From Ferribacterium limneticum (GTDB lineage Bacteria > Pseudomonadota > Gammaproteobacteria > Burkholderiales > Rhodocyclaceae): a stretch of DNA of 64,000 nt. Location: assembly GCF_020510565.1 (NCBI RefSeq), contig NZ_CP075189.1, positions 2,464,501 to 2,528,500 on the forward strand. The letters are read 5' to 3'. The translations under genes and the position numbers were made by a program. This document shows positions 1 to 64,000 of the stretch, one piece after another; the stretch's first letter is position 1; each line of letters starts with the position of its first letter. The notes below the pieces were generated by a model. That model did no database searches. It was not told the DNA's origin and saw only the letters and a program-made list of their open reading frames with translations.

Positions 1-76
1 GGACAGCCTCTTAGAAGCCCGCCAACCAATCTCCCAGCCAGCTATACTGGCCGTATCCCGCTTGCCGGAGTTCTTC

Positions 77-1576
77 ATGCCTGCACCGTCCGAGCAGTTC
101 GTCCTCGCGCTGGACCAGGGCACGACCAGTGCGCGCGCCATCCTGTTGGACCGTCAGGGCAACCTCCACGGCCTCGCCCAGCAGGAAATCACCCAGCATT
201 ACCCGCAACCCGGCTGGGTCGAGCACGACGCCGATGAAATCTGGCAGGCGCAGCTTGCCGTCGCCCGCACCGTGCTGCGCGACAAAGGCATCTTGGCGAC
301 GCAGATCGCCGCCGTCGGCATCACCAACCAGCGCGAAACCACCGTCCTCTGGGATCGCGCCACCGGCCAGCCGGTGCACCGCGCCATTGTCTGGCAGGAC
401 CGGCGCACCGCCGGCATTTGCGACGACTTGACCGCCGCCGGCCACGCCGACCTTTTCCAGCAGCGCACCGGCCTCGTCCTCGATGCCTATTTCTCCGGCA
501 CCAAGCTCAAGTGGCTGCTCGACCACATCCCCGGCGCCCGCATCCGGGCCGAGCGCGGCGAGCTGGCCTTCGGCACCATCGACAGCTGGCTGGCCTGGAA
601 GCTGACCGGCGAGCACGTCTCCGACCCGTCGAACGCCTCGCGCACCCTGCTTTTCGATATCCACCGCCAATGCTGGGATGACGAGTTGCTGGCGCTGCTC
701 GACATTCCCGCCGCCCTGCTGCCGCGCCTCGTCGCCAGCAGCGGCGAAATTGCGACGCTCAACGCCGAATGGCTGGGCGCCGCGATTCCGCTGGCTGGCA
801 TGGCCGGCGACCAACAGGCCGCCACCTTCGGCCAAGCCTGCCTCGACATCGGCATGGCCAAGAACACCTACGGCACCGGCTGTTTCCTGCTCATGAATAC
901 CGGCCAGCAGCCCATGGCCTCGCGGCATCGCCTGCTCACGACAGTCGGCTGGCAGCGCAACGGCAAAACCACCTACCTGCTCGAAGGCAGCGTCTTCATG
1001 GGCGGCGCCACCGTGCAATGGCTGCGCGACGGCCTCGGGCTGATCGCCAGCGCCGGCGAGGTCGAAACGCTGGCCGCGAGTGTGCCCGACAACGGCGGCG
1101 TCTACCTCGTGCCGGCCCACACCGGCCTCGGCGCGCCCTACTGGGATCCGACCGCGCGCGGCGCGCTGTTCGGCCTGACACGCGGCACCACCCGCGCCCA
1201 CATTGCCCGCGCCGCCCTCGAAGCCATCGCCTTCCAGAGCGCCGAGGTGCTGCAGGCCATGGAGAACGACGCCGGCCAGCCGATCCGGGAAGTCCGTGTC
1301 GACGGCGGCGCCGCCCGCAACGACCTGCTCATGCAGTTCCAGGCCGACCTGCTCGGCGTGCCCGTCGTGCGCCCGAAAGTCACCGAAACCACAGCCCTCG
1401 GTGCCGCTTATCTGGCCGGGCTGGCCGTCGGCTTCTGGCAGGATGAAGCCGAACTCAGCGCCCTGTGGCAGGCCGAACGCCGCTTCGAGCCGTCGATGGC
1501 CGATGACCAACGCGAAGCCCTGTTCGCCGACTGGCGCCGCGCCATCCAGCGCACCCTCGGCTGGGCAAAATCATGA
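77..1576 (+). CDS. glpK: glycerol kinase
   Basis: Phosphorylates glycerol to sn-glycerol 3-phosphate with ATP in the cytoplasm, the first step of glycerol catabolism. The 499-residue product has the usual FGGY-kinase length. The N-terminal phosphate loop DQGTTSARA starts at residue 13, the sugar-binding DQQAATFGQ lies mid-protein, and GGxARND is near the C-terminus. An in-frame TTG at 62 exists, but GGAG at 67-70 sits six bases before the ATG at 77, which decides the start. The stop overlaps the glpD start by four bases, so the two genes are translationally coupled. Any glpF or regulator would be upstream of the window. Identification is secure. Confidence 0.96.
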
Positions 1577-3120
1577 CCCGCGAAGACAAGCTCGCCACCC
1601 TGCGCGACCAACATCCTTGGGACGTCCTGATAATCGGCGGCGGCGCCAGCGGCCTTGGCGCGGCGGTCGATTCCGCAGCGCGCGGCTATCGCACGCTCCT
1701 CGTCGAAGCCCGTGATTTCGCCTCCGGCACCTCGATGTGCAGCACCAAGCTCATCCATGGCGGCGTGCGTTATCTGCGTCAGGGCGATATCGGCATGGTG
1801 CGCAACGCGCTGCGCGAACGCTCCTTCCTGCTCCGCAACGCGCCGCACCTCGTCCATCCGCTCGCCTTCATCATCCCGGCCTGGAATCAGATCGACCGCC
1901 TGATGTTCGCCGGTGGCCTCAAGCTCTACGACCTGCTCTCCGGCTGGCACAACCTGGCTTCCTCGCAGAGCCTGAACCGGCAGGAAGTCATCGCCGCCCT
2001 GCCCGGCCTGAAAAGCGCCGGCCTGTGCGGCGGCATTCGCTACTGGGATGGCCAGTTCGACGATGCCCGGCTGGCCATCACGTTGATGCGCACGGCCACC
2101 GACCTCGGCGCCACCTGCCTCAATTACCTGTCGGCCATCCGCCTGCGCAAAACCAATGACCGCGTCACCGGCGCCGTCCTGCGCGACGCCGAAACCGGCG
2201 AGGAATTCGAGGTCACCGCCCGCGCCATCATCAACGCCAGCGGCGTTCACGCCGACAGCGTTCGCCAGTTGGATGACGCAAAAGCCCAGCCGCTGCTGAC
2301 GCCCAGCCAGGGCATCCACCTCGTCGTCGATGCCGATTTCCTGCCTGGCCAGCAGGCGCTCATGATCCCGAAAACCGAAGACGGCCGCGTCATGTTCGCC
2401 ATTCCCTGGCAGGGCAAGGTGCTGCTCGGCACCACCGACACGCCGCGCCCGGAATTGCAGCAACTCAACGACCCGCAACCGCTCGAAGAGGAAATCAACT
2501 TCCTGCTGCGCACGGCGGCCGGCGTCCTGACCCGGCCGCCGACCCGGGCCGACATCAGCAGCGCCTTCGCCGGCCTGCGCCCGCTCATCCATCCTGACAA
2601 CACCGACGAGAAAAACACGGCCGCCCTGTCACGCGAACACGCCGTGCTGGTCAGCCCGAGCGGCCTGATCACGCTCACCGGCGGCAAATGGACGACCTAC
2701 CGGCTGATGGCCGAACAGGTCATCGACCGGGCCAGCGAAGTTGCCGGGTTAAACGCCGCGCCTTGCCCAACCAGAACCCTGAAATTGCACGGTTACACAG
2801 ATGGACCAGCCAACGACGCCTACGGCACCGACGCCCCACAACTCGCCGTCCTGCCCGGCCACGACCGGCTGCTCCACCCGAACCTGCCGTACAGCGAAGC
2901 CATGATCCGCTTCGCCATCCGCCACGAAGCGGCGCGAACAATCGACGATATCCTGGCCCGCCGAACCCGCGCCCTCTTTCACGATGCGGCCGCAGCCGAG
3001 GCGAGCATCGAACGCATTGCCGGGATATTCGTGGAAGAACTGCAGCCCTCACCCGAGCAACTGGCAGCGATGATCGAAGCGGCGCGCAACAGCGCCGGAC
3101 GCTTCAGGCTGAACACGTAA
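1573..3120 (+). CDS. glpD: aerobic glycerol-3-phosphate dehydrogenase
   Basis: FAD enzyme of the inner membrane surface that oxidises glycerol 3-phosphate to dihydroxyacetone phosphate and passes electrons to quinone. The 515-residue protein has the dinucleotide-binding GGGASG motif at residues 22-27, the [12 protein letters not shown] block near residue 57 that is typical of GlpD, and a C-terminal DAO_C-type domain. It overlaps glpK by four bases (ATGA), forming a compact glpKD operon. No terminator-like hairpin follows directly. Confident by motif and context. Confidence 0.96.
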
Positions 3121-3221
3121 TTCGTGCAGCAATAACCTAGAATGAAAAGAGGCCAGCATGACTCGACGCTGGCGTATGTCGAACCAGGACAGCAGTCGCA
3201 ACAAGCCCAACGGAGCGCTCA

Positions 3222-3383
3222 GTGTTACAAGCAATTCTTCAGAATCACTACCTGCTCGCGGCACTCATTCTGGTATTTCTGATCGGGGTGCCGGCGCTGG
3301 TTATGCGGGGGCGCGGTGTGCGCGACCCTTCCCGGCCGGAACGCCGCAGCCAGCCACGGCCGGGCGTTGACCGTCGAGCCTAG
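3222..3383 (+). CDS. small single-span membrane protein
   Basis: A 53-residue reading frame with a GTG start. GGAG at 3212-3215 lies six bases upstream, a well-placed ribosome site. Residues 9-29 (YLLAALILVFLIGVPALVM) form one clear hydrophobic segment, followed by a basic, Arg/Pro-rich tail rich in RxxRR. That is the pattern of a small inner-membrane protein with a cytoplasmic basic tail. A longer frame covering 3158-3370 has no such signature and is probably a shadow. Function unknown; it may be cotranscribed with glpKD, 100 bases upstream. Confidence 0.5.
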   Translation: MLQAILQNHYLLAALILVFLIGVPALVMRGRGVRDPSRPERRSQPRPGVDRRA

Positions 3384-3417
3384 GGGCTCGCGGAGCCGCC
3401 ACGGCGGCTGGAAAGCC

Positions 3418-3457
3418 ATTTCAATTTTGGCCGTTATTTCCGGTTGACCGTAGCAAT
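3418..3457 (+). repeat. dispersed core repeat, copy 1
   Basis: Full match to the dispersed element: AT-rich half TTTCAATTTTGGCC, then TTTCCGGTTGACCGTAGCAA. Its last base is part of the stop codon of the minus-strand DUF4202 gene. It lies in the space between the convergent small membrane ORF and that gene. Confidence 0.85.
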
Positions 3458-4056
3458 CAGCCCTCGGCAACCGCTTTCAATATCAGCGGCACCAGCGCCT
3501 CAGGCAGCTTGATACCACCGGTTGTTGCGAAAGCCTGAGCGGCGCCCGACATTTTCTTCCACGTCTTGCGGACGATGCCGAGCCATTTCTCTTCGCTGTA
3601 ATCAGGCTGCTGGCCGGCGAAGCCGAGCATGTAGTGCTCGATGAAGACGAGGCAGCTGACGTCTTCCAGCATCTGCGTATCGGGGTTGGTCTTGAGGCCG
3701 ACCTTGCCGATTGCGGCCTTGACCTGCTCGATCATCGCCTCGTTGTACCCGGCCTGGCGCATCAATTCGCCCGCCGTCTCGGCGTGGAATTGATAGAGCC
3801 CGGTGCGCCAGGCAAAGTAGCCGGGCTTGCCGAGCGGGTAGTTGCTGCGCGGCACCGTCCACCGCTGAATGTGCTGGGCGCGCACGGCGAGTTGGGCGAC
3901 TTCGCTGGCTTCGGGCGCGAAACGGCCGATCATGTTGGTCATGCGCTGGGCGTAAAGCAATTCTTTCGGCTGGCCTTCGTCCTGATTGGGGTCTTGCCCA
4001 TTGGCGGCGTCGAACAGGGCGATGGTTTTGGTGAAGCGTTCCGGGTTGGCGATCAT
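3457..4056 (-). CDS. DUF4202 family protein
   Basis: A 199-residue cytoplasmic protein that resembles the DUF4202 family along its whole length (PKELLYAQRMT, RAQHIQRW, YPLGKPGY, EDVSCLVFIEHY, RKTWKKMS). The family has no assigned reaction. The His/Asp-rich conserved blocks resemble HD-type folds, but this is inference. The start at 4056 (MIANPERF) is preferred over an ATG at 4104 because homologues begin close to it and a purine-rich GAGAG lies just upstream. It is the last gene of a four-gene minus-strand cluster with GST, an unknown protein and GlpE. The stop codon overlaps repeat copy 1. Confidence 0.8.
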   Translation of the reverse strand: MIANPERFTKTIALFDAANGQDPNQDEGQPKELLYAQRMTNMIGRFAPEASEVAQLAVRAQHIQRWTVPRSNYPLGKPGYFAWRTGLYQFHAETAGELMRQAGYNEAMIEQVKAAIGKVGLKTNPDTQMLEDVSCLVFIEHYMLGFAGQQPDYSEEKWLGIVRKTWKKMSGAAQAFATTGGIKLPEALVPLILKAVAEG

Positions 4057-4125
4057 TGAATCTCTCGTAGCAGCGTTTTTGTACAGGTCAGAAAAGTCCT
4101 GCAAATGTTACAGGGCTTTCAGCCC

Positions 4126-4758
4126 TCAACGCAGCACCGAAGCGTAGCCCTCTTCTGCCAGCACCTGGCGCACGGCCGGCCGGGTCAGCATCCGCCGGTA
4201 GTGGGCCTCGCAGTTTTCCGGCAACGGAATGCCGATGCGATCGGCCCAGAACTCGACGTAGAACAAGGCCGCATCGGCAATCGTGAAGTGATCGACGACG
4301 TATTGCCGCCCGGCCAGTTCGCGATTGACGATGGCGAAAGCCTTGTCGATGATCTGCCGGCCCTGCGCCTTGACCGACTCGTGGTCGGAACTGCTCGGCG
4401 CGAAGCGCTCGGTGGTGAAAATGCGGGCGAAGCCTTGCGTGTGCAGCGTGTGCACGGCGTAGTTCATGACGCTGAGCACCTGCACCTCGTCCTTCAAGCC
4501 TTCCGGCAGCAGCTTGCGCTTCGGGTAGTTGCGCCCCAGCCACCAGGCGATGGCCGAGAATTCGGTAAGTGCCGTTCCGTCATCGAGAACCAGCGCCGGA
4601 ATGCTGCCCTTGGGGTTGATCGCGGCGTATTCCTTTTTGTACTGGTCGCCGGCCAGCAGGTTGACGACATAGGCCTCGAAGACCAGACCGCATTCTTCGA
4701 GCAGGATATGGATGCCGGTCGAGCACGAACCCGGCGTCATGTAGAACTTCATGGTCAT
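4126..4758 (-). CDS. glutathione S-transferase family protein
   Basis: A 210-residue protein with the two-domain GST layout: an N-terminal thioredoxin fold (residues 1-80) containing the cis-Pro element GSIPAL and the glutathione-contact region LTEFSAI, then an all-helical C-terminal domain with FTIADAALF, the N-capping/hydrophobic staple of GSTs. Expected to conjugate or reduce substrates with glutathione in the cytosol; the substrate cannot be read from sequence. The start codon overlaps the stop of the upstream gene (ATGA), implying coupling. Confidence 0.9.
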   Translation of the reverse strand: MTMKFYMTPGSCSTGIHILLEECGLVFEAYVVNLLAGDQYKKEYAAINPKGSIPALVLDDGTALTEFSAIAWWLGRNYPKRKLLPEGLKDEVQVLSVMNYAVHTLHTQGFARIFTTERFAPSSSDHESVKAQGRQIIDKAFAIVNRELAGRQYVVDHFTIADAALFYVEFWADRIGIPLPENCEAHYRRMLTRPAVRQVLAEEGYASVLR

Positions 4759-5123
4759 TCGACTTCTTCCTCAAGCGCCAGGCCGGCGAACAACCCTTCC
4801 TGGCGGATCATGGCCTTGAAGGCCTTCATCACCGGGCGGGAGAGTTCGGTTTCAGCCAACACGCGTTTTTCGTAAATGAAATTTTTGAGCGCCTCGCTCG
4901 ACTCGCGTCGGGCCTCCGCGATCAGGGCATGGAATTCGTCGCCGAAACGCTGACCGGGTCGGTCCTTGACGGCGTCGTAGAGCGCTTCCATGACGATCTT
5001 GTCGACGCTCCCCATCTTGCACTTGCCGTCGATGATCTTGAGCATGACCGTGGTGGCGCAATCGACATCGCTCGGCGACAGCGGATGCGCCTGCACCCAG
5101 CCGGCGACATGCGCTGCCGTCAT
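4755..5123 (-). CDS. conserved hypothetical protein in glpE-GST cluster
   Basis: A 122-residue, mostly helical, acidic protein (ends LALEEEVE) that I do not recognise. No signal peptide or membrane segment. Two cysteines (DCATT, GKCKMG) lie in the N-terminal third. The start at 5123 is chosen because it forms an ATGA overlap with the upstream rhodanese gene; upstream codons in the same frame only shadow that gene. Both ends overlap neighbours by four bases, so it is firmly embedded in the cluster and probably works with the sulfurtransferase or the GST. Confidence 0.7.
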   Translation of the reverse strand: MTAAHVAGWVQAHPLSPSDVDCATTVMLKIIDGKCKMGSVDKIVMEALYDAVKDRPGQRFGDEFHALIAEARRESSEALKNFIYEKRVLAETELSRPVMKAFKAMIRQEGLFAGLALEEEVE

Positions 5124-5458
5124 GCCGCGACCGGCGTGGCCTGGGCAGCGACCAGCGCCTCGTAGCCGCCATCGACGCTGAACACATTTGAATAGCGGAA
5201 ATCGATGAACATCTGGGCGAAAACCTTGCTGGCGTTGCCGTGGTAGCAATAGATCACCACCGGCGCCTCCTTCGGCAGGCGTTTCATCCAGGCCAGCAGG
5301 CGATCTTCGGACAAATGCGCGGCACCATCGAGATGCCCCTTCTGGTAATTGGCCATGTCGCGCACGTCGAAGACGATGGCCGGCGGCTCGCCACTGATCA
5401 AGACGATGGCCTCACTGGCGGAAATACAGCGGAAAGCGGGTTTTTCAACGGTGGTCAT
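5120..5458 (-). CDS. glpE: GlpE-like thiosulfate sulfurtransferase (rhodanese)
   Basis: A 112-residue single-domain rhodanese. The active-site loop CYHGNAS (residues 73-79) matches the GlpE subgroup, with catalytic cysteine in the CYHG sequence; FDVRD and VDGGYEAL are the other rhodanese signatures. It would transfer sulfane sulfur from thiosulfate to an acceptor such as thioredoxin or cyanide. The start at 5458 (MTTVEK) removes an Arg-rich, non-conserved extension. In enterobacteria glpE belongs to the glycerol regulon. Here it lies about 2 kb from glpKD but on the opposite strand, with a GST and two unknown genes. Confidence 0.88.
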   Translation of the reverse strand: MTTVEKPAFRCISASEAIVLISGEPPAIVFDVRDMANYQKGHLDGAAHLSEDRLLAWMKRLPKEAPVVIYCYHGNASKVFAQMFIDFRYSNVFSVDGGYEALVAAQATPVAA

Positions 5459-5685
5459 GATTGGCGGCGGTAAAAGGCGATAAACCCTGCGATGCAAGAG
5501 CGATGCCACCCGCCGGAATCGCTGAAAGCCGCTATTTGCCGTGAATTTCTGGCATCCCGGCATCCTGACTTGTAGCCTTCGCGACAATCTTCGAAGGCAA
5601 AACTCCGCCAGAATCAACTGTCCCCGGCCGACGCTTTTCCGGTTAGGCTGTCCCGACTGCCGCCGGCAGCCCACCAAGGAACGCC

Positions 5686-7053
5686 ATGCCCACCGCAACA
5701 CGGCCTGAACAGCGCCAGAACCAGCTTCTGGCCGGCCTGAGCCTGGCCGAAGAGTCGCGGCTGCACAACGATCTGGAACCCGTTTCGCTGCAAGCAGGCA
5801 GCGTCCTGCAAAACGCCAGCGAGTTGCTGAGCCACGTCTATTTCCCGACCAGTTGCGTCATTTCACTGATCGCCACGACGCGCGATGGCGCCGCCACCGA
5901 ACTGGCCATGGTCGGCAACGAAGGGCTGGCCGGCATTTCAGCGGTGCTCGGTGACGAAATCTCCAGCCACAAGCTGGTCGTCCAAGGAGCCGGCCATGCC
6001 TATCGTCTGAAAGCCGAAACCCTGCGCTGGGAACTGGCCGAAGGCGGCCGCCTGCAACAAATGGCGCTGCGTTACGCCCAGGCCCTCATGGTCCAGACGG
6101 CACAGGCCCTGCTCTGCACCCGCCACCACAGCGTCGAACAGCAACTGGGCCGCTGGCTGCTGCTCTGCCTGGATCGGCGGCTGGACAACCGGATCGCCAT
6201 GACCCAGGAGCGCATCGCCAGCCTGCTCGGCCTGCGCCGTGAGGCGATCACCGACGCGGCCGGCAAGCTGCAGGCGGCCGGCCTGATCCGCTACGCCCGC
6301 GGCCAGATTGACGTCCTCGACCGGCCGGCGCTCGAGGCACGCGGCTGTGAATGCCATGACGTGGTGCATTTGGAATTTGAGCGTTTTTTCCGGTCGACCG
6401 TGGCAGCCGACTTGCCCAGCCGCTTGCGCCCCAACCCCCTCACCCTGCACCATCGCGCCGAGGCCCGCTGGCGTGAACGTCCCGAAAGCGCGCCGGAAGA
6501 CCCGAGCGAAGCCGCGTATTTGCGGCATGAACTGGAAATTCGCAAGATCGAACTGGAAATCGACAACGAGGCGCTGCACGAAGCCAACGACCAGGCCGAC
6601 GCGCTGAGCGAGCGCTACGCCGACATCTACGATTTCGCGCCGATCGGCTACTTCACGCTCGACGCCCAGGGCAACATTCTCGACCTCAACCTGGCTGGCG
6701 CCATTCTGCTCGGGCTCAAGCGCTCGCAGAAAAGCCGGCACCGCTTCATCAATTATCTGGCGCCCGAATGTCAGGCGGCCTTCACCGAGTTCGTCGACAA
6801 AGTCCTCGCCGAGAAAAAAAGCGGCTTCTGCGAAATTACGCTGACGGCCAGCGCGCAACGCCCGGCATCAACGCTCAGGGTCGAAGCTGTCCCGGATGAA
6901 GACGGTACCGAATGCCGGATGGTGCTCATGGACATGACCGAACAGCACAGTGCGCTGCGGGCACTCAAGCATTCGGAAATTCGCTATCGGCAGTTCATTG
7001 ACGACCTGCCGCTTGGCAAGGACGCCGCCGCCAAACCGCCTAACGACAACTGA
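5686..7053 (+). CDS. Crp/Fnr-type regulator fused to a PAS domain
   Basis: A 455-residue protein. Residues 10-130 form a cNMP-binding-like domain (LQAGSVLQNASELLSHVYFPTSCVISL), 150-225 a Crp-type winged helix (MTQERIASLLGLRREAITDAAGKLQAAGLI), 275-305 an acidic coiled coil, and 310-430 a PAS domain (YDFAPIGYFTLD). The last 25 residues look like the start of a second PAS (HSEIRYRQFIDDLP) that breaks off, so the C-terminus may be truncated. The Cys-rich sequence GCECHD at residue 220 is notable. A putative AAGGA lies at 5675-5679. Repeat copy 2 encodes residues 229-241, the linker between DNA-binding and PAS parts. Likely a DNA-binding sensor; the ligand is unknown. Confidence 0.82.
   Translation: MPTATRPEQRQNQLLAGLSLAEESRLHNDLEPVSLQAGSVLQNASELLSHVYFPTSCVISLIATTRDGAATELAMVGNEGLAGISAVLGDEISSHKLVVQGAGHAYRLKAETLRWELAEGGRLQQMALRYAQALMVQTAQALLCTRHHSVEQQLGRWLLLCLDRRLDNRIAMTQERIASLLGLRREAITDAAGKLQAAGLIRYARGQIDVLDRPALEARGCECHDVVHLEFERFFRSTVAADLPSRLRPNPLTLHHRAEARWRERPESAPEDPSEAAYLRHELEIRKIELEIDNEALHEANDQADALSERYADIYDFAPIGYFTLDAQGNILDLNLAGAILLGLKRSQKSRHRFINYLAPECQAAFTEFVDKVLAEKKSGFCEITLTASAQRPASTLRVEAVPDEDGTECRMVLMDMTEQHSALRALKHSEIRYRQFIDDLPLGKDAAAKPPNDN
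6370..6407 (+). repeat. dispersed core repeat, copy 2 (in frame)
   Basis: One core mismatch (GGTCGACCGTGGCA) but a good T-rich left half (GCGTTTTTTCC). It lies in frame in the linker of the Crp-PAS gene and is read as EFERFFRSTVAA. Confidence 0.65.
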
Positions 7054-7108
7054 CCTGCGCTTGGCCGGACAACAACGGCGAACGCAGTCGCCCGGCCAGC
7101 AAGGCCGA

Positions 7109-7333
7109 TCAGGCGGCGACTTTGGGACGCAGTTCCTTGGTGTGCTTTTCGAAGCCAGCGACCTGATTTTCGGCTTCTTCAGGCGTCACTTCATAGAGTT
7201 CCTGGACCTGGCTGACCAGAACTTCGCGCTTGCTGTCGATGACAGCCAGTCGGGCATTGTTGATCTTGCCCCAGCGCGACTTGATCTTCACGCCAACCGA
7301 CGTCCAGCTTGCTGCATCAATATCCCAGCTCAT
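7109..7333 (-). CDS. CsbD-like stress protein
   Basis: A 74-residue hydrophilic protein resembling CsbD/YjbJ proteins: the tryptophan-containing start SWDIDAASW, KIKSRWGKIN, a GKRE-like block (DSKREVL) and EEAENQV. CsbD proteins are small stress-induced cytosolic proteins without a known biochemical role. The start at 7333 was chosen because homology begins there; the upstream in-frame part is Arg/Pro-rich and non-conserved. TCC/GGAGTC upstream (gene strand AAGGAGTCGGAT) is a strong ribosome site. Confidence 0.78.
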   Translation of the reverse strand: MSWDIDAASWTSVGVKIKSRWGKINNARLAVIDSKREVLVSQVQELYEVTPEEAENQVAGFEKHTKELRPKVAA

Positions 7334-7571
7334 ATCCGACTCCTTGTATTCGGCCCCCGGGCGAAATTGCCCGGCGCCCGCCCCGACCACAAAGCAGATC
7401 GGGAGCGGCAACCGGAATGTCTGTTGGGCGTTCCGGGATGCGAAACAAAGACTAGTCGGCGGCGCCAACGCCGTCTGTGCGAATTCGCGCTTAAGCCCAA
7501 AATGCGCCGGCGGCCATCGAATCCCGATATTCACCGTTTAGACTTCAGCCTTTCCAATTCCTCCGCCCCGC

Positions 7572-8816
7572 ATGCGCGTCCTTCACACCTCCGACTGGCA
7601 CCTCGGCCAGCACTTCATGGGCAAGAGCCGGCAGGCCGAGCATCAGGCGCTGATCGCCTGGCTGCTCGAACAGGTGGAAACCCAGGCGGTCGATGCGGTG
7701 CTCGTCGCCGGCGACATTTTCGATACCGGCACGCCGCCCAGCTACGCCCGCGAGCTGTACAACCAGCTCGTCGGGCAACTGTACAAGGCCGGCGTGCCGC
7801 TGCTGGTTCTCGGCGGCAACCACGATTCGCCGGCCACGCTGGGAGAAAGCCGCGAACTGCTCGCCCACCTTGGCACCACGGTCATCGCCGCGACGCACGC
7901 CGACCCCACCACGCAAGTCATCGTCCTCCCGCAACGCAACGGCGAACCCGGCTGCATCGTCTGCGCCATCCCCTTCATCCGCCCGCGCGACGTGCTGCAA
8001 AGCCAGGCCGGGCAAAGCGCCGAAGACAAGCAGTTGTCGCTGCAAGCGGCCATCCATGAACATTACGCCACTGTCTTCGCTGCCGCCGTCGAACGCCAGA
8101 CCGCACTTGCCGCCGAACTCGGCCCGAATTTCGGCCGTCCGCTACCCATCATCGCCACCGGCCACCTGACCACAGTCGGCGCCAGCACCAGCGAATCGGT
8201 CCGCGAAATCTACGTCGGCGCCCTCGAAGCCTTCCCGACCGCAGCCTTCCCGCCAGCCGACTACATCGCCCTCGGCCACATCCACCGGCCGCAAAAAGTC
8301 GGCGGCCTCGACCACATCCGCTACTGCGGCTCGCCCATCCCGCTCGGCTTCGACGAAGCGAAACAAACCAAGGAAATGCTGCTCGTCGATCTCGACAGCG
8401 ACGGCCTCAAAGCCGTTACCGTCCTGCCCGTGCCGAGCTTTCAGGCCCTCGTCGCCGTCAGCGGCAATCTCGACACGCTGGCCGGCGCCATCGGTGCCGC
8501 CGCCGCCCAAGGCACGCGCGAATGCCCGGCCTGGCTCGAAGTCACCGTCGCCGAAGACGACTATTTGGCCGACCTGCCGGCCCGCATCGAAGCGCTCACC
8601 GAAGGCTGGCCGGTCGAAGTCCTGCGCATCCGCCGCCAGCGCGGCAACGCGGTCGCCAGCCTGGCGGCAGCAGCAAAAGAAACCCTGGACGAACTCAGCC
8701 CGCACGACGTCTTCGCCCGCCGCCTGCAGCAGGAAGAGCTCGGCGACGAGCTGCAATCCGCCCTCAACGAACGCTACCGCGCCGTCGTCGCCAGCCTGCA
8801 GGGGGAAGAAGCATGA
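7572..8816 (+). CDS. sbcD: exonuclease SbcCD subunit D
   Basis: Mre11-type nuclease subunit of the SbcCD complex, which cleaves hairpins and processes DNA ends. The 414-residue protein has the metallophosphoesterase motifs in order: SDWHLG (residues 7-12), GDIFD, GGNHDS and GHIH. The start ATG matches the conserved N-terminus [12 protein letters not shown]. The stop overlaps the sbcC start (ATGA), the normal sbcDC arrangement. Confidence 0.96.
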
Positions 8817-11800
8817 AAATCCTCACCCTGCGCCTGAAAAACCTCAATTCGCTCAAAGGCGAATGGACCATCGACTTCACCAAGCCGCCTTTCACCGACA
8901 ACTGCCTGTTCGCCATCACCGGCCCGACCGGCGCCGGCAAATCGACCCTACTCGACGCCATCTGCCTCGCCCTCTACCACCAGACGCCGCGCCTGAAGAC
9001 CATCTCGGCCACCGACAACGACATCATGACGCGGCACACCGCCGACTGCCTGGCCGAGGTTGAATTCGAAGTGAAGGGCGCCGTATACAGCGCCTTCTGG
9101 AGCCAGCGCCGGGCCCGCGACAAGATCGACGGCGCGCTGCAGGCACCCAAGGTTGAATTGGCCACTGGTGACGGCACCATCCTGAGCACGCAGACCAACG
9201 ACAAACTCAAACGCATCGCCGAAATCACCGGCCTCGATTTCCCCCGTTTCACCAAGTCCATGCTGCTCGCCCAGGGCGGCTTCGCGGCCTTTCTCAATGC
9301 CAGCGCCAACGAGCGGGCCGAACTGCTCGAAGAGCTGACCGGCACCGAGATTTACGGCGAAATTTCGCGCAAGGTTTTCGAGCAGGCGCGCGAGGCCAAA
9401 AGTCAGCTCGACCAACTCAAAGCCCGCGCCGACGGCATGGAACTGCTCAGCGACGAGCAACGCGCCGCCATGCAACTCGAAGTCACCCGCCTCGACAGCC
9501 AACTTACCGACGTCCAGCGCCGCCACCAGCAAACCCAGGCCCAGCGCCAGTGGCGCCTCGATCTGGCGCAGAGCGAGCAGGAAATCAAAACCGCAGAAGG
9601 CAGGCTACTTGAAGCCGACACCGCACTGACTGCCGCCGCCCCGGACCTCAAAAAACTCGCCGACAGCGAGCCGGCCGAAGCCCTGAAACCACTGCACTTG
9701 CAATGGCAACAGGCCGGTGCCGCCTGTCAGCAAAGCGAAGTCGAACTCAAGGCCCTGCACGCCGAACGCGAAACGCGGCAAGCCGAACAACTCGCCCAAC
9801 ACCAAGCCGCCAGCCAGTTCAGCGCCCAGCTCGCCGCCCAGACCCAGCAAGCCCTGCAACAAAGCCAGCGCGAAGCCAAAGAACTCGACGACTTCTGCGC
9901 CGCTCAGCCGCAACGCGCCCAACTCGGCGAACGCCTCGGCGTCTGGCGCCAGCAGTTCGAGCAGCGGGCAAAACTAGTCCGCGACCTCGCCGCCCAGCAG
10001 CAGGCGCAGCAAAAGCTCGCCCGGGAACTCGCTGAAACCGCGCAGCAGATCGAAAAACAGACTGCCACGGTCAACCGGGAAAAAGAGGCAAAAACCAAAG
10101 CCGACGCCGCGCTGGAAAAAACCCAGACCGAGCAGAATCAGCGCCTCGCCGGCCAGACCCTGGCCGAACTGCGCCAGCACTGGCAAGGCGAACAAGCCGG
10201 CCTGAATCGCTGGCAACAACTCGAAACCCTCGCCCAACGCCGCCGCGAACTGGCCGCGCTGCAAACGACGCAAAGCACGCAACTGCAGCAGATTCAGGAA
10301 AAGATCGCGGCGCAGGAAAAGGGCCTGACCGCCCTGCGCGAACAGCACAAAGAACTCGCCGCCCAGGTCGCCGACAAGCAAAAGCTGCTCGACCAGGAAC
10401 GCCGCATCCAGAGCCTAGAAGCGCATCGCCGCCAACTGCAACCGGACGAAGCCTGCCCGCTGTGCGGCGCCCACGACCACCCGGCCATTGCCGACTACGC
10501 CGCGCTCGACATTTCCGCCACCGAAACCGCCCTCAAGGAAAAGCAGGCAGCGCTCGACGCGCTTGTCCAGAAAGGCCAGCAAGCCAGGGCCGAGCAAGCC
10601 GCGACGCAGGCCACGCAAAAAGAATGGCTGGCCCAGCAGGCCAAGACCACGCAGGAAACAAGCCGCCTGCAAACGGAATGGTCCGAACTGCTGGCTGGCC
10701 TCGCCAACGCTACGCCGCTGGCGGACAGCGCATGGCAGGAAGCCGAAACCCTTGCCGCCGCGCGCAGCACCGCCGAACAAGCGCTGGCCCGACTCACCCA
10801 GCGCCTGCACGCCGCCGATCAGGGCGAACAAGCCCTAAACGCCGCCCGCAAAACCGCCGCCGAAGCCGCCCAAACCCTGCTCAACGCCAGCAATCAGCTC
10901 GATCTGCTGCAACAAACCGCGCAAACCGGCCAGCAACGCCAGACAGAATTGGCCAAAGCCGCGCAGGCACTGGTTCAGGAACAGACCGAACTCGACGAAA
11001 AACTGGGCGCAACGCTGACCGCCGCCAGCTACGAAATCCCGACCGAACCCGCCTCCTGGCTGCAGGAACGCGACGGCGAATGGCAACACTGGCAGCAAAC
11101 GCAGAAACGCCGCCACGAACTGGCCGAAATCCTCGTCAAACAACAGGAACAATTCAACGCCGCGCAGGCCCAAGCAAAGCACTGGTCAGAACAACTGGCC
11201 AACCTTCAATTGCTACGGTCAACCGGAAATATCGGCCAAAATCAAAATCCCGAATCGTTCACCGCCGATCCCGCAACCGCCCTAGCCCGCTGCGCCGACG
11301 CCATCGCCGACCTGACCCGCCAACTCGCCGCCCAACAAGGCCGCCAGACCCAACTCGACGCCAACCTCGCCCAACAGCAAAAAACCCTCGCCGAGGCCAC
11401 AACCGCTTGGCAAACAGCCCTCGCCACCAGCCCCTTCGCCGACCTCGCCGCCTACAGCGCCGCGCTGCTACCGCCACAAGAACGCCAGCGCCTGCAGCAA
11501 ATCAAGGAAACCCGGCAACTGGCGCAGCAACAAGCTGCCGCCGTCCTCAAGGCCGCCAGCGAAAAACTGCTGCGCTTGCAAAGCAACCCGCCAGATTCGC
11601 CCCATCCCCCACCCAGCCTCCCCCTTGAAGGGGGAGGAGACAAACACCTTGCCCCGCCCCCCGCCTTGTTCCCCCCCCTTCAAGGGGAGGGCCGGGGTGG
11701 GGATGGGTTCATTCCGCCGCTTGCCGAACTAGAAGAAATCCTCACCCAACTCGAAACCCACCGCCGCACCCTAAGCGAACAACTCGGCGCCCAACGCGCC

Positions 11801-12379
11801 CTCCTAACCCGCGACCAACAAGCCCGCCAAAACCAGCAAACCCTCTTCGCCCAGGTCGCCGCCCAAACAACCGAATCCGACCTCTGGCAACGCCTCGACA
11901 GCCTGATCGGCTCAGCCAGAGGCGACAAATTCCGCAAGTTCGCCCAGGGCCTGACGCTCGACCACCTGCTCCACCTCGCCAACACCCACCTCGCCCGCCT
12001 GCACGGCCGCTACCTGCTGCGCCGCAAAACCACTGGCGAACTCGAACTCGACATTGTCGACAGCTGGCAAGGCGAAGTCGCCCGCGACACCCGCACCCTC
12101 TCCGGCGGCGAAAGCTTCCTCGTCAGCCTGGCACTCGCCCTGGCCCTCTCCGACCTGGTCAGCCACAAGACCAGCATCGACTCGCTCTTCCTCGACGAAG
12201 GCTTCGGCACCCTCGACGCCGACACTCTGGAAATCGCCCTGAACGCCCTCGACACCCTCAACGCCAGCGGCAAGATGATCGGCGTCATCAGCCACGTCGA
12301 AGGTATGAAGGAGCGCATCCCGGCGCAGATTCGGGTGGAAAAGGGCGGCGGGGTTGGGTATTCGCGGTTGAGGATTTAG
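8813..12379 (+). CDS. sbcC: exonuclease SbcCD subunit C (SMC-like ATPase)
   Basis: Rad50-type ATPase partner of SbcD, 1188 residues. Walker [10 protein letters not shown] is at residues 37-45, the zinc hook CPLC at 548-551 in the middle of long Gln/Ala/Glu-rich coiled coils, the ABC signature LSGGES at 1096-1101 and Walker [11 protein letters not shown] near 1126-1135. All catalytic parts are present. The coiled coil carries three foreign in-frame segments: repeat copies 3 and 4 (around residues 417-430 and 800-812) and a Pro/Gly-rich stretch encoded by a GC-rich palindromic repeat (about 929-966), which should locally break the helix. Confidence 0.95.
10062..10100 (-). repeat. dispersed core repeat, copy 3 (in sbcC)
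   Basis: Minus-orientation copy with perfect core CCGGTTGACCGTGGCA and a left half containing GGTTTTTGCCTCTTTTTC. Read from the coding strand as [11 protein letters not shown] within the coiled coil. Confidence 0.75.
11211..11248 (-). repeat. dispersed core repeat, copy 4 (in sbcC)
   Basis: Minus-orientation copy, one of the best: left half ATTTTGATTTTGGCCGAT, then ATTTCCGGTTGACCGTAGCA. Read as [12 protein letters not shown] in SbcC, a segment with Gly and Asn unlike the surrounding coiled coil. Confidence 0.85.
11597..11708. repeat. GC-rich palindromic repeat pair inside sbcC
   Basis: Two palindromes of the type CTCCCCTT-GAAGGGGAG, facing each other and flanked by CCCCATCCCC / GGGGATGGG. 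They form a 112-base composite inverted structure. The same unit recurs at 39971-40013. It is in frame and codes a Pro/Gly-rich peptide ([14 protein letters not shown]...). Repeats of this general kind are common in betaproteobacterial intergenic regions, so this looks like a REP-type element that has entered the gene. Confidence 0.8.
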
Positions 12380-12567
12380 GCAGCGGACAGCAATTACCGT
12401 AATTTTTCCCGTCGCCTACAGCGACCAATCGCGTGAATGACGTTTAGCATTTCAAAATCCGAATGTCCCTGACCCATTCACTGCGATCGTCATACAATAG
12501 TTTGCTTTCCACCTGAGTATGGCTGGACTTTCTAGCCCCTCGTTGCCCACATCTCACCAAAACAGTT

Positions 12568-13521
12568 ATGTCCATTCCAGACTATCAAACCTTGATGCTC
12601 CCATTCCTTCGGATTGCCGGAGACGGTTCTGAGTATCGCTTCCGCGATGCAATTGAGAAATTGGCAGTGGAATTTAGCCTCTCGGACGACGAGCGGAATG
12701 TAATGCTTCCCAGCGGCACAGCCCCCATGTTTGACAATCGAGTGGGCTGGGCTCGAACCTACCTAAAACAGGCTGGTCTGATTGAGTCTAGGAAACGGGG
12801 CTTCTTCCATATTACGGCTCGAGGCAAAGAACTGCTGGCCACTCATCCGGCTCGCATAGATAACAGCACTCTTGAGGGATATCCTGAATTTATTGCGTTC
12901 AAATTACGTAGAGGTGAAGAGAGATCCTCTCCTAAATATTCGCAGGAGTTGCTAACGCTAGACGAGCCACCTCTCCAAATCGCTACACAATCAGACTCGA
13001 CTCCAGAAGAACTTTTCTCTCAGGCATATCAAAGACTACGCAGCAACCTCGAGTCGGAACTATTGGAGCAGGTCAAGGTAGTTACACCAGCATTCTTTGA
13101 GCGTTTGGTTATCGACTTACTCGTTGGTATGGGATATGGGGGCTCCAGACACGATGCTGGAAAGGCGATTGGCAGAAGCGGCGATGGAGGCATCGATGGC
13201 ATCATCAAAGAAGACAAACTTGGTCTAGATGCAATTTTTATTCAAGCAAAGCGCTGGGAGGGCACAGTAGGTCGCCCAGAGATTCAGAAATTTGCCGGTG
13301 CTCTTCAAGGGCAACGTGCCAATAAAGGTGTGTTCATCACTACATCAAATTTCTCAAGGGAAGCTGAGGAATACGCCTCGATCATCTCTTCTAAAATCAT
13401 CCTCATCGATGGCGAACAACTGGTCTCCCTGATGGTTGATCACAATGTGGGCGTGTCTCCAGTAAGCAGATTTGAACTCAAGAGAGTAGATTCCGATTAC
13501 TTCGAAGGAAACAGCCTCTAG
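12568..13521 (+). CDS. mrr: Mrr-like type IV restriction endonuclease
   Basis: A 317-residue protein with an N-terminal winged-helix Mrr_N-like region (residues 5-95, RVGWARTYLKQAGLIESRKRGFFHIT) and a C-terminal Mrr catalytic domain (168-300). The PD-(D/E)xK residues are visible: D210 in GGIDG and Q226-A-K228, preceded by FFERL. Mrr enzymes cut modified (methylated) foreign DNA. Codon use is clearly less GC-rich than the neighbours, a sign of transfer, and vapBC follows directly. The 188 bases upstream are AT-rich and contain no gene I can support. Confidence 0.9.
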   Translation: MSIPDYQTLMLPFLRIAGDGSEYRFRDAIEKLAVEFSLSDDERNVMLPSGTAPMFDNRVGWARTYLKQAGLIESRKRGFFHITARGKELLATHPARIDNSTLEGYPEFIAFKLRRGEERSSPKYSQELLTLDEPPLQIATQSDSTPEELFSQAYQRLRSNLESELLEQVKVVTPAFFERLVIDLLVGMGYGGSRHDAGKAIGRSGDGGIDGIIKEDKLGLDAIFIQAKRWEGTVGRPEIQKFAGALQGQRANKGVFITTSNFSREAEEYASIISSKIILIDGEQLVSLMVDHNVGVSPVSRFELKRVDSDYFEGNSL

Positions 13522-13609
13522 ATAACGCCGACCAAAGGGGCGGAGACATTTACGAAATATCGAAGGGGGCTGCACCATTAGCTTGCGCCCACAACGACAA
13601 AACCTTCGT

Positions 13610-13981
13610 TCAATGCACCGCGTTTTCCACCAACCCCAAGCCCGTACCGGCGGCCAGCAGCCGTTTATCACGCGTCCACAATGTGGCGCCCGGCGAGAGG
13701 CGCACTGCTGCGAGCAAATGCGCGTCGATGTAGCCGATGCCAATACCGTAGAGGGCATTTTGCTCGATGAAACTCAGTACTTCGCCTTCCGTGGCGACCG
13801 TGGCTTGCGGCAAATCCTGCAGGGCGCCGAGGATCGCCGTGCGGTTTTGCAGGCTACCCAAGGCTAATTCGCCGATCACGAAAGGATGGGCCAGCACTTG
13901 GCCCTGATTGAGCAGTTTGCTCAGGCGCTCGTCACGCTGGCGTAAATGGTCAATCCAGATCGAGGTATCGACCAAGATCAT
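13610..13981 (-). CDS. vapC: VapC-type PIN-domain toxin
   Basis: A 123-residue PIN-domain ribonuclease. The acidic residues of the active site are in VDTSIWIDH (D4), the GELALGS element (E38) and GIGYIDAHLLAA, with the final aspartate in TRDKRLL. As a toxin it would cleave RNA and be held inactive by the VapB encoded just upstream. It overlaps vapB by four bases (ATGA), the usual antitoxin-first order. Confidence 0.9.
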   Translation of the reverse strand: MILVDTSIWIDHLRQRDERLSKLLNQGQVLAHPFVIGELALGSLQNRTAILGALQDLPQATVATEGEVLSFIEQNALYGIGIGYIDAHLLAAVRLSPGATLWTRDKRLLAAGTGLGLVENAVH

Positions 13982-14175
13982 GCCGGCTCCGTCTGGCGCC
14001 TTGGTGCGTCCTCGAGTTGCGGCTCGGATCCCCCGAGCAGCGCCAGGCGCTTGGCGCTTTCGCGCTGGATCAGCGCGCGCAGGGCTTCGCGGATCAAGGC
14101 GGTTTTTTCCGAAACACCTGTCAGGGCATGGGCCTTGGCAAGCAAATCATCGTCGAGGGCGAGCGTCGTGCGCAT
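13978..14175 (-). CDS. vapB: VapB-type antitoxin
   Basis: A 65-residue protein starting MRTTLALDDDLL, the ribbon-helix-helix DNA-binding start of type II antitoxins (VapB_antitoxin family), with TALIREALRALI as the second helix and a charged C-terminal tail for toxin binding. Expected to neutralise VapC and to repress its own operon. The gene strand has GGAGAAC just before the ATG, a good ribosome site. The AT-rich stretch 14190-14225 upstream likely carries the promoter. Confidence 0.88.
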   Translation of the reverse strand: MRTTLALDDDLLAKAHALTGVSEKTALIREALRALIQRESAKRLALLGGSEPQLEDAPRRQTEPA

Positions 14176-14357
14176 GGTGTTCTCCTTTTCTAATACACAT
14201 TAACAATAGCATCATATGATGATGAGTTCCATGCCATGCATTGCTTGAAATTAACCGAAAGCACGCGAACGACAACCGTGGGTCACGTGTGAATTGAAAA
14301 TCCGAATTACTCTAAACTCGTCCTCCGCCGCCCCACCTTTTAACGAAGAATTTCCAG

Positions 14358-15158
14358 ATGCCTGCAAAACCCCCGGTCATTCACCACCACCCCGCCCGTC
14401 AGCCAAGCACCAATCCACCGCTGCTTTTCGTCCATGGCGGTTACAGCAACGCCGCGCTATGGGGCGTTCGCTTCATCCCGTATTTCCAGGATCAGGGTTA
14501 CGACTGCTACGCGCTTGAGCTTTCCGGCCATGGCAGCCGCCCGGCGGATCGGGTAGATCTCGATGATTTCGGCCTCGACGATTACGTCGCAGATCTGGCG
14601 GCAGCGGTCGCCAGCCTGCCGGCGGCGCCGGTGCTGATTGGCCATTCGATGGGCAGCTTGGTCAGCCAGCGTTTTCTTGAACGGGGTACGGCGCGTGCTG
14701 TGGCTTTTCTGGCGCCGGTGCCGCCGACGGGGACGGGGGGCACGGCTAGCCGCCTGGCGCTGACCATGCCGGATTTCTTTGCCGAATTGCCGAATGCGGT
14801 CAACGGCACGGCCAGCGAAAAAACCATGCTCACGATGGCCCGGGTTTATTTTTCGCCGAGCATGGCGCCGGAAGAAACGGTCGAATATCTGCCGCTGATC
14901 CAGCCGGAATCGGAAAAGGCGGTTGCCGAAATGCTGACCGCGCCCTTTCGCATGGCCCGTGGCCGGGCCCGCATTCCGGCGCTGGTCATGGGTGGTTCGT
15001 CCGACCAGGTTTTCCCGGCCTCGATGCTTCACTTCACCGCCGCCTCGTGGAATGCCAAAACGCAGGTCATCGACGGGGCCGGCCACATGCTGATGCTCGA
15101 CCCGCAATGGTCTGACGCCGCCAGCAAGCTGCAGGACTGGCTGGCGGCCCTCGCCTGA
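14358..15158 (+). CDS. alpha/beta hydrolase
   Basis: A 266-residue alpha/beta-fold hydrolase. The oxyanion-side motif HGGYSN follows strand LLFV, the nucleophile elbow GHSMGS holds the catalytic Ser, and GAGHMLMLD near the C-terminus supplies the His. An Asp in GSSDQVFP completes the triad. No signal peptide, so cytoplasmic. The substrate cannot be predicted; small esters or peptides are typical. Monocistronic, with a terminator-like hairpin at 15201-15234. Confidence 0.88.
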   Translation: MPAKPPVIHHHPARQPSTNPPLLFVHGGYSNAALWGVRFIPYFQDQGYDCYALELSGHGSRPADRVDLDDFGLDDYVADLAAAVASLPAAPVLIGHSMGSLVSQRFLERGTARAVAFLAPVPPTGTGGTASRLALTMPDFFAELPNAVNGTASEKTMLTMARVYFSPSMAPEETVEYLPLIQPESEKAVAEMLTAPFRMARGRARIPALVMGGSSDQVFPASMLHFTAASWNAKTQVIDGAGHMLMLDPQWSDAASKLQDWLAALA

Positions 15159-15200
15159 GCGGCATCCGGCGGGGCAAGTTCCCTGTCTAGCTTGATAAAG

Positions 15201-15234
15201 TGGCGCAGATCCGATCGGCGCCATTTTGATTTTG
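15201..15234 (+). terminator. Rho-independent terminator after hydrolase
   Basis: Stem TGGCGC / GCGCCA (15201-15206 with 15218-15223) with an 11-base loop, followed by TTTTGATTTTG. The T-rich tail is the left half of repeat copy 5, so element and terminator share bases. Confidence 0.6.
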
Positions 15235-15262
15235 CTGCTTTTTTCCGGTTGACCGTAGCAAT
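15223..15262 (+). repeat. dispersed core repeat, copy 5
   Basis: Intergenic copy between the convergent hydrolase and peroxiredoxin genes: ATTTTGATTTTGCTGC, then TTTTTTCCGGTTGACCGTAG and CAAT. Perfect core. Confidence 0.85.
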
Positions 15263-15282
15263 CTGCGAATCGGGACCTTGAT

Positions 15283-15831
15283 TCAGACGCTCCCGGCATA
15301 TTCGCCGCGTGCCGGGTAGTCATTGGCGATGGCAAAGTCGATGGCGCCGAGCACGTCCTGAAACTGCGGACGAGCGAAGGGCATGGTTTGCACCGCACCG
15401 TAATACAGCGTGCCATCCGGACGAACGAGAAAGACACCCGGCTCGCTGAACAGCGCCGGCTCTTCAATGCCGATGGAGGTCTTGCCACGCGAGGCGCTGA
15501 TGTACAGCCCCCATTGGCGGGCACTTTTGAGGCTCAAGCCATAGCCGATCTTCAGCGCACCGGCCTTGACCTTGTCGGCCATGGCATGGGCGCGCTCGCC
15601 ATCGTCGCTGCTGATGGCGACGACCTGCACGCCGCGTTTTTCGAACTCGGGCGCCAGGCGTTCGAGTTCCAGGAGGTACTTGGCGCATATCGGGCAATGC
15701 AGGCCACGATAGAAGACGACAAGGTCAAAGCGTTCTCCCGGCGCGGCGCCGAGGACGAAACGGCTGCCGTCGGTCAGCGAAACATTGAGCGCGGGAACGG
15801 GGTGGCGGGGCATCAGGGCGGTAGCAGTCAT
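15283..15831 (-). CDS. peroxiredoxin-like protein (AhpC/TSA family)
   Basis: A 182-residue thioredoxin-fold protein of the AhpC/TSA family. VFYRGLHCPIC (residues 39-49) aligns with the peroxidatic-Cys loop; the second Cys gives a CPIC arrangement. GVFLVRPDGTLYY is the typical late strand. Probably reduces peroxides in the cytosol. It is divergent from an AraC-type regulator starting 144 bases away, a common arrangement for a regulator and its target. Confidence 0.85.
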   Translation of the reverse strand: MTATALMPRHPVPALNVSLTDGSRFVLGAAPGERFDLVVFYRGLHCPICAKYLLELERLAPEFEKRGVQVVAISSDDGERAHAMADKVKAGALKIGYGLSLKSARQWGLYISASRGKTSIGIEEPALFSEPGVFLVRPDGTLYYGAVQTMPFARPQFQDVLGAIDFAIANDYPARGEYAGSV

Positions 15832-15974
15832 CAGGCATCCTTTCGTTGAATTTCGGGCGGCTTTGGAAACGTCGTGGCAGGTCGGGGCTGCGCCACGTGA
15901 TTCGTTGACCGATACGCGCCATTATGTTGAACTGATCGCAACCATTCGTTCACTTATATTTGCAATTCGTACAG

Positions 15975-16808
15975 ATGCAAGCCAGCCGCCTCGACCGACT
16001 TTCCGCCCTGCTCCAAGGCCTGGCGCCGCGCGTGCAGGTCAACCTGCCGCCAGCCGGCATCGCCAGCCTGGCCTTCGCCGCAGAAGCGCCGCCCTTCCTG
16101 CATATCCACTTGCTTGCGGAAGGCGAGATGCGCCTGCAGTTGCTGTCTGCCGCCAGCTTTGCGCTTCAGGCTCCGTGCATCGTTGTCTGCCGTTCAGACA
16201 CCGCGCATGCACTCGAAACCCCGTCGGCAGAGACATTCCAGCGCCTGATGTGCGCCCGCGCCTGGCTCGATGGCCCCGTCGCCCCGCTGCTGCTCAACGA
16301 ATTCGCTACCCCGCTGGTGGTTCCGGTCGACGGCGCCGAGTCCTCGCTGCGCCACGTCATCAACCTTATTTCCTCGGAACTGGAGGCTCCGCGCTGCGGC
16401 CAGCCGGCACTGCTCGACCGGGCCGGCGACATCCTGTTCATCGGCCTGCTGCGCCACCTGATCGCCCACCCGAAAACCGCTGGCGGCCTGTTGAATGGCC
16501 TGGCCGACCCGCGCATCGCCCGCGCCCTGGTGGCAATCCACGCCAGGCCGCAGGATAAATGGACGCTGGAATTGTTGGCCGAAGAAGCCGGCATGTCACG
16601 CACCGCATTCGCCAACACCTTTCGCGAAGTCATGCGGACCACGCCGGGCAAGTATCTCTCGACCATCCGGCTGGCGATTGCCCAGCGCGCCGTGCAGTCG
16701 GGTAAAGGATTGAAGGCGGCAGCGCGGGATGCCGGCTACACCAGCCCCTCGGCTCTGTCCCGAGCGTTGTCGAACATCAGCTCCGCCTCATATCCTTCCC
16801 CTCCGTAA
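15975..16808 (+). CDS. AraC family transcriptional regulator (cupin_6 type)
   Basis: A 277-residue regulator. An N-terminal cupin_6-like sensor (residues 1-175, FLHIHLLAEGEMRLQL) is followed by a C-terminal double helix-turn-helix (WTLELLAEEAGMSRTAFANTFREVMRTTPGKYL). The second HTH ends oddly: the usual FSRAFKR segment reads ALSRALSNISS, so the extreme C-terminus may be altered. The ATG at 15975 is preferred to a TTG at 15960. It is divergent from the peroxiredoxin gene and likely controls it. Confidence 0.86.
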   Translation: MQASRLDRLSALLQGLAPRVQVNLPPAGIASLAFAAEAPPFLHIHLLAEGEMRLQLLSAASFALQAPCIVVCRSDTAHALETPSAETFQRLMCARAWLDGPVAPLLLNEFATPLVVPVDGAESSLRHVINLISSELEAPRCGQPALLDRAGDILFIGLLRHLIAHPKTAGGLLNGLADPRIARALVAIHARPQDKWTLELLAEEAGMSRTAFANTFREVMRTTPGKYLSTIRLAIAQRAVQSGKGLKAAARDAGYTSPSALSRALSNISSASYPSPP

Positions 16809-16946
16809 CCAGACAAGCTGGCGCGCCTGGCTGTCCTCGCCACCATAAACCGGGGCAGGCTTGACGGTGGGCGCCGAATGGCGCTTTCGTCCGGAGTTGC
16901 GGGGCGCTGCCTTTCCCCTTTTCTACAACTGCAAGTAGAAAGCTGA

Positions 16947-16973
16947 AATCCCGCTGGTTCAGCCAGCAGGATT
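16947..16973 (-). terminator. terminator-like inverted repeat
   Basis: AATCCcGCTGG / CCAGCaGGATT with a five-base loop, directly beyond the stop of the minus-strand gene at 16976. On the minus strand it is followed by a moderately T-rich stretch. A second hairpin, TTCTAC / GTAGAA at 16921-16940, lies next to it. Confidence 0.45.
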
Positions 16974-16975
16974 GC

Positions 16976-17311
16976 TTACGCCTCGCCGTTATGTACGGCG
17001 CTCAGGCGCTCGGAAACGTATTCGCCGCGCGCCGTCGAGTTGTTTTCCTGGCCGTTCTTGGCACACCAGGCGAAGAACTCTTCGGGAACGATCTGGTATT
17101 CGATGGCCAGCACGCCGGAGCGCTGGAAGTTGCGGCGGGCCAGAACAGCCATTGCCTTCCACTTTTCGAACGATTCTTCGAAACAGTCGGGATCGACGGC
17201 TGTGGCTTTGACCTCGGCCCAGGTTTCCGGGGTGTACCAGGTGACGCCGATGACTAGCGATTGCGTGCGGCGCTTGGCCTTGATGCTTTGGTAGAGGGTG
17301 GGTTTTCTCAT
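16976..17311 (-). CDS. conserved hypothetical protein
   Basis: A 111-residue soluble protein I cannot name. It carries a Trp-rich block (VTWYTPETWAEVK), a basic N-terminus (SIKAKRRTQS) and a Cys/Trp pair (FFAWCAKNG). No signal peptide. The start at 17311 (MRKPTLYQ) is chosen because the upstream in-frame sequence is of a different, low-complexity character and runs into the promoter zone of the divergent Cache gene. Probably real, because codon use fits the genome. Confidence 0.65.
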   Translation of the reverse strand: MRKPTLYQSIKAKRRTQSLVIGVTWYTPETWAEVKATAVDPDCFEESFEKWKAMAVLARRNFQRSGVLAIEYQIVPEEFFAWCAKNGQENNSTARGEYVSERLSAVHNGEA

Positions 17312-17473
17312 GATCGGGGGAAATGACAGGAATGGTTGAGGAGTCGCGGCGGCTAACTTTAGAGCCGTTTTGAGGTTTTCTCCAATACTTGCTGTCCGGG
17401 CGAGATACCGGCGACCCTTTTTGATACATTTTTGACATATATCAATGTCATTACCATATGCCATTTCGGTATC

Positions 17474-17499
17474 TAAAGTAAGATCGACGGCGCTGATCA
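17474..17499 (+). promoter_or_regulatory. possible sigma-28 (FliA) promoter
   Basis: TAAA at 17474-17477 and GCTGATCA at 17492-17499 (6 of 8 to GCCGATAA), separated by 14 bases where 15 is usual. It lies 24 bases before the Cache-protein start. The context of chemotaxis-type genes supports it, but the match is imperfect. Confidence 0.35.
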
Positions 17500-17522
17500 A
17501 TCGATTGATGGAGGCTATGATC

Positions 17523-17957
17523 ATGAAAGCTGTCGTCTTTGGTTTGGCCGTGCTGAGCATGGTGGGTGGCGCCGTTGCCGGTGAAAAAGAGGATGCCGTT
17601 CAGATGGTGGGCGATGCGGTTGCCGCTGTCACGAAGGACAAGACGGCCGGGTTGGCCGAAATCGGCAATGCCAAGGGGCGTTTCGTCAAAGGCGAGATTT
17701 ACGTCTTCGCCTACGACATCACCGGCACCATGGTTGCTCACCCGATGAATGCCAAGCTGGTTGGCAAGAATCTGCTGGACGTTCCCGACGCGGCGGGAAA
17801 AATGTTCCGTCAGGAAATCATCGACGGGGTCAAACGCGGTGGTTCGGCGACCGTCGATTACAAGTACAAGAACCCGAAGAGCGGCGCCATTGAAGACAAG
17901 GTGACCTACTGCAAGAAGGCCGTGGAGCTTGCAGTCTGCGCCGGCTATTACAAGTAG
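17523..17957 (+). CDS. secreted single-Cache-domain protein
   Basis: A 144-residue protein with a signal peptide (residues 1-19, MKAVVFGLAVLSMVGGAVAG) and a free-standing Cache domain: the TDYKYKNP-like strand (VDYKYKNPKSG), FVKGEIYVFAYDITGTMVAHPMN and a Cys pair in YCKKAVELAVCAGYYK. Cache domains bind small ligands outside the membrane. As a periplasmic protein 91 bases before an MCP whose own sensor lacks a Cache domain, it may pass ligand information to that receptor. Start at 17523 with GGAGG upstream. Confidence 0.85.
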   Translation: MKAVVFGLAVLSMVGGAVAGEKEDAVQMVGDAVAAVTKDKTAGLAEIGNAKGRFVKGEIYVFAYDITGTMVAHPMNAKLVGKNLLDVPDAAGKMFRQEIIDGVKRGGSATVDYKYKNPKSGAIEDKVTYCKKAVELAVCAGYYK

Positions 17958-18048
17958 CGACCGCCACGCTTCGCCCGCTTGGCTCAAGCAGCGAAGCCAC
18001 ACTGAACCTGATTGAGGGTGGCCCGGCCGATGCCGGCCATAGGCATTG

Positions 18049-19668
18049 ATGCAAAAACTCGGCTTTCGCAAAGCGCTCTATCTGCTGGCCATCGTCGCCG
18101 GTCTTAGCCTGTTGCTCGTGACACTGGGCGGGATCTGGCAAAGCCGGACGGCGGCCAAGGCGGCGGCGCGGATTTACGAAGAGCGCACGGCGCCGACCCT
18201 GGCCTTGATTCAAGCTGTCGACGCCCTGCACCGGGCCCGGCAAACCATCCTGATTGCCCTTTCCGAAGAAAAGGAGGAGCGCGCCGCTACCCATTTGACC
18301 AAGCTGAAGGCGCTTGATGCTTCGATGAAGGAGGCCTTGCACACGGCAGCAACCGCAGCGCCGGATCAACAGGCCGCCCTGAGCGGTCTGGAGGGGCTGA
18401 TTGCCGAGTACAACAAGGCGCGCGACCAGTCGATCAAGATGATCGAAGTCGGCGATCTGCCGAGTGCGCTGGGCAACATCCAGCACAATGCCGGGCCGAA
18501 ATTCGACAAGGTGTTGCAGGCGCTGACCGAGGTGATCCAGAGCCAGGCCAGCCTGGCCCAACAGGATCATCAGGAAACGACGCGTAGCCTGTCGGTGCAA
18601 ACCAACACGCAGATCGCCCTGTCGTTCGGCCTGCTCGTCATGATGGCGCTGTTCATTTTTTGGGTATTGCGGCGCGTGCTTGGCCAGCTCGACGAAATGC
18701 GCGGCGCCATGGCCGAGGTGGTCGAACGTGGCGATTTCACGGTCCGGGTGCCGGTCCATGGGCAGGACGAAATTGGCGCTGTGGCGACCAATTTCAACGA
18801 GTTGGTCGGCTCTTTCCGGCGCATTCTCGAGACCCTGGAAAACGAGGTCGGCAACGTCGACAAAGTCGCCCGCGACCTTAGCCAGACCGCCGTCGCCGCG
18901 GCGACCAGTGCGACGGCGACCAGCGATTCCGCTTCCGGCATGGCGGCGGCGGTGCAGCAGATGTCGGTCGGTCTCGACCAGATGCGCGACAACGCCGAAA
19001 CCGCCATCGCTGTCGTTGAACGCGCCAACGCCGACTCGCGCAGCGGTGGCGACGTCATTCACGAAGCGGTGCGAGACCTCGAGCACATTTCGCATGAGGT
19101 CCGCCAGGTGGCCGAGAAGATCGCCGATCTCGGCGAACAGGCCCAGGAAATCAGTAGCGTTGTCGGCCTGATCCGCGATGTGGCGGACCAGACCAACCTG
19201 CTCGCGCTCAACGCCGCCATCGAGGCGGCACGGGCCGGCGAGCAGGGCCGCGGTTTTGCCGTCGTGGCTGACGAGGTGCGCAAGCTGGCCGAACGCACCG
19301 CCCAGGCAACGCAGGAAATATCGGGCATCATCCAGCGCATCCAGCGCAGCGCCTCGGACGCCTCGGACACAATGAAGGACGCGCTGGGCGACGCCGATGC
19401 CGGCACTTCGCTCGGCATGCAAGCCAGCCAGGCCATCGAAGGCATCCGCCAGGCGGCAGAAGAAGCCGCCGGCGTCGTCCGCGACATCGCATCCGGTGTC
19501 GCCGAACAATCGCAGGCCGGGCAGCAACTCGCCATCAACGTCGAGCAGGTGGCCAACGCCGCCGACAGCAACAGCAACGTTGTCAGCCGGACAGCCGAAG
19601 CCGCCGGCAAACTGGAAAGCCTTGCCAGCGCCATTCGCAGCCAAATCGAGCGTTTCCGGCTGCGCTAG
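18049..19668 (+). CDS. methyl-accepting chemotaxis protein
   Basis: A 539-residue chemoreceptor. TM1 is at residues 10-30, followed by a four-helix-bundle periplasmic sensor (about 35-185), TM2 near 190-210 ([19 protein letters not shown]), HAMP (about 211-265), then the signalling domain with the conserved hairpin tip [35 protein letters not shown] motif around residues 365-400. No CheB/CheR-tethering pentapeptide at the C-terminus. ATG at 18049 is chosen over the TTG at 18046. It probably reports to CheA/CheW encoded elsewhere. Confidence 0.95.
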
Positions 19669-19694
19669 GGCGATACCCTTCGCCCTGCCCGACT

Positions 19695-19910
19695 CTCAAC
19701 CTCGATACCCACCTGAAAAAACTGCTGGCGGCCGACTACGTCGCGGTCCGCAAGGAAACCGGCGATGGTCGCCCACAGTCGTTCTACGCGCTGACGCCGG
19801 GCGGGCTGAGCGCCCTGCAAGCTTATGTGCAGGCGCTGCACCGGCTGCTGCCGATGAGCCGGGAGACCAGCGATGCCCCTGAGTTTGGCCAGCCCAAACT
19901 GGCCGGCTGA
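19695..19910 (+). pseudogene. 5'-truncated winged-helix regulator remnant
   Basis: An open frame without a start codon that translates as LNLDTHLKKLLAADYVAV...GDGRPQSFYALTPGGLSAL. This is the second half of a MarR/HTH_34-type winged helix (recognition-helix end, wing and final helix). The first half is missing: the sequence before 19695 is the MCP end and a short spacer. The stop at 19908-19910 overlaps the start of the TonB-like frame. Most likely a deletion remnant. Confidence 0.65.
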
Positions 19911-20124
19911 GCACCGCGGCGGCGAGCATCTGCACCGCTTCGGGTTGCCTTATTTTGTGCTGGCCTCGCTGCTCGTGCATGGGCTGGCCCTGCAGTTGAA
20001 ATTTGATTTTCAGCCGTTTTTTCCTGTTGACCGTGGAATATCCCGGCTCGACGTTTTATTGGCCCCGGCGCGACTCCCGGATATTCCGACGCCGGTGCTC
20101 GCGGTGCCCGGCAATTGCCCATGA
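19873..20124 (+). pseudogene. TonB-like protein remnant
   Basis: An 83-residue frame. Residues 24-41 (LPYFVLASLLVHGLALQL) resemble the N-terminal anchor of TonB-family proteins, and SRLDVLLAPAR resembles the segment after the anchor in betaproteobacterial TonB-like proteins. The rest, including the periplasmic TonB C-terminal domain, is absent. Repeat copy 6 sits in frame between anchor and LDVLLA (read as FDFQPFFPVDRG). With the regulator remnant before it, this looks like a decayed regulator-tonB pair. It could still encode a small membrane peptide. Confidence 0.55.
20000..20039 (+). repeat. dispersed core repeat, copy 6 (in TonB remnant)
   Basis: AATTTGATTTTCAGCC, then GTTTTTTCCTGTTGACCGTG and GAAT: one mismatch (CCTGTTG for CCGGTTG) and one extra base in the left half. 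In frame. Confidence 0.75.
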
Positions 20125-20130
20125 TCAAAG

Positions 20131-20160
20131 GGCCTGAATCGATCACTCCAGGCCGTTTTT
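20131..20160 (+). terminator. Rho-independent terminator
   Basis: Stem GGCCTG / CAGGCC (20131-20136 with 20149-20154) and a GTTTTT tail, just after the TonB-like remnant. It presumably ended the former operon. Confidence 0.5.
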
Positions 20161-20286
20161 GAAAGGGCAATCACAACAACTGCAACACATTAATCCGGAC
20201 CACCGTTCGGTCAACATACCAGCCGTTCAGCGCCCGGGTACGGACGCAATCGCCCGCCCCGACCTCGGCACGCTCCGGCGAAAAGC

Positions 20287-21621
20287 CTATTTCCCCTTGT
20301 CCGGCACAAACTTCAGCACGTTGCCGTTGATGCAGTAGCGCTTGTGGGTTGGCGGCGGGCCGTCGTCGAAGACGTGGCCAAGGTGGATGCCGGAGCTGGC
20401 GCTGCGCACTTCGACGCGCTTCATGCCCATGCTGATATCTTCATGCAGGGTGATGGCGCTGGGTAGCGGGTTGAAGAAGCTGGGCCAGCCGGTGCCGCTC
20501 TCGAACTTGGTGTCACTGCGAAAAAGCGCGACGCCGGTGATCGGATCAACGAAAGTGCCGGCGCGTTTTTCATCGAGATTGGAGCCGGTGCCGGGGCGCT
20601 CGGTGCCCTGCTCGAAGGCGATTTTCTGCTGCGCCGGGGTGAGCAGGTGGAAGCCCAGCCATTTCCAGAAACGGGGCGTTTCGCCGCTGTAGCCGGTGTA
20701 ACGCGAGACCTCCTTGCCCTTCTCGAAGAGCACCATGGTCGGCGTCGCGAACAGCGCCTTTTCCAAAGTCCAGCCGGCTGGCGGCTCGGGGTTCAGGGTG
20801 CTGACGACGGCGACTGGCGATTGCCAGTGGTCGAGAACGTCGGCCTTGAATTTGCGGCAGTAGGCGCAGTCTTCGCCTTCGAAGACGATCAGCTGGCGCT
20901 CGAAGTTGAGCGCCTTGGCGTCCAGTCGTGGCGCCTTGACGGCCGCTTTCGGCATCGGCGTGGCGGCGCCGGCGACCGGGTATTTGACGCCCGTGCCACC
21001 CAAACCGCAGTAGCCGTTCGGATTTTTCTGCAGGTAATCCTGATGGTATTCCTCGGCCGAAAAATACGTTTTCAGCGGCGCGATTTCGCTGGTGATCTTG
21101 CCGCGCCTGGCAGCGGTCAGGGCACCTTGATAAACGTCGCGGGTTTTCAGGGCGACGGCCTGCTGACTATCGCTATTGGTATACACCGCGCTGCGGTAAT
21201 TGGTGCCAACATCGTTGCCCTGGCGATTGCCCTGCGTCGGGTCATGGCTTTCCCAGAATTGGATCAGCACTTTTTCGACATCGACCTTGGCCGGATCGAA
21301 AGTGACCTTGACCACTTCGGCATGGTTGCGCTGGGTCGTCTTGCCCCATTGCAGCATTTTTTCGTGGGCCAGCACCGCATCGTAGGTCCCGGCAATGTCG
21401 CCGTTGGCGTAGCCGCTTTCAACATCGAGCACGCCGGGAATGGCTGACATGCGCTTTTCGGCACCCCAGAAACAGCCCATGCCGAGCACGATGCTCTCGG
21501 TAACGGCCGGCATGGCTGGTTTGGCCACCTTGGCGGCAGCTTCGCCATCGGTGCAGCCGGCGATCAGAAAACTGCTGGAGATGGCCAGGATAAGTCCTTG
21601 AACGAGTCCTCGGGGTGACAT
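20287..21621 (-). CDS. msrAB: MsrA-thioredoxin-MsrB fusion lipoprotein
   Basis: A 444-residue methionine sulfoxide reductase that should repair both S- and R-sulfoxides in envelope proteins. A lipoprotein signal ends at the lipobox LIAGC (Cys23). MsrA covers about 40-205 with catalytic GCFWG (Cys50). A thioredoxin-like domain with CAYC lies around 225-300, and MsrB covers about 310-440 with RYCIN as active-site loop. The MsrB part lacks both zinc CxxC pairs, unlike the stand-alone MsrB at 36523. The internal thioredoxin domain is placed between the two reductases, unlike the N-terminal position in Neisseria PilB. Start at 21621 has AAGG upstream. Confidence 0.92.
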   Translation of the reverse strand: MSPRGLVQGLILAISSSFLIAGCTDGEAAAKVAKPAMPAVTESIVLGMGCFWGAEKRMSAIPGVLDVESGYANGDIAGTYDAVLAHEKMLQWGKTTQRNHAEVVKVTFDPAKVDVEKVLIQFWESHDPTQGNRQGNDVGTNYRSAVYTNSDSQQAVALKTRDVYQGALTAARRGKITSEIAPLKTYFSAEEYHQDYLQKNPNGYCGLGGTGVKYPVAGAATPMPKAAVKAPRLDAKALNFERQLIVFEGEDCAYCRKFKADVLDHWQSPVAVVSTLNPEPPAGWTLEKALFATPTMVLFEKGKEVSRYTGYSGETPRFWKWLGFHLLTPAQQKIAFEQGTERPGTGSNLDEKRAGTFVDPITGVALFRSDTKFESGTGWPSFFNPLPSAITLHEDISMGMKRVEVRSASSGIHLGHVFDDGPPPTHKRYCINGNVLKFVPDKGK

Positions 21622-21817
21622 TGCTTGCCTTTCGCTGGCGAGGGAGGCTGATCGGACCAATACGCCCGATCACCGCCTTCCGCCTGAAGTGGACGGTCTG
21701 ATTTCTCAGTGGTTCCCATTAGTCGCTGGCGACAGGGATTCCTTACAGATGGATTGAACCCCCGTGAATTTTCCCACCCGGGGCAACTCGACCGGCCGTC
21801 CGTGAGAAAATCCGTCC

Positions 21818-23194
21818 ATGCGACCCCTAGCCTTCGTAGACCTCGAAACCACCGGCGCCACCGCCACCCATGACCGCATCACCGAAATCGGCATCGTTGA
21901 GGTCGATGCCGACGGCAGCGTTCGCGAATGGCAGCAACTGGTCAATCCCGGCATGCGGATTCCGCCCTTCATCGAGCAATTGACCGGCATCAGCAACGAC
22001 ATGGTGGCCGAGGCGCCGCCGTTCGAGGCGGTGGCGGCGGAAACCATGAAGCGGCTGGAAGGCCGGCTGTTCATCGCCCACAACGCGCGTTTCGACTACG
22101 GCTTCCTGAAAAACGAGTTCAAGCGCCTCGGCATCACTTTCCGCGCCTCGGTGCTGTGCACCGTCAAGCTCTCGCGAACGCTCTTTCCCGAACACAAGCG
22201 CCACAACCTCGACAGCCTGATCGAGCGCCACGACCTGCAAGCCAATGCCCGCCACCGGGCGCTGGCCGACGCCCAACTGATATTTCAATTTTGGCAAAAA
22301 ATTCGCGTTGACCGTAGCAACGAGCAAATCGAGGCCGCACTCAAGGCTCAGAACGCCCACCCCAGCCTGCCGCCGCATCTCGACGTCGGGATCATCGACG
22401 AATTGCCGGAAGGCCCCGGCGTTTACCTGTTCTACGGCGAAAACAACCTGCCGCTCTACGTCGGCAAGGCCAAGGATATCCGCCAGCGCGTGCTTTCGCA
22501 TTTCGCCGGCGACCACAGCGCCGCCAAGGAAATGGAACTGGCCCAGCAGGTCAAGCGCATCGACTGGATCGAAACGGCCGGCGAAATCGGCGCCCTGCTC
22601 AAGGAATCGGCTCTGGTCAAGGCTTTGCAGCCGTCGCACAACCGGCAATTGCGCAAGAACGACGAGGCCTGCACATGGACACTGATCGATGAAGGCGAAG
22701 GCTGGTTGCGGCCGCAGCTCATGGCGCTGGCTGACATCGAAGCCGGCCTGACCAGCGCCTGCTATGGCCTGTTCAAGACCACCAAGGAAGCCAACAAGGT
22801 GCTGCACGCCCTGGCCGAATCGCACAACCTGTGTGACGTCCTGCTCGGGCTGGAAAAAGCCAAACCGGGCAAGCCCTGTTTCGGCCACCAGCTCCGACGT
22901 TGCAAAGGCGCCTGCGTTGGCGCCGAACCCTACGCCAAACACACCGTTCGCCTGATCTCGGCACTCGTCGGCCTCAAGCTCGTTGCCTGGCCCTTCGCCG
23001 GCCCCGGGCTGGTCCGCGAAGGCGACGAAATCCACCTCATCGAAGGCTGGCGCTACGTCGGCACCGCCCGTTCCGACGACGAACTGCACGCCCTGCTCGA
23101 CAGCCCGCGCCCGGCCTTCGACCGCGATATCTACAAAATCCTCACGAAATACGTCGGCAAGCTGATTCCGTTATCATCGACCCGACCATCCTGA
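21818..23194 (+). CDS. DnaQ-like exonuclease fused to UvrC-type GIY-YIG endonuclease
   Basis: A 458-residue fusion. Residues 4-160 are a DEDDh 3'-5' exonuclease (FVDLETTGA; HNARFDYGFL; HRALADAQ). Residues 185-270 are a GIY-YIG nuclease like UvrC/Cho (GPGVYLFYGENN, LYVGKAKDIRQRV), followed by a UvrC-like region with KPGKPCFGHQLRRCKGAC. Proteins of this form are usually considered repair nucleases. Repeat copy 7 encodes residues 155-168, exactly between the two domains. Confidence 0.9.
   Translation: MRPLAFVDLETTGATATHDRITEIGIVEVDADGSVREWQQLVNPGMRIPPFIEQLTGISNDMVAEAPPFEAVAAETMKRLEGRLFIAHNARFDYGFLKNEFKRLGITFRASVLCTVKLSRTLFPEHKRHNLDSLIERHDLQANARHRALADAQLIFQFWQKIRVDRSNEQIEAALKAQNAHPSLPPHLDVGIIDELPEGPGVYLFYGENNLPLYVGKAKDIRQRVLSHFAGDHSAAKEMELAQQVKRIDWIETAGEIGALLKESALVKALQPSHNRQLRKNDEACTWTLIDEGEGWLRPQLMALADIEAGLTSACYGLFKTTKEANKVLHALAESHNLCDVLLGLEKAKPGKPCFGHQLRRCKGACVGAEPYAKHTVRLISALVGLKLVAWPFAGPGLVREGDEIHLIEGWRYVGTARSDDELHALLDSPRPAFDRDIYKILTKYVGKLIPLSSTRPS
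22281..22320 (+). repeat. dispersed core repeat, copy 7 (in frame)
   Basis: TATTTCAATTTTGGCA, then AAAAATTCGCGTTGACCGTA and GCAA. Left half as in copies 1 and 8; one core difference (GCGTTGACC). Read as FQFWQKIRVDRS between exonuclease and GIY-YIG domains. Confidence 0.8.
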
Positions 23195-23205
23195 ACGGAA
23201 CCATC

Positions 23206-23670
23206 ATGAAAACCGCCGCCGCCCTTGTTATCGCCGCCCTCTCAGCCCTCTCCCTGCCTGCCGCCGCCGAAGAAATCGGCTGCGCGACGACGACCTGGAA
23301 GCTGATCGGAGCCAATCACCGGGTCTGCATTTACGCCTACGACGACCCGAAGATTCCCGGTGTGACCTGCCACGTCAGCCAGGCTCGCACCGGCGGCGTC
23401 AAGGGCAGCTTCGGGCTGGCCGAAGATCCATCGCAGTTCTCGCTGGCCTGCCGCCAGGTTGGCCCGATCACCCTGCCCGCCAAGCTCTCGGAAGACGAAA
23501 TCGTGTTCAGCAACGACACCTCGATTTTCTTCAAGGAAACCGATGTCCATCGCTTCTACGACCAGAAGCGCAACGTGCTGATTTACATGGCGATCAGCCG
23601 CAAGATTATCGAAGGCGCCCCGGCCAACGCTATCTCGACCGTGCCGATCCAGCCGTGGGGCGGCAAGTAA
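23206..23670 (+). CDS. creA: CreA family protein
   Basis: A 154-residue periplasmic protein: signal peptide at residues 1-21 (ending LPAAAEE) and the conserved CreA body (CHVSQARTGGVKGSFGLAEDPS, SLACRQVGPI, FFKETDVHRFYD). CreA proteins have no proven activity; in E. coli the gene precedes creBCD. Here it stands 11 bases after the nuclease fusion and one base before a cupin gene, so the three may be cotranscribed. Confidence 0.9.
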   Translation: MKTAAALVIAALSALSLPAAAEEIGCATTTWKLIGANHRVCIYAYDDPKIPGVTCHVSQARTGGVKGSFGLAEDPSQFSLACRQVGPITLPAKLSEDEIVFSNDTSIFFKETDVHRFYDQKRNVLIYMAISRKIIEGAPANAISTVPIQPWGGK

Positions 23671-23671
23671 G

Positions 23672-24040
23672 GTGAAAACCTCACGCGACGCGATCCGTCC
23701 CTACATCACCAAGGACGGCTCGGAAATCCGCGAACTCCTGCACCCGGCGCAGCACGGCGCCCGAAACCAGAGCCTGGCCGAAGCGCTGGTGCCGGCCGGC
23801 TGCACGACCTTGCTGCATCGCCATGAAGTGACCGAAGAGATTTACCACGTCACCGGCGGCACGGGAATCATGACGCTGGGCGCCGACAAATTCCCGATCG
23901 GCCCCGGCGACAGCATATTGATCCCGCCCGGCACGCCGCATTGCGTGGCGAATACGGGGGAAGCGGCGCTGGTCATCCTGTGCTGCTGTGCGCCGGCTTA
24001 TTCACACGAGGATACGGCTTTGCTGGAGGCGTCGGCGTAG
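23672..24040 (+). CDS. cupin-domain protein
   Basis: A 122-residue single cupin. Metal ligands are visible: LLHRHEVTEEIYHV gives the H-x-H-x(3-4)-E first motif, and PGTPHCVANTG the second. The GTG at 23672 follows directly after the creA stop. Such mannose-6-phosphate-isomerase-like cupins bind a metal and a small molecule; the specific role is unknown. A CCC/Cys-Cys-Cys string at residues 108-110 is unusual. Confidence 0.85.
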   Translation: MKTSRDAIRPYITKDGSEIRELLHPAQHGARNQSLAEALVPAGCTTLLHRHEVTEEIYHVTGGTGIMTLGADKFPIGPGDSILIPPGTPHCVANTGEAALVILCCCAPAYSHEDTALLEASA

Positions 24041-24061
24041 GAAATACGCCGACGGTTGGCT

Positions 24062-24829
24062 TCAGCCCGCCTTCTTCAACCATTCCGGCAACGTCGTTTG
24101 AAACTGACTCCCCTCGCCCGCCAGATCACCCCGCTCCCCGACAAACAGGTAATACGGTGCCTGAACGCCCGGCAGGTAGGGAACCGGCGCCCGCAACTCA
24201 GCTGAAAACTGCTCGGCGAACATACCCCTGAGCATCGCCAGATGTTCGCCCGACAAATGCACGCCGTCATGGCCGAACCATTTGCGCCAGAAGGCGTTGC
24301 TCAATCGGCCGCCGGCCGCCGGCAGATGAAAATCGACAACGCCGATGCGCCCGCCCGGGGCCAGCATGGCCTGGGCATTGGCGATCACCCGCGACCAGTC
24401 GGGAATCATCGTCAGCGCGTACGACATGAAAACGAAATCGACGGGCTGATCGGGCTGCCAGCTTGTCGCGTCGGCCTCGATGACCCGGATTCGTTCATGG
24501 CCGGCCGCCCGTTGCCGCGCTACGTCGAGCAAGGCCGGGCAGAGGTCGACCATGTCGAAACTGGCAAACTGGCCGGCCCGGGCGCCGATCCGCAGCAAGC
24601 TGCTGCCAGTGCCGCAGCCGAGTTCGACGACCCGGGCGCCGGGCTGAAGACCCAGCCGCTCGATCAGTTCCTGGCGGCCGTGCAGCAGGCGTTCACGAAA
24701 GACGTCGTAACGGTCGGCCTGCGGCGCATAGAAAGCCTGCAGGCGTTCGGCGTGGCTGCCGGATTTCGGCTGCCCGCAAAGGAGGCGCCACAGAATGCGG
24801 GCGTCGGCCGCCAGATCAGCCGCGGCCAT
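24062..24829 (-). CDS. btaB: betaine lipid N-methyltransferase BtaB-like
   Basis: A 255-residue class I SAM methyltransferase with motif I VVELGCGTGS at residues 67-76 and a post-I acid in FDMVDL. Situated directly behind btaA with a 14-base overlap, it should add three methyl groups to diacylglyceryl-homoserine to give the betaine lipid DGTS. The start at 24829 (MAAADLAADARIL) is chosen for the overlap and for homology; an upstream ATG at 24874 would extend further into btaA. Confidence 0.85.
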   Translation of the reverse strand: MAAADLAADARILWRLLCGQPKSGSHAERLQAFYAPQADRYDVFRERLLHGRQELIERLGLQPGARVVELGCGTGSSLLRIGARAGQFASFDMVDLCPALLDVARQRAAGHERIRVIEADATSWQPDQPVDFVFMSYALTMIPDWSRVIANAQAMLAPGGRIGVVDFHLPAAGGRLSNAFWRKWFGHDGVHLSGEHLAMLRGMFAEQFSAELRAPVPYLPGVQAPYYLFVGERGDLAGEGSQFQTTLPEWLKKAG

Positions 24830-26057
24830 TTTCCGCCAGCTGGGCAACGACGAACCCGGCGTAGGTATGCACACGATCGTCGCCTTGCAGACGAGCGGCG
24901 AGTTCGGTCTCGTAGTTGAGCATTTCCTTGAGCGGCTTGTGTTGCGGCCCGGCCGTCACCCAGTCGAGGAACGGCGGGTTGGCGTGGGCGCTGCGCAGCA
25001 ACAGGCGGGCCTTGGGCGCCGCCCGCTCGAAGATGGCATTCCATTCCTCGATCAGCGCCGCCGGGTAGTAGCAGCTCATCCAGTCCATGTGGTCGAGCAG
25101 CACGAAGCGCGTGATCGGCTCGTCGCCGGCTTGCAGAAACTCGGTGACGGTGCAGGTGTGCGGCTCGATGCAATCGACCAGGCCGCCCTTGAGCGCGTTG
25201 AAGTTTTCTTCCTTGAGGTAGGACGGGCAGCAGTCGCGGGTGTAGCTGCCGGTCAGATAGACGCGCCAGAAATAGTTTTCGCCGACTGGCAGGTTGCGGA
25301 AAACGTATTCGATGGCGTCGCGGATGAAGCCGGAAACGCCGCCCGGGTGCTGGCCCTGGACCAGCCGGCGCTGCGGATGCGGCACACCGAGCAGGCTCAT
25401 GGTCAGCTGGCGGTTGAGCACCCAGTTGATGACCGGCGTCCACAACTCGCTGGCGATTTTTTCATCGTAAATCTGGCGTTGTTCGACCAGATTGGTCGAG
25501 GCGAACAGTTCGGTCACCCGTTGCGCCAGCGCCGGCCGCATGCGGAAATAGGTGCGGAACCCGCGCGCCACGAAGCCGGCCAGGCCATGAAAATAAAAGC
25601 TGCCGTGACGGCTGCAGAACCAGTTGAAACGGCGATCCCAGTAGGTTCTGGCGAAATCGGACAATTCGGCCCGCAACTGGTGGCGGTAGATATTCTTGAT
25701 ATTCGGGTGATAGCCGCTGCCGAAAATGGCGAAAAAGTCGTCAAAGCCAAGCTTGCGGATACCCGCCATCTTGAGTTCGAGCAGCGCATTCTGGCGCGGG
25801 TTGGCGTCAATCGCATAAACCTTGGCCGGCCCCTGCAGGGCGTAATCGAGCGCATTGCAACCGGCGCTGGTGATCACCATCACCGTGTCCTGCGGCCCGA
25901 GATGCAGGGCCTGGCGGTCGACCGCCGGGTCTTCCCAGCAGGTGTTGTAAACCAGCGAGCGCGAATAGAGCGCGTCGAAAATCTTCTGGTCGATGCGGTC
26001 CTTGAGGGTCAGATTGAGAGCGGGTACGGCCAGGTTTTGCGGTGCGGGTGCGTTCAT
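24816..26057 (-). CDS. btaA: S-adenosylmethionine:diacylglycerol 3-amino-3-carboxypropyltransferase BtaA (DUF3419)
   Basis: A 413-residue DUF3419 protein. It is recognised by LVYNTCWEDPAVDRQAL, ITSAGCNALDY, AIDANPRQNALLELK and LLDHMDW. BtaA transfers the aminocarboxypropyl group of SAM to diacylglycerol, the first step to the phosphorus-free membrane lipid DGTS. With btaB downstream this is a complete two-gene pathway. The start at 26057 (MNAPAPQ) is preferred over an upstream ATG at 26120. A possible Pho box lies 45 bases upstream, which fits induction by phosphate limitation. Confidence 0.9.
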   Translation of the reverse strand: MNAPAPQNLAVPALNLTLKDRIDQKIFDALYSRSLVYNTCWEDPAVDRQALHLGPQDTVMVITSAGCNALDYALQGPAKVYAIDANPRQNALLELKMAGIRKLGFDDFFAIFGSGYHPNIKNIYRHQLRAELSDFARTYWDRRFNWFCSRHGSFYFHGLAGFVARGFRTYFRMRPALAQRVTELFASTNLVEQRQIYDEKIASELWTPVINWVLNRQLTMSLLGVPHPQRRLVQGQHPGGVSGFIRDAIEYVFRNLPVGENYFWRVYLTGSYTRDCCPSYLKEENFNALKGGLVDCIEPHTCTVTEFLQAGDEPITRFVLLDHMDWMSCYYPAALIEEWNAIFERAAPKARLLLRSAHANPPFLDWVTAGPQHKPLKEMLNYETELAARLQGDDRVHTYAGFVVAQLAENGRG

Positions 26058-26102
26058 GTCGGCGCGGGTCGGTTTGGAATTTCCCGAAAGTAAGCGCCGC
26101 GT

Positions 26103-26120
26103 GTTACGACCCCATGACAA
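26103..26120 (-). promoter_or_regulatory. possible PhoB box upstream of btaA
   Basis: On the minus strand TTGTCAT-GGGG-TCGTAAC: two 7-mers with a 4-base spacer, matching the CTGTCAT-type consensus at 6 of 7 and 5 of 7 positions. It ends 45 bases before the btaA start. Confidence 0.4.
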
Positions 26121-26164
26121 ACGGCAATCGATTGCACATCGGGCCCCCTTTCTGGCCCGCTGCC

Positions 26165-26204
26165 GATTTCAATTTTGGCTGTTTTTTCCGGTTGACCGTG
26201 GCAT
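26165..26204 (+). repeat. dispersed core repeat, copy 8
   Basis: Intergenic copy between divergent btaA and the gene at 26313: ATTTCAATTTTGGCTG, then TTTTTTCCGGTTGACCGTGG and CAT. Perfect core. Confidence 0.85.
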
Positions 26205-26312
26205 CCGGCGCTCTGTAAAAATTTGATACAAATCGTCGCAAAAACACCCATCGAAAAAAATCCAATCGGGGCAAAACTGCGGGTCTACTGATTTTTGCAA
26301 AAGGAGTGACCG

Positions 26313-26624
26313 ATGCAGACTGATCCCCATTGGCAAGAACAGACCCTTGCCCGATTCATACTGGCATCCCGCCAGCACCTCGGCCTCATGCAGGCCCCCG
26401 CCAGCCTCAGACCGCCGCGCCGCGTCGCCGGATCGAGCCGCAAGCTGTTGCGTTCGCTGGTCGTAGCTAGTTCCCTCGGCGCCTTGTTCGGCGCCCCGGC
26501 CTTCGCCAGCGAGGCCAGCCGCGAACCTGCCAAACGCAGCCCGAACGAACACGGCCCCCGGCTCAAAGCCAACGACCACGCGGCCCATGCGAACCGGCTC
26601 TCTCTCCACGGTCGAAATCGCTGA
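26313..26624 (+). CDS. hypothetical protein with internal export-like segment
   Basis: A 103-residue protein with strong ribosome site AAGGAG seven bases before the ATG. Residues 45-66 (LLRSLVVASSLGALFGAPAFAS) look like a signal sequence with an AxA cleavage site, preceded by an unusually long 44-residue basic N-terminus. What would be exported is only a 37-residue His/Arg/Asn-rich tail. It lies 36 bases before the DegP-type protease and is probably cotranscribed. It may be an accessory or regulator of that protease; function unknown. Confidence 0.6.
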   Translation: MQTDPHWQEQTLARFILASRQHLGLMQAPASLRPPRRVAGSSRKLLRSLVVASSLGALFGAPAFASEASREPAKRSPNEHGPRLKANDHAAHANRLSLHGRNR

Positions 26625-26660
26625 TCAACATTCCCCAAACCCGCTCAACAAGAGGTAAGC

Positions 26661-28127
26661 ATGAACCGTAATTCCCTGAAAATGACAGTCGCCGCCGTCG
26701 CCGTTGCAGCAGCCCTCGGCGGCGCCTATTCGCTTGGCCAGAACGTACCTTTCGGCCACGCCAACGCAGCCACCCCGCCGACCGCAGCCGTCGCCGCCCC
26801 GGCCGTCGACATCGCCATCCCCAACGGCCTGCCCGACATGCGCAGCATCGTCGCCAGCAACGCCCCGGCCGTGGTCAATATCAGCGTCACCGGCACGCGC
26901 AAGACCGCGGCCACTGGCCCCGACCTCCAGCAGATGGACCCGAACGACCCGTTCTTCCAGTTCTTCCGCCACTTCCGCGGCCAGATGCCGGAAAGCCGGC
27001 AGCCGATGCAGGGCCTCGGTTCAGGCTTCATCGTCACGGCCGACGGCACGGTACTGACCAACGCCCACGTCGTCGACGGCGCCGAGGAAGTCACCGTCAA
27101 GCTCAACGACAAGCGCGAATTCAAGGCCAAAGTGCTCGGCCTCGACAAGGCCAGCGACGTCGCCGTGCTCAAAATCGACGCCAAAAATCTGCCGACCGTG
27201 AAACTCGGCACCTCGCTGCAAACCCAGGTCGGCGAATGGGTGCTCGCCATCGGCTCGCCCTACGGCTTTGAAAGCAGCGCCAGCGCCGGCATCGTCTCGG
27301 CCAAGTCGCGCAATCTGCCGGATGGCAGCTACGTGCCCTTCATCCAGACCGACGTCGCGGTGAACCCCGGCAACTCCGGCGGCCCGCTGTTCAACATGAA
27401 CGGCGAAGTGATCGGCATCAACTCGCAAATCTACTCGCGCAGCGGCGGCTACCAGGGCCTCTCCTTCGCCATCCCGATCGAAGTGGCGATGAATGTCGAG
27501 AAACAGATCGTCGCCCACGGCAAGGTCCAGCGCGGCAAACTCGGCGTCAGCATCCAGGAGGTCAATCAGTCGCTGGCCGACACCTTCGGCCTGGCCAAGC
27601 CGGCCGGCGCCTTGGTCGCCTCCGTCGAAAAAGGCAGCCCGGCCGCCAAGGGCGGGCTGGAACCGGGTGACGTCATTCTCGGCATCGACGGCAAAGCTGT
27701 AGAAGCCGCCGGCGAATTGCCGGCTGCCGTCGCCACCAAGATGCCTGGCGAAACGGCCCGCCTGCAAGTCTGGCGCAAGGGCGAAACACGGAACATCGAC
27801 GTCAAGGTCGGCAGCTTCGGCGAGGAAAAAGTGGCATCCAGCGAAGCCCCATCCGCCGACAAAGGCCGCCTCGGCGTCGCCGTCCGCCCGCTGACCCCGG
27901 AAGAACAGCGCCAGGCCGAAGTCAAAGGCGGCCTGCTCGTCGAACAAGCCAGCGGCGCCGCCGGCCGCGCCGGCATTCGCCCGGGCGACATCATCGTCTC
28001 GGTCAATGGCCAGCCAATCGGCGACATCGAGCAGCTACGCGGCATCATCGCCAAATCCGGCAAGAAAGCCGCCATCCTGATCGAACGCGGCGAGTCGCGA
28101 ATATTCGTGCCGGTTGATCTGGGCTAA
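26661..28127 (+). CDS. degP: Do-like periplasmic serine protease (DegP/MucD family)
   Basis: A 488-residue HtrA protease for envelope quality control. N-terminal signal/anchor at residues 8-28, trypsin-like domain with triad H136 (TNAHVVDGA), D166 (SDVAVLKID) and S239 (GNSGGP), then two PDZ domains (about 295-385 and 400-485). The order and length are those of DegP/DegQ/MucD. A strong bidirectional terminator follows immediately. The divergent location next to btaAB has no obvious functional meaning. Confidence 0.95.
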   Translation: MNRNSLKMTVAAVAVAAALGGAYSLGQNVPFGHANAATPPTAAVAAPAVDIAIPNGLPDMRSIVASNAPAVVNISVTGTRKTAATGPDLQQMDPNDPFFQFFRHFRGQMPESRQPMQGLGSGFIVTADGTVLTNAHVVDGAEEVTVKLNDKREFKAKVLGLDKASDVAVLKIDAKNLPTVKLGTSLQTQVGEWVLAIGSPYGFESSASAGIVSAKSRNLPDGSYVPFIQTDVAVNPGNSGGPLFNMNGEVIGINSQIYSRSGGYQGLSFAIPIEVAMNVEKQIVAHGKVQRGKLGVSIQEVNQSLADTFGLAKPAGALVASVEKGSPAAKGGLEPGDVILGIDGKAVEAAGELPAAVATKMPGETARLQVWRKGETRNIDVKVGSFGEEKVASSEAPSADKGRLGVAVRPLTPEEQRQAEVKGGLLVEQASGAAGRAGIRPGDIIVSVNGQPIGDIEQLRGIIAKSGKKAAILIERGESRIFVPVDLG

Positions 28128-28132
28128 ACGTC

Positions 28133-28162
28133 AAAAAGGCCGTTCGGATGAACGGCCTTTTT
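28133..28162. terminator. strong bidirectional terminator
   Basis: AAAAAGGCCGTTC-GGAT-GAACGGCCTTTTT: a perfect 8-bp GC-containing stem with A-tract before and T-tract after, between the convergent protease gene and the gene at 28192. Confidence 0.93.
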
Positions 28163-28191
28163 CATGCTGCCCCCTTTTTGGGACGTGGCGG

Positions 28192-28602
28192 TTACCAGCG
28201 AAAAACACCTTCCGATCTGCGCTTTTCGCTGATCGACAGCTTTCTTTGTTGCTCCTGACCGTTCATCGAAACCTTGATCACGTAGCTGCCCCGTGGCAAC
28301 CGGGCGAGCAGGAACGGTCCCACCGAATTCGCTTCAAGAACCTTCTCGCCCTTGGGATTGAGCACGACCACATCAACACTCCCAAGATAGGAACCATCGC
28401 GCTCGGAAAAAAGAAGCTTCAGATTGAAATCCACTTCACGCAAGCGGATTTCATCCCGCTCCTCGTCACCGATTCCGCCACTGACATAGGTAACATTTCC
28501 ATACTGTTTTTCGACAAGCGCGTAAGCACCACCTTGTGCCAACACCTGCGAAGGCAGCAAACAGGCGAGCAACAGATACACGAGAAAAAAGAGTCTTGTC
28601 AT
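28192..28602 (-). CDS. secreted carboxypeptidase-regulatory-like protein
   Basis: A 136-residue exported protein: signal peptide at residues 1-22 (LVYLLLACLLPSQVLAQG) and a beta-sandwich part with VVVLNPKGEKVLEANSVGPFLLARLPRGSYVIKVSMNGQ, the pattern of carboxypeptidase regulatory-like or transthyretin-like folds. The start at 28602 (MTRLFF) is preferred because it gives a normal signal peptide. Likely periplasmic; role unknown. Confidence 0.75.
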   Translation of the reverse strand: MTRLFFLVYLLLACLLPSQVLAQGGAYALVEKQYGNVTYVSGGIGDEERDEIRLREVDFNLKLLFSERDGSYLGSVDVVVLNPKGEKVLEANSVGPFLLARLPRGSYVIKVSMNGQEQQRKLSISEKRRSEGVFRW

Positions 28603-28827
28603 GACAATCACCTTTCCATTCGAACCCACAGTTCAAGCGTAGCCTGCGGCGGCAATTCGTCAAATATTCTTCCGGAGACGAACAGCCTTTTTGCGAAGGG
28701 AAAGTGCCAGTCAATAGGCAACGAATAAAGCACGGCGCCATCGTCATCGGGCAACAACCGTAAAATACCCGTAATAAATAACTGCTAGAGTCCGTATCTC
28801 CGGAGACAAAGACAATACGGATTTCAA

Positions 28828-29010
28828 ATGACAAACAAAATTGAAGAACTTCGCCAGAAGGCGATCCAGCTGTGCGCCGAGCACGGTGTGACGGTACGCA
28901 CCTATGGGCAAGCCTGGTGGTTGGTCGGCAACGGTATAAATCGCGTCGTAGCCGAACTGGCAGGACTCTGCCGCACCGACATCACCCCGCTAGCCATCGC
29001 CGAGCGCTAG
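28828..29010 (+). CDS. small conserved hypothetical protein
   Basis: A 60-residue protein with a globular composition (GVTVRTYGQAWWLVGNGINRVVAELAGL), ending DITPLAIAER. No signal peptide. The ribosome site is weak. The Trp-Trp and Gly-rich centre and normal codon use suggest a real small gene. A further 37-codon frame with a GTG start follows at 29013-29126 (Gln-rich, VAQEQPQQTPVT); it may be a distal part of the same locus, but I cannot support it further. Confidence 0.5.
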   Translation: MTNKIEELRQKAIQLCAEHGVTVRTYGQAWWLVGNGINRVVAELAGLCRTDITPLAIAER

Positions 29011-29126
29011 GCGTGGCGCAGGAGCAGCCGCAACAAACCCCAGTCACGCCAAACGCTTCAGCACCCAGCCAGGATTGGCACGCCATGCGCCTCGCCCAGG
29101 CGCAACAACAAGGCGGCGATCTCTAG

Positions 29127-29440
29127 TCAGCTTCTTATGCTGTCACCGGGATGTCTTCTGGGACTTGGTAGTCTTCACCACAAAGCAGCCAGCGATTTCT
29201 AATCGCAGAATGCCAGCGGGTGGCTCTGTTGTGCCCGTTGCTGTCAGCCATCGGTACCTTTCCACCGGCAGGAGTGCCGCGGTAGCAGACGGGTCTGCCC
29301 AACCTCGGTTTTAGCCCTTTCGGACTATTGCTCTGCCAATAATGGAAATGGGAGTATTACGCAATAAGCATTAGCCTGATTTGCATTTGGCTGGACTGTC
29401 CTTAACAAGAACCACGTAAATTCGACCCGGAGAATCCGAG
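29127..29440 (+). other. 314-base leader region before PEP-CTERM gene
   Basis: No gene. It holds several potential hairpins (GCAGA-CGGG-TCTGC near 29286-29300; TAGCCC-TTTC-GGACTA near 29312-29327) and a GC-rich block between 29200 and 29330, then an AT-rich stretch to 29440. It could be a structured 5' leader of the PEP-CTERM gene, but I cannot assign it to a known riboswitch class. No sigma-54 type promoter was found. Confidence 0.3.
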
Positions 29441-30088
29441 ATGAAATTGACTCGCTACCCCGCATACCTTTTCTGCACGATCCTTGGCGTATTGTCCGGC
29501 CAGGCAAGTGCCGCTGTGATCGACTTCAATTCACTGGCCACGACGACTAACAACCCCATTGTTACGGTTGGCCAGCCCTATGTCGAAGACGGTTTCAGCC
29601 TGATCACCCGCTCCGGGGTATCGTTCACTTATGGTGGCGGCACCATCTATGCCACCACCGACAAGAACGCCAACTGGACCGGCACCCCAGGCGTCTATTC
29701 CGACTACATTTACCAGTACGGCAGCGCCTTCGTACTGGAACGGGTCGGTGGAGGCACGTTCGATCTGGTGAGCATGGACGCGGCATCTTTTTATACCGGC
29801 GGGGCGGGCAACTCCTTTAGTGTCTATGGGTACCCGGCTGCAGGTGGTTACGTCAATCAGAATTTCACACTGGATAACACCACCAAGACCTTGGAAACAC
29901 TGACCTTCAACGACAGCTTCAAGGGCCTTAACAAGATTATTTTCAGCTCGGTGTATGCCCAAGTCGACAACATCAATCTGAGCGTCGCAGCAGTCCCCGA
30001 ACCCGAAATCTATGCCATGCTGTTGGCAGGCCTTGGTTTGATCGCGGGTATTGCAAGCCGCAAACGCAATAACAACGCATCGGCCTGA
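29441..30088 (+). CDS. PEP-CTERM sorting domain protein
   Basis: A 215-residue exported protein: signal peptide at residues 1-24 (ending GQASAAV), a beta-rich, Gly/Ser/Tyr-rich body, and the C-terminal sorting signal VPEPEIYAMLLAGLGLIAG followed by a basic end (RKRNNN). Such proteins are cut by exosortase EpsH/XrtA-type enzymes and are usually associated with exopolysaccharide. No exosortase gene is in the window. Start at 29441 with GGAG upstream (CCCGGAGAATCCGAG). A terminator follows. Confidence 0.92.
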   Translation: MKLTRYPAYLFCTILGVLSGQASAAVIDFNSLATTTNNPIVTVGQPYVEDGFSLITRSGVSFTYGGGTIYATTDKNANWTGTPGVYSDYIYQYGSAFVLERVGGGTFDLVSMDAASFYTGGAGNSFSVYGYPAAGGYVNQNFTLDNTTKTLETLTFNDSFKGLNKIIFSSVYAQVDNINLSVAAVPEPEIYAMLLAGLGLIAGIASRKRNNNASA

Positions 30089-30112
30089 CAGCCCTTTCAG
30101 GCTACACACAAG

Positions 30113-30136
30113 CGGGGGCTTCGGCTCCCGTTTTGC
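30113..30136 (+). terminator. terminator after PEP-CTERM gene
   Basis: CGGGGGC-TTCG-GCTCCCG (one G-T pair) with TTTTGCTTT tail, 25 bases after the PEP-CTERM stop. Confidence 0.8.
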
Positions 30137-30245
30137 TTTATTGCTCGGCAGCCTCGGAGAAACTCAGATCTCCTTATTCAGTTGCTGATGTAGCCCAAAA
30201 GCTTGGTGGTTTCCTCTTCGCAGAATGCAGAAATTATCTGGTCAG

Positions 30246-30271
30246 AAAAGACAAAAGCCCCTTTCGGGGCT
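30246..30271 (-). terminator. terminator of the UPF0149 gene
   Basis: AGCCCC-TTTC-GGGGCT at 30256-30271. On the minus strand it is followed by TTTTGTCTTTT, 48 bases past the stop of the UPF0149 gene. Confidence 0.78.
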
Positions 30272-30318
30272 CTTTGCGCTACCGCTTATACCGGGGATGA
30301 AAGCCGGCTAGACGCCAA

Positions 30319-31014
30319 TCAGTTGAGCTTTTCCGGACTCCCGCAGCACTGCTTGAATTTCTTGCCGCTACCGCAGGGGCATGGGTCGTTGCGGCCGGCT
30401 TTGTCGCCTTCGCGCTGGACGGTGCCGCCGGTGCGCTTGTTGCGCCAGAAGTTGTACAGGGTCTGGACGATGACCGGCAGGTTTTCCTGAATGTCGGCGA
30501 CCAGGCGGGCTTCTTCGGCCGGCGGGAACCAGCGTTCGCCGCTCTTTTCGGCATCTTCCTTGAGCATGCCGTTGAGCAGGAACAGGGGTTCGAGCAGTTC
30601 GGACAGGTCGTCGGCGTGCTTGCCGGCCATTTCGTACCAGTCGCCGGCCAGACCGGCGCCGAAGACGTAGGAATCAGCCCAGGCTTCGTAGTCGTATTCG
30701 GTGCAGCTTTCGTCGAGCGGATAGAGCACCGGGGCGATGGTTTCGTCGGCCAGCAGCGCAGCAGCGAGGTCGTTGTTGAGGCGCATGAGCAGTTCAAGCG
30801 CCGCTTCGACGTCCGGGTTGCCGCCGGCTTCGAGGCCCTTGCCGAGGGCTTCGGTCAGCCAGATGGCCGGGGGTACCGGCTCGGGGGCGCTGACAACGGC
30901 GCACAGCATGGCCTGAATTTCGTCGAGGCGCATGGCCTCGCCCTGGAAAACTTCGGATTCGAGCAGTTCTTCAAGCCGGTCAAGATCGGCATCGGTCAGG
31001 GGTGTTGGATTCAT
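30319..31014 (-). CDS. UPF0149 family protein with SEC-C zinc motif
   Basis: A 231-residue acidic cytoplasmic protein. Residues 1-190 are the helical UPF0149/YecA-type domain ([19 protein letters not shown]), and the C-terminus has the SEC-C metal-binding motif [16 protein letters not shown], as in SecA. SEC-C proteins often interact with ribosomes or SecB; for this family this is inference. The start at 31014 (MNPTPL) is chosen over an ATG six codons upstream, on conservation. Followed by a terminator. Confidence 0.87.
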
Positions 31015-31086
31015 CGCTTTGGTCCTCGGCAATTGGAGAATGATAGCCCAGAACCGCCCTGCCCGCAGCCTCTGGCTGCCATTTGG

Positions 31087-31686
31087 CTAAGCGGAAAGCG
31101 CTCCGGCCGGACTACCCGGAGTTTCGATTTGCATCGGCACATCGATATCCTTGAGCACGCCAGGATCATCGACCGAGCAAAGCACCACTGCCACCGGATC
31201 GGCCTCGAGAATGGCCTTGCCGCCTTGGTCGCCGGTCAGCGCCAGTAGCTTGTCGAGATGCGCCGCGCCGAAGGCGACCGGATGACCAGGACTTCCATCG
31301 TGGATCGGCCGGGCCAGCGCCGCCCAGTCCTGCATGGCGTGAAGAACTGCGTGGTAACTGGCCGGCTGGATGTAAGGCATGTCGGCCAGCGCGACCAGCC
31401 AGCCGGCGGCACCGGCGCTTTCTGCGACGCCACTGCTCAGGCTGTGGCCCATGCCCTGCTCCGCCGCATCGCAGACAACTGTTTCCAGCCCCTCGGCCAC
31501 CAGCAGGCTGGCCAGTACCGTGTCATCGGGCCGGATGACGACGATGGTTCGGGCACAAACGGCAGCCAGATTCCGCGCCGAGGCGAGAGCCATCGGCGTG
31601 CCGTCGGGCAATGGATGCAGCCGTTTGTCGGCGCCGAAACGCCGGCTACTGCCGGCCGCCAGCAGAATACCGACAATCTGGCTCAT
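31087..31686 (-). CDS. mocA: MocA-like molybdenum cofactor nucleotidyltransferase
   Basis: A 199-residue NTP-transferase (NTP_transf_3): N-terminal GILLAAGSSRRFGADKRL (residues 6-23) is the nucleotide-binding signature, and LADMPYI supplies the metal-binding Asp. MocA proteins cytidylylate molybdopterin-Mo to MCD for xanthine-oxidase-type enzymes. It overlaps xdhC by four bases and is the last gene of the ior-xdhC operon, which supports the role. Other members of the family are involved in similar cofactor steps. Confidence 0.85.
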   Translation of the reverse strand: MSQIVGILLAAGSSRRFGADKRLHPLPDGTPMALASARNLAAVCARTIVVIRPDDTVLASLLVAEGLETVVCDAAEQGMGHSLSSGVAESAGAAGWLVALADMPYIQPASYHAVLHAMQDWAALARPIHDGSPGHPVAFGAAHLDKLLALTGDQGGKAILEADPVAVVLCSVDDPGVLKDIDVPMQIETPGSPAGALSA

Positions 31687-32678
31687 ACGACGCGACAGGC
31701 GTAGGGATCGGGGACTTCCACGGTCAACCGGAAATTTTGCCCATTTTTCAAAGCGGTCATTTCGGCCAGGATGGAGACGGCGATTTCGGGCGGCGTGCGG
31801 CTGCCGATGGGCAGGCCGACCGGGCCGTGCAGGCGATCGACTTCGGCTTGCGACAGGTCGAAATACTGCAGCAGTCGTTCGCGGCGTTTGCTGTTGTTGG
31901 CCTGCGAACCGAGCGCGCCAACGTAGAAGGCTGGCGACTTGAGGGCTTCGAGCAGGGCCAGGTCGTCGAGCTTGGGATCGTGGGTCAGCGCCACCACGGC
32001 ACTGCGCGGGTCGAGGCTGAGTTCGGTCACCGCATCGTCGGGCATCGCGGCGATTCGCTCGGTGCCGGGAACGTCCCAGCCGTCGGCATACTCGCTGCGC
32101 GGGTCGCAGATATAAACGCGATAGCCGAGGGCCTGCGCCATGGTCGCCAGGTAGCGCGAAATCTGCCCGGCGCCGATGATCAGCAGCCGCCAGGCCGGGC
32201 CGTGCAGGGTGACCAGTGTTTCGCCGTCCCATTGCTGGCTGTCGCCGGCGCTGCCGCCTTCGAGGCTGACCGCGCCGGTGGCCAGCGCAACCCGCCGATG
32301 CACCAGTTGGCCGGTGCCGATGCGCTGGGCGAGTTGTTCGAGCAAGGCGGCATCGGGCGCTGGTTCGAGCACCAGTTCCAAGGTGCCGCCGCAGGGCAGG
32401 CCGAAGCGATGCGCTTCATCGGCCGTCACGCCGTAGCGCAGCAGTCGGGGCATTCCACCCACGAACTCGCCGTCCGCCGCCCGCCGGATCAGGTCGTCCT
32501 CAATGCAGCCGCCGGAAACCGAGCCCTGCACCTGCCCGTCGTCGCGCAGGATCATCCAGGCGCCCGGCGGCCGCGGGGCGGAACCCCAGGTCCGGACGAC
32601 GGTGATCAGCGCGAAGCGATGCCCGGCCGCCGCCCACTTGCGGGCGGCGTCAAGGACCTGCGTATCCAGGCTGTCCAT
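31683..32678 (-). CDS. xdhC: XdhC family molybdoenzyme maturation protein
   Basis: A 331-residue XdhC/CoxI-type protein. N-terminal SGGCIEDDL block (residues 58-66), a Rossmann-like C-terminal domain (LLIIGAGQISRYLA; VALTHDPKLDD; YVGALGSQANNSKRRERL). It inserts the sulfurated cofactor into its molybdenum hydroxylase, here the IorAB enzyme encoded upstream. One base separates it from iorB, and it overlaps mocA. Repeat copy 9 encodes part of the C-terminal tail (NGQNFRLTVEV), just after the conserved domain. Confidence 0.88.
   Translation of the reverse strand: MDSLDTQVLDAARKWAAAGHRFALITVVRTWGSAPRPPGAWMILRDDGQVQGSVSGGCIEDDLIRRAADGEFVGGMPRLLRYGVTADEAHRFGLPCGGTLELVLEPAPDAALLEQLAQRIGTGQLVHRRVALATGAVSLEGGSAGDSQQWDGETLVTLHGPAWRLLIIGAGQISRYLATMAQALGYRVYICDPRSEYADGWDVPGTERIAAMPDDAVTELSLDPRSAVVALTHDPKLDDLALLEALKSPAFYVGALGSQANNSKRRERLLQYFDLSQAEVDRLHGPVGLPIGSRTPPEIAVSILAEMTALKNGQNFRLTVEVPDPYACRVV
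31716..31752 (-). repeat. dispersed core repeat, copy 9 (3' end of xdhC)
   Basis: Minus-orientation, sense with respect to xdhC: TTTGAAAAATGGGCAAAA, then TTTCCGGTTGACCGTGGAAG. Core perfect to GACCGTGG; left half less typical. Confidence 0.7.
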
Positions 32679-32679
32679 G

Positions 32680-34872
32680 TCAGGCCACCAACTCGGCGGT
32701 GTTGAACGGCATCTTGTGCAGGAACTTGCCGGTGGCGGCAGCGATGGCATTGGCCACGGCCGGTGCCAGCGGCGGTACACCGGGTTCGCCGATGCCGGTC
32801 GGGGCGGCGGTTGAAGGAACAATATGAACTTCGACCTTCGGCATGTCGCCGATGCGCAGTAGCGGGTAAGTATCGAAATTGCCCTGCTCGACGCGTCCAC
32901 CCTTGAGCGTGATTTCTCCGCTCATGGCGGCCGAAAGCGCGAACCCGACAGCGCCTTCGACCTGCGAACGGATGTTGTCCGGGTTGATCGCCGTGCCGCA
33001 ATCCACCGCACACACCACGCGGTCGACCTTGATCGAGCCGTCTTTTTTGACCGTCACTTCGGCCACCTGGGCGACGAAGGAATTGAACGATTCATGCACT
33101 GCCACGCCCCGGCCGCGCCGCTCGCCAGCGGCCGCCTTGAGCGGCGTTCCCCAGTTGGCTTTCTCGGCCACCAGCTTGAGTACGCCGGCGTGCTTGGGGT
33201 GCTCGGTCAGCAATTCGAGGCGCAGGGCCACCGGGTCCTTGCCCATCGCCGCCGCCACCTGGTCGAGGAAAACCTCGGTCGAGTAGGCCGTGTGCGAGGA
33301 ACCGACCGAGCGCCACCAGAGCACCGGCACGCCGATATCGGTTGGCGTATGCAGATCGACCAGCAGGTTGGGAATGGCGTACGGCAGATTGGCCGCCCCT
33401 TCGACCGACACGTGGTCAATGCCATCCTTGATCAACATGCCTTCGAACGGCGAGCCGGCAATGATCGACTGGCCAACCAGCCGGTGATGCCAGCCGACCA
33501 GCTTGCCGCTGCCATCGAGCGCCGCTTCCAGCGCGTGGTGGAACATGGGCCGGTAAAAACCGCCGCGCATGTCGTCCTCGCGCAGCCAGACCAGCTTGAC
33601 CGGGGCACGACCGTTGATCGCCTTGACGATATGCGCCGCCTCCTGCACGTAATCCGACTGCGTGCAGGCCCGGCGCCCGAAACTGCCGCCGGCATAGAGC
33701 ATGTTGAGCTTGACCTGCTCCGGCTTGAGGCCGAACAGCGCAGCCACCCGGCCCTGATCGACGGTCTGGAACTGCTCGCCGTTCCACACCTCGCAGCCAT
33801 CGGCCTTGAGGTGGACGACGCAGTTCATCGGCTCCATCGCGGCATGAGCGAGGTAGGGAAAATCGAAGGAAGCGCTGAGCACCTTGGCGGCGCCGGCAAA
33901 GGTTTTCGCCGTGTCGCCTTTGTTCGCGGCAATCAGGCCGGGCTTTTTGGCCATTTCCTTGTACTTGGCCAGAATTTCGTCGCTGCCCAGCTTGAAGGCC
34001 TTGCTGTCGTCCCAGCTGACCGACAAGGCATCGCGCCCCTTCTTGGCACTCCACGTATCGGTGGCCAGCACGGCAACGCCCTGCGGAATCTGCACGACTT
34101 CGACGACGCCCTTGATCGCTTTGGCCTTGGTCGCGTCGAAAGACTTCACCGTGGCGCCGAACTGCGGCGGATGGGCGACCACGGCAACCAGCATGCCGGG
34201 CAGAAAAACGTCCTGCGTGAATTGCGCCGTGCCGTTGGTCTTGGCCGCGCTGTCCTTGCGCTTGGCCTGCTTGCCGATCAGGCGAAAATCCTTGGGGTCT
34301 TTGAGCTTGACCTCAGTCGGCACGGTTTCCTTGGCGGCATCGAGCGCCAGTTCGCCAAAGCTCGCCTTGCGGCCGCTGCCGGCATGGCTGACGATGCCGT
34401 CGCGCACGACGATCTCCGCTGCGCCGACATTCCAGCGCTTGGCGGCGGCCGAAACCAGCATGGCCCGCCCACTTGCCCCGGCCTTGCGCATCTGGTCCCA
34501 GGAATTGGCCATCGCCGTACTGCCACCGGTGCCCTGGGCCGGGCCCCAGAAAGTGTTGTTGTAGCGCTTGGCATCGGCCGCGGCACCTTCGACACGAACG
34601 TTCTTCCAGTCGGCATCGAGCTCGTCGGCCAGGATGGTGGCCAGGCCGGTGTAGGTGCCCTGCCCCATTTCGAGGTGCTTGGACATGACCGTCACGCTGT
34701 TGTCGCTGCCGATTTTCAAAAACGCGTTAATTTCGGCGTTGACCGTGGCAACGGCACCCAATTTGCCTGCAGCGGCGGCTGCGACGGCCGGGAGGCAGAA
34801 ACCCAGCGTCAGGCCGGCGCTGCCTTGCAGGAAACGGCGACGGCTGAGGTTTTCAATAACGATTTCGCTCAT
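32680..34872 (-). CDS. iorB: molybdopterin-binding subunit of an IorAB-type dehydrogenase
   Basis: A 730-residue large subunit of the isoquinoline 1-oxidoreductase/xanthine dehydrogenase family, which hydroxylates aldehydes or N-heterocycles using a Mo-cytidine cofactor. A twin-arginine signal (SRRRFLQG, hydrophobic stretch to residue 36) marks export with its partner subunit. Typical blocks: [45 protein letters not shown], and the catalytic-Glu region [17 protein letters not shown] near the end. Operon order iorA-iorB-xdhC-mocA. The true substrate is unknown. A weak core match at 34711-34751 lies in its N-terminal codons. Confidence 0.9.
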
Positions 34873-34883
34873 GATGTATCTCC

Positions 34884-35342
34884 TCAGGCCAGCGCTTGGG
34901 CGGCTTCATGGATGGCAGCGCGAACGCGCACATAGGTCGCGCAGCGGCACAGGTTGCCCGACATGGCGGTATCGATGTCTGCATCGGTCGGCTTGCGGTT
35001 CTGGCTGAGCAGCGCCACGGCGCTCATGATCTGGCCGGACTGGCAGTAGCCGCACTGCACGACATCAAGCTTGCGCCAGGCTTCCTGCACCACCTTGCCG
35101 ACGCGCTCGGTATCGACCGCCTCGATGGTCCTGATCTTGCGCCCAACCACCGCCGAGACCGGCGTCGAACAGGCGCGCACCGGGGTGCCATCGACATGCA
35201 CCGTGCAGGCGCCGCACAGCGCCTGGCCGCAACCATATTTCGTTCCGGTCATCTGCAAGGTGTCGCGCAGCGCCCAGAGCAGCGGCGTATCGGGCGCCAC
35301 ATCGAGTTGATGTGCCTTGCCGTTAATAGTCAGTTTGATCAT
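34884..35342 (-). CDS. iorA: [2Fe-2S] subunit of the IorAB-type dehydrogenase
   Basis: A 152-residue electron-transfer subunit. A plant-type ferredoxin cluster has ligands C38, C43 and C46 ([10 protein letters not shown]) and a later Cys; the second, all-helical cluster domain has [10 protein letters not shown] and GNLCRC. GAGGAG on the gene strand is seven bases from the ATG at 35342 and only one from the ATG at 35348, which decides for MIKLTING. It has no signal and would be exported in complex with the Tat-signal-bearing IorB. First gene of the operon. Confidence 0.92.
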
Positions 35343-35519
35343 CTGCATACTCCTCGTCGGAAGGGGATCAGCAGCCATCCCGTGGCTGCTGTTTGTGCGA
35401 ATAGTGTGGGCGAGGCAAGGCGGCAAGCGATAACCCAATCGTGCAGATTTATTGCCTGATCCTCCAGAACATGTCCGCAGCCTCTCGCCGGCCAGCGCCA
35501 AAACCGCTACTCTCCGGTC

Positions 35520-36473
35520 ATGGATACTGCCGTTCTGACCACGCCCCGCCCAAATGATTCCAACGCCATGGAAAACGCCGATCTGGCGCGCCAGCGCGCG
35601 GAACTCGCCGCCATCATCAGCCGCCACTGCCCGGCTGACGGCGCTGTCGACACGGCCATTCCCGACCTCAAGCTTTTCCGCGGATCGAACACCGACGTGC
35701 CGAACTGCGCCATCATGACCTCGGTGTTCGCCATGATGGCCCAGGGCGCCAAGCGCATCACGGTCGGCGACGACACCTACGACTACGACGCCCGCCATTA
35801 CCTCATTTCATCGGTCGATCTGCCGATTTTTGCGCGCATCACACAGGCCTCCATCACCGAGCCCTACCTTGGCCTGGGGCTCGCCATCGACCCACTGAAG
35901 ATCAACGAACTGACCGCCGCCATGCCCAAAAATCGGGCCGTGGAAGGCGTTGACCGTGGCATTGCCGTCGGCCTGCTCAGCGTCGACATCCAGAACACCG
36001 CTCTGCGCCTGGCCAGATTGCTCGATACGCCAGCCGACATCCCGGTGCTCGCCCCGATCATCGAGCGCGAACTGCTCTACCGCCTGCTCGCCGGCCCCCT
36101 CGGTTCGCGCCTGCGCCAAGCCACCGCCAGTGGCAGCCACAGCCACCAGATCGTCCGCGCCATCGACTGGCTGAAAACCAACCTCAACCAGCCGCTCAGC
36201 ATCGAACGCCTGGCCAGCCTGTCGAATATGAGCCGCTCGTCGCTGCACCATCATTTCAAGGCGCTGACCGCCATGACGCCTCTGCAATACCAGAAGCAGC
36301 TGCGCCTGCAGGAAGCCCGCCGCCTGATGCTGGTCAGCGATACCGATGCCGCCTCGGCGGCGCACCACGTCGGCTACGAAAGCCCCTCGCAATTCAACCG
36401 CGAATATCGCCGCATGTTCGGCATCCCGCCGGGCCGCGATGTCGCCCAGTTTCGCCAGAGCCAAACCGCCTGA
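35520..36473 (+). CDS. AraC family transcriptional regulator (AraC_N type)
   Basis: A 317-residue regulator: an AraC_N-type sensor (residues 35-200, [31 protein letters not shown]) and double helix-turn-helix (215-312, [45 protein letters not shown]). Divergent from the ior operon with 177 bases between, so probably its regulator. An internal ATG at 35568 is an alternative start. A core-only match to the dispersed repeat at 35947-35960 is likely chance. Confidence 0.88.
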
Positions 36474-36522
36474 ACCTACGCCTGCCACGCTGGTCAGACT
36501 TGGCCACCACGAGGAAAAAAGC

Positions 36523-36921
36523 ATGCCGAAAATCGAAAAAACCGACGCCGAATGGCGTGCCCAGCTCGATGAAACCGAATACCGCGTCGCCCGCCAGAAA
36601 GGCACCGAACGCGCCTTCACCGGCAAATACTGGGACACCCACGAAGAAGGCACCTACCACTGCATCTGCTGCGGCGCCCCGCTCTTCCGCTCGGAAGCCA
36701 AGTTCGATTCCGGCTGCGGCTGGCCGAGCTTTCACACACCGAACGACGAAAAACTGATTGACGAACACGTCGACCGCAGCGTCGGCATGATCCGCACCGA
36801 AGTCACCTGCCACGACTGCGGAGCCCACCTCGGCCACGTCTTCGACGACGGCCCGGCACCAACCGGGGTGCGCTACTGCATCAACTCGGCGTCACTGAAG
36901 TTGGAGAAGGATGGGGCGTAA
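36523..36921 (+). CDS. msrB: peptide-methionine (R)-S-oxide reductase MsrB
   Basis: A 132-residue cytoplasmic MsrB. Zinc-binding pairs CICC (residues 47-50) and CHDC with [11 protein letters not shown], substrate loop GCGWPSFH and catalytic RYCIN are all present. It repairs R-sulfoxides of methionine with thioredoxin. It lies 49 bases after the AraC gene. This is the second MsrB of the window; the other is part of the envelope MsrA-Trx-MsrB fusion and lacks zinc. Confidence 0.95.
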
Positions 36922-36974
36922 GAAGCGGCTGAGGTTTGCCCTATGTCCGCAACCCGGCTTAGGCGAACCTTGAC

Positions 36975-39170
36975 TTACCGCGCAGAACTGGCCCGTGCCA
37001 CGTGCAGTTTTTTGTAGCTGTCGATCAGGCGCTGGTGCCTGTCGAGCCCTTCCAGTTTCACGCTCGTTGGCGTTAAACCGAAGAAGCGCACGCTACCGTC
37101 CACCGAGCCCAGCACCGCGTCCATCCGCGGGTCGCCGAACATTCGGCGAAAATTGACCTCGTAATCGGCCAGGTCCAGCTCGTCATCCAGCAGCACCTCA
37201 AGCACCACGTTCAAGGCCTGATAAAACAATCCGCGCTCGACCGTGTTTTCGTTGTATTGCAGGAAAGTGCCCACCAGTTCGTGCGCCGCTTCGAATTGCT
37301 GCAAGGCGAGATTGATCAGCAGCTTCAACTCGAGAATCGTCAGCTGACCCCAGGCCGTGTTCTCGTCAAACTCGACGCCGATCAAGGTGATGATGTCGGT
37401 GTAATCGTCGAGTTCGCTGTCTTCCAGACGTTCGAGCAGGGCTTCGAGGCTGGCATCGTCGAGGCGATGCAGGTTCAGGATATCGGTGCGGAAGGCCAGC
37501 GCCTTGTTGGTGTTGTCCCAGATCAGGTCTTCTACCGGATAGATTTCGGAATAACCCGGCACCAGGATGCGGCAGGCGGTGGCGCCGAGTTGGTCATAGA
37601 CCGCCATGTAGGCTTCCTTGCCCATGTCTTCGAGAATGCCGAACAAGGTGGCGGCTTCGTCGGCGTTAGAGTTTTCGCCGTGGCCTGAAAAGTCCCATTC
37701 AACGAACTCGTAATCGGCCTTGGCGCTGAAGAAGCGCCAGGAGACGACGCCGCTGGAATCGATGAAGTGTTCGACGAAGTTGTTCGGCTCGGTGACGGCA
37801 TTACTTTCAAAGGTCGGCCGCGGCAGGTCGTTCAGGCCTTCAAAACTGCGCCCTTGCAGCAACTCGGTCAGGCTGCGTTCCAGCGCGACTTCCAGGCTCG
37901 GGTGTGCACCGAAGGAGGCAAACACGCCGCCGGTACGCGGGTTCATAAGGGTGACGCACATCACCGGAAATTCGCCGCCCAACGACGCATCCTTGACCAG
38001 CACCGGAAAGCCCTGCTTTTCCAGTTCCTCGATGCCGGCCAGGATGCCGGGATATTTGGCCAGCACTTCCGGCGGCACATCGGGCAAGGCGATTTCGCCT
38101 TCGATAATTTCGCGTTTGACCGCCCGTTCGAAAATTTCCGACAGGCATTGGACCTGCGATTCGACCAGCGTGTTGCCGGCGCTCATGCCATTGCTCAGGA
38201 ACAGGTTGTCGATCAGGTTGGTCGGGAAATAGACCGTTTCGCCGTCAGACTGGCGCACATAGGGCAGCGCGCAGATGCCGCGTTCGGTATTGCCGGAATT
38301 GGTGTCATAGAGATGCGAGGCGCGCAGCTCGCCATCGGGGTTGTAAATCTGTCGGCAGTATTCGTCGAGAATCCCGGCCGGCAACGCATCCTTGCGGCCC
38401 GGCTTGAACCAGCGCTCGTTCGGGTAGTGCACGAAGGCGGTGTTGGCAATCTCTTCACCCCAGAACTGGTCGTTGTAGAAGTGATTGCAATTCGCCCGCT
38501 CGATGAATTCGCCCAGCGCCGACGCCAGCGCACTTTCCTTGGTTGCACCCTTGCCGTTGGTGAAACACATCGGCGAATGCGCATCGCGGATATGCAGCGA
38601 CCAGACGTTGGGCACCAGATTGCGCCAGGAAGCGATTTCGATCTTGATGCCCAAGCCGGCCAAAACGCCGGACATGTTGGCGATGGTCTGCTCCAGCGGC
38701 AGATCCTTGCCGGCGATATAGGTGCTCGCTGCCGAATCCGGACTTAGCGTCAGCAAGGCCTGCGCATCGGCATCCAGATTTTCGACCTCCTCGATCACGA
38801 ACTCGGGCCCGGTTTGCACCACCTTTTTCACCGTACAACGGTCGATGGAACGCAAAATACCCTGCCGGTCCTTGGCGGAAATATCCGCCGGCAATTCGAC
38901 CTGGATCTTGAAAATCTGCTGGTAACGGTTTTCCGGATCGACGATGTTGTTCTGCGACAGGCGGATGTTTTCGGTTGGGATGTTGCGCGTGTCGCAGTAC
39001 AGCTTCACGAAGTAAGCCGCACACAAGGCCGATGAAGCCAGAAAGTAATCGAACGGCCCCGGCGCCGAGCCATCGCCCTTGTAGCGGATGGGCTGATCGG
39101 CGATGACCGTGAAGTCGTCGAACTTGGCTTCAAGACGAAGCTTGTCGAGAAAGTTGACCTTGATTTCCAT
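36975..39170 (-). CDS. ycaO: OsmC/YcaO domain protein
   Basis: A 731-residue protein with an OsmC-like N-terminal domain (residues 1-140, DYFLASSALCAAYFVKLYC), a YcaO ATP-dependent cyclodehydratase-type domain (about 160-560, GKGATKESALASALGEFIERA with the ATP/Mg Glu-rich helix; LSEIFERAVKREI; ERSLTELLQGR) and an acidic helical TPR-like C-terminus. It is the E. coli-type YcaO linked to RimO-dependent S12 methylthiolation rather than to peptide natural products. No precursor peptide was seen nearby. Confidence 0.92.
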   Translation of the reverse strand: MEIKVNFLDKLRLEAKFDDFTVIADQPIRYKGDGSAPGPFDYFLASSALCAAYFVKLYCDTRNIPTENIRLSQNNIVDPENRYQQIFKIQVELPADISAKDRQGILRSIDRCTVKKVVQTGPEFVIEEVENLDADAQALLTLSPDSAASTYIAGKDLPLEQTIANMSGVLAGLGIKIEIASWRNLVPNVWSLHIRDAHSPMCFTNGKGATKESALASALGEFIERANCNHFYNDQFWGEEIANTAFVHYPNERWFKPGRKDALPAGILDEYCRQIYNPDGELRASHLYDTNSGNTERGICALPYVRQSDGETVYFPTNLIDNLFLSNGMSAGNTLVESQVQCLSEIFERAVKREIIEGEIALPDVPPEVLAKYPGILAGIEELEKQGFPVLVKDASLGGEFPVMCVTLMNPRTGGVFASFGAHPSLEVALERSLTELLQGRSFEGLNDLPRPTFESNAVTEPNNFVEHFIDSSGVVSWRFFSAKADYEFVEWDFSGHGENSNADEAATLFGILEDMGKEAYMAVYDQLGATACRILVPGYSEIYPVEDLIWDNTNKALAFRTDILNLHRLDDASLEALLERLEDSELDDYTDIITLIGVEFDENTAWGQLTILELKLLINLALQQFEAAHELVGTFLQYNENTVERGLFYQALNVVLEVLLDDELDLADYEVNFRRMFGDPRMDAVLGSVDGSVRFFGLTPTSVKLEGLDRHQRLIDSYKKLHVARASSAR

Positions 39171-39315
39171 GCGGGGCTTCCAAAATAGCGTTCAAAACGA
39201 ATTGGCCGCCATTATCCGGTTTTCACGGTGGGAAAGCCGCGTTTCTGAGCAGTTCGAGGCTCCGGGGTATTGGCGCCGACAACAGCATGCACAGCCACGA
39301 CGAGCATTGCAAAAA

Positions 39316-39882
39316 TCAGCGCCCCTGCACTTCCTCATACCGCGGACAACTGACCAAATGATCATTGACCATCCCCGTTGCCTGCATGAAGGCGTAGCAA
39401 ATCGTCGAGCCAACAAACTTGAAGCCGGCACGGGTCAAGGCTTTGCTCAGGGCGTCGGATTGGGCGGTTTTGGCGGGGACTTCGGCCAACGATGACCTGG
39501 CGTTTTGCACCGGTGCCCCGTCGACAAAAGACCACAGGAAATCGCTGAACGATTGCCCCTCGGCGGTCAGCGCCAAGTAGGCTCTGGCGTTCTGGATTGT
39601 CGCAGCGATCTTGGCGCGGTTGCGGATGATGCCGGGGTCGGCCAGAAGGGCGGCGACTTTTTGCTCGTCGTAGCGGGCAATTTTGTGCGGGTCGAAGTTG
39701 TCGAATACCTGCCGGTAGTGCGCCCGCTTCTTGAGCACGGTGGCCCAGGACAAGCCGGCTTGTGCGCCTTCGAGGATCAGCAGTTCGAACAAGGCGCGAT
39801 CATCGCGCAGCGGCAGGCCCCATTCGGTGTCGTGATACTCGCGGTAGAGGTCGAATCCTTCGCACCAGGGGCAGCGTTCCAT
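39316..39882 (-). CDS. tag: DNA-3-methyladenine glycosylase I
   Basis: A 188-residue base-excision enzyme that removes 3-methyladenine from DNA. MERCPWCEG at the start and later C/H residues form the Tag zinc site. EYHDTEWGLP, LILEGAQAGLSW and FVGSTICYAFMQATGMVNDH are diagnostic. The start at 39882 matches the conserved MxRCxWC; upstream sequence contains the GC-rich repeat. Confidence 0.95.
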   Translation of the reverse strand: MERCPWCEGFDLYREYHDTEWGLPLRDDRALFELLILEGAQAGLSWATVLKKRAHYRQVFDNFDPHKIARYDEQKVAALLADPGIIRNRAKIAATIQNARAYLALTAEGQSFSDFLWSFVDGAPVQNARSSLAEVPAKTAQSDALSKALTRAGFKFVGSTICYAFMQATGMVNDHLVSCPRYEEVQGR

Positions 39883-39970
39883 CGTTATGCATCCGTCAGC
39901 AAAAGGCGCAGTGTAGCTGTGTCCGCCGCAGGAGGAAATGGACCATTCCATGTAACGCAACGGGCAATTT

Positions 39971-40013
39971 CGCCCCATCCCCACCCCAACCCTCCCCTTG
40001 AAGGGGAGGGAGT
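39971..40013. repeat. GC-rich palindromic repeat unit
   Basis: CGCCCCATCCCCACC, then CCTCCCCTTGAAGGGGAGGG: a palindrome with a CCCCATCCCC arm, the same unit as inside sbcC (11597-11708). Intergenic, 89 bases upstream of tag and 51 bases after the stop of the AraC gene. Confidence 0.8.
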
Positions 40014-40063
40014 CCACGTTCATGCAATTGCCCTGCCGGCTGCTACAGTTCCGATCTCTCTGG

Positions 40064-40885
40064 TCAGTCGTTACGCAGTTCGCCTGTGGGCGGCGTGCTG
40101 CGTTCTTGCATGAAGCGCCCCGGTGGCACGCCGAAGGCGCGCTTGAACATGGCCGAGAAGGCGGCCTGGCTTGCGTAGCCCAGTTCCACCGCGACTTCGC
40201 CGTACGGGCGGCCGCGGCCGATCAGGTCGAGCGCCCGGGCCAGGCGCAATTGCTGGCGCCAGGCGCCGAAGCTCAGGTTCAGTTCGCTGACGAAGAGGCG
40301 GGCCAGTGTCCGCTCGCTGGCACCGACGCGGGCTGCCCATTCGGCCAGCGAAAGCGCGGAAGCGGGATCATCGATCAGCGCCTGACACAAGGCTTGCAGA
40401 CGCCGGTCCTGCGGCATCGGCAAACCCAGCGAGAGCGGCGGCGCGCGGCGGATTTCGGTGAGCAGCAATGCCGTCACCTGACGCTGGCGCTGCGACGCCT
40501 CCTGGCCGTCGCCGTCAGCCTCGCTCAGCGCCTCGAAAAGCGCCCGCATCAAGTCGGAAACCTCGATCACCGAACAGGTATCGAGCGGCAGCGGGGCCAC
40601 TTCGGGGGCGATATAAACGGTGCGGAATTCGACTTCGCCGAGCATGAGCAGATCGTGCTCGATATGCGGCGGAATCCACACGGCGCGCAAGGCGGGCACC
40701 AGCCAGGTCATGCCGGCCGCCGAAATGCGGATGCCGCCGCGCAGCGGATAGGCCAGCTGCGCCCAGTCGTGGCGATGCGGCGGCACATAGACATCGGCCG
40801 GCGGGCAACGCAGGTTGACCGTCATCGGCAACTCGGCGGTTGGGGCGCGGCGGGGTACGGCGTCGAAGGAGAGGTCTGTCTGCAT
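40064..40885 (-). CDS. AraC family regulator with N-terminal cupin
   Basis: A 273-residue regulator: AraC-type cupin (residues 20-110; PPHRHDWAQLAYPLRGGIRI, WIPPHIEHDLLM) and two helix-turn-helix motifs (LSLAEWAARVGASERTLARLFVSEL; VAVELGYASQAAFSAMFKRAFGVPPGRF). Divergent from the MFS transporter gene 88 bases away, which it probably controls, as in NimR-type pairs. Confidence 0.9.
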   Translation of the reverse strand: MQTDLSFDAVPRRAPTAELPMTVNLRCPPADVYVPPHRHDWAQLAYPLRGGIRISAAGMTWLVPALRAVWIPPHIEHDLLMLGEVEFRTVYIAPEVAPLPLDTCSVIEVSDLMRALFEALSEADGDGQEASQRQRQVTALLLTEIRRAPPLSLGLPMPQDRRLQALCQALIDDPASALSLAEWAARVGASERTLARLFVSELNLSFGAWRQQLRLARALDLIGRGRPYGEVAVELGYASQAAFSAMFKRAFGVPPGRFMQERSTPPTGELRND

Positions 40886-40973
40886 TGCGATAATTTTTGT
40901 CCGAATGTCGCATCACGGTCAATGGCTTGCAACGCTAGACTGTAATCCTTAACGTTTTACTCGGACTTTCGCC

Positions 40974-42182
40974 ATGACGACCGCCACCCTGCCCGCACCC
41001 CAGCGCAGCGACATCGAAGTGATCACCCTGATCGGCTTCGTGCATGGTGTTTCGCACTTTTTCCACCTGCTGCTGCCGCCGCTTTTTCCGTGGCTCATGC
41101 AGGACTTCGACCTCAGTTTCACCGGCATCGGCATGACGATGACCGTATTTTTCATCGTCTCCGGCATCGGCCAGGCGATGGCCGGCTTTCTCGTTGACCG
41201 CTTCGGCGCGGCGCGGGTGCTCGGCGGGGGGATCAGCTGCTTTGCGCTGGCCGGCGTCGTGCTGCATTTCGCCACCGGCTACCCGATGCTGATCGCCTCC
41301 GCCGCACTGGCCGGCCTCGGCAACAGCGTCTTTCACCCGGCCGATTTCACGGTGCTCAACCACCGCGTGTCGCATGCCCGGCTCGGCCACGCCTTTTCGG
41401 TGCACGGCCTGTCCGGCAACCTCGGCTGGGCCGCGGCGCCGGTCTTCATGACCGGGATCGCCGCGGCCTATGGCTGGCGCAATGCGGCGCTCGGCGCCAG
41501 CCTGGTTGCCATCGTCGCCCTTGCCCTGCTCTTCTGGCGCCGGGAAGCCATCAACGAAGCACATGACCATCGGGCACTTAAAAGCGACGAAGCGAAATCG
41601 CCGACCTTCGCCTTCCTCGGCTCGCGTGCTGTCTGGCTGTGTTTCCTCTTTTTCCTGCTCATCACGGCGGCATTCGGCGCCATCCAGAACTTCGCCAGCC
41701 CCATCCTGCAGGCCATCTACGGCCTGTCGCTGACGACGGCCGCCTTGGCCCTGTCGACCTATCTGGTCGGTGGCGCCGCCGGCATCATCCTCGGCGGCTT
41801 CCTCGCCCAGAAGAACGCCCACGAAAACCTGATCGCCGGCGCCCTCGGCATCGCCGCCCTGCTCGCCGTCCTGCTCGCCATCGGCATCCTTCCGGGCTGG
41901 ACCATCCTGCCGCTGATGGGTGGCATCGGCTTCTGTACCGGCGTCGCCGGGCCGTCGCGTGATCTGCTGGTGCGCAAGGCGGCGACGGCGCGCTTTGGCA
42001 AATCAGCCTATGGACGGGTTTATGGCTTCGTCTATTCCGGGCTGGACCTTGGGCTGGCCATGGCGCCGGTCATCTTTGGCGGGCTAATGGATGGGCGGCG
42101 GTTTGGCGAGGTGTTGATTGGCATTGCCGTGCTGCAGACTCTGGCGATTTTTAGCGCCTTGCGGGTTGGCAAAGCGGTTTAG
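40974..42182 (+). CDS. MFS transporter
   Basis: A 402-residue, 12-segment major facilitator. Hydrophobic helices are spread evenly, with a VDRFGAARVLGG loop (the MFS motif A position between helices 2 and 3) and a central cytoplasmic loop (RREAINEAHDHRALKSDEAKS). Probably an efflux or organic-solute permease; the substrate is unknown. Divergent AraC regulator next door. Confidence 0.9.
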   Translation: MTTATLPAPQRSDIEVITLIGFVHGVSHFFHLLLPPLFPWLMQDFDLSFTGIGMTMTVFFIVSGIGQAMAGFLVDRFGAARVLGGGISCFALAGVVLHFATGYPMLIASAALAGLGNSVFHPADFTVLNHRVSHARLGHAFSVHGLSGNLGWAAAPVFMTGIAAAYGWRNAALGASLVAIVALALLFWRREAINEAHDHRALKSDEAKSPTFAFLGSRAVWLCFLFFLLITAAFGAIQNFASPILQAIYGLSLTTAALALSTYLVGGAAGIILGGFLAQKNAHENLIAGALGIAALLAVLLAIGILPGWTILPLMGGIGFCTGVAGPSRDLLVRKAATARFGKSAYGRVYGFVYSGLDLGLAMAPVIFGGLMDGRRFGEVLIGIAVLQTLAIFSALRVGKAV

Positions 42183-42198
42183 GCCCGGGTTTGCCCAT

Positions 42199-42237
42199 TC
42201 CCACGGTCAACCGGAAATTTCGGCTAAAAATGAAATA
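42199..42237 (-). repeat. dispersed core repeat, copy 12
   Basis: Intergenic, 17 bases after the MFS stop: minus strand ATTTCATTTTTAGCCGAA, then ATTTCCGGTTGACCGTGGGA. Core with one late difference (GGGA for GGCA). Confidence 0.85.
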
Positions 42238-42250
42238 GTTTCGACTGGCT

Positions 42251-42277
42251 GGGGCTCCGCGCCAGCGCGGAAACCCC
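42251..42277. other. strong inverted repeat between convergent genes
   Basis: GGGG-c-TCCGCGC-CA-GCGCGGA-aa-CCCC, a long GC-rich hairpin between the MFS and phospholipase genes. It may end transcription of either gene, but no immediate T-run follows. Confidence 0.45.
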
Positions 42278-42306
42278 TGCCAAATAAAATCAAAATCGCC
42301 TAATAA

Positions 42307-44592
42307 TCAAATCGGCTGGAACAAGTCATTGAATTTCTGTTGAGCGTCGCGGCGAGCGGCTTCGCTGGCATTCGGATCAATGGCCGCCCGCGTCAGGTTG
42401 TAGGCCGCATCGAGCAAGCCAAGGAAGCGGCTATCCAGCGTCTTCATCTGCTCGGCATCCAGACGCTTGTCCATGTGGTATTTCTTGAGTGTCGCGTGCA
42501 GGCTTTCCAAGTCTTCCTGGATCATGGTCGAGCGGGGCGTGCTGACAAAGTAGCTGTTTTCCCGTTTCACCCTTCCCGGCGTTGCCAGGATGTTGTCAAC
42601 GAAGCTGCGATAGGCCGCGACGAGCTTGGGCGCGTTGTTCACCAGCATGGCGTTGTTGGTGTCCATCATGTAGCTGCGCACGTCTGCGTTGGCCGAGCCG
42701 ACGATCAGCTGGTCGCCGAAGAGTGAAACCTTGCTGTGCAGTGAGAGGTTATGGTTCCCGACCGGCGGTTGGTATTCGTAGTATTCAAAGCGGGCGGCCC
42801 GGCTTGTCCCATGCTGCAAGCCGGTCACCTCGGCAAATGCCTTGATGGCATGGCGTGCCAGCAAATTGACCGGGGTCAGGTCGGTGGTGGCCAGTGAATT
42901 GGTGATCACTCTTACCGTGACGTGTGAACAATCCTGCTTGCCATCGACGAGGGCGGCCAGGCTGGATGCAAGATTGGCCGGCGGGAAGAAATAGGCACTG
43001 TGCAGAATGACCATCTGGGGTTGGTCGACGGTCGCTTTGCTACAGATGCCGGAGAGCGCCTGTAGCCAGATTTCGGTGATGTGTTTGCCGCTATCACCCT
43101 CCTGGCCAGCCTGGGCGCCGTAGAGCCGAACGCGACTGGCGGGTGGCAGGCGTTTGTCGAAAGGCAGGTTCTCAAGGTAGTAAAGGCGCGCCGAGGTGTC
43201 GACGGCAAGGTGCTGGCTTGACTGGACAGTTCCGGCGTAAGCCGTCTTGTAGGCCTTTGCATTCTGCGCCATGCGCTGGGTCGCCGCTTCGACGCGCTGA
43301 TCCAGGCTCATGGCAGCGAGCTTGAACTTGCCATTGACGCAGGCGTCATGTTTGGCACCCGGTTTCAGTTTGGTGCAGGCGTTTTCAGCCGTCGTATAGG
43401 CTTCCAGATTCCACAGCACATCGTCGGGTGCATGGGTGCGAATCTCGTCCAGGGTCGCCACCATCCTCTTGAAGTTCCACAGCCCGTCGAAAGCATCTGC
43501 GATGACCTTGCCGCCATCGCCGGTCAGCGTAGCCACCAGATCGGTGTCCATGAAGACATACTTTTCGATCAGGGGATTGGGATGCATGTGGTAGGAATTT
43601 TCGACATTGCGCCCGCCCAGTTGCACCCGGCTCGAGTCAGCGAGCAGGAGTTTCTGGTGAGTGAAGTCGGTGATGTGATCCCAGTCCAGCTTTTCTTCTG
43701 CACTGAATTTGCGGTCAATCGGCAGGGCTGAAAACAGCTCGTTTTTCACCGGCACAATCTGGCTGGAGTACAACTGCTCCGCCATCAATAGCCCCAGGTT
43801 CGCCTGCACACGCTGAAAAACAGGAGCGGTGCGCGACTGCCAGTACAGTTTGCCCAGCTTTTTGAGGCTTTCTTTTTGCTCGGGCGTCGCCTTGCCAGCC
43901 TGGCCGGCAGCTTTCGGATCGATGTTCTGTCCCTGCTGGATGGCCAGCGTCATCAGGTTGGCATTCCGGCCATAGAGCCCCGAGAGCAGCAGCCCGGAAG
44001 GCCCGGTGTTGACGTTGGAAGCATTGATGGTTGCGGCCGGCACGCCTTCAATCTGCTCGTCGGCAAACAGCTTTTCCACAGCCGCCATCTTGTCGGCGGA
44101 GCAGGCCTCTTTGGTGGCTGCCCCAGCCTGACCACAACCCATGGTCATGTAAACGGCATCCTTGACGATGTTCCGTGTCGGCCGGTTGTAGAAACGTACC
44201 GCCAGGCTACCCTTGCCCGAATTGCCGCGTCGTTCCATGGCCGTGAACATATCCAGGCGCTTGTAATTGGTTTGATAGTCGGTGAGCAGGCGAACTTTCA
44301 CGCCGCGCCGGGCTGCGGCGATCAGCGCCTCGGAGAGCACCGCAGAACTCTGGTCGTCGGCGTAAATATAGTAAGTGAGGTCAAGCGACGACTTTGCCTC
44401 CTCGACCAAGCGGATTTTGGACAGGAAGGAAGCATCGTTGTCGGTAATGACGGCTCCGTCGCTGATGGCCAGCGCCCCTGACGAAGCCTGGGCCAACAGG
44501 GTGCTATCAGTCAGCGAAGTGTGGGTAACGGTCGTCGCGCAGCCGGTCAGAAGTCCAGCCAACACCAGCGTGGGAATCATTTTATTGGTCAT
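42307..44592 (-). CDS. phospholipase D-like lipoprotein
   Basis: A 761-residue envelope protein. Lipoprotein signal with lipobox LLTGC (Cys near residue 17). Two HKD-type motifs: HQKLLLADSSRVQLGGRN mid-protein and HSKVSLFGDQLIVGSAN near residue 595, as in PLD/cardiolipin-synthase-like enzymes. The N-terminal third has ISDGAVITDNDASFLSKIRLVEEAKSSLDLTYYIY, the usual start of a PLD domain. It is larger than normal PLD enzymes because of a helical insertion of about 200 residues. Probably acts on phospholipids in the outer envelope. ATG at 44592 or the adjacent 44595. Confidence 0.85.
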   Translation of the reverse strand: MTNKMIPTLVLAGLLTGCATTVTHTSLTDSTLLAQASSGALAISDGAVITDNDASFLSKIRLVEEAKSSLDLTYYIYADDQSSAVLSEALIAAARRGVKVRLLTDYQTNYKRLDMFTAMERRGNSGKGSLAVRFYNRPTRNIVKDAVYMTMGCGQAGAATKEACSADKMAAVEKLFADEQIEGVPAATINASNVNTGPSGLLLSGLYGRNANLMTLAIQQGQNIDPKAAGQAGKATPEQKESLKKLGKLYWQSRTAPVFQRVQANLGLLMAEQLYSSQIVPVKNELFSALPIDRKFSAEEKLDWDHITDFTHQKLLLADSSRVQLGGRNVENSYHMHPNPLIEKYVFMDTDLVATLTGDGGKVIADAFDGLWNFKRMVATLDEIRTHAPDDVLWNLEAYTTAENACTKLKPGAKHDACVNGKFKLAAMSLDQRVEAATQRMAQNAKAYKTAYAGTVQSSQHLAVDTSARLYYLENLPFDKRLPPASRVRLYGAQAGQEGDSGKHITEIWLQALSGICSKATVDQPQMVILHSAYFFPPANLASSLAALVDGKQDCSHVTVRVITNSLATTDLTPVNLLARHAIKAFAEVTGLQHGTSRAARFEYYEYQPPVGNHNLSLHSKVSLFGDQLIVGSANADVRSYMMDTNNAMLVNNAPKLVAAYRSFVDNILATPGRVKRENSYFVSTPRSTMIQEDLESLHATLKKYHMDKRLDAEQMKTLDSRFLGLLDAAYNLTRAAIDPNASEAARRDAQQKFNDLFQPI

Positions 44593-44746
44593 CATTTCCT
44601 CACAAAGTTTGAGCGCCAGTCGGCTCATGGCCGGCTGCATGGCCGCGACAACGGAATCACTGGACAGCAGCCCGGCCAGATAATTCAATTGGTGAATCAA
44701 CCGCAGTGCCTTGCAAAGGCAGTATGGCGTTTTCAAATTTGAAGTA

Positions 44747-44784
44747 CAACAGAATGACCGGGCAACAGAATGACCGGGCAACAG
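44747..44784 (+). repeat. 16-bp tandem repeat
   Basis: CAACAGAATGACCGGG twice (44747-44762, 44763-44778) plus the first six bases of a third copy. In the 265-base gap upstream of the phospholipase-like gene; nothing else was recognised there. Confidence 0.85.
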
Positions 44785-44857
44785 GACGACACAAGGCACG
44801 GCGACCAAGCCGGGGTTTTATAGCTTGACTACGGCAAGAGCATGGAAACTTCGATGG

Positions 44858-45748
44858 TTAAAGCCCACGCGCCCAAGCCGGGCGCAGGCGGGCGCCTTCG
44901 GGCGCAGCGATGGCCTGGCGGACCTGCTGCAACAGACGTTCCCTGTCGGCACCGAGCGTGCCCTTGAGCACCAGCCAGTTCGAAGCGTGATCGCTGCGAA
45001 ACACCGTCCGCTTGAGTTCCAGCCCGGACAAAAAACGCTCCATCTCGACGAACAGCTCATGCTGATCGAGCGCTTCCCAGCCTGGAAAACCGGCGCGGAA
45101 ACGCTCCTCGCCCTGCGGAAAGCTGACGACCAGTGTCGCCAGATATTCCGGCTGTGTCGCATTGGCCAGCCGCGCCGAATTTTCCGCGTGCTGCATCGAC
45201 AATGCCTTGCCACCCAGCCCGTTCAGAATCATTACCGAACGGGTGATACCCGCCGCGCCGAGTTTGTCGAGCGCCTCGCGGGTAGTTTCAAAGGTTTCGC
45301 CCTTGTCGACCGCAGCAAGCACCTGATCGTCGCCCGACTCGGCGCCGACATAGACCATTTTCAGCCCGGCCGCAGCCAGCTCATCGATTTCCGCCTGCGA
45401 CTTTTTTCGCAGATTGCGCGGCAGGCAATACGACGAAATCCGCCGCACGGCCGGCAGGTGCGTGCGGATCGCATCGAGAATGGCAATCAGCCGCCGGGTC
45501 GGTAGCACCAGCGCATCGCCGTCAGCGAGGAAAACCCGGCGGATCTCCCCGCCGTAACTCTGCCCGATCAGCCGTATGCTTTCGAGCACCTCATCCTCGC
45601 TGCGCGCCAGGAATTTCTTCTGCGGCGCCGTGTACATCTCGCAAAACGTGCATTTGTTCCACGAACAGCCATCCGTCACCGGCAGGATCAGCGATTCCGC
45701 CTCGCTCGGCGGACGGAAGACCGGCTCGACGTAACGGATCGGAATCAT
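44858..45748 (-). CDS. radical SAM protein
   Basis: A 296-residue radical SAM enzyme. The 4Fe-4S cluster site is CSWNKCTFC near residues 28-36 (C-x4-C-x2-C rather than the usual C-x3-C-x2-C). Further landmarks are VFLADGDALVLPT and VYVGAESGDDQVL. Resembles a family of uncharacterised radical SAM proteins; the substrate is unknown. Its start overlaps the thioesterase stop by one base (TGATG), so the two are coupled. Confidence 0.85.
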   Translation of the reverse strand: MIPIRYVEPVFRPPSEAESLILPVTDGCSWNKCTFCEMYTAPQKKFLARSEDEVLESIRLIGQSYGGEIRRVFLADGDALVLPTRRLIAILDAIRTHLPAVRRISSYCLPRNLRKKSQAEIDELAAAGLKMVYVGAESGDDQVLAAVDKGETFETTREALDKLGAAGITRSVMILNGLGGKALSMQHAENSARLANATQPEYLATLVVSFPQGEERFRAGFPGWEALDQHELFVEMERFLSGLELKRTVFRSDHASNWLVLKGTLGADRERLLQQVRQAIAAPEGARLRPAWARGL

Positions 45749-46173
45749 CAGGCGCCGACCTTGGCAAGGAAGCCCGGCGGCACCGAGGTGGCCTTGCGGG
45801 CGGTGTAGTCGAAGAACATGATGCCGTGCTTGCCGCGCGCCACTTCACGGCCGCTGGCTTTGTCGCTGAGGCGCCAGACGAGGTCGCAGCCGTATTTGTT
45901 GAAATCGTTGGCGCCCATTTCGACGACCAGCGTTTCGCCGTGGAAGGCTTCCGAGCGGTATTGCGCCGCCACATCGGCGACGACGATGCCGACGCCTTCA
46001 ACATCAAGTTCGGTGTAACCCAGCGACTTGAAAAAACGCACTCGCGCCTCGGCCACCAATGCGATCAACTGGGCGTTATCGAGGTGGTGACCGTAGTTGA
46101 TGTGGCCGATATAAATGGGAATGTCGGTCGAGAAGCTGAAGTGTTCGGGTAGCTCGATCTTGATGCGGGGCAT
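45748..46173 (-). CDS. acyl-CoA thioesterase (4HBT hot-dog fold)
   Basis: A 141-residue hot-dog-fold protein: IYIGHINYGHHLDNAQLIALVAEARVRFF resembles the catalytic helix of 4HBT/YbgC-like enzymes (the usual Asp near HINYGxHLDN is replaced in part), and GVGIVVADVAAQYRSEAFHGETL is the typical strand. Probably cleaves short acyl-CoA. First gene of a two-gene operon with the radical SAM protein. Confidence 0.86.
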   Translation of the reverse strand: MPRIKIELPEHFSFSTDIPIYIGHINYGHHLDNAQLIALVAEARVRFFKSLGYTELDVEGVGIVVADVAAQYRSEAFHGETLVVEMGANDFNKYGCDLVWRLSDKASGREVARGKHGIMFFDYTARKATSVPPGFLAKVGA

Positions 46174-46346
46174 GGTGGTGACGCCTGGTAAATGGGTGAA
46201 TCCGGATTCTACGGACAGGATCGGGGCGCGGCCAGCGGTCCACGCTGCGCATTGCGGCTAAACTAGCGGCCTCGGCGACTGGCCAACCAGCGCCATAAAC
46301 CGCCCGCCGGACACTTGTTCGCCAGGCACGCCTGGCAGGATTGCAA

Positions 46347-48677
46347 TTGAGTTTTTTTTCGACCATCGTCAAATTCCTGACGCTCCCGCTGGCCACGGCC
46401 AACTATCGCGACCAGCTGCCGCGCACCCTCGTCGCCATCGGTGTCAACGGCGCCTTGCTGCTCGTCGCGCTGTTCGCCTACATGCTGCTGACAGTACTGC
46501 CCAGCCTGCCGCCGCTGGATATCGTGACCGACTATCGGCCGAAAATTCCGCTCCGCATCTACACGGCGGACGGCGCGCTGCTCGGCGAATTCGGCGAGGA
46601 ACGCCGCGATTTCGTACCCATCCAGGAAATCCCGCAGGTCATGAAGGATGCCCTGCTGGCCATCGAAGATTCGCGCTTCTACGAGCATGGCGGCGTCGAT
46701 TACCGGGGCGTCACGCGGGCGCTGGTCGCCGATCTGACTGGCGGTTTTCATCAGGGCGCATCGACGATCACCATGCAGGTGGCGCGCAATTTCTTCCTGA
46801 CCCGGGAAAAGACCGTCAAGCGCAAGCTGACCGAAGCGCTGCTCGCCTATCGCATCGAGTCGGCGCTGACCAAGGACCAGATCCTTGAGCTGTACATGAA
46901 CCAGATTTACCTCGGCCAGCGCACCCACGGCTTCGCCAGCGCCGCCCGGACTTATTTCAACAAAGCACTGCCCGAGCTGACGCTGGCTGAAGCTGCCATG
47001 CTCGCCGGCATCCCGCAAAACCCGGCCAAGCACAACCCTGCCGTCAATCCTGTCCGCGCCAAGGCCCGTCAGGGGCTGGTCCTCAAGCGCCTGCGCGTGC
47101 TTGGCAAAATCACCGAAGCGCAATACACCGAGGCGGTGGCCCAGCCCCTCAAGATCAGCGACCGACAATTGTTGACCGTGCATGCCGACCATGTCGCCGA
47201 AATGGTGCGTCAGGAGGTCTTCGCGCAATACCAGGATGAGACCTACACGCGTGGTTTCAACGTGTACACCACGCTCAACGGTGCCGAGCAGAACGCTGCC
47301 TACAATGCCCTGCGCAGCAACGTGCTGGCCTACGACCAGCGCCACGGCTACCGCGGGCCGGAAGATTTCATCGACCTGCCGGATGACGAAGACGAGCGCG
47401 ACGACGCCATCGACCGCATCCTGGCCAAGCACCCGAACAGCGACAACCTGATCGCCGCGGTCGTCACCGAAGTCTCTGGCAAGAAAGTCCGGGCCGAACC
47501 GGCCTCCGGCGACACCATCGAAGTCACCGGTGACGGCTTGCGTTTCGTTGCCCGCGCCCTGCAGGCCAACGTCAAGGATGGGACCCGGATTCGCGTCGGT
47601 TCGGTCATCCGGGCGAGCCGCGACGCCAAGGGCCGCTGGTCGATCAGCCAGATGCCTGAGGTCGAAGCGGCCTTTGTCGCCATTAACGCCGAAGACGGCT
47701 CCTATCGCGCTCTGGTCGGCGGCTTCGATTTTTCGCGCAAGCAGTTCAACCATGTCACCAGCGCCTGGCGCCAGCCGGGATCGAGCATCAAGCCCTTCGT
47801 CTATTCGGCGGCGCTGGAAAAAGGTTATTCACCGGCCACCCAGGTCGAGGATGCGCCGCTCTCGCTGCCGGCCGGCGACAACGGCAAAACCTGGGATCCG
47901 CAGAACGATGACGGCTACGATGGCCCGATCAGCCTGCGCCGCGCCCTCGCCCGTTCGAAAAACGTCGTCGCCGTGCGGCTCTTGCGGGCGATCACGCCGC
48001 AATACGGGCGCGACTATCTGACGCGCTTCGGCTTCGATGCCACCAAGCATCCGGCCGACCTGACCATGACCCTGGGCAGCGGTTCGGTCACGCCGCTGCA
48101 GATGGCTGCGGCCTACGCCGTGTTCGCCAATGGCGGCTACAAAGTCACGCCGCACCTGATCGAGAAGATCACTGACAGCCGCGGCAACGTGTTGCAGGAA
48201 ACGCCGCAGCCACTTGTCCGGCAGGACGAACAACGGGTCATCGACAGCCGCAACGCCTTCATCATGGACAGCATGCTGCGCGAAGTTGCCCATACCGGTA
48301 CCGGCGCTCTGGCTGGACAGCGCCTCGGGCGCCCCGACGTAGCGGGCAAGACCGGGACGACGAGCGATGCCTTCGACGGCTGGTTTGCCGGTTACGCCAG
48401 CGATGTCGTCGCCGTTGCCTGGATGGGTTTCGACCAGCCCAAATCCCTGGGTGCCCGGGAGTTTGGCGCAACGTTGGCCCTGCCGATCTGGATCGACTAC
48501 ATGCGCCAGGCGCTCGCCGGCAAGCCGGTCAGCGAACGATCGCCACCGGCTGGTGTCTCCTTCGTCAACGGCGACTGGATCTACGACGAATTCAACAGTG
48601 ACACGGGGGTCAAAGAGCTGGACGTGGAATCGCTGCCAGGCATGGTCAGGGACTTTTTCAAGCGCTTGGGAATCTGA
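46347..48677 (+). CDS. mrcA: penicillin-binding protein 1A
   Basis: A 776-residue bifunctional peptidoglycan synthase. One N-terminal membrane helix (about 27-50), GT51 transglycosylase (EDSRFYEHGGVDYRG, GASTITMQVARN), an OB-like linker and transpeptidase with SSIK (QPGSSIKPF), SKN and KTGTT motifs. There is no ATG; the TTG at 46347 has AGGA six bases upstream, while a TTG at 46341 is too close. Divergent from the thioesterase gene. Confidence 0.94.
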   Translation: MSFFSTIVKFLTLPLATANYRDQLPRTLVAIGVNGALLLVALFAYMLLTVLPSLPPLDIVTDYRPKIPLRIYTADGALLGEFGEERRDFVPIQEIPQVMKDALLAIEDSRFYEHGGVDYRGVTRALVADLTGGFHQGASTITMQVARNFFLTREKTVKRKLTEALLAYRIESALTKDQILELYMNQIYLGQRTHGFASAARTYFNKALPELTLAEAAMLAGIPQNPAKHNPAVNPVRAKARQGLVLKRLRVLGKITEAQYTEAVAQPLKISDRQLLTVHADHVAEMVRQEVFAQYQDETYTRGFNVYTTLNGAEQNAAYNALRSNVLAYDQRHGYRGPEDFIDLPDDEDERDDAIDRILAKHPNSDNLIAAVVTEVSGKKVRAEPASGDTIEVTGDGLRFVARALQANVKDGTRIRVGSVIRASRDAKGRWSISQMPEVEAAFVAINAEDGSYRALVGGFDFSRKQFNHVTSAWRQPGSSIKPFVYSAALEKGYSPATQVEDAPLSLPAGDNGKTWDPQNDDGYDGPISLRRALARSKNVVAVRLLRAITPQYGRDYLTRFGFDATKHPADLTMTLGSGSVTPLQMAAAYAVFANGGYKVTPHLIEKITDSRGNVLQETPQPLVRQDEQRVIDSRNAFIMDSMLREVAHTGTGALAGQRLGRPDVAGKTGTTSDAFDGWFAGYASDVVAVAWMGFDQPKSLGAREFGATLALPIWIDYMRQALAGKPVSERSPPAGVSFVNGDWIYDEFNSDTGVKELDVESLPGMVRDFFKRLGI

Positions 48678-48741
48678 GATCTCCCGTCGCGGCCCTTCAG
48701 ACGCAGGTTAATATTTACCCCGACATCAACGGATTCCAGCC

Positions 48742-49107
48742 ATGAGCTCAATCGATCACAAACGCCTCGACAAGATCGTCGCCGACGCCCGTAAAGCCGC
48801 CGACACCCGCGCCGAGGGCTACCGCGAACGCGCCCTGAAAATCTATCCGTGGATTTGCGGCCGCTGCGCCCGTGAATTCACCACGACCAATCTGCGCGAA
48901 CTGACCGTTCACCATCGCGACCACAACCACGATAACAACCCGAACGATGGCAGCAACTGGGAACTGCTCTGCATTTACTGCCACGACAACGAGCACCAGA
49001 AGCAGATTGAGGCCGACCGCGGCTACACCGACACCAGCACCAAGCGCGGTGGCGGCGCCACGCACAACCCGTTCGCCGCGCTGCAAGGCCTGCTCAAGAA
49101 GGACTGA
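48742..49107 (+). CDS. yajD: YajD-like HNH nuclease
   Basis: A 121-residue HNH protein. Zinc-binding CGRC (residues 39-42) and CIYC (77-80) frame the HNH core LTVHHRDHNHDNNPNDGSNWELLC. Related to E. coli YajD, of unknown role. Followed eight bases later by the YjbQ gene, probably one operon. Confidence 0.9.
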   Translation: MSSIDHKRLDKIVADARKAADTRAEGYRERALKIYPWICGRCAREFTTTNLRELTVHHRDHNHDNNPNDGSNWELLCIYCHDNEHQKQIEADRGYTDTSTKRGGGATHNPFAALQGLLKKD

Positions 49108-49115
49108 GCGGCAGC

Positions 49116-49529
49116 ATGGCCGAGCAACATCAACTCGCCATCACCACCCGCGGGCGCGGTTCGCTTGAAATAACCGAGGAAATCGCCGCCGTGGTCAGGA
49201 ATGCCACGGTCAACGCCGGAATTGCCCATATTTTCGTACGCCATACGAGTTGCGGCCTGGCCATCACCGAAAACGCCGACGCCAGCGTCCGCCACGATCT
49301 CGAAACCCTCATGCAACGCTGGGCGCCGGACGGCGACCCGGCCTATCGCCACGACCTCGAAGGCGATGACGACATGGCCGCCCACGCCCGTTCGCTACTG
49401 ACCGGCGTTTCGCTGACCGTCCCCTTTGCCGACGGCCGCCTGCTGCTCGGCACCTGGCAGGGCATCTACCTGTTCGAGCACCGGACGCAGGGACATAGTC
49501 GGGAAATCGTCGTCACGCTGCTCGGCTGA
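49116..49529 (+). CDS. yjbQ: YjbQ family protein (secondary thiamine-phosphate synthase type)
   Basis: A 137-residue UPF0047/YjbQ protein. HTSCGLAITENAD (the conserved His-Thr-Ser with Glu-Asn), HDLEGDDDMAAHARSLL and GTWQGIYLFEHR are diagnostic. E. coli YjbQ has weak thiamine-phosphate synthase activity; the natural role is unclear. A core-like match to the dispersed repeat at 49201-49214 encodes a family-typical segment and is likely chance. Confidence 0.92.
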   Translation: MAEQHQLAITTRGRGSLEITEEIAAVVRNATVNAGIAHIFVRHTSCGLAITENADASVRHDLETLMQRWAPDGDPAYRHDLEGDDDMAAHARSLLTGVSLTVPFADGRLLLGTWQGIYLFEHRTQGHSREIVVTLLG

Positions 49530-49706
49530 TCGTTGCTCAACGGCGAACGCCAACGCCAACTCCCGATGTTGTCGTGATTCAGAGACAGGTCAAAGCCCGG
49601 CAAATACCGGGGTCTGGCTAGATTCTGGCGTTTGGCTGTCGCCATGCAGCGACAGCACGCCACCAGCGCACAAAACAAATCCATTGAATATCAACACCTT
49701 GCAACT

Positions 49707-49722
49707 TGGCCCGGTAGTTGCG
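49707..49722 (+). promoter_or_regulatory. candidate sigma-54 promoter
   Basis: TGGCCCG-GTAG-TTGCG: GG and GC are separated by exactly ten bases; two differences from TGGCACG-N4-TTGCA/T. It lies 48 bases before the start at 49771. No activator-binding site was identified. Confidence 0.5.
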
Positions 49723-49770
49723 ATAGCAAACGGAGTACCTCACCCATGCATAGACCAGGGCCAAATCAAC

Positions 49771-50112
49771 ATGACACACAAGACACCACACTTCGCGCCG
49801 GTCACCGGCTTCATGCGGCAGATCAGCCTTTCCATCCTGATGCCCTTCTTCAGGAAAACCGACAGCGCGCCGGTGCAATACCCGAAATTTGATTCCTCGG
49901 TTTTTTCACGGCCGGATCAGTCCGAACTGCTCGCCATGGAAGAAGAAATCTGCCCGCTGGTCGAAGCTGAGGTCTATCTCATCTACGGCCGCAAGGCCGA
50001 CGCCGAAAAGGTACTCGCTGACGGCGTCAAAAAGAGACGCATCACGGCAGACCAGGTTGCGCGATTCTGGTCGGAACAAAACACGCCCCGGGACCGGACC
50101 GCCGCGAACTGA
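49771..50112 (+). CDS. hypothetical protein with FimV-like C-terminal motif
   Basis: A 113-residue soluble protein. Residues 55-85 (EEEICPLVEAEVYLIYGRKADAEKVLADGV) resemble the short TPR-like C-terminal helix-turn-helix found in FimV/TspA-type proteins (EAEVYLAYGR...AE.IL). The N-terminal half has a weakly hydrophobic stretch (SLSILMPFF). The start at 49771 is without a strong ribosome site. A candidate sigma-54 promoter lies upstream, so it may belong to a nitrogen or surface regulon. Confidence 0.6.
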   Translation: MTHKTPHFAPVTGFMRQISLSILMPFFRKTDSAPVQYPKFDSSVFSRPDQSELLAMEEEICPLVEAEVYLIYGRKADAEKVLADGVKKRRITADQVARFWSEQNTPRDRTAAN

Positions 50113-50709
50113 AGCGGCACCGGCAAAAAACAATTGGCCGAAAGAGACCTGGCACGAGTCTGCATGCGTCTCTCCGCACGGCCAACAAAATGACAGGTGA
50201 CTTTCCGGAAACCATCGAATATATTTCGCATGAATAAATATTTTTATTCATGATGAATTGAACTATTTCCTCATCATCACCGTCCACCGCCTTACAACAC
50301 TGTTTCAGTTTGACCCGAAACCGCATGCAAATATGCTTATACGCTAATTCACATTGAATTCCGTAGGGCAGCAAATCCAGAAACCACAACTTTTTAGAAC
50401 GAACTTTCTGACGCAGCACGATGTTGTAACAGGCTTCATATTCGACCGCATTCGGCCGGCCTTACAAAGCAGGCAATGACACTTTCACCCGCGTCACTCG
50501 ATGACACGGGGCAGATATTCAGGGCTCCTGCCCTGGCGTGGCTGGATCGATGATCCGCCCCGCCCTTCGATCCCGACTTGAGGGATTTTTGGTGGTAACC
50601 CGGATGGCAGCGGGAGCATTGTTTCCGCAAACATCGCCGGGGCCGGCAGAAGTATCGATGAGATCGTGAATGGAATGGCCGCTGGCCGTCCCGCAGAAAG
50701 GAGCCCGTC
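50113..50709. other. 597-base intergenic region before the injection-system cluster
   Basis: The left part (50200-50420) is unusually AT-rich and includes a perfect palindrome at 50230-50251. A minus-strand frame (50042-50419) exists but has no conserved character. The right part carries GC-rich hairpin-forming sequence (CAGGGCTCCTGCCCTG near 50519-50534) and AAAGGAG before the sheath ATG. It probably contains the promoter of the eCIS operon; no clear -35/-10 could be fixed. Confidence 0.4.
50230..50251. promoter_or_regulatory. perfect AT-rich palindrome
   Basis: ATGAATAAA-TATT-TTTATTCAT, nine-base arms, in the AT-rich part of the region upstream of the eCIS operon. It could be an operator or a nucleoid-protein site; no T-run pattern that would make it a clean terminator. 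Confidence 0.6.
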
Positions 50710-52992
50710 ATGCCCGTACAGCTTGCTTCCCCCGGGGTTTATATCCAGGAAGTTTCGAGCGGAGTCCGCACCATTGCCGGCGTCGCCACCTCGGTCGCCG
50801 CCTTCCTCGGCGCCGCGTCCCGAGGGCCGATCAACAAGGCCACCCGAATTTTCAGCTTTGCCGATTTCGAGCGCGCTTTCGGCGGCCTTTCGGCCGATTC
50901 CGAGATGAGCTACGGGGTGCGCCAGTTCTTCATCAACGGCGGCACCGATGCGTGGATCGTCCGTGTCGTCAAGAGCGCCGCGCCAGCCAGCCGGGCACTG
51001 CTCAACGCGACGCCCATTACAGTCCTGACCGTCACGGCGCTTGATGCCGGCGCTTCGGGCAACAGCATCCAGGTCCGCGTCGATCATGCGACAGCCAATC
51101 CGGGCAGCACCTTCAACATTACGTTCATCCGCAGCAGCGACGGCCGGGCCGAACAGTATGCGAATGTCTCGATGAACTCGGCCGATGCCCGCTACCTGCC
51201 CGATCTGGTCAATGGCGTGTCGCAGCTGGTCAAGATCAGCCGGGACGTTCCCCAGCTGACGCTCAACGGCCTGGCAGCCGGCACCTCGACGAGCGGCACG
51301 CTGGCCGATGTCCAGACCCTGCTCGACGCCACCCACACCGATTTCCGCGTCGTGGTCAACGGCCTGCCGCCGGTCACCGTCAGCATCACGCTGCCGGCCG
51401 ACATTGCCGGCGGCACTGCAACCCAGCGCCTCACCGCGCTGGCCGAAGCGATCCGCCTCAAGGTCAAGGCGCAGGCCGGCGGCAAGGCTGCGCTGGATGA
51501 TTTTTCCTGCACGCGCAGTGGCAGCACGCTGGTCATGGCCTCCGGTACCGGCGGCGAATTCTCGTCCGTCCGCATCCTGCCCGGCAGCAGCAACAACGCC
51601 GCTGGCGTGCTCAAGCTCGGCGTCGCCAATGGCGGCGTCGAAGTCGATGCCGTCGCCAGCATTCGCCCGGTGCCACTGCCTGACCCGGCAACGCTGACCA
51701 GCGGCGCCTTTGCCGCCACCGATCTCGACACCCTGCCCGACGCCACCCACACCAGCCTGCGCATCAGCCTCGACGGCTACGGCCCGGATGTCGTCGATCT
51801 CGGCAGTGCAGCCGCGGCCGGTGCCAACCTCGCGGCCAAACTCGGCGACATGGCCAGCCGGCTGCAAGCCGCCGTGCGCGCGTTGAAACCGGGCAACCCG
51901 GCCTACGCCAACTTCACCGCCACGGCGACCGCCACCACGCTGGTCCTGGCCAGCGGTTCGCGCGGTGCCGGTTCGGCCATCGCCGTCAGCGCCGCCCCGA
52001 TCAACGACATCGCCGCCGGCCTGCATCTGCTGGCCGGTGCCACACTAGCGACACCGCCGACCGATGCCTTCCTCGGCGGCGGCGCCGAAACGCCTTACGG
52101 GCCGGCCGATGTCTATCCGGCCTTCATCGGCAGCCGGGCCAATCGCGAAGGGCTGTATGCGCTGGAAGACGCCGACCTCTTCAACATCCTCGTCATGCCC
52201 GGCATCACCGACCCCGGCGTACTGGCCGATGCCGCCTCGTATTGCGAGGAACGCCGCGCCTTCTTCATCGTCGATGCGCCGCCCACGGCCACCAGCGTCG
52301 CCACCATGGTCACCGCGGCGTCCGGTACGGAACTGCCGAAATCCGACCACGCTGCGGTCTATTTCCCCTGGACCTACGTCGCCGATCCGCTCAAGAACGG
52401 CAAGCCGCGCCTGACCCCGCCCGGCGGCACGATGGCCGGCCTCTACGCGCGTACCGACGGAAATCGCGGCGTGTGGAAGGCGCCAGCCGGGACCGATGCC
52501 AACCTGGCCGGCGTGCAGTCCATGGCCGTGCCGATGACCGATGGTGAAAACGGCAGCCTCAACCCGTTGGGCGTCAATTGCCTGCGCACTTTCCCGGTCT
52601 ATGGCGCGATTGCCTGGGGTGCCCGCACCCTGCGCGGCGCCGATCAGATGGCTTCGGAATACAAGTACGTGCCAGTCCGTCGTCTGGCGCTCTACATCGA
52701 GGAGTCGCTTTATCGCGGCACGCAATGGGTGGTTTTCGAGCCGAACGACGAACCGCTGTGGGCGCAGATTCGCCTCAACATCGGCGCCTTCATGAACGGC
52801 CTGTTCCGCCAGGGGGCCTTTCAGGGCAGTTCGCCGCGCGATGCCTATCTCGTCAAATGCGACCGCGAAACGACGACGCAGGACGACATCAATCGCGGCG
52901 TGGTGAACATCCTGGTCGGCTTCGCGCCGCTCAAGCCGGCCGAATTCGTGGTCATCAGCATCCAGCAACTGGCCGGACAGATTCAGGTTTGA
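50710..52992 (+). CDS. eCIS/phage tail sheath protein
   Basis: A 760-residue contractile sheath protein, first gene of the cluster. N-terminal SPGVYIQEVSSGVRTIAGVATSVAAFLG and the C-terminal region (EYKYVPVRRLALYIEESLYRGTQWVVFEPNDEPLW..., NRGVVNILVGFAPLKPAEFVVI) are strongly typical of gp18/FI-like sheaths. Residues about 105-450 hold a large insertion with two related segments (near 195-320 and 335-450) that share DATHTDFRV/DATHTSLRI and a SGSTLVMASG-like turn, so this part arose by duplication and should decorate the outside. AAAGGAG precedes the ATG. Confidence 0.93.
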   Translation: MPVQLASPGVYIQEVSSGVRTIAGVATSVAAFLGAASRGPINKATRIFSFADFERAFGGLSADSEMSYGVRQFFINGGTDAWIVRVVKSAAPASRALLNATPITVLTVTALDAGASGNSIQVRVDHATANPGSTFNITFIRSSDGRAEQYANVSMNSADARYLPDLVNGVSQLVKISRDVPQLTLNGLAAGTSTSGTLADVQTLLDATHTDFRVVVNGLPPVTVSITLPADIAGGTATQRLTALAEAIRLKVKAQAGGKAALDDFSCTRSGSTLVMASGTGGEFSSVRILPGSSNNAAGVLKLGVANGGVEVDAVASIRPVPLPDPATLTSGAFAATDLDTLPDATHTSLRISLDGYGPDVVDLGSAAAAGANLAAKLGDMASRLQAAVRALKPGNPAYANFTATATATTLVLASGSRGAGSAIAVSAAPINDIAAGLHLLAGATLATPPTDAFLGGGAETPYGPADVYPAFIGSRANREGLYALEDADLFNILVMPGITDPGVLADAASYCEERRAFFIVDAPPTATSVATMVTAASGTELPKSDHAAVYFPWTYVADPLKNGKPRLTPPGGTMAGLYARTDGNRGVWKAPAGTDANLAGVQSMAVPMTDGENGSLNPLGVNCLRTFPVYGAIAWGARTLRGADQMASEYKYVPVRRLALYIEESLYRGTQWVVFEPNDEPLWAQIRLNIGAFMNGLFRQGAFQGSSPRDAYLVKCDRETTTQDDINRGVVNILVGFAPLKPAEFVVISIQQLAGQIQV

Positions 52993-53021
52993 TTCTGAAG
53001 CGAATAACGAGGAGATAAAAA

Positions 53022-53546
53022 ATGGCCCAGTTCACCGTCAATGCCCAGCGCTTCGATCCCTACAAAAACTTCAAATTCCGCGTCAAATGGGATGGCCGCT
53101 ACGTCGCCGGGATCAGCAAGGTTTCATCGCTCAAGCGCTCGACCGAAGTCGTCGAACACCGCGAAGGTGGCGATCCGTCGAGCAGCCGCAAATCACCCGG
53201 CCGCACCAAGTTCGAGGCCATCACGCTCGAACGTGGCGTCACCCACGACACCAATTTCGAACAATGGGCCAACAAGGTCTGGAACCTCGGCTCGGGCCTG
53301 GGCAGCGAGGTTTCGCTCAAGGACTTCCGCAAGGACCTGATCATCGAGGTCTATAACGAGGCCGGGCAACTGGCGCTGGCCTACAAGATTTTCCGCTGCT
53401 GGGTGTCGGAATACCAGGCGCTGCCGGACCTCGACGCCAATGCCAACGCCGTGGCGATTCAACACATCAAGCTCGAAAACGAAGGCTGGGAGCGCGACTA
53501 CGAAGTCGCCGAACCGGCTGAGCCGAGCTTTGTCGAGCCGGGTTAA
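53022..53546 (+). CDS. eCIS/phage tail tube protein
   Basis: A 174-residue inner-tube protein of the gp19/T4-like family. Blocks RFDPYKNFKFRVKWDGRYVAGISKVS, TEVVEHREGGDPSSSRKSPG, TKFEAITLERGVTHD and FRCWVSEYQALPDLDANANAVAIQHIKLENEGWERD are diagnostic. It forms the hollow tube through which cargo passes. GAGGAG precedes the ATG; 30 bases after the sheath gene. Confidence 0.95.
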   Translation: MAQFTVNAQRFDPYKNFKFRVKWDGRYVAGISKVSSLKRSTEVVEHREGGDPSSSRKSPGRTKFEAITLERGVTHDTNFEQWANKVWNLGSGLGSEVSLKDFRKDLIIEVYNEAGQLALAYKIFRCWVSEYQALPDLDANANAVAIQHIKLENEGWERDYEVAEPAEPSFVEPG

Positions 53547-53567
53547 CAACGCGAATGGAACCGCGCC

Positions 53568-54311
53568 ATGCGCCCGTTAAGTGCTGCTCAAGTTCTCGCC
53601 CTGTGGGACGCCGGACAGACACGCCATCCGATTGACCGCGCGCTGCTGGCGCTGGCCTTGGCCATGCCGGAAGAAGCGCCCGACGAACTGGCCGACCGCC
53701 CGGTCGGCTGGCGCGAAGTCAATCTGCTCGCCCTGCGCAACGCCACGTTTGGCAGCGCGCTGGACGGCTACGCGCCGTGCCCGTCGTGCGGTGCACTGAT
53801 GGAGTTCAGGCTGGATGGCGAAACGCTGCTCGACGGACTTCCGACGCCTGACAGCAACACCCGCATCAAGCTCGATGGCCAGCAATGGCGGCTGCCGAGC
53901 AGCCGCGATCAAGCGATGATTCTCGATGCCCCGAACCCGGAAACCGCGGTTTGTTGGCTGCTGGATCGTTGCCGGATCGATGAAGGCGGATTGACTGACG
54001 TTCCCACGGTCAACCGGAAAAAAAGCCCAAAAATGAAAACCTCCCCGGCCCTGGTCGGCGAACTCGAATCGCACATGGAGGCGCTCGACCCGGCCGCCGA
54101 TATCCGGATCGGCATGCAATGCGCCGATTGCGGCGACGTATGGAGTGCCGCGCTCGACGTCGGCGCCTGTTTTTGGGACGAACTCGGCAACCGCGCCCAC
54201 CAGTTGCTCGAATCCGTCCATAGACTAGCCAGCGCCTACGGCTGGCGGGAGGCCGAAATTCTGGCCCTCAGCCCGGCCCGTCGGGCGGCTTATCTGAACA
54301 TGATCGGCTGA
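53568..54311 (+). CDS. T4-type baseplate hub assembly chaperone-like protein
   Basis: A 247-residue cytoplasmic protein at the position of the gp26/gp51-like chaperone in such clusters. LALAMPEEAPDELADRPVGWREVNLLALRNATFG and the PCPSCGA Cys pair (residues 68-72) with a second zinc-like pair CADCGDVW near residue 185 suggest a small zinc-stabilised assembly factor, similar to T4_baseplate proteins. Repeat copy 14 encodes residues 145-157 (PTVNRKKSPKMKT), a basic tract in an otherwise acidic protein. Confidence 0.75.
   Translation: MRPLSAAQVLALWDAGQTRHPIDRALLALALAMPEEAPDELADRPVGWREVNLLALRNATFGSALDGYAPCPSCGALMEFRLDGETLLDGLPTPDSNTRIKLDGQQWRLPSSRDQAMILDAPNPETAVCWLLDRCRIDEGGLTDVPTVNRKKSPKMKTSPALVGELESHMEALDPAADIRIGMQCADCGDVWSAALDVGACFWDELGNRAHQLLESVHRLASAYGWREAEILALSPARRAAYLNMIG
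54001..54039 (-). repeat. dispersed core repeat, copy 14 (in eCIS chaperone gene)
   Basis: Minus orientation: TTTTCATTTTTGGGCTTT, then TTTTCCGGTTGACCGTGGGA. The AT-rich half stands out sharply in this GC-rich gene. Frame kept open. Confidence 0.85.
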
Positions 54312-54318
54312 GACGACG

Positions 54319-55140
54319 ATGCGCGGCTTCCTCCACCAACTCGCCACCCGCAGCCTGGGTCTCGCCCCGCAAATCAAGTCGCGCGCCGCGCTGCCTTACG
54401 CGGCACCACCGGCCGATTTTGCCCACGCCGAAGCGGCCAGCCACCAAGCCCCGCCCGCCAGCGCGGCAATCGAGCGCCCAGGATTGGAGCAGTCGCCAAA
54501 CGCCCGGCGCAGCGAGCAGGTGGCGGACAATGCGCTGCCGGCGCCCATCGTTGCCGACAATACTGAGCCTGCCGCCCGCCTCGAAACGCAAACCTCGATG
54601 CCAAGCATCGGCCAGCCGCCCCGAATAGCCGCCCGGCAGTCACCCGAGGGAGCTTTGCTCGACAGAGCGCCCGACAGGCAAGCCACGCCACCCACCGGCA
54701 AAACCGCCGCCAGCCAGCTCACAGCCGAACAAAAACCCGTCCCGCATCACCCCGAGCCGGGGCCTGCAGCCCGCCACCCGGCCGAAAACGCCCAGGCCGC
54801 TGTCACCGACCTAGAAAGCCTGGTCACCCGACTGCTCAGCGATCAGTCAAGCCATCCGGAAAAGTCACCTGAAACCGCCACGCCGCCCGCAGTTATCACG
54901 CAGCGCCAAGCCAGCCCGCGCCCCGCGGCGATCAGCGCAGTCCGCCCGCAAGCCAGTCGCGAGCACCCCGCCACCACGCCGGAAACCGACAGCGCGCCCG
55001 AAGTGCACATCACCATCGGCCGCCTCGAAGTCAATCCGCCCAGCCGCCCGGCGCCGGCTGCCCAGCCGCCACGCCCGCGCGGCCCGGCGCCGCTGTCGCT
55101 GTCCGACTACCTGGCCCGCCGCCACGGAGGCCGCTCATGA
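54319..55140 (+). CDS. Pro/Ala-rich eCIS-associated protein
   Basis: A 273-residue protein that is mostly disordered Pro/Ala/Gln/Glu-rich sequence (residues 25-215). Only the ends look ordered: MRGFLHQLATRSLGL at the start and, at the C-terminus, VHITIGRLEVNPP and LSLSDYLARRHGGRS, short motifs that recur in proteins at this position of other eCIS loci. The stop overlaps the next start (ATGA). It may be a linker or an assembly factor; no enzymatic motif. Confidence 0.75.
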   Translation: MRGFLHQLATRSLGLAPQIKSRAALPYAAPPADFAHAEAASHQAPPASAAIERPGLEQSPNARRSEQVADNALPAPIVADNTEPAARLETQTSMPSIGQPPRIAARQSPEGALLDRAPDRQATPPTGKTAASQLTAEQKPVPHHPEPGPAARHPAENAQAAVTDLESLVTRLLSDQSSHPEKSPETATPPAVITQRQASPRPAAISAVRPQASREHPATTPETDSAPEVHITIGRLEVNPPSRPAPAAQPPRPRGPAPLSLSDYLARRHGGRS

Positions 55141-56429
55141 GCAACGCCCTGGCCATCGCCGGCGTCACCGCCGTCATCAAGGACCTGCTCGACTCCGGGA
55201 TGATCGACCAGGCCATCACTGACGCCATGGGAGCCGGTGTCGTTGTCAGCGCGCGGGCGCCCGACACGATCCCTCTCGACGATGCCGACGGCCCTCAGCT
55301 CAATCTATTTCTCCATCAGGTCACGCCGAACGCCGCATTGCGAAATGCCGCCCTGCCGTCGCGCGATGCCACCGGCAACCGCAGTACCAACCCGCCGCTG
55401 GCCCTTGATCTGCACTACCTGTTGACCGCTTACGGCCGGGCCGAATTGCAAGCCGAGGTGCTGCTCGGTTACGCCCTGCAACTCCTGCATGAAACCCCCG
55501 TACTGCCGCGCGCCGCCATCCGACGGGCCCTTAACCCGGCCGTCATCGATGGCGCCGCCCTGCCCGCCATTTACCATAGCCTGCGCGGTGCCGATCTCGC
55601 GGAGCAGGTCGAACTGCTCAAAATAACCCCCTCCGCGCTCAGTACCGAAGAAATGTCCCGACTCTGGTCGGCCCTGCAGGCGCACTACCGCCCCACCATC
55701 GCCTTCCAGGTCTCGGTCGTACTGATCGAGTCCAGCAAATCAGCACGCAGCCCCTTGCCGGTCCTCAGCCGCGGCGAGACCGACCCGGTCTCGAAGCGCG
55801 AACGTGGCGTGCTGGCCTTCAGCGGCCTGACCCCGCCCCTGCCCACGCTGGAGGCGGTCGTTCCGGCGGGTCGCCAGCCAGTCGCTGTGCCTGGCGGCGA
55901 AGTGAGGCTCGAAGGACATCATCTCGATGGCGTAGACCGACAGGTCACCTTCAGCCTCGCCTCCTTCCAGATCAGCCGCAGTGTTCCCGTCATCAGCGGC
56001 AGTTCCGCCAAGGTCAGCCTCATCGTCCCGAACGACCTGCCGGTCGGTCTCTACCGCATCGAACTATCCGTTCAAGGTCTTGGCGACGCTCAGGCCCGCC
56101 GCACCAACCAGTTACCACTGGCGCTGGCCCCCCAAGCTGTGTTGCCGCCTTTCAACGCCACCCGCAACGGCGCCGCCGTGACGCTCGTCCTGGATGTCGC
56201 GCCACCCGTACGCGCCGGCCAGACTGCCGCCCTGATCCTCGGCGAACGCGAAATCGCCGCCGAGCAATTCACCGCCACCACCAGCCGGCTAACGTTCAAG
56301 ATCGCCGACGCACCGGAGGCCGGCAGCACCCATCTGGTACGCCTGCGGGTCGATGGTTTCGAAAGCCCGATCATCGACCGCATGGCAACGCCGACTGCCT
56401 ATCTCGACCGCCGGATCACCCTGCCATGA
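55137..56429 (+). CDS. DUF4255 tail-terminator-like protein
   Basis: A 430-residue protein. Residues 1-190 are a DUF4255 domain (MSNALAIAGVTAVIKDLLDSGM, LNLFLHQVTPNAALRNAALPSRD, LALDLHYLLTAYG, LLGYALQLLHETPVL), which in Afp/PVC particles forms the tail cap or terminator. Residues 215-430 add beta-sandwich, IPT-like repeats (PGGEVRLEGHHLDGVDRQVTF), an extension not always present. Overlaps both neighbours by four bases. Confidence 0.88.
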   Translation: MSNALAIAGVTAVIKDLLDSGMIDQAITDAMGAGVVVSARAPDTIPLDDADGPQLNLFLHQVTPNAALRNAALPSRDATGNRSTNPPLALDLHYLLTAYGRAELQAEVLLGYALQLLHETPVLPRAAIRRALNPAVIDGAALPAIYHSLRGADLAEQVELLKITPSALSTEEMSRLWSALQAHYRPTIAFQVSVVLIESSKSARSPLPVLSRGETDPVSKRERGVLAFSGLTPPLPTLEAVVPAGRQPVAVPGGEVRLEGHHLDGVDRQVTFSLASFQISRSVPVISGSSAKVSLIVPNDLPVGLYRIELSVQGLGDAQARRTNQLPLALAPQAVLPPFNATRNGAAVTLVLDVAPPVRAGQTAALILGEREIAAEQFTATTSRLTFKIADAPEAGSTHLVRLRVDGFESPIIDRMATPTAYLDRRITLP

Positions 56430-58393
56430 ACGCCCCGCTCGCCCAGGACTGGACCATCGCCAACCAGCAACTGCTGGTCGCCGAATTCACGCGGCTCAAG
56501 CAACGACTGCAAGCAGCAAACGGCAAGGCCATGCCGAACCAGACCGACCCGCTGCCGGCCATTGCCGAAGCCCGTCTGGCGCTGCGCAGCGAAGGCGCCA
56601 TTGACTGGCTGAGTAGCGCCTTCGGGCTTTCCACCTTCGAGCGCGACTTGCTGCTCCTCTGTGCCGGTTTCGAAATGGATGGCGAACTGGCCAGCATCTG
56701 CAGCGCGGCCCAAGGCAAGGACTGCCGGCCGTCGATCAGCTTCAGTCTGGCGCTAAACGCCCTTGATGCTCCGCACTGGAGTGCCCTGACGCCGCAACGC
56801 CCGCTACGCCGCTGGCGTCTGCTCGAAGTCGACGACAGTACCGGCCTGGCCGCCGGGCGCTTGCGCATTGACGAACGGATACTGCATTTCCTCGGCGGCA
56901 TCAATGAGCTGGATACCCGTCTCGTCCACCTGCTGCGCCCGGCACGCAGCCTGCCACAGCAGGCCGCCACGCATGCCGCGACGACGCGCGCAGTGCTTGC
57001 TACGGTCAACCGGGAAAATGAGACAAAAACAGAAATCCCCATCGTCATCCTCGAAGGCGACGACCCGGCCGCGCAGGAAGACATTGCCGCCCGCGTCGCC
57101 GAAACCCTCGGCCTGCAATGCCTGACACTGCTGGCCGAAGACATACCGCCCGGCGCCGAAGAACGGTCGGCACTGATCACCCTCTGGCAACGCGAAGCCA
57201 CGCTGCTCGGCACCGCCCTGCTCGTGGTCATCGCCGATCCCGGTTCGTCAGCCAGCGATGCGGCCCACGCCCTGCTCGAACGGGTCGGCGGCCTCTGTCT
57301 GGTTGCCTCCCCGACGGCACCGGCGCTGACCACACTATCCCTGCGCCACCCCGTCAACAAGCCGGACAGCAGCGAACGCCGCCAGTTGTGGATAGATGCC
57401 CTCGGTTCAGCCCGCGCCGTCCCCGAACTGGAGCGCGCCGCCAGCCATTTCCGTCTCGGCAGCCAGTCTGTCCAGAGCATCGCCCATGCCTTGCGCAGCA
57501 CGCTGGCCATGCCTGCCGATGGCGCCGACACAGCGAGCCTGACGCCACTGTGGGACGGGTGCCGGCAAGCAAGCCGCGGCGGCCTGGACAAGCTTGCCCA
57601 ACGGCTCGACGCCAAGGCCAGCTGGGACAGCCTGGTGTTGCCGGAAGCCCAACTCGCCATGCTGCGCCAGATCGCCGCCCACCTGCGCCAGCGCTTCAAG
57701 GTACAGGAAGAATGGGGGTTCGCCGCCCAGGGCAATCGCGGACTGGGTCTGGCCACCCTGTTCGCCGGTGAAAGCGGCACCGGCAAGACGCTGGCCGCCG
57801 AAGTGCTGGCCCATACGCTGCAACTTGACCTCTTCCGCATCGATCTGTCGGCGGTCGTCAGCAAATACATCGGCGAAACTGAAAAGAACCTGCGCAAGGT
57901 CTTTGATGCCGCCGAGGATTGCGGTGCCATCCTGCTTTTCGACGAAGCCGATGCCCTGTTCGGCAAGCGCACCGAAGTCAAGGACAGCCATGACCGCCAT
58001 GCCAATATCGAAGTCAGCTACCTGCTGCAGCGAATGGAGGCCTACCACGGGCTGGCCGTCCTCACCACCAATCTCAAATCCAGCCTCGACCCGGCTTTCC
58101 TGCGCCGCCTGCGTTTCGTTGTGCACTTCCCCTTCCCCGATCAGGCCCAGCGCCTGGCCCTGTGGCAGCGCGTCTTCCCGGCCGCCACGCCAACCCGCGA
58201 CCTGGATCTCGACAAGCTTTCCCGCCTCTCGATGACCGGCGGCAGCATTCGCAACATCGCGCTTAACGCCGCCTTCCTCGCCGCCGATGCCGGCGAACCG
58301 GTGACCATGCGCCACCTGCTGCAGGCCGCCCATGCCGAGGCATCCAAACGCGAACGGCCACTGGCCGATGCCGAAACGCGAGGCTGGGCATGA
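56426..58393 (+). CDS. eCIS AAA+ ATPase
   Basis: A 655-residue ATPase of the kind always found in eCIS loci (Afp15-like). The C-terminal AAA module has Walker A GESGTGKT (Lys454), Walker B LLFDEAD (D506-E507), sensor 1 LTTNLKSSLDPAFLRRL and an arginine finger. The N-terminal 400 residues are an extra ATPase-like or adaptor domain. It probably assists assembly or cargo loading. Repeat copy 15 encodes residues 191-204 (ATVNRENETKTE). Confidence 0.93.
   Translation: MNAPLAQDWTIANQQLLVAEFTRLKQRLQAANGKAMPNQTDPLPAIAEARLALRSEGAIDWLSSAFGLSTFERDLLLLCAGFEMDGELASICSAAQGKDCRPSISFSLALNALDAPHWSALTPQRPLRRWRLLEVDDSTGLAAGRLRIDERILHFLGGINELDTRLVHLLRPARSLPQQAATHAATTRAVLATVNRENETKTEIPIVILEGDDPAAQEDIAARVAETLGLQCLTLLAEDIPPGAEERSALITLWQREATLLGTALLVVIADPGSSASDAAHALLERVGGLCLVASPTAPALTTLSLRHPVNKPDSSERRQLWIDALGSARAVPELERAASHFRLGSQSVQSIAHALRSTLAMPADGADTASLTPLWDGCRQASRGGLDKLAQRLDAKASWDSLVLPEAQLAMLRQIAAHLRQRFKVQEEWGFAAQGNRGLGLATLFAGESGTGKTLAAEVLAHTLQLDLFRIDLSAVVSKYIGETEKNLRKVFDAAEDCGAILLFDEADALFGKRTEVKDSHDRHANIEVSYLLQRMEAYHGLAVLTTNLKSSLDPAFLRRLRFVVHFPFPDQAQRLALWQRVFPAATPTRDLDLDKLSRLSMTGGSIRNIALNAAFLAADAGEPVTMRHLLQAAHAEASKRERPLADAETRGWA
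56997..57036 (-). repeat. dispersed core repeat, copy 15 (in AAA+ gene)
   Basis: Minus orientation: ATTTCTGTTTTTGTCTCA, then TTTTCCCGGTTGACCGTAGC. Core perfect; the left half contains the same T-rich block. Frame kept open. Confidence 0.8.
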
Positions 58394-58677
58394 ACAAGAT
58401 TCACCTCCACATCGATCAGCTAAGTCTGCCGGGCTACACCCCGGCCGAGCGTCGCGCCTTCATCGCTGCCCTGGAAAAAGAACTGGTTCGTCGTACAGGC
58501 GCGGTAGGTGGCCAGACATGTCAGATCGAGTCCCGCAGCAAACTACAAATCAGCACAGCGAGCTCGCTACCTGCAGCCCAGGCAGCTGCCATCGGACGCG
58601 CCCTGATGCCGGCATCGAGCGAAGCAAAGAACCCCATGGGCCCAAGCCGCCCGCCGGGAACCGACAAATCACGTTGA
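58390..58677 (+). CDS. small eCIS-associated protein
   Basis: A 95-residue protein, start overlapping the ATPase stop by four bases. The first 35 residues (MNKIHLHIDQLSLPGYTPAERRAFIAALEKELVRRT) are a strand plus helix seen in short proteins of many eCIS clusters; the rest is Ser/Ala/Pro-rich. Function unknown. Confidence 0.68.
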   Translation: MNKIHLHIDQLSLPGYTPAERRAFIAALEKELVRRTGAVGGQTCQIESRSKLQISTASSLPAAQAAAIGRALMPASSEAKNPMGPSRPPGTDKSR

Positions 58678-58689
58678 GGAGAGCGTGCC

Positions 58690-59667
58690 ATGGCTACCAT
58701 GACAGCAGCACCGCAAGCCGAACGCCAGACGAAAACCCCAGCCAAGGGACGCACCCTGTTACGCAAGTGTGCCTGCGGCGGCAGCAAGCAAACTGACGAT
58801 GACCAACGCAAGTCGCTGCTTCTCCAGCGCAAGGCACAATCCCAGATTGACGACGAACACGCCCCGGCGGTGGTCGAACAAGCCTTGCGTAGCGGCGGGG
58901 AAGCGCTCCCCGACGAAGTGCGCGAGCATTTTGAAAGCAGTTTCGGCCACAGCTTCAGCCAGGTGCGCATCCATACCGACGGCCTGGCCGCCCGGTCGGC
59001 CAGAGCCGTTGGTGCGCGTGCCTTCACGGTCGGCTCCGACATCGTTTTCAACAGCAGCGAGTTCCAGCCGAACAGCCCGTCGGGGCGCCATCTGATCGCC
59101 CATGAACTGACCCATGTCGTGCAGCAGTCGGCCATGCCGGCAAATGGCGGCGCACTCAAAATCGGGCGGACTGATTCAGGCTTTGAGCGTGAAGCTGACC
59201 GCATTGCCGATCGCGTCAGCAATTCGCTCCCCCCTGTTTTTTCCACCAAGCGGGGCCAAACCAACGCCCTCCCACGCACTTCAGTCGGGGGCATCAGCGC
59301 TGCCCCTGCCGCCATTCAACGGGTAGGCGAATGCGCCGGAAAAGTCGGTTCGAATTGCAATGGCACCCGCTGTACTACCGCGACTGGCCGGCGCGGGATG
59401 TGTCAATGGGGCGGTATCACATACGGTTGCAACTGCCGCGATCAGTCCGGTGATGAATCAGGTGTAGCACGCGTCCGAGAACTACTGCCTGCCTGGTTGT
59501 TTGCCTTGCTCTCCGCTGCGGCCATCGCTGCCATCGCCGCTTGTTTCATTAGCGGCGTCTGTGAAGCGGGGGCCATTGTCGCTGCTGCCGGCGCAGCCAC
59601 TGCTGCGCTGGTGATCGGCATCCTGCGCGCGGCCGGCGTAACCGTGACCGAAGACGGTGGAGCATGA
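58690..59667 (+). CDS. DUF4157 (eCIS core domain) protein, candidate payload
   Basis: A 325-residue protein. A Cys-rich N-terminal tag (RKCACGGSKQTDD) precedes DUF4157 (about 55-160) with the zinc-protease-like helix HELTHVVQQ (His138, Glu139, His142) and a second conserved helix FEREADRIADRV. Residues 212-265 are Cys-rich (about seven Cys), then 272-315 are hydrophobic and Ala/Gly-rich (LLPAWLFALLSAAAIAAIAACFI...AAAGAATAALVIGI), like a membrane-inserting hairpin. DUF4157 is associated with toxins loaded into eCIS tubes. The C-terminal part has no recognisable enzyme motif. Confidence 0.85.
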   Translation: MATMTAAPQAERQTKTPAKGRTLLRKCACGGSKQTDDDQRKSLLLQRKAQSQIDDEHAPAVVEQALRSGGEALPDEVREHFESSFGHSFSQVRIHTDGLAARSARAVGARAFTVGSDIVFNSSEFQPNSPSGRHLIAHELTHVVQQSAMPANGGALKIGRTDSGFEREADRIADRVSNSLPPVFSTKRGQTNALPRTSVGGISAAPAAIQRVGECAGKVGSNCNGTRCTTATGRRGMCQWGGITYGCNCRDQSGDESGVARVRELLPAWLFALLSAAAIAAIAACFISGVCEAGAIVAAAGAATAALVIGILRAAGVTVTEDGGA

Positions 59668-60317
59668 GCGGCCCACTTTCCGCAAAGCTTCTGCGCGGCG
59701 GCCTGATCCTGATCGACCCGGCCAGCGGCGCCGTGCAGCGGGTCATTTCGCTGCAGTACAACCCGGAAACGCTGACCCGAACGCTGCAACCGCAGGCCAC
59801 CGAATCGGGCGGCCCGTTTTCCGAACCCTTGCGCCTGAAAGGCCCGCCAACCGAAACCTTCAAGCTCGAAGCCGAAATCGACGCCACCGATCAGCTGGAA
59901 TTCCCCGACCAGCATCCGAAGACCGTGTCATCCGGCATCCACCCGCAACTGGCGGCGCTGGAAACCATCGTTTATCCGGACAGCGACACCCTGATCCAGA
60001 ACAACACGCTGCTCAGTCTCGGCACGCTCGAAATCGCTCCGACGGTGGCGCCGCTAACCCTCTTCGTGTGGAGCAAGGAACGGGTGGTGCCGGTGCGCAT
60101 CACCGATTTTTCGATTACCGAAGAGGCGTTCGACAGCGCGCTGAACCCCATCCGCGCCAAGGTTTCGCTGAGCCTCAAGGTCCTCCATGTCGGCGACCTC
60201 GGTTTCAACGACAAGGGCGGCCATCTCTATATGGTTTATCAGCAGCGCAAGGAACGCCTGGCGGCCGATGCCGGCCTCGGCAGCCTTGCTTCGCTGGGAT
60301 TGAGTGGATTGCCATGA
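59664..60317 (+). CDS. CIS tube/baseplate adaptor protein
   Basis: A 217-residue protein of the contractile injection system tube-protein family (Afp7 N-terminal-like): LISLQYNPETLTRTLQP-type start, RLKGPPTETFKLEAEIDATDQLEFP and FSITEEAFDSALNPIRAKVSLSLKVL. It connects tube and hub. In many loci it carries a C-terminal LysM; here the LysM part is a separate gene directly after it (ATGA overlap). Confidence 0.88.
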   Translation: MSGPLSAKLLRGGLILIDPASGAVQRVISLQYNPETLTRTLQPQATESGGPFSEPLRLKGPPTETFKLEAEIDATDQLEFPDQHPKTVSSGIHPQLAALETIVYPDSDTLIQNNTLLSLGTLEIAPTVAPLTLFVWSKERVVPVRITDFSITEEAFDSALNPIRAKVSLSLKVLHVGDLGFNDKGGHLYMVYQQRKERLAADAGLGSLASLGLSGLP

Positions 60318-60631
60318 GCATCGAACGCTTCCCGCCCAACAGCCGCTACAACGGCGTCGCCACGGCTGAACTGGCTGGCCCGGATGGCGAAAAGATCGTC
60401 TATCTGCGCCGCCGCTTCATCCCCGACCCGGCGACGCTGGTCACCGTCGGCGAAGTTCAGGTCCAGGGCGGCGACCGCCTCGACCGGCTGGCCGCGACCA
60501 ATCTCGGCGACCCGATCCAGTACTGGCGCATCGCCGACGGCAATGGCGCCCAGGTGCCGTCCGATCTGGAACATCCCGGCGACACACTGCGCCTGACCCT
60601 GCCGGCCGGCCTCGGAGGCGGCGGTGCTTAA
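60314..60631 (+). CDS. LysM-like baseplate protein
   Basis: A 105-residue protein. SRYNGVATAEL at the start, then a LysM-like fold (QGGDRLDRLAATNLGDPIQYWRIADGN, LEHPGDTLRLTLP). Similar to T4 gp53-type LysM baseplate parts. Overlaps the genes on both sides (four and eight bases), so it is coupled with them. It probably anchors the baseplate hub. Confidence 0.82.
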   Translation: MSIERFPPNSRYNGVATAELAGPDGEKIVYLRRRFIPDPATLVTVGEVQVQGGDRLDRLAATNLGDPIQYWRIADGNGAQVPSDLEHPGDTLRLTLPAGLGGGGA

Positions 60632-61751
60632 GGGCATCCACCTGACGCTACTGGTCGGCCCGGGCGTCCCGATCCCGGCCCCGAAGCCGCTGATGGACGC
60701 GCTGGAAAGCGTCGAGGTCACCTCGTCGGCCGATACGCCGAGCGGCTTCCAGCTCAGTTTCGTCGTCGACAACCGCTCGCCGCTGCATACCCTGCTGCTC
60801 GTCGCCGGCGGCCAGGTGCCGTGGTTGCGCGTCATCCTCGTCGCCACCATGAACAGCCTGCCGACGGTGCTCATGGACGGCCTGATCACCCGCCAGGAAA
60901 TCACCGGCGCCAACGAACCCGGCCAGAGCCGGCTGACCATCACTGGCGAAGACCTGACGGTGGCGATGGACAAGCAGGACATGAGCGGCCTGCCCTACCC
61001 TGCGATGCCGCCGGCCGCCCGCGTCGCGCTGATCGTCGCCCGTTACGGCCTGTACGGCATGCTGCCGATCATTATCCCGTCGCTGTTTGAGGACATCCCG
61101 ATCCCGGTCGAGCGCATCCCGACGCATGAAGGCACCGACCTCGCCTACATCCGCGCGCTGGCCAAGGAAGCCGGCCACGTCTTCTACATCGAACCCGGCC
61201 CGCTGCCCGGCGCCAACGTCGCCTACTGGGGGCCGGAGATCCGCCTCGGCCTGGTCCAGCCGGCGCTCAATCTCGGCATGGACGTGCATAGCAACGTCGA
61301 TTCGCTGTCCTTCGCGGTCAACCAGTCCGGGGCCGAACTGCCCATCGTTTTCATCCAGAACCCGATCACCAAGTTTCCGATCCCGCTGCCCATCCCCGAT
61401 GTCAGCCTGGCCAACCCGCCGCTCGGCCTGATTCCGCCGATGCCCAAGAGCCTCAAGCTGATGAAGGAAACGGCCAAGCTGTCGCCCATCGCCGCCCTCG
61501 GCAAGGGACTGGCCGCGGCGGCTGGCTCGTCGGCCGATGCGGTGACTGGCGACGGCAGCCTCGACGTACTGCGCTACGGCCATGTATTGAAAGCCCGCCA
61601 GCTGGTCGGCGTGCGCGGCGCCGGCCTGTCCTTCGACGGCCTTTACTACGTCAAGAAAGTCAGCAGCAAGCTGAAAGCCGGCGAGTTCAAGCAAAGCTTT
61701 TCACTGGCCCGCAACGGCCTGATCTCAACCCTTCCCCTGGTGCCGGCATGA
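60624..61751 (+). CDS. gpD/gp27-like spike hub protein
   Basis: A 375-residue hub protein resembling phage late control D or the N-terminal half of VgrG: PSGFQLSFVVDNRSPLHTLL, LTITGEDLTVAMDKQD, GTDLAYIRALAKEAGHVFYIEPG, YWGPEIRLG and a C-terminal part (GLYYVKKVSSKLKAGEFKQSFSLARNG). GTG start at 60624. The spike protein follows with a four-base overlap. Confidence 0.9.
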   Translation: MLKGIHLTLLVGPGVPIPAPKPLMDALESVEVTSSADTPSGFQLSFVVDNRSPLHTLLLVAGGQVPWLRVILVATMNSLPTVLMDGLITRQEITGANEPGQSRLTITGEDLTVAMDKQDMSGLPYPAMPPAARVALIVARYGLYGMLPIIIPSLFEDIPIPVERIPTHEGTDLAYIRALAKEAGHVFYIEPGPLPGANVAYWGPEIRLGLVQPALNLGMDVHSNVDSLSFAVNQSGAELPIVFIQNPITKFPIPLPIPDVSLANPPLGLIPPMPKSLKLMKETAKLSPIAALGKGLAAAAGSSADAVTGDGSLDVLRYGHVLKARQLVGVRGAGLSFDGLYYVKKVSSKLKAGEFKQSFSLARNGLISTLPLVPA

Positions 61752-62263
61752 CTGAAAAAACACGCCATTACGGCAAGTTCCGCGGGGTCGTGCTCAACAA
61801 CATCGACCCCATGCAGATGGGACGCATCCAGGTCCAGGTGCCCGACGTCCTCGGCCCGACGCTGTCCTCATGGGCCATGCCCTGCGTCCCATTTGCCGGC
61901 ATCCAGAGCGGCGTCTTCGTCCAGCCACAGGTCGGCGCCGGCGTCTGGGTCGAGTTCGAGCAGGGCGACGCCGACTATCCGATCTGGGTCGGCGGCTTCT
62001 GGGGCTCGGCCGCCGAAGTGCCGGCCCTGGCCCTGGCCGGGCTGCCGGTGTCGCCGAGCATCGTCATGCAGACCGGCAACCAGAACACGCTGATGATCTC
62101 CGACCTGCCCGGCCCGACCGGCGGCATCCTGCTCAAGACGATGACCGGGGCGATGATCTCGATCAGCGAAATCGGCATCACCATTTCCAACGGCCAGGGC
62201 GCCACCATCATGCTCACCGGCCCGACGGTGAATATCAACAACGGCGCCCTGACGGTCATCTGA
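61748..62263 (+). CDS. baseplate spike protein gpV/gp5 (OB fold)
   Basis: A 171-residue spike: YGKFRGVVLNNIDPMQMGRIQVQVPDVLGP and the QPQVGAGVWVEFEQGDADYPIWVGGFWG block are the OB-fold domain of gpV/VgrG, and the C-terminal ISNGQGATIMLTGPTVNINNGALTV forms a short beta helix. It carries the PAAR tip. Confidence 0.93.
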   Translation: MTEKTRHYGKFRGVVLNNIDPMQMGRIQVQVPDVLGPTLSSWAMPCVPFAGIQSGVFVQPQVGAGVWVEFEQGDADYPIWVGGFWGSAAEVPALALAGLPVSPSIVMQTGNQNTLMISDLPGPTGGILLKTMTGAMISISEIGITISNGQGATIMLTGPTVNINNGALTVI

Positions 62264-62275
62264 ACGGAGACAACC

Positions 62276-62599
62276 ATGCCCGGATTCCTCCTTCACCTCG
62301 GCGCCACCGTCCTCTGTGCCCACGGCGGCCAGGCCACGCCCAGCGCGCCCAACCCGCGCGTGCTGCTCTCCGGCCAGCCGGCCACCACAATGGGCCCACC
62401 CTACATGATCGCCGGCTGCGCCATGCCGCCACCGACTGCCGGCAACGGCCCCTGCGTCACCGGCCAGTGGCTGATGGGCGCGACTCGCGTTTTGATCGGC
62501 GGCCAGCCGGCACTGCTCCAGGCCTCGCCCTCGATCTGCGCGCCAACCGGCACACCGATGACGGTCGCCGTGACGCAGACGCGCGTGATGGGAACCTGA
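62276..62599 (+). CDS. PAAR-like spike tip protein
   Basis: A 107-residue protein with repeats of short strands and Cys/His residues (ATVLCAHGG, IAGCAMPPP, GPCVTGQW), matching DUF4280/PAAR-like tips in eCIS that bind a metal at the apex. RBS GGAG upstream; 13 bases after the spike gene. Confidence 0.85.
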   Translation: MPGFLLHLGATVLCAHGGQATPSAPNPRVLLSGQPATTMGPPYMIAGCAMPPPTAGNGPCVTGQWLMGATRVLIGGQPALLQASPSICAPTGTPMTVAVTQTRVMGT

Positions 62600-62600
62600 A

Positions 62601-62960
62601 ATGAACCTCCACTTTCCCTTCCAGCCCGACCAGCGCGGCCGCAGCGGCGAGGCCGACAACGACGCGCATCTGCGCGACATGATCGAACAGGTGTTGTTCA
62701 CCGTCCCCGGTGAACGCGTCAATCGGCCCGATTTCGGTTGCGGCCTGCTGCAACTGGTCTTCGCGCCGAACAGCGACACGCTAGCCGCCGCCGTCCAGAT
62801 GACGGTGCACAGCGCGCTGCAGCAATGGCTGGGCGACCGCATCGTGGTCGAAGGCGTCAATGTCGAGCACGACGAAGGCACGCTGGCCGTCGATGTCCAG
62901 TACATCGTCCGCCGGGGCCAGGAGCGCAGGCTGACCCGATTCACCCGGGGTGCGCCATGA
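62601..62960 (+). CDS. gp25/GPW baseplate wedge protein
   Basis: A 119-residue gp25-like protein. HLRDMIEQVLFTVPGERVNRPDFGCGLLQLVFAPN is the diagnostic block; a GPW/gp25 family member that links the sheath to the baseplate. One base after the PAAR gene and overlapping the following gene (ATGA). Confidence 0.93.
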   Translation: MNLHFPFQPDQRGRSGEADNDAHLRDMIEQVLFTVPGERVNRPDFGCGLLQLVFAPNSDTLAAAVQMTVHSALQQWLGDRIVVEGVNVEHDEGTLAVDVQYIVRRGQERRLTRFTRGAP

Positions 62961-64000
62961 ACCGCCAGTTCCGCAGCGACAACCCGCGCCGCCTGCAATT
63001 GCTGCGCGACCAGAACCCAGTTGGCAAGAACGGCATCGATTTCGTCGAGATCACCTCGGTCGACCAGCGCAGCCTGCGCGTCGTCTGCGCTCATCCGGTC
63101 AGCGGCATCGGCCGCGCCAATGTGCGGATCGACGGCGGCGTGCGGATTACCGGAATCACGCTGGCCGCTGAGCCGGTCATCAATGGCCGCGAAATTCGCC
63201 TCAAGGTCGAGCAGGCTGGCGATTTCTCGTGGTACACGCTGAGCCTGATCGACCCGGCTGACGCCGAAGCGCCAGCGCCCGGCTTCGACATCTGCCTGTC
63301 CACCATCCGCATCAATTTCAAGGCCGGCTGCCCCTCCGAATTCGACTGCGCCGACGTTCAGGATTGCCCGCCAGCCACGCCGCCCGAACCGCGCCTCGAC
63401 TATCTGGCCAAGGATTACGACAGCTTCCGCCGCCTGATGCTCGACCGCATGTCGCAACTGGTGCCCGGTTTTGCCGAGCGCAGCCCGGCCGACTTCACGG
63501 TGGCGCTGGTCGAAACCCTGGCCTATGTCGGCGACCATCTTTCCTACACGCAGGATGCCGCGGCCACCGAAGCCTACCTCGGCACCGCCCGCCGCCGCAC
63601 TTCCCTGCGCCGCCATGCCCGGCTGCTCGACTACCCGCTGCACGACGGCTGCAACGCCCGTGTTTTCGTGACGGCTACGGTCGACGCCGCTGCCGAGGCA
63701 AAAACCATCCCGGCCGGCACGGCGCTGCTCGCTGCGGCTGGCGCCGGCGACCCGGTCCGCCGCACAGACCTGCTCGACCAGTTGCCGCTACCCGGCATCG
63801 AGGTCTTCGAAACCCTGCACGACCAGGTCCTGCACGCCGCGCACAGCGAAATCGCCATCCACGACTTTGCCGACCCGGCCTACTGCCTGCCACGCGGCAC
63901 GACGGCGGCGGCGCTGGTCAACACGCCTGCCCTGGCGCTTGCGGCCGGCGACGTGCTGATCCTCGAAGAAGTACTCAGCCCGACCACCGGCAAGCCGGCC
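62957..64000 (+). CDS. gpJ/gp6-like baseplate protein (partial)
   Basis: The frame is open to the window end (348 codons seen). MNRQFRSDNPRRLQLLRDQNPVGKNGIDFVEITSVDQRSLRVV, DICLSTIRINFKAGCPSEFDC and RLDYLAKDYDSFRRLMLDRMSQLVPGFAERSPADFTVALVETLAYVGDHLSYTQDAAATEAYLGTARRRTSL-type sequence identify a putative baseplate assembly protein of eCIS (gpJ/T4 gp6-like wedge). The C-terminal part lies outside the window. At 63671-63703 a region vaguely like the repeat core (GGCTACGGTCGACG) is not counted. Confidence 0.88.
   Translation, partial: MNRQFRSDNPRRLQLLRDQNPVGKNGIDFVEITSVDQRSLRVVCAHPVSGIGRANVRIDGGVRITGITLAAEPVINGREIRLKVEQAGDFSWYTLSLIDPADAEAPAPGFDICLSTIRINFKAGCPSEFDCADVQDCPPATPPEPRLDYLAKDYDSFRRLMLDRMSQLVPGFAERSPADFTVALVETLAYVGDHLSYTQDAAATEAYLGTARRRTSLRRHARLLDYPLHDGCNARVFVTATVDAAAEAKTIPAGTALLAAAGAGDPVRRTDLLDQLPLPGIEVFETLHDQVLHAAHSEIAIHDFADPAYCLPRGTTAAALVNTPALALAAGDVLILEEVLSPTTGKPA

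What the first reader, a model, noticed from the sequence alone, without database searches (positions are those of the whole stretch)
3418..57036. Dispersed 38-40 bp element with core CCGGTTGACCGTRGCA
Twelve good copies: + strand at 3418, 6370, 15223, 20000, 22281, 26165; - strand at 10062, 11211, 31716, 42199, 54001, 56997. Each has a T/A-rich left half (typically TTTCAATTTTGGC, then T-rich) and the conserved right half. Copies are unrelated to gene family or orientation and occur about every 5 kb. The layout (short conserved core plus adjacent AT tract, both in genes and between genes) recalls uptake signal sequences; a genome-architecture or protein-binding site is another option. I know no described family with this core.
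Basis: partly seen in the sequence, partly recalled or inferred. Interest (0 to 1): 0.85.

Follow-up and report, generated by a model that had tools for sequence, protein, structure and literature searches.

The report
Likely DNA uptake sequences in Azonexus
About a thousand copies of one 42-base signal are scattered through this bacterium's chromosome, and they look like the tags that a few other bacteria use to recognise and take up DNA of their own kind, here in a group for which our searches found no such tags described.

Summary
All 12 copies are at the stated places; two weaker ones were added. The element is 42 bp: two A/T tracts whose ends lie 11 bp apart, then CCGGTTGACCGTRGCA. A scoring matrix finds 113 copies in 464 kb and none in random sequence, so roughly 1,000 in the 4.15-Mb chromosome.

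Copies lie in both orientations, inside and between genes, without replication-strand bias. They are not insertions: in 117 comparisons at 19 orthologous sites, 101 relatives have exactly 42 bp between the flanks and none has an empty site. The element arises in place by base substitution.

It belongs to one genus (Azonexus/Dechloromonas). A general pattern is at least 4 times its control in 39 of 76 genomes. Sampled species have dialects: a shared GTYGACCG core, upstream A/T, a variable 3' end. A region with conjugation genes is nearly free of copies.

This is the profile of the uptake sequences of Pasteurellaceae and Neisseriaceae, and I think that is what it is (0.75). ComEC and type IV pilus genes are present. 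No receptor was identified, uptake is untested, and one carrier has an interrupted comEC. Our searches found no description of it.

The parts
3417..3458 (+). element, score 66.8, between genes (touches the end of a minus-strand gene 3457-4056)
6367..6408 (+). element, score 51.3, inside ORF 5686-7053
10060..10101 (-). element, score 52.0, inside the sbcC gene; orthologous site with exactly 42 bp between flanks in 4 of 4 relatives
11208..11249 (-). element, score 60.4, inside the sbcC gene
15222..15263 (+). element, score 56.7, between genes
20000..20041 (+). element, score 49.8, between genes by my calls
22281..22322 (+). element, score 50.5, inside a DnaQ/UvrC-like gene 21818-23194; orthologous site aligned in 46 relatives, 44 with exactly 42 bp between the flanks
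26165..26206 (+). element, score 63.9, between a DUF3419 gene and a degP-like gene
31713..31754 (-). element, score 50.8, in an xdhC-like gene
42196..42237 (-). element, score 59.1, just past the end of an MFS transporter gene
49199..49240 (-). marginal copy, score 15.7
53999..54040 (-). element, score 59.8, inside ORF 53568-54311
56995..57036 (-). element, score 45.1, inside an AAA ATPase gene 56426-58393

Best explanation
The element is an uptake sequence: a lineage-specific tag that a DNA receptor of the competence machinery (most likely a minor pilin of the type IV pilus) binds on free DNA, so that DNA of the same lineage is taken up preferentially and recombined into the chromosome. Fragments that carry a better match are taken up more often, so matches spread through the population by recombination. 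This bias in uptake, not transposition, builds up about a thousand near-consensus copies by point substitution and lets the consensus drift into species dialects when the receptor changes. Shown here: the element, its copy number, its three-part anatomy, its origin by substitution in place, its limitation to the genus at the sensitivity used, its dialects in sampled species, its near-absence from one region with conjugation genes, and the presence of ComEC and type IV pilus genes. Inferred: receptor binding, preferential uptake, and the drive.
For: Copy number and strength: 229 exact 14-mers against 0 in the reversed control; 113 matrix sites in 464 kb against 0 in nulls; the upstream half, not used to choose the copies, carries about 24 bits (my sum's columns, no small-sample correction). 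Anatomy like the Pasteurellaceae USS: core plus two A/T segments about a helical turn apart (passages of PMC1626085). Not insertions: 117 ortholog pairs at 19 sites, 101 with exactly 42 bp between separately aligned flanks, none near 0. Dialects: over-represented GTYGACCG-based words with differing 3' ends in other enriched genomes of the genus (G167 shares the window's form), with A/T excess upstream; 14 pairs at 4 sites hold the core at the same place with another 3' end. Genus: 10 of 12 sampled members have 133-657 matches to CGGTYGACCGYRR; the 285 other family genomes have at most 19. In the genus 39 of 76 are at least 4 times control. Region with transfer genes: 2 copies in 120 kb, 29.4 expected. 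No replication-strand bias: 52 against 61, p 0.45. ComEC in 71 of 76 genomes; 17 pilin-type N-termini in the own genome, 16 over the cut-off.
Against: I found no uptake or binding data for these species. No receptor could be tied to the dialect: PilE is 60% identical in G137, 47% in G138 and 36-39% in G167, G168, G153, G143 and G179, which share the dialect, and 42-48% in four non-enriched genomes. ComEC and pilins are also present in non-enriched genomes, so machinery does not predict the element. In the enriched genome G153 comEC is interrupted by about 34 kb, and in the enriched G132 it has a stop and lies in two pieces, so these carriers may not be competent now. The core is nearly palindromic (22 bp in the G122 form), which would suit a dimeric DNA-binding protein. 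Density is about a quarter of the one copy per kb given for USS and DUS (PMC1626085, passage).
Confidence: 0.75

Rival explanations
1. Binding site of a genome-wide DNA-binding protein unrelated to uptake (nucleoid, segregation or recombination factor), kept by selection at each site.
For: Near-palindromic core, perfect in the TCG forms and 22 bp long in G122; copies lie between genes about twice as often as random 42-mers (50 of 126 against 19%); foreign DNA would lack such sites too.
Against: A long strong consensus at some 1,000 sites, more than half in genes, is stronger than regulatory binding sites usually show (PMC1626085, passage, makes this argument for USS). No relation to replication arm. 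Forms differ between congeners while sites can stay in place; 36 of 76 congeners are below 2 times control.
Confidence: 0.15
2. Small mobile or replicating repeat (REP, MITE or similar).
For: High copy number and strong consensus.
Against: No empty site in 117 ortholog pairs at 19 sites; relatives without the element still have 42 bp there (39 pairs at 8 sites); 2 matches in the viral collection, none in plasmids.
Confidence: 0.02
3. Transcription terminators, promoters or operator sites.
For: Intergenic excess; one overlapping inverted pair in L141.
Against: More than half of the copies are inside genes and on either strand, with no evident preference along the gene; among 126 copies only one inverted pair lies closer than 60 bp.
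Confidence: 0.03
4. Self-marker for a defence or recombination enzyme acting on the chromosome (Chi-like or restriction-linked).
For: Self against foreign distribution in one region.
Against: Chi-like sites are short and oriented to replication (recalled); here there is no orientation bias. A 42-bp signal is longer than any restriction site I know of (recalled).
Confidence: 0.05

Closest known systems
Uptake signal sequence (USS) of Pasteurellaceae
   Same: Short strong core plus two A/T segments spaced by about a helical turn; 65% of H. influenzae copies in protein-coding regions; arises by substitution, not insertion; two subclade types (PMC1626085: abstract and passages; section 7).
   Different: Core unrelated (AAGTGCGGT and ACAAGCGGT have 3 and 1 matches in 464 kb here); longer and nearly palindromic core; a betaproteobacterial genus; about one copy per 4 kb instead of near one per kb.
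DNA uptake sequence (DUS) of Neisseriaceae, receptor ComP
   Same: Several dialects with a shared inner core (PMC3630211, passages); reduced density in integrative conjugative elements (PMC7371117, passages); a PilE-type pilin of the own genome matches Pfam ComP_DUS.
   Different: DUS has no flanking motifs (PMC1626085, passage) and shares a CTG core, absent here; GCCGTCTGAA has 1 match in 464 kb; the ComP_DUS match is to a PilE whose relatives occur in enriched and non-enriched genomes alike.
Genome-organising sites (matS, parS, KOPS, SlmA and Noc sites; recalled)
   Same: Dispersed sites read by a protein; several are palindromic.
   Different: Fewer or much shorter, and often tied to ori, ter or strand (recalled); here about 1,000 long copies without such bias.

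Membership tests
Uptake sequences (DUS/USS) in the broad sense | Hundreds of near-consensus copies per genome, far above chance, both orientations | tested here: met
Uptake sequences (DUS/USS) in the broad sense | Copies arise by substitution at fixed places, not by insertion | tested here: met
   101 of 117 pairs with exactly 42 bp between flanks, none near 0; pairs are not all independent
Uptake sequences (DUS/USS) in the broad sense | Lineage dialects with a shared inner core | tested here: met
   from samples of 80-100 kb per genome
Uptake sequences (DUS/USS) in the broad sense | Depletion in recently acquired mobile DNA | tested here: met
   one region only: 2 copies in 120 kb against 29.4 expected; of the six stretches only L135 and L136 were chosen beforehand (1 against 9.8)
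Uptake sequences (DUS/USS) in the broad sense | Competence machinery (type IV pilus, ComEC) | tested here: met
   ComEC and pilin genes found; ComEA, DprA, PilQ and PilT were not searched for
Uptake sequences (DUS/USS) in the broad sense | Specific receptor pilin | tested here: inconclusive
   12 of 17 pilins compared; none clearly follows the dialect; one weak lead, L204:10433-11188
Uptake sequences (DUS/USS) in the broad sense | Preferential uptake of tagged DNA | not testable with these tools
   needs an experiment
Pasteurellaceae USS | Core AAGTGCGGT or ACAAGCGGT | tested here: not met
   3 and 1 matches in 464 kb
Pasteurellaceae USS | Two A/T segments next to the core, about one helical turn apart | tested here: met
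Neisseriaceae DUS | GCCGTCTGAA-type sequence with CTG core | tested here: not met
   1 match in 464 kb; no CTG in the core by eye
REP/MITE-like mobile repeats | Empty sites in relatives | tested here: not met
   0 of 117 pairs

The most novel reading that the evidence does not exclude
A third uptake-sequence system that arose independently of DUS and USS in the betaproteobacterial genus Azonexus/Dechloromonas: a quasi-palindromic GTYGACCG core with two A/T tracts, split into several dialects that replace one another at fixed chromosomal positions, read by a still unknown receptor that may bind as a dimer.
Probability: 0.6. Interest if true: 0.9.

Novelty: new variant of a known kind. Interest (0 to 1): 0.82.

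Why it matters
In the papers seen here uptake sequences are described from two families, Neisseriaceae and Pasteurellaceae. A further case in environmental bacteria, with enriched and non-enriched species inside one genus, would allow the origin, loss and switching of self-DNA recognition to be studied directly. The A/T-tract anatomy shared with USS would suggest that the tracts serve the mechanics of uptake and are not a family accident. It would also give a practical handle: tagging DNA with the species' own form could make members of this genus, some of which are known for pollutant degradation and phosphorus removal (recalled), easier to transform.

Tried and rejected
Mobile repeat: rejected by the flank-distance test. 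My first test of this was biased, because a spanning alignment would break at a 42-bp gap, so I replaced it with separately aligned flanks. Chi- or KOPS-like orientation: rejected, 52 leading against 61 lagging. Terminators: one close inverted pair in 126 copies. Phage or plasmid origin: the 19-base pattern is in 2 viral contigs, a consensus in no plasmid record at E 0.01. Known RNA family: no Rfam match in the window at the gathering score.

Receptor: PilE and the FimT operon were compared in 20 genomes and 12 of the 17 pilins in 8 genomes; the five pseudopilins near 965 kb and the GspG gene were left out as type II secretion parts. One pilin, L204:10433-11188, is 53-83% identical in G137, G167, G168, G153 and G190 (window form or mixed) and 36-41% in G122, G112 and G126; neighbouring genes show a smaller trend the same way. 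I count it as a lead, not a result. A tree of IleS (15 of 21 genomes, several partial, 3 of 12 inner branches well supported) places 4 of 6 carriers of the window's form together; I draw nothing from it on dialect phylogeny. The gene calls are my own simple codon-usage method (coding fraction 0.80, too low at stretch ends).

Dialects were read from 80-100 kb of 13 other genomes, 12 of them enriched. Palindromic cores are counted on both strands. In one search one of the two search expressions asks for TT upstream, which favours A/T there; one search does not. In one search a few genomes outside the genus exceed their control several-fold, but on counts of 19 or less.
Full report
What is there. 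The window is part (2464501-2528500) of a single-contig 4,150,051-bp genome. Its closest named relatives, by a DnaQ/UvrC-like protein, are Azonexus, Dechloromonas and unnamed betaproteobacterial assemblies. From the window and 20 evenly spaced 20-kb stretches (464 kb) I aligned 89 copies with at most 2 core mismatches. The consensus is A TTT SR WWTTT GGCC N WWWTTT CCGGTTGACCGTRGVA ATC. The far A/T tract spans about -21 to -12 and the near one -6 to -1 before the core, their ends 11 bp apart. The upstream half was not used to select copies, yet holds about 24 bits by my sum of its columns. A 42-column matrix gives 113 sites at score 14 or more, 102 of them at 25 or more, against none in random sequence. 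The 20 even stretches alone hold 99, which scales to about 1,027 per genome.

Where copies lie. The right arm has 32 plus and 30 minus, the left 31 and 20; leading against lagging is 52 to 61, p 0.45 (arms by the sign of GC skew). Of 126 copies (sample plus eight further stretches) 69 are coding, 7 at an edge, 50 intergenic, where random 42-mers are intergenic 19% of the time. Of 66 copies inside a single gene, one reading phase is favoured: 18 of 26 on the gene's strand and 31 of 40 on the other. Of the same-strand phases, the one in which the core reads TGA has one copy. There is no evident preference along the gene.

Not insertions. I aligned 250 bp on either side of each copy separately to relatives' DNA and measured the distance between the flanks. 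Of 117 pairs at 19 sites, 101 have exactly 42 bp, 15 have 30 to 57 and one has 96; none is near 0. In an earlier run with 106 pairs at 18 sites, 94 had exactly 42 bp, and in 39 of these, at 8 sites, the element itself was absent (score below 8). The site in the DnaQ/UvrC-like gene shows it best: relatives without the element align across it, 44 of 46 with exactly 42 bp. Gap analysis of orthologs was used in the same way to show that USS are not insertions (PMC1626085, section 7).

Limits and dialects. The exact 14-mer occurs 229 times here, 6 times and once in two congeners, and 0-2 times in the other 118 of 121 family genomes. With up to 1 mismatch the 16-mer passes 100 copies in 11 of 76 genus genomes. 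A broader pattern, CGGTYGACCGYRR, has 133-657 matches in 10 of 12 sampled genus members, 12 and 27 in the other two, and at most 19 in the 285 genomes of other genera; a few of those exceed their own small controls several-fold. In the genus, CSGTYGACCGYNR is at least 4 times its reversed control in 39 of 76 genomes, below 2 times in 36, and 2.6 times in one. Counting words without prior assumption in 80-100 kb of each of 13 other genomes, the leading words were GTCGACCGTG (29 against 1.2 expected) in G122, GTCGACCGCT (21 against 1.7) in G125, GTCGACCGCG and GACCGCAGCA in G127, TGCGGTCGAC in G160 and G170, GTCGACCGTG in G128, GTCGACCGCA in G132, CGCGGTCGAC (23 against 4.1) in G175 and TGCGGTCAAC in G182; G190 mixes two forms, G167 shares the window's, G124 is weak (12 against 2.0) and G126, not enriched, has none. 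In all ten genomes upstream A/T exceeds composition (from 35 sites against 12.0 in G160 and 10 against 2.9 in G175 to 30 against 5.5 in G170 and 32 against 5.6 in G122). At 14 pairs from 4 sites the relative has GTYGACCG at the very same place with another 3' end; at two of these sites that end is the relative's own leading word (G125 at one, G128 and G170 at the other). Coding constraint could keep part of such a core by itself. The G122 form is a 22-bp palindrome.

Foreign DNA. Six stretches between 2.70 and 2.95 Mb hold 2 copies in 120 kb where 29.4 are expected (Poisson 8e-11). Four of the six were chosen after I saw the gap; the two chosen beforehand hold 1 against 9.8 (p 6e-4). In this region are TraC, TraN and TraU matches, weaker matches to TraB and TraH below NCBIfam's cut-offs, a MobH relaxase, a TraD-like protein, and catabolic enzymes including a 4-hydroxy-2-oxovalerate aldolase. 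Drops in DUS density mark islands in Neisseriaceae too (PMC7371117, passages). A 19-base pattern has 2 matches in the viral collection, and a consensus none in plasmids.

Machinery. ComEC is found in 71 of 76 genus genomes, in all 51 of the better ones, and as an 833-residue frame here. Two enriched genomes have a broken comEC: G153 (about 34 kb inside it) and G132 (a stop and two pieces). Seventeen pilin-type N-termini were found, 16 over the cut-off. One operon holds FimT-, PilV-, PilW- and PilX-like pilins, a large ORF that I take for PilY1 from its place and size, and a PilE that matches Pfam ComP_DUS at 5.7e-25. PilE does not follow the dialect. I could not name the receptor.

Reading. 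A long strong consensus in a thousand fixed places that arose by substitution, takes different forms in congeners, and spares a region with conjugation genes is what uptake bias with recombination would produce; I know of no other process shown to do so. PMC1626085 remarks on the anomalous strength of the USS consensus (passage). The three-part anatomy is that of USS, but the core is not. It is therefore not a member of USS or DUS as families, but works, I think, as they do.

Print. The library holds no paper with both Dechloromonas and 'uptake sequence'. Searches for the core as letters (15 of 57 listed), for Rhodocyclaceae, Rhodocyclales or Azonexus with uptake terms (8 of 33 listed), and for competence or uptake sequences more widely (12 of 141, 15 of 18, 12 of 216 and 3 of 3 listed) showed no description of it. 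Only listings were seen there, and most subscription journals are not held.

Noticed in passing
G174:C1:2218607-2251157 (L333, L334) and G153:C33:109525-143311 (L335, L336): comEC is split near position 28 of the Pfam Competence domain by about 32-34 kb of lower-GC DNA in two congeners. The inserts share a DNA polymerase B-like protein and a D5-like helicase/primase; G174's has a serine recombinase and an AAA_13 protein, G153's a type ISP restriction enzyme. A mobile element that may disable competence.
   Followed up: partly
G129, G140, G132: comEC also looks truncated (G129), split into two frames (G140), or carries a stop with pieces on two contigs (G132).
   Followed up: no
G000:C1:2660000-2950000: Element-poor region, sampled in six stretches, with conjugative transfer genes and catabolic genes: a likely integrative conjugative element or set of islands.
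   Followed up: partly
window 55137-58393: A Pvc16-type protein next to an AAA ATPase gene, resembling part of a contractile injection system.
   Followed up: no
L204:6563-13445: Variable pilin locus: two pilins and a 758-residue protein are 28-93% identical to their best matches in 8 congeners, while a cyclase gene (87-96%) and ORF 7386-9068 (73-93%) of the same locus, both unmatched in G122, are better conserved.
   Followed up: partly
L045: A relative 91% identical in the query protein has CCGGTTGACCGTCAAA at the orthologous site of the 26165 copy, a further possible dialect.
   Followed up: no
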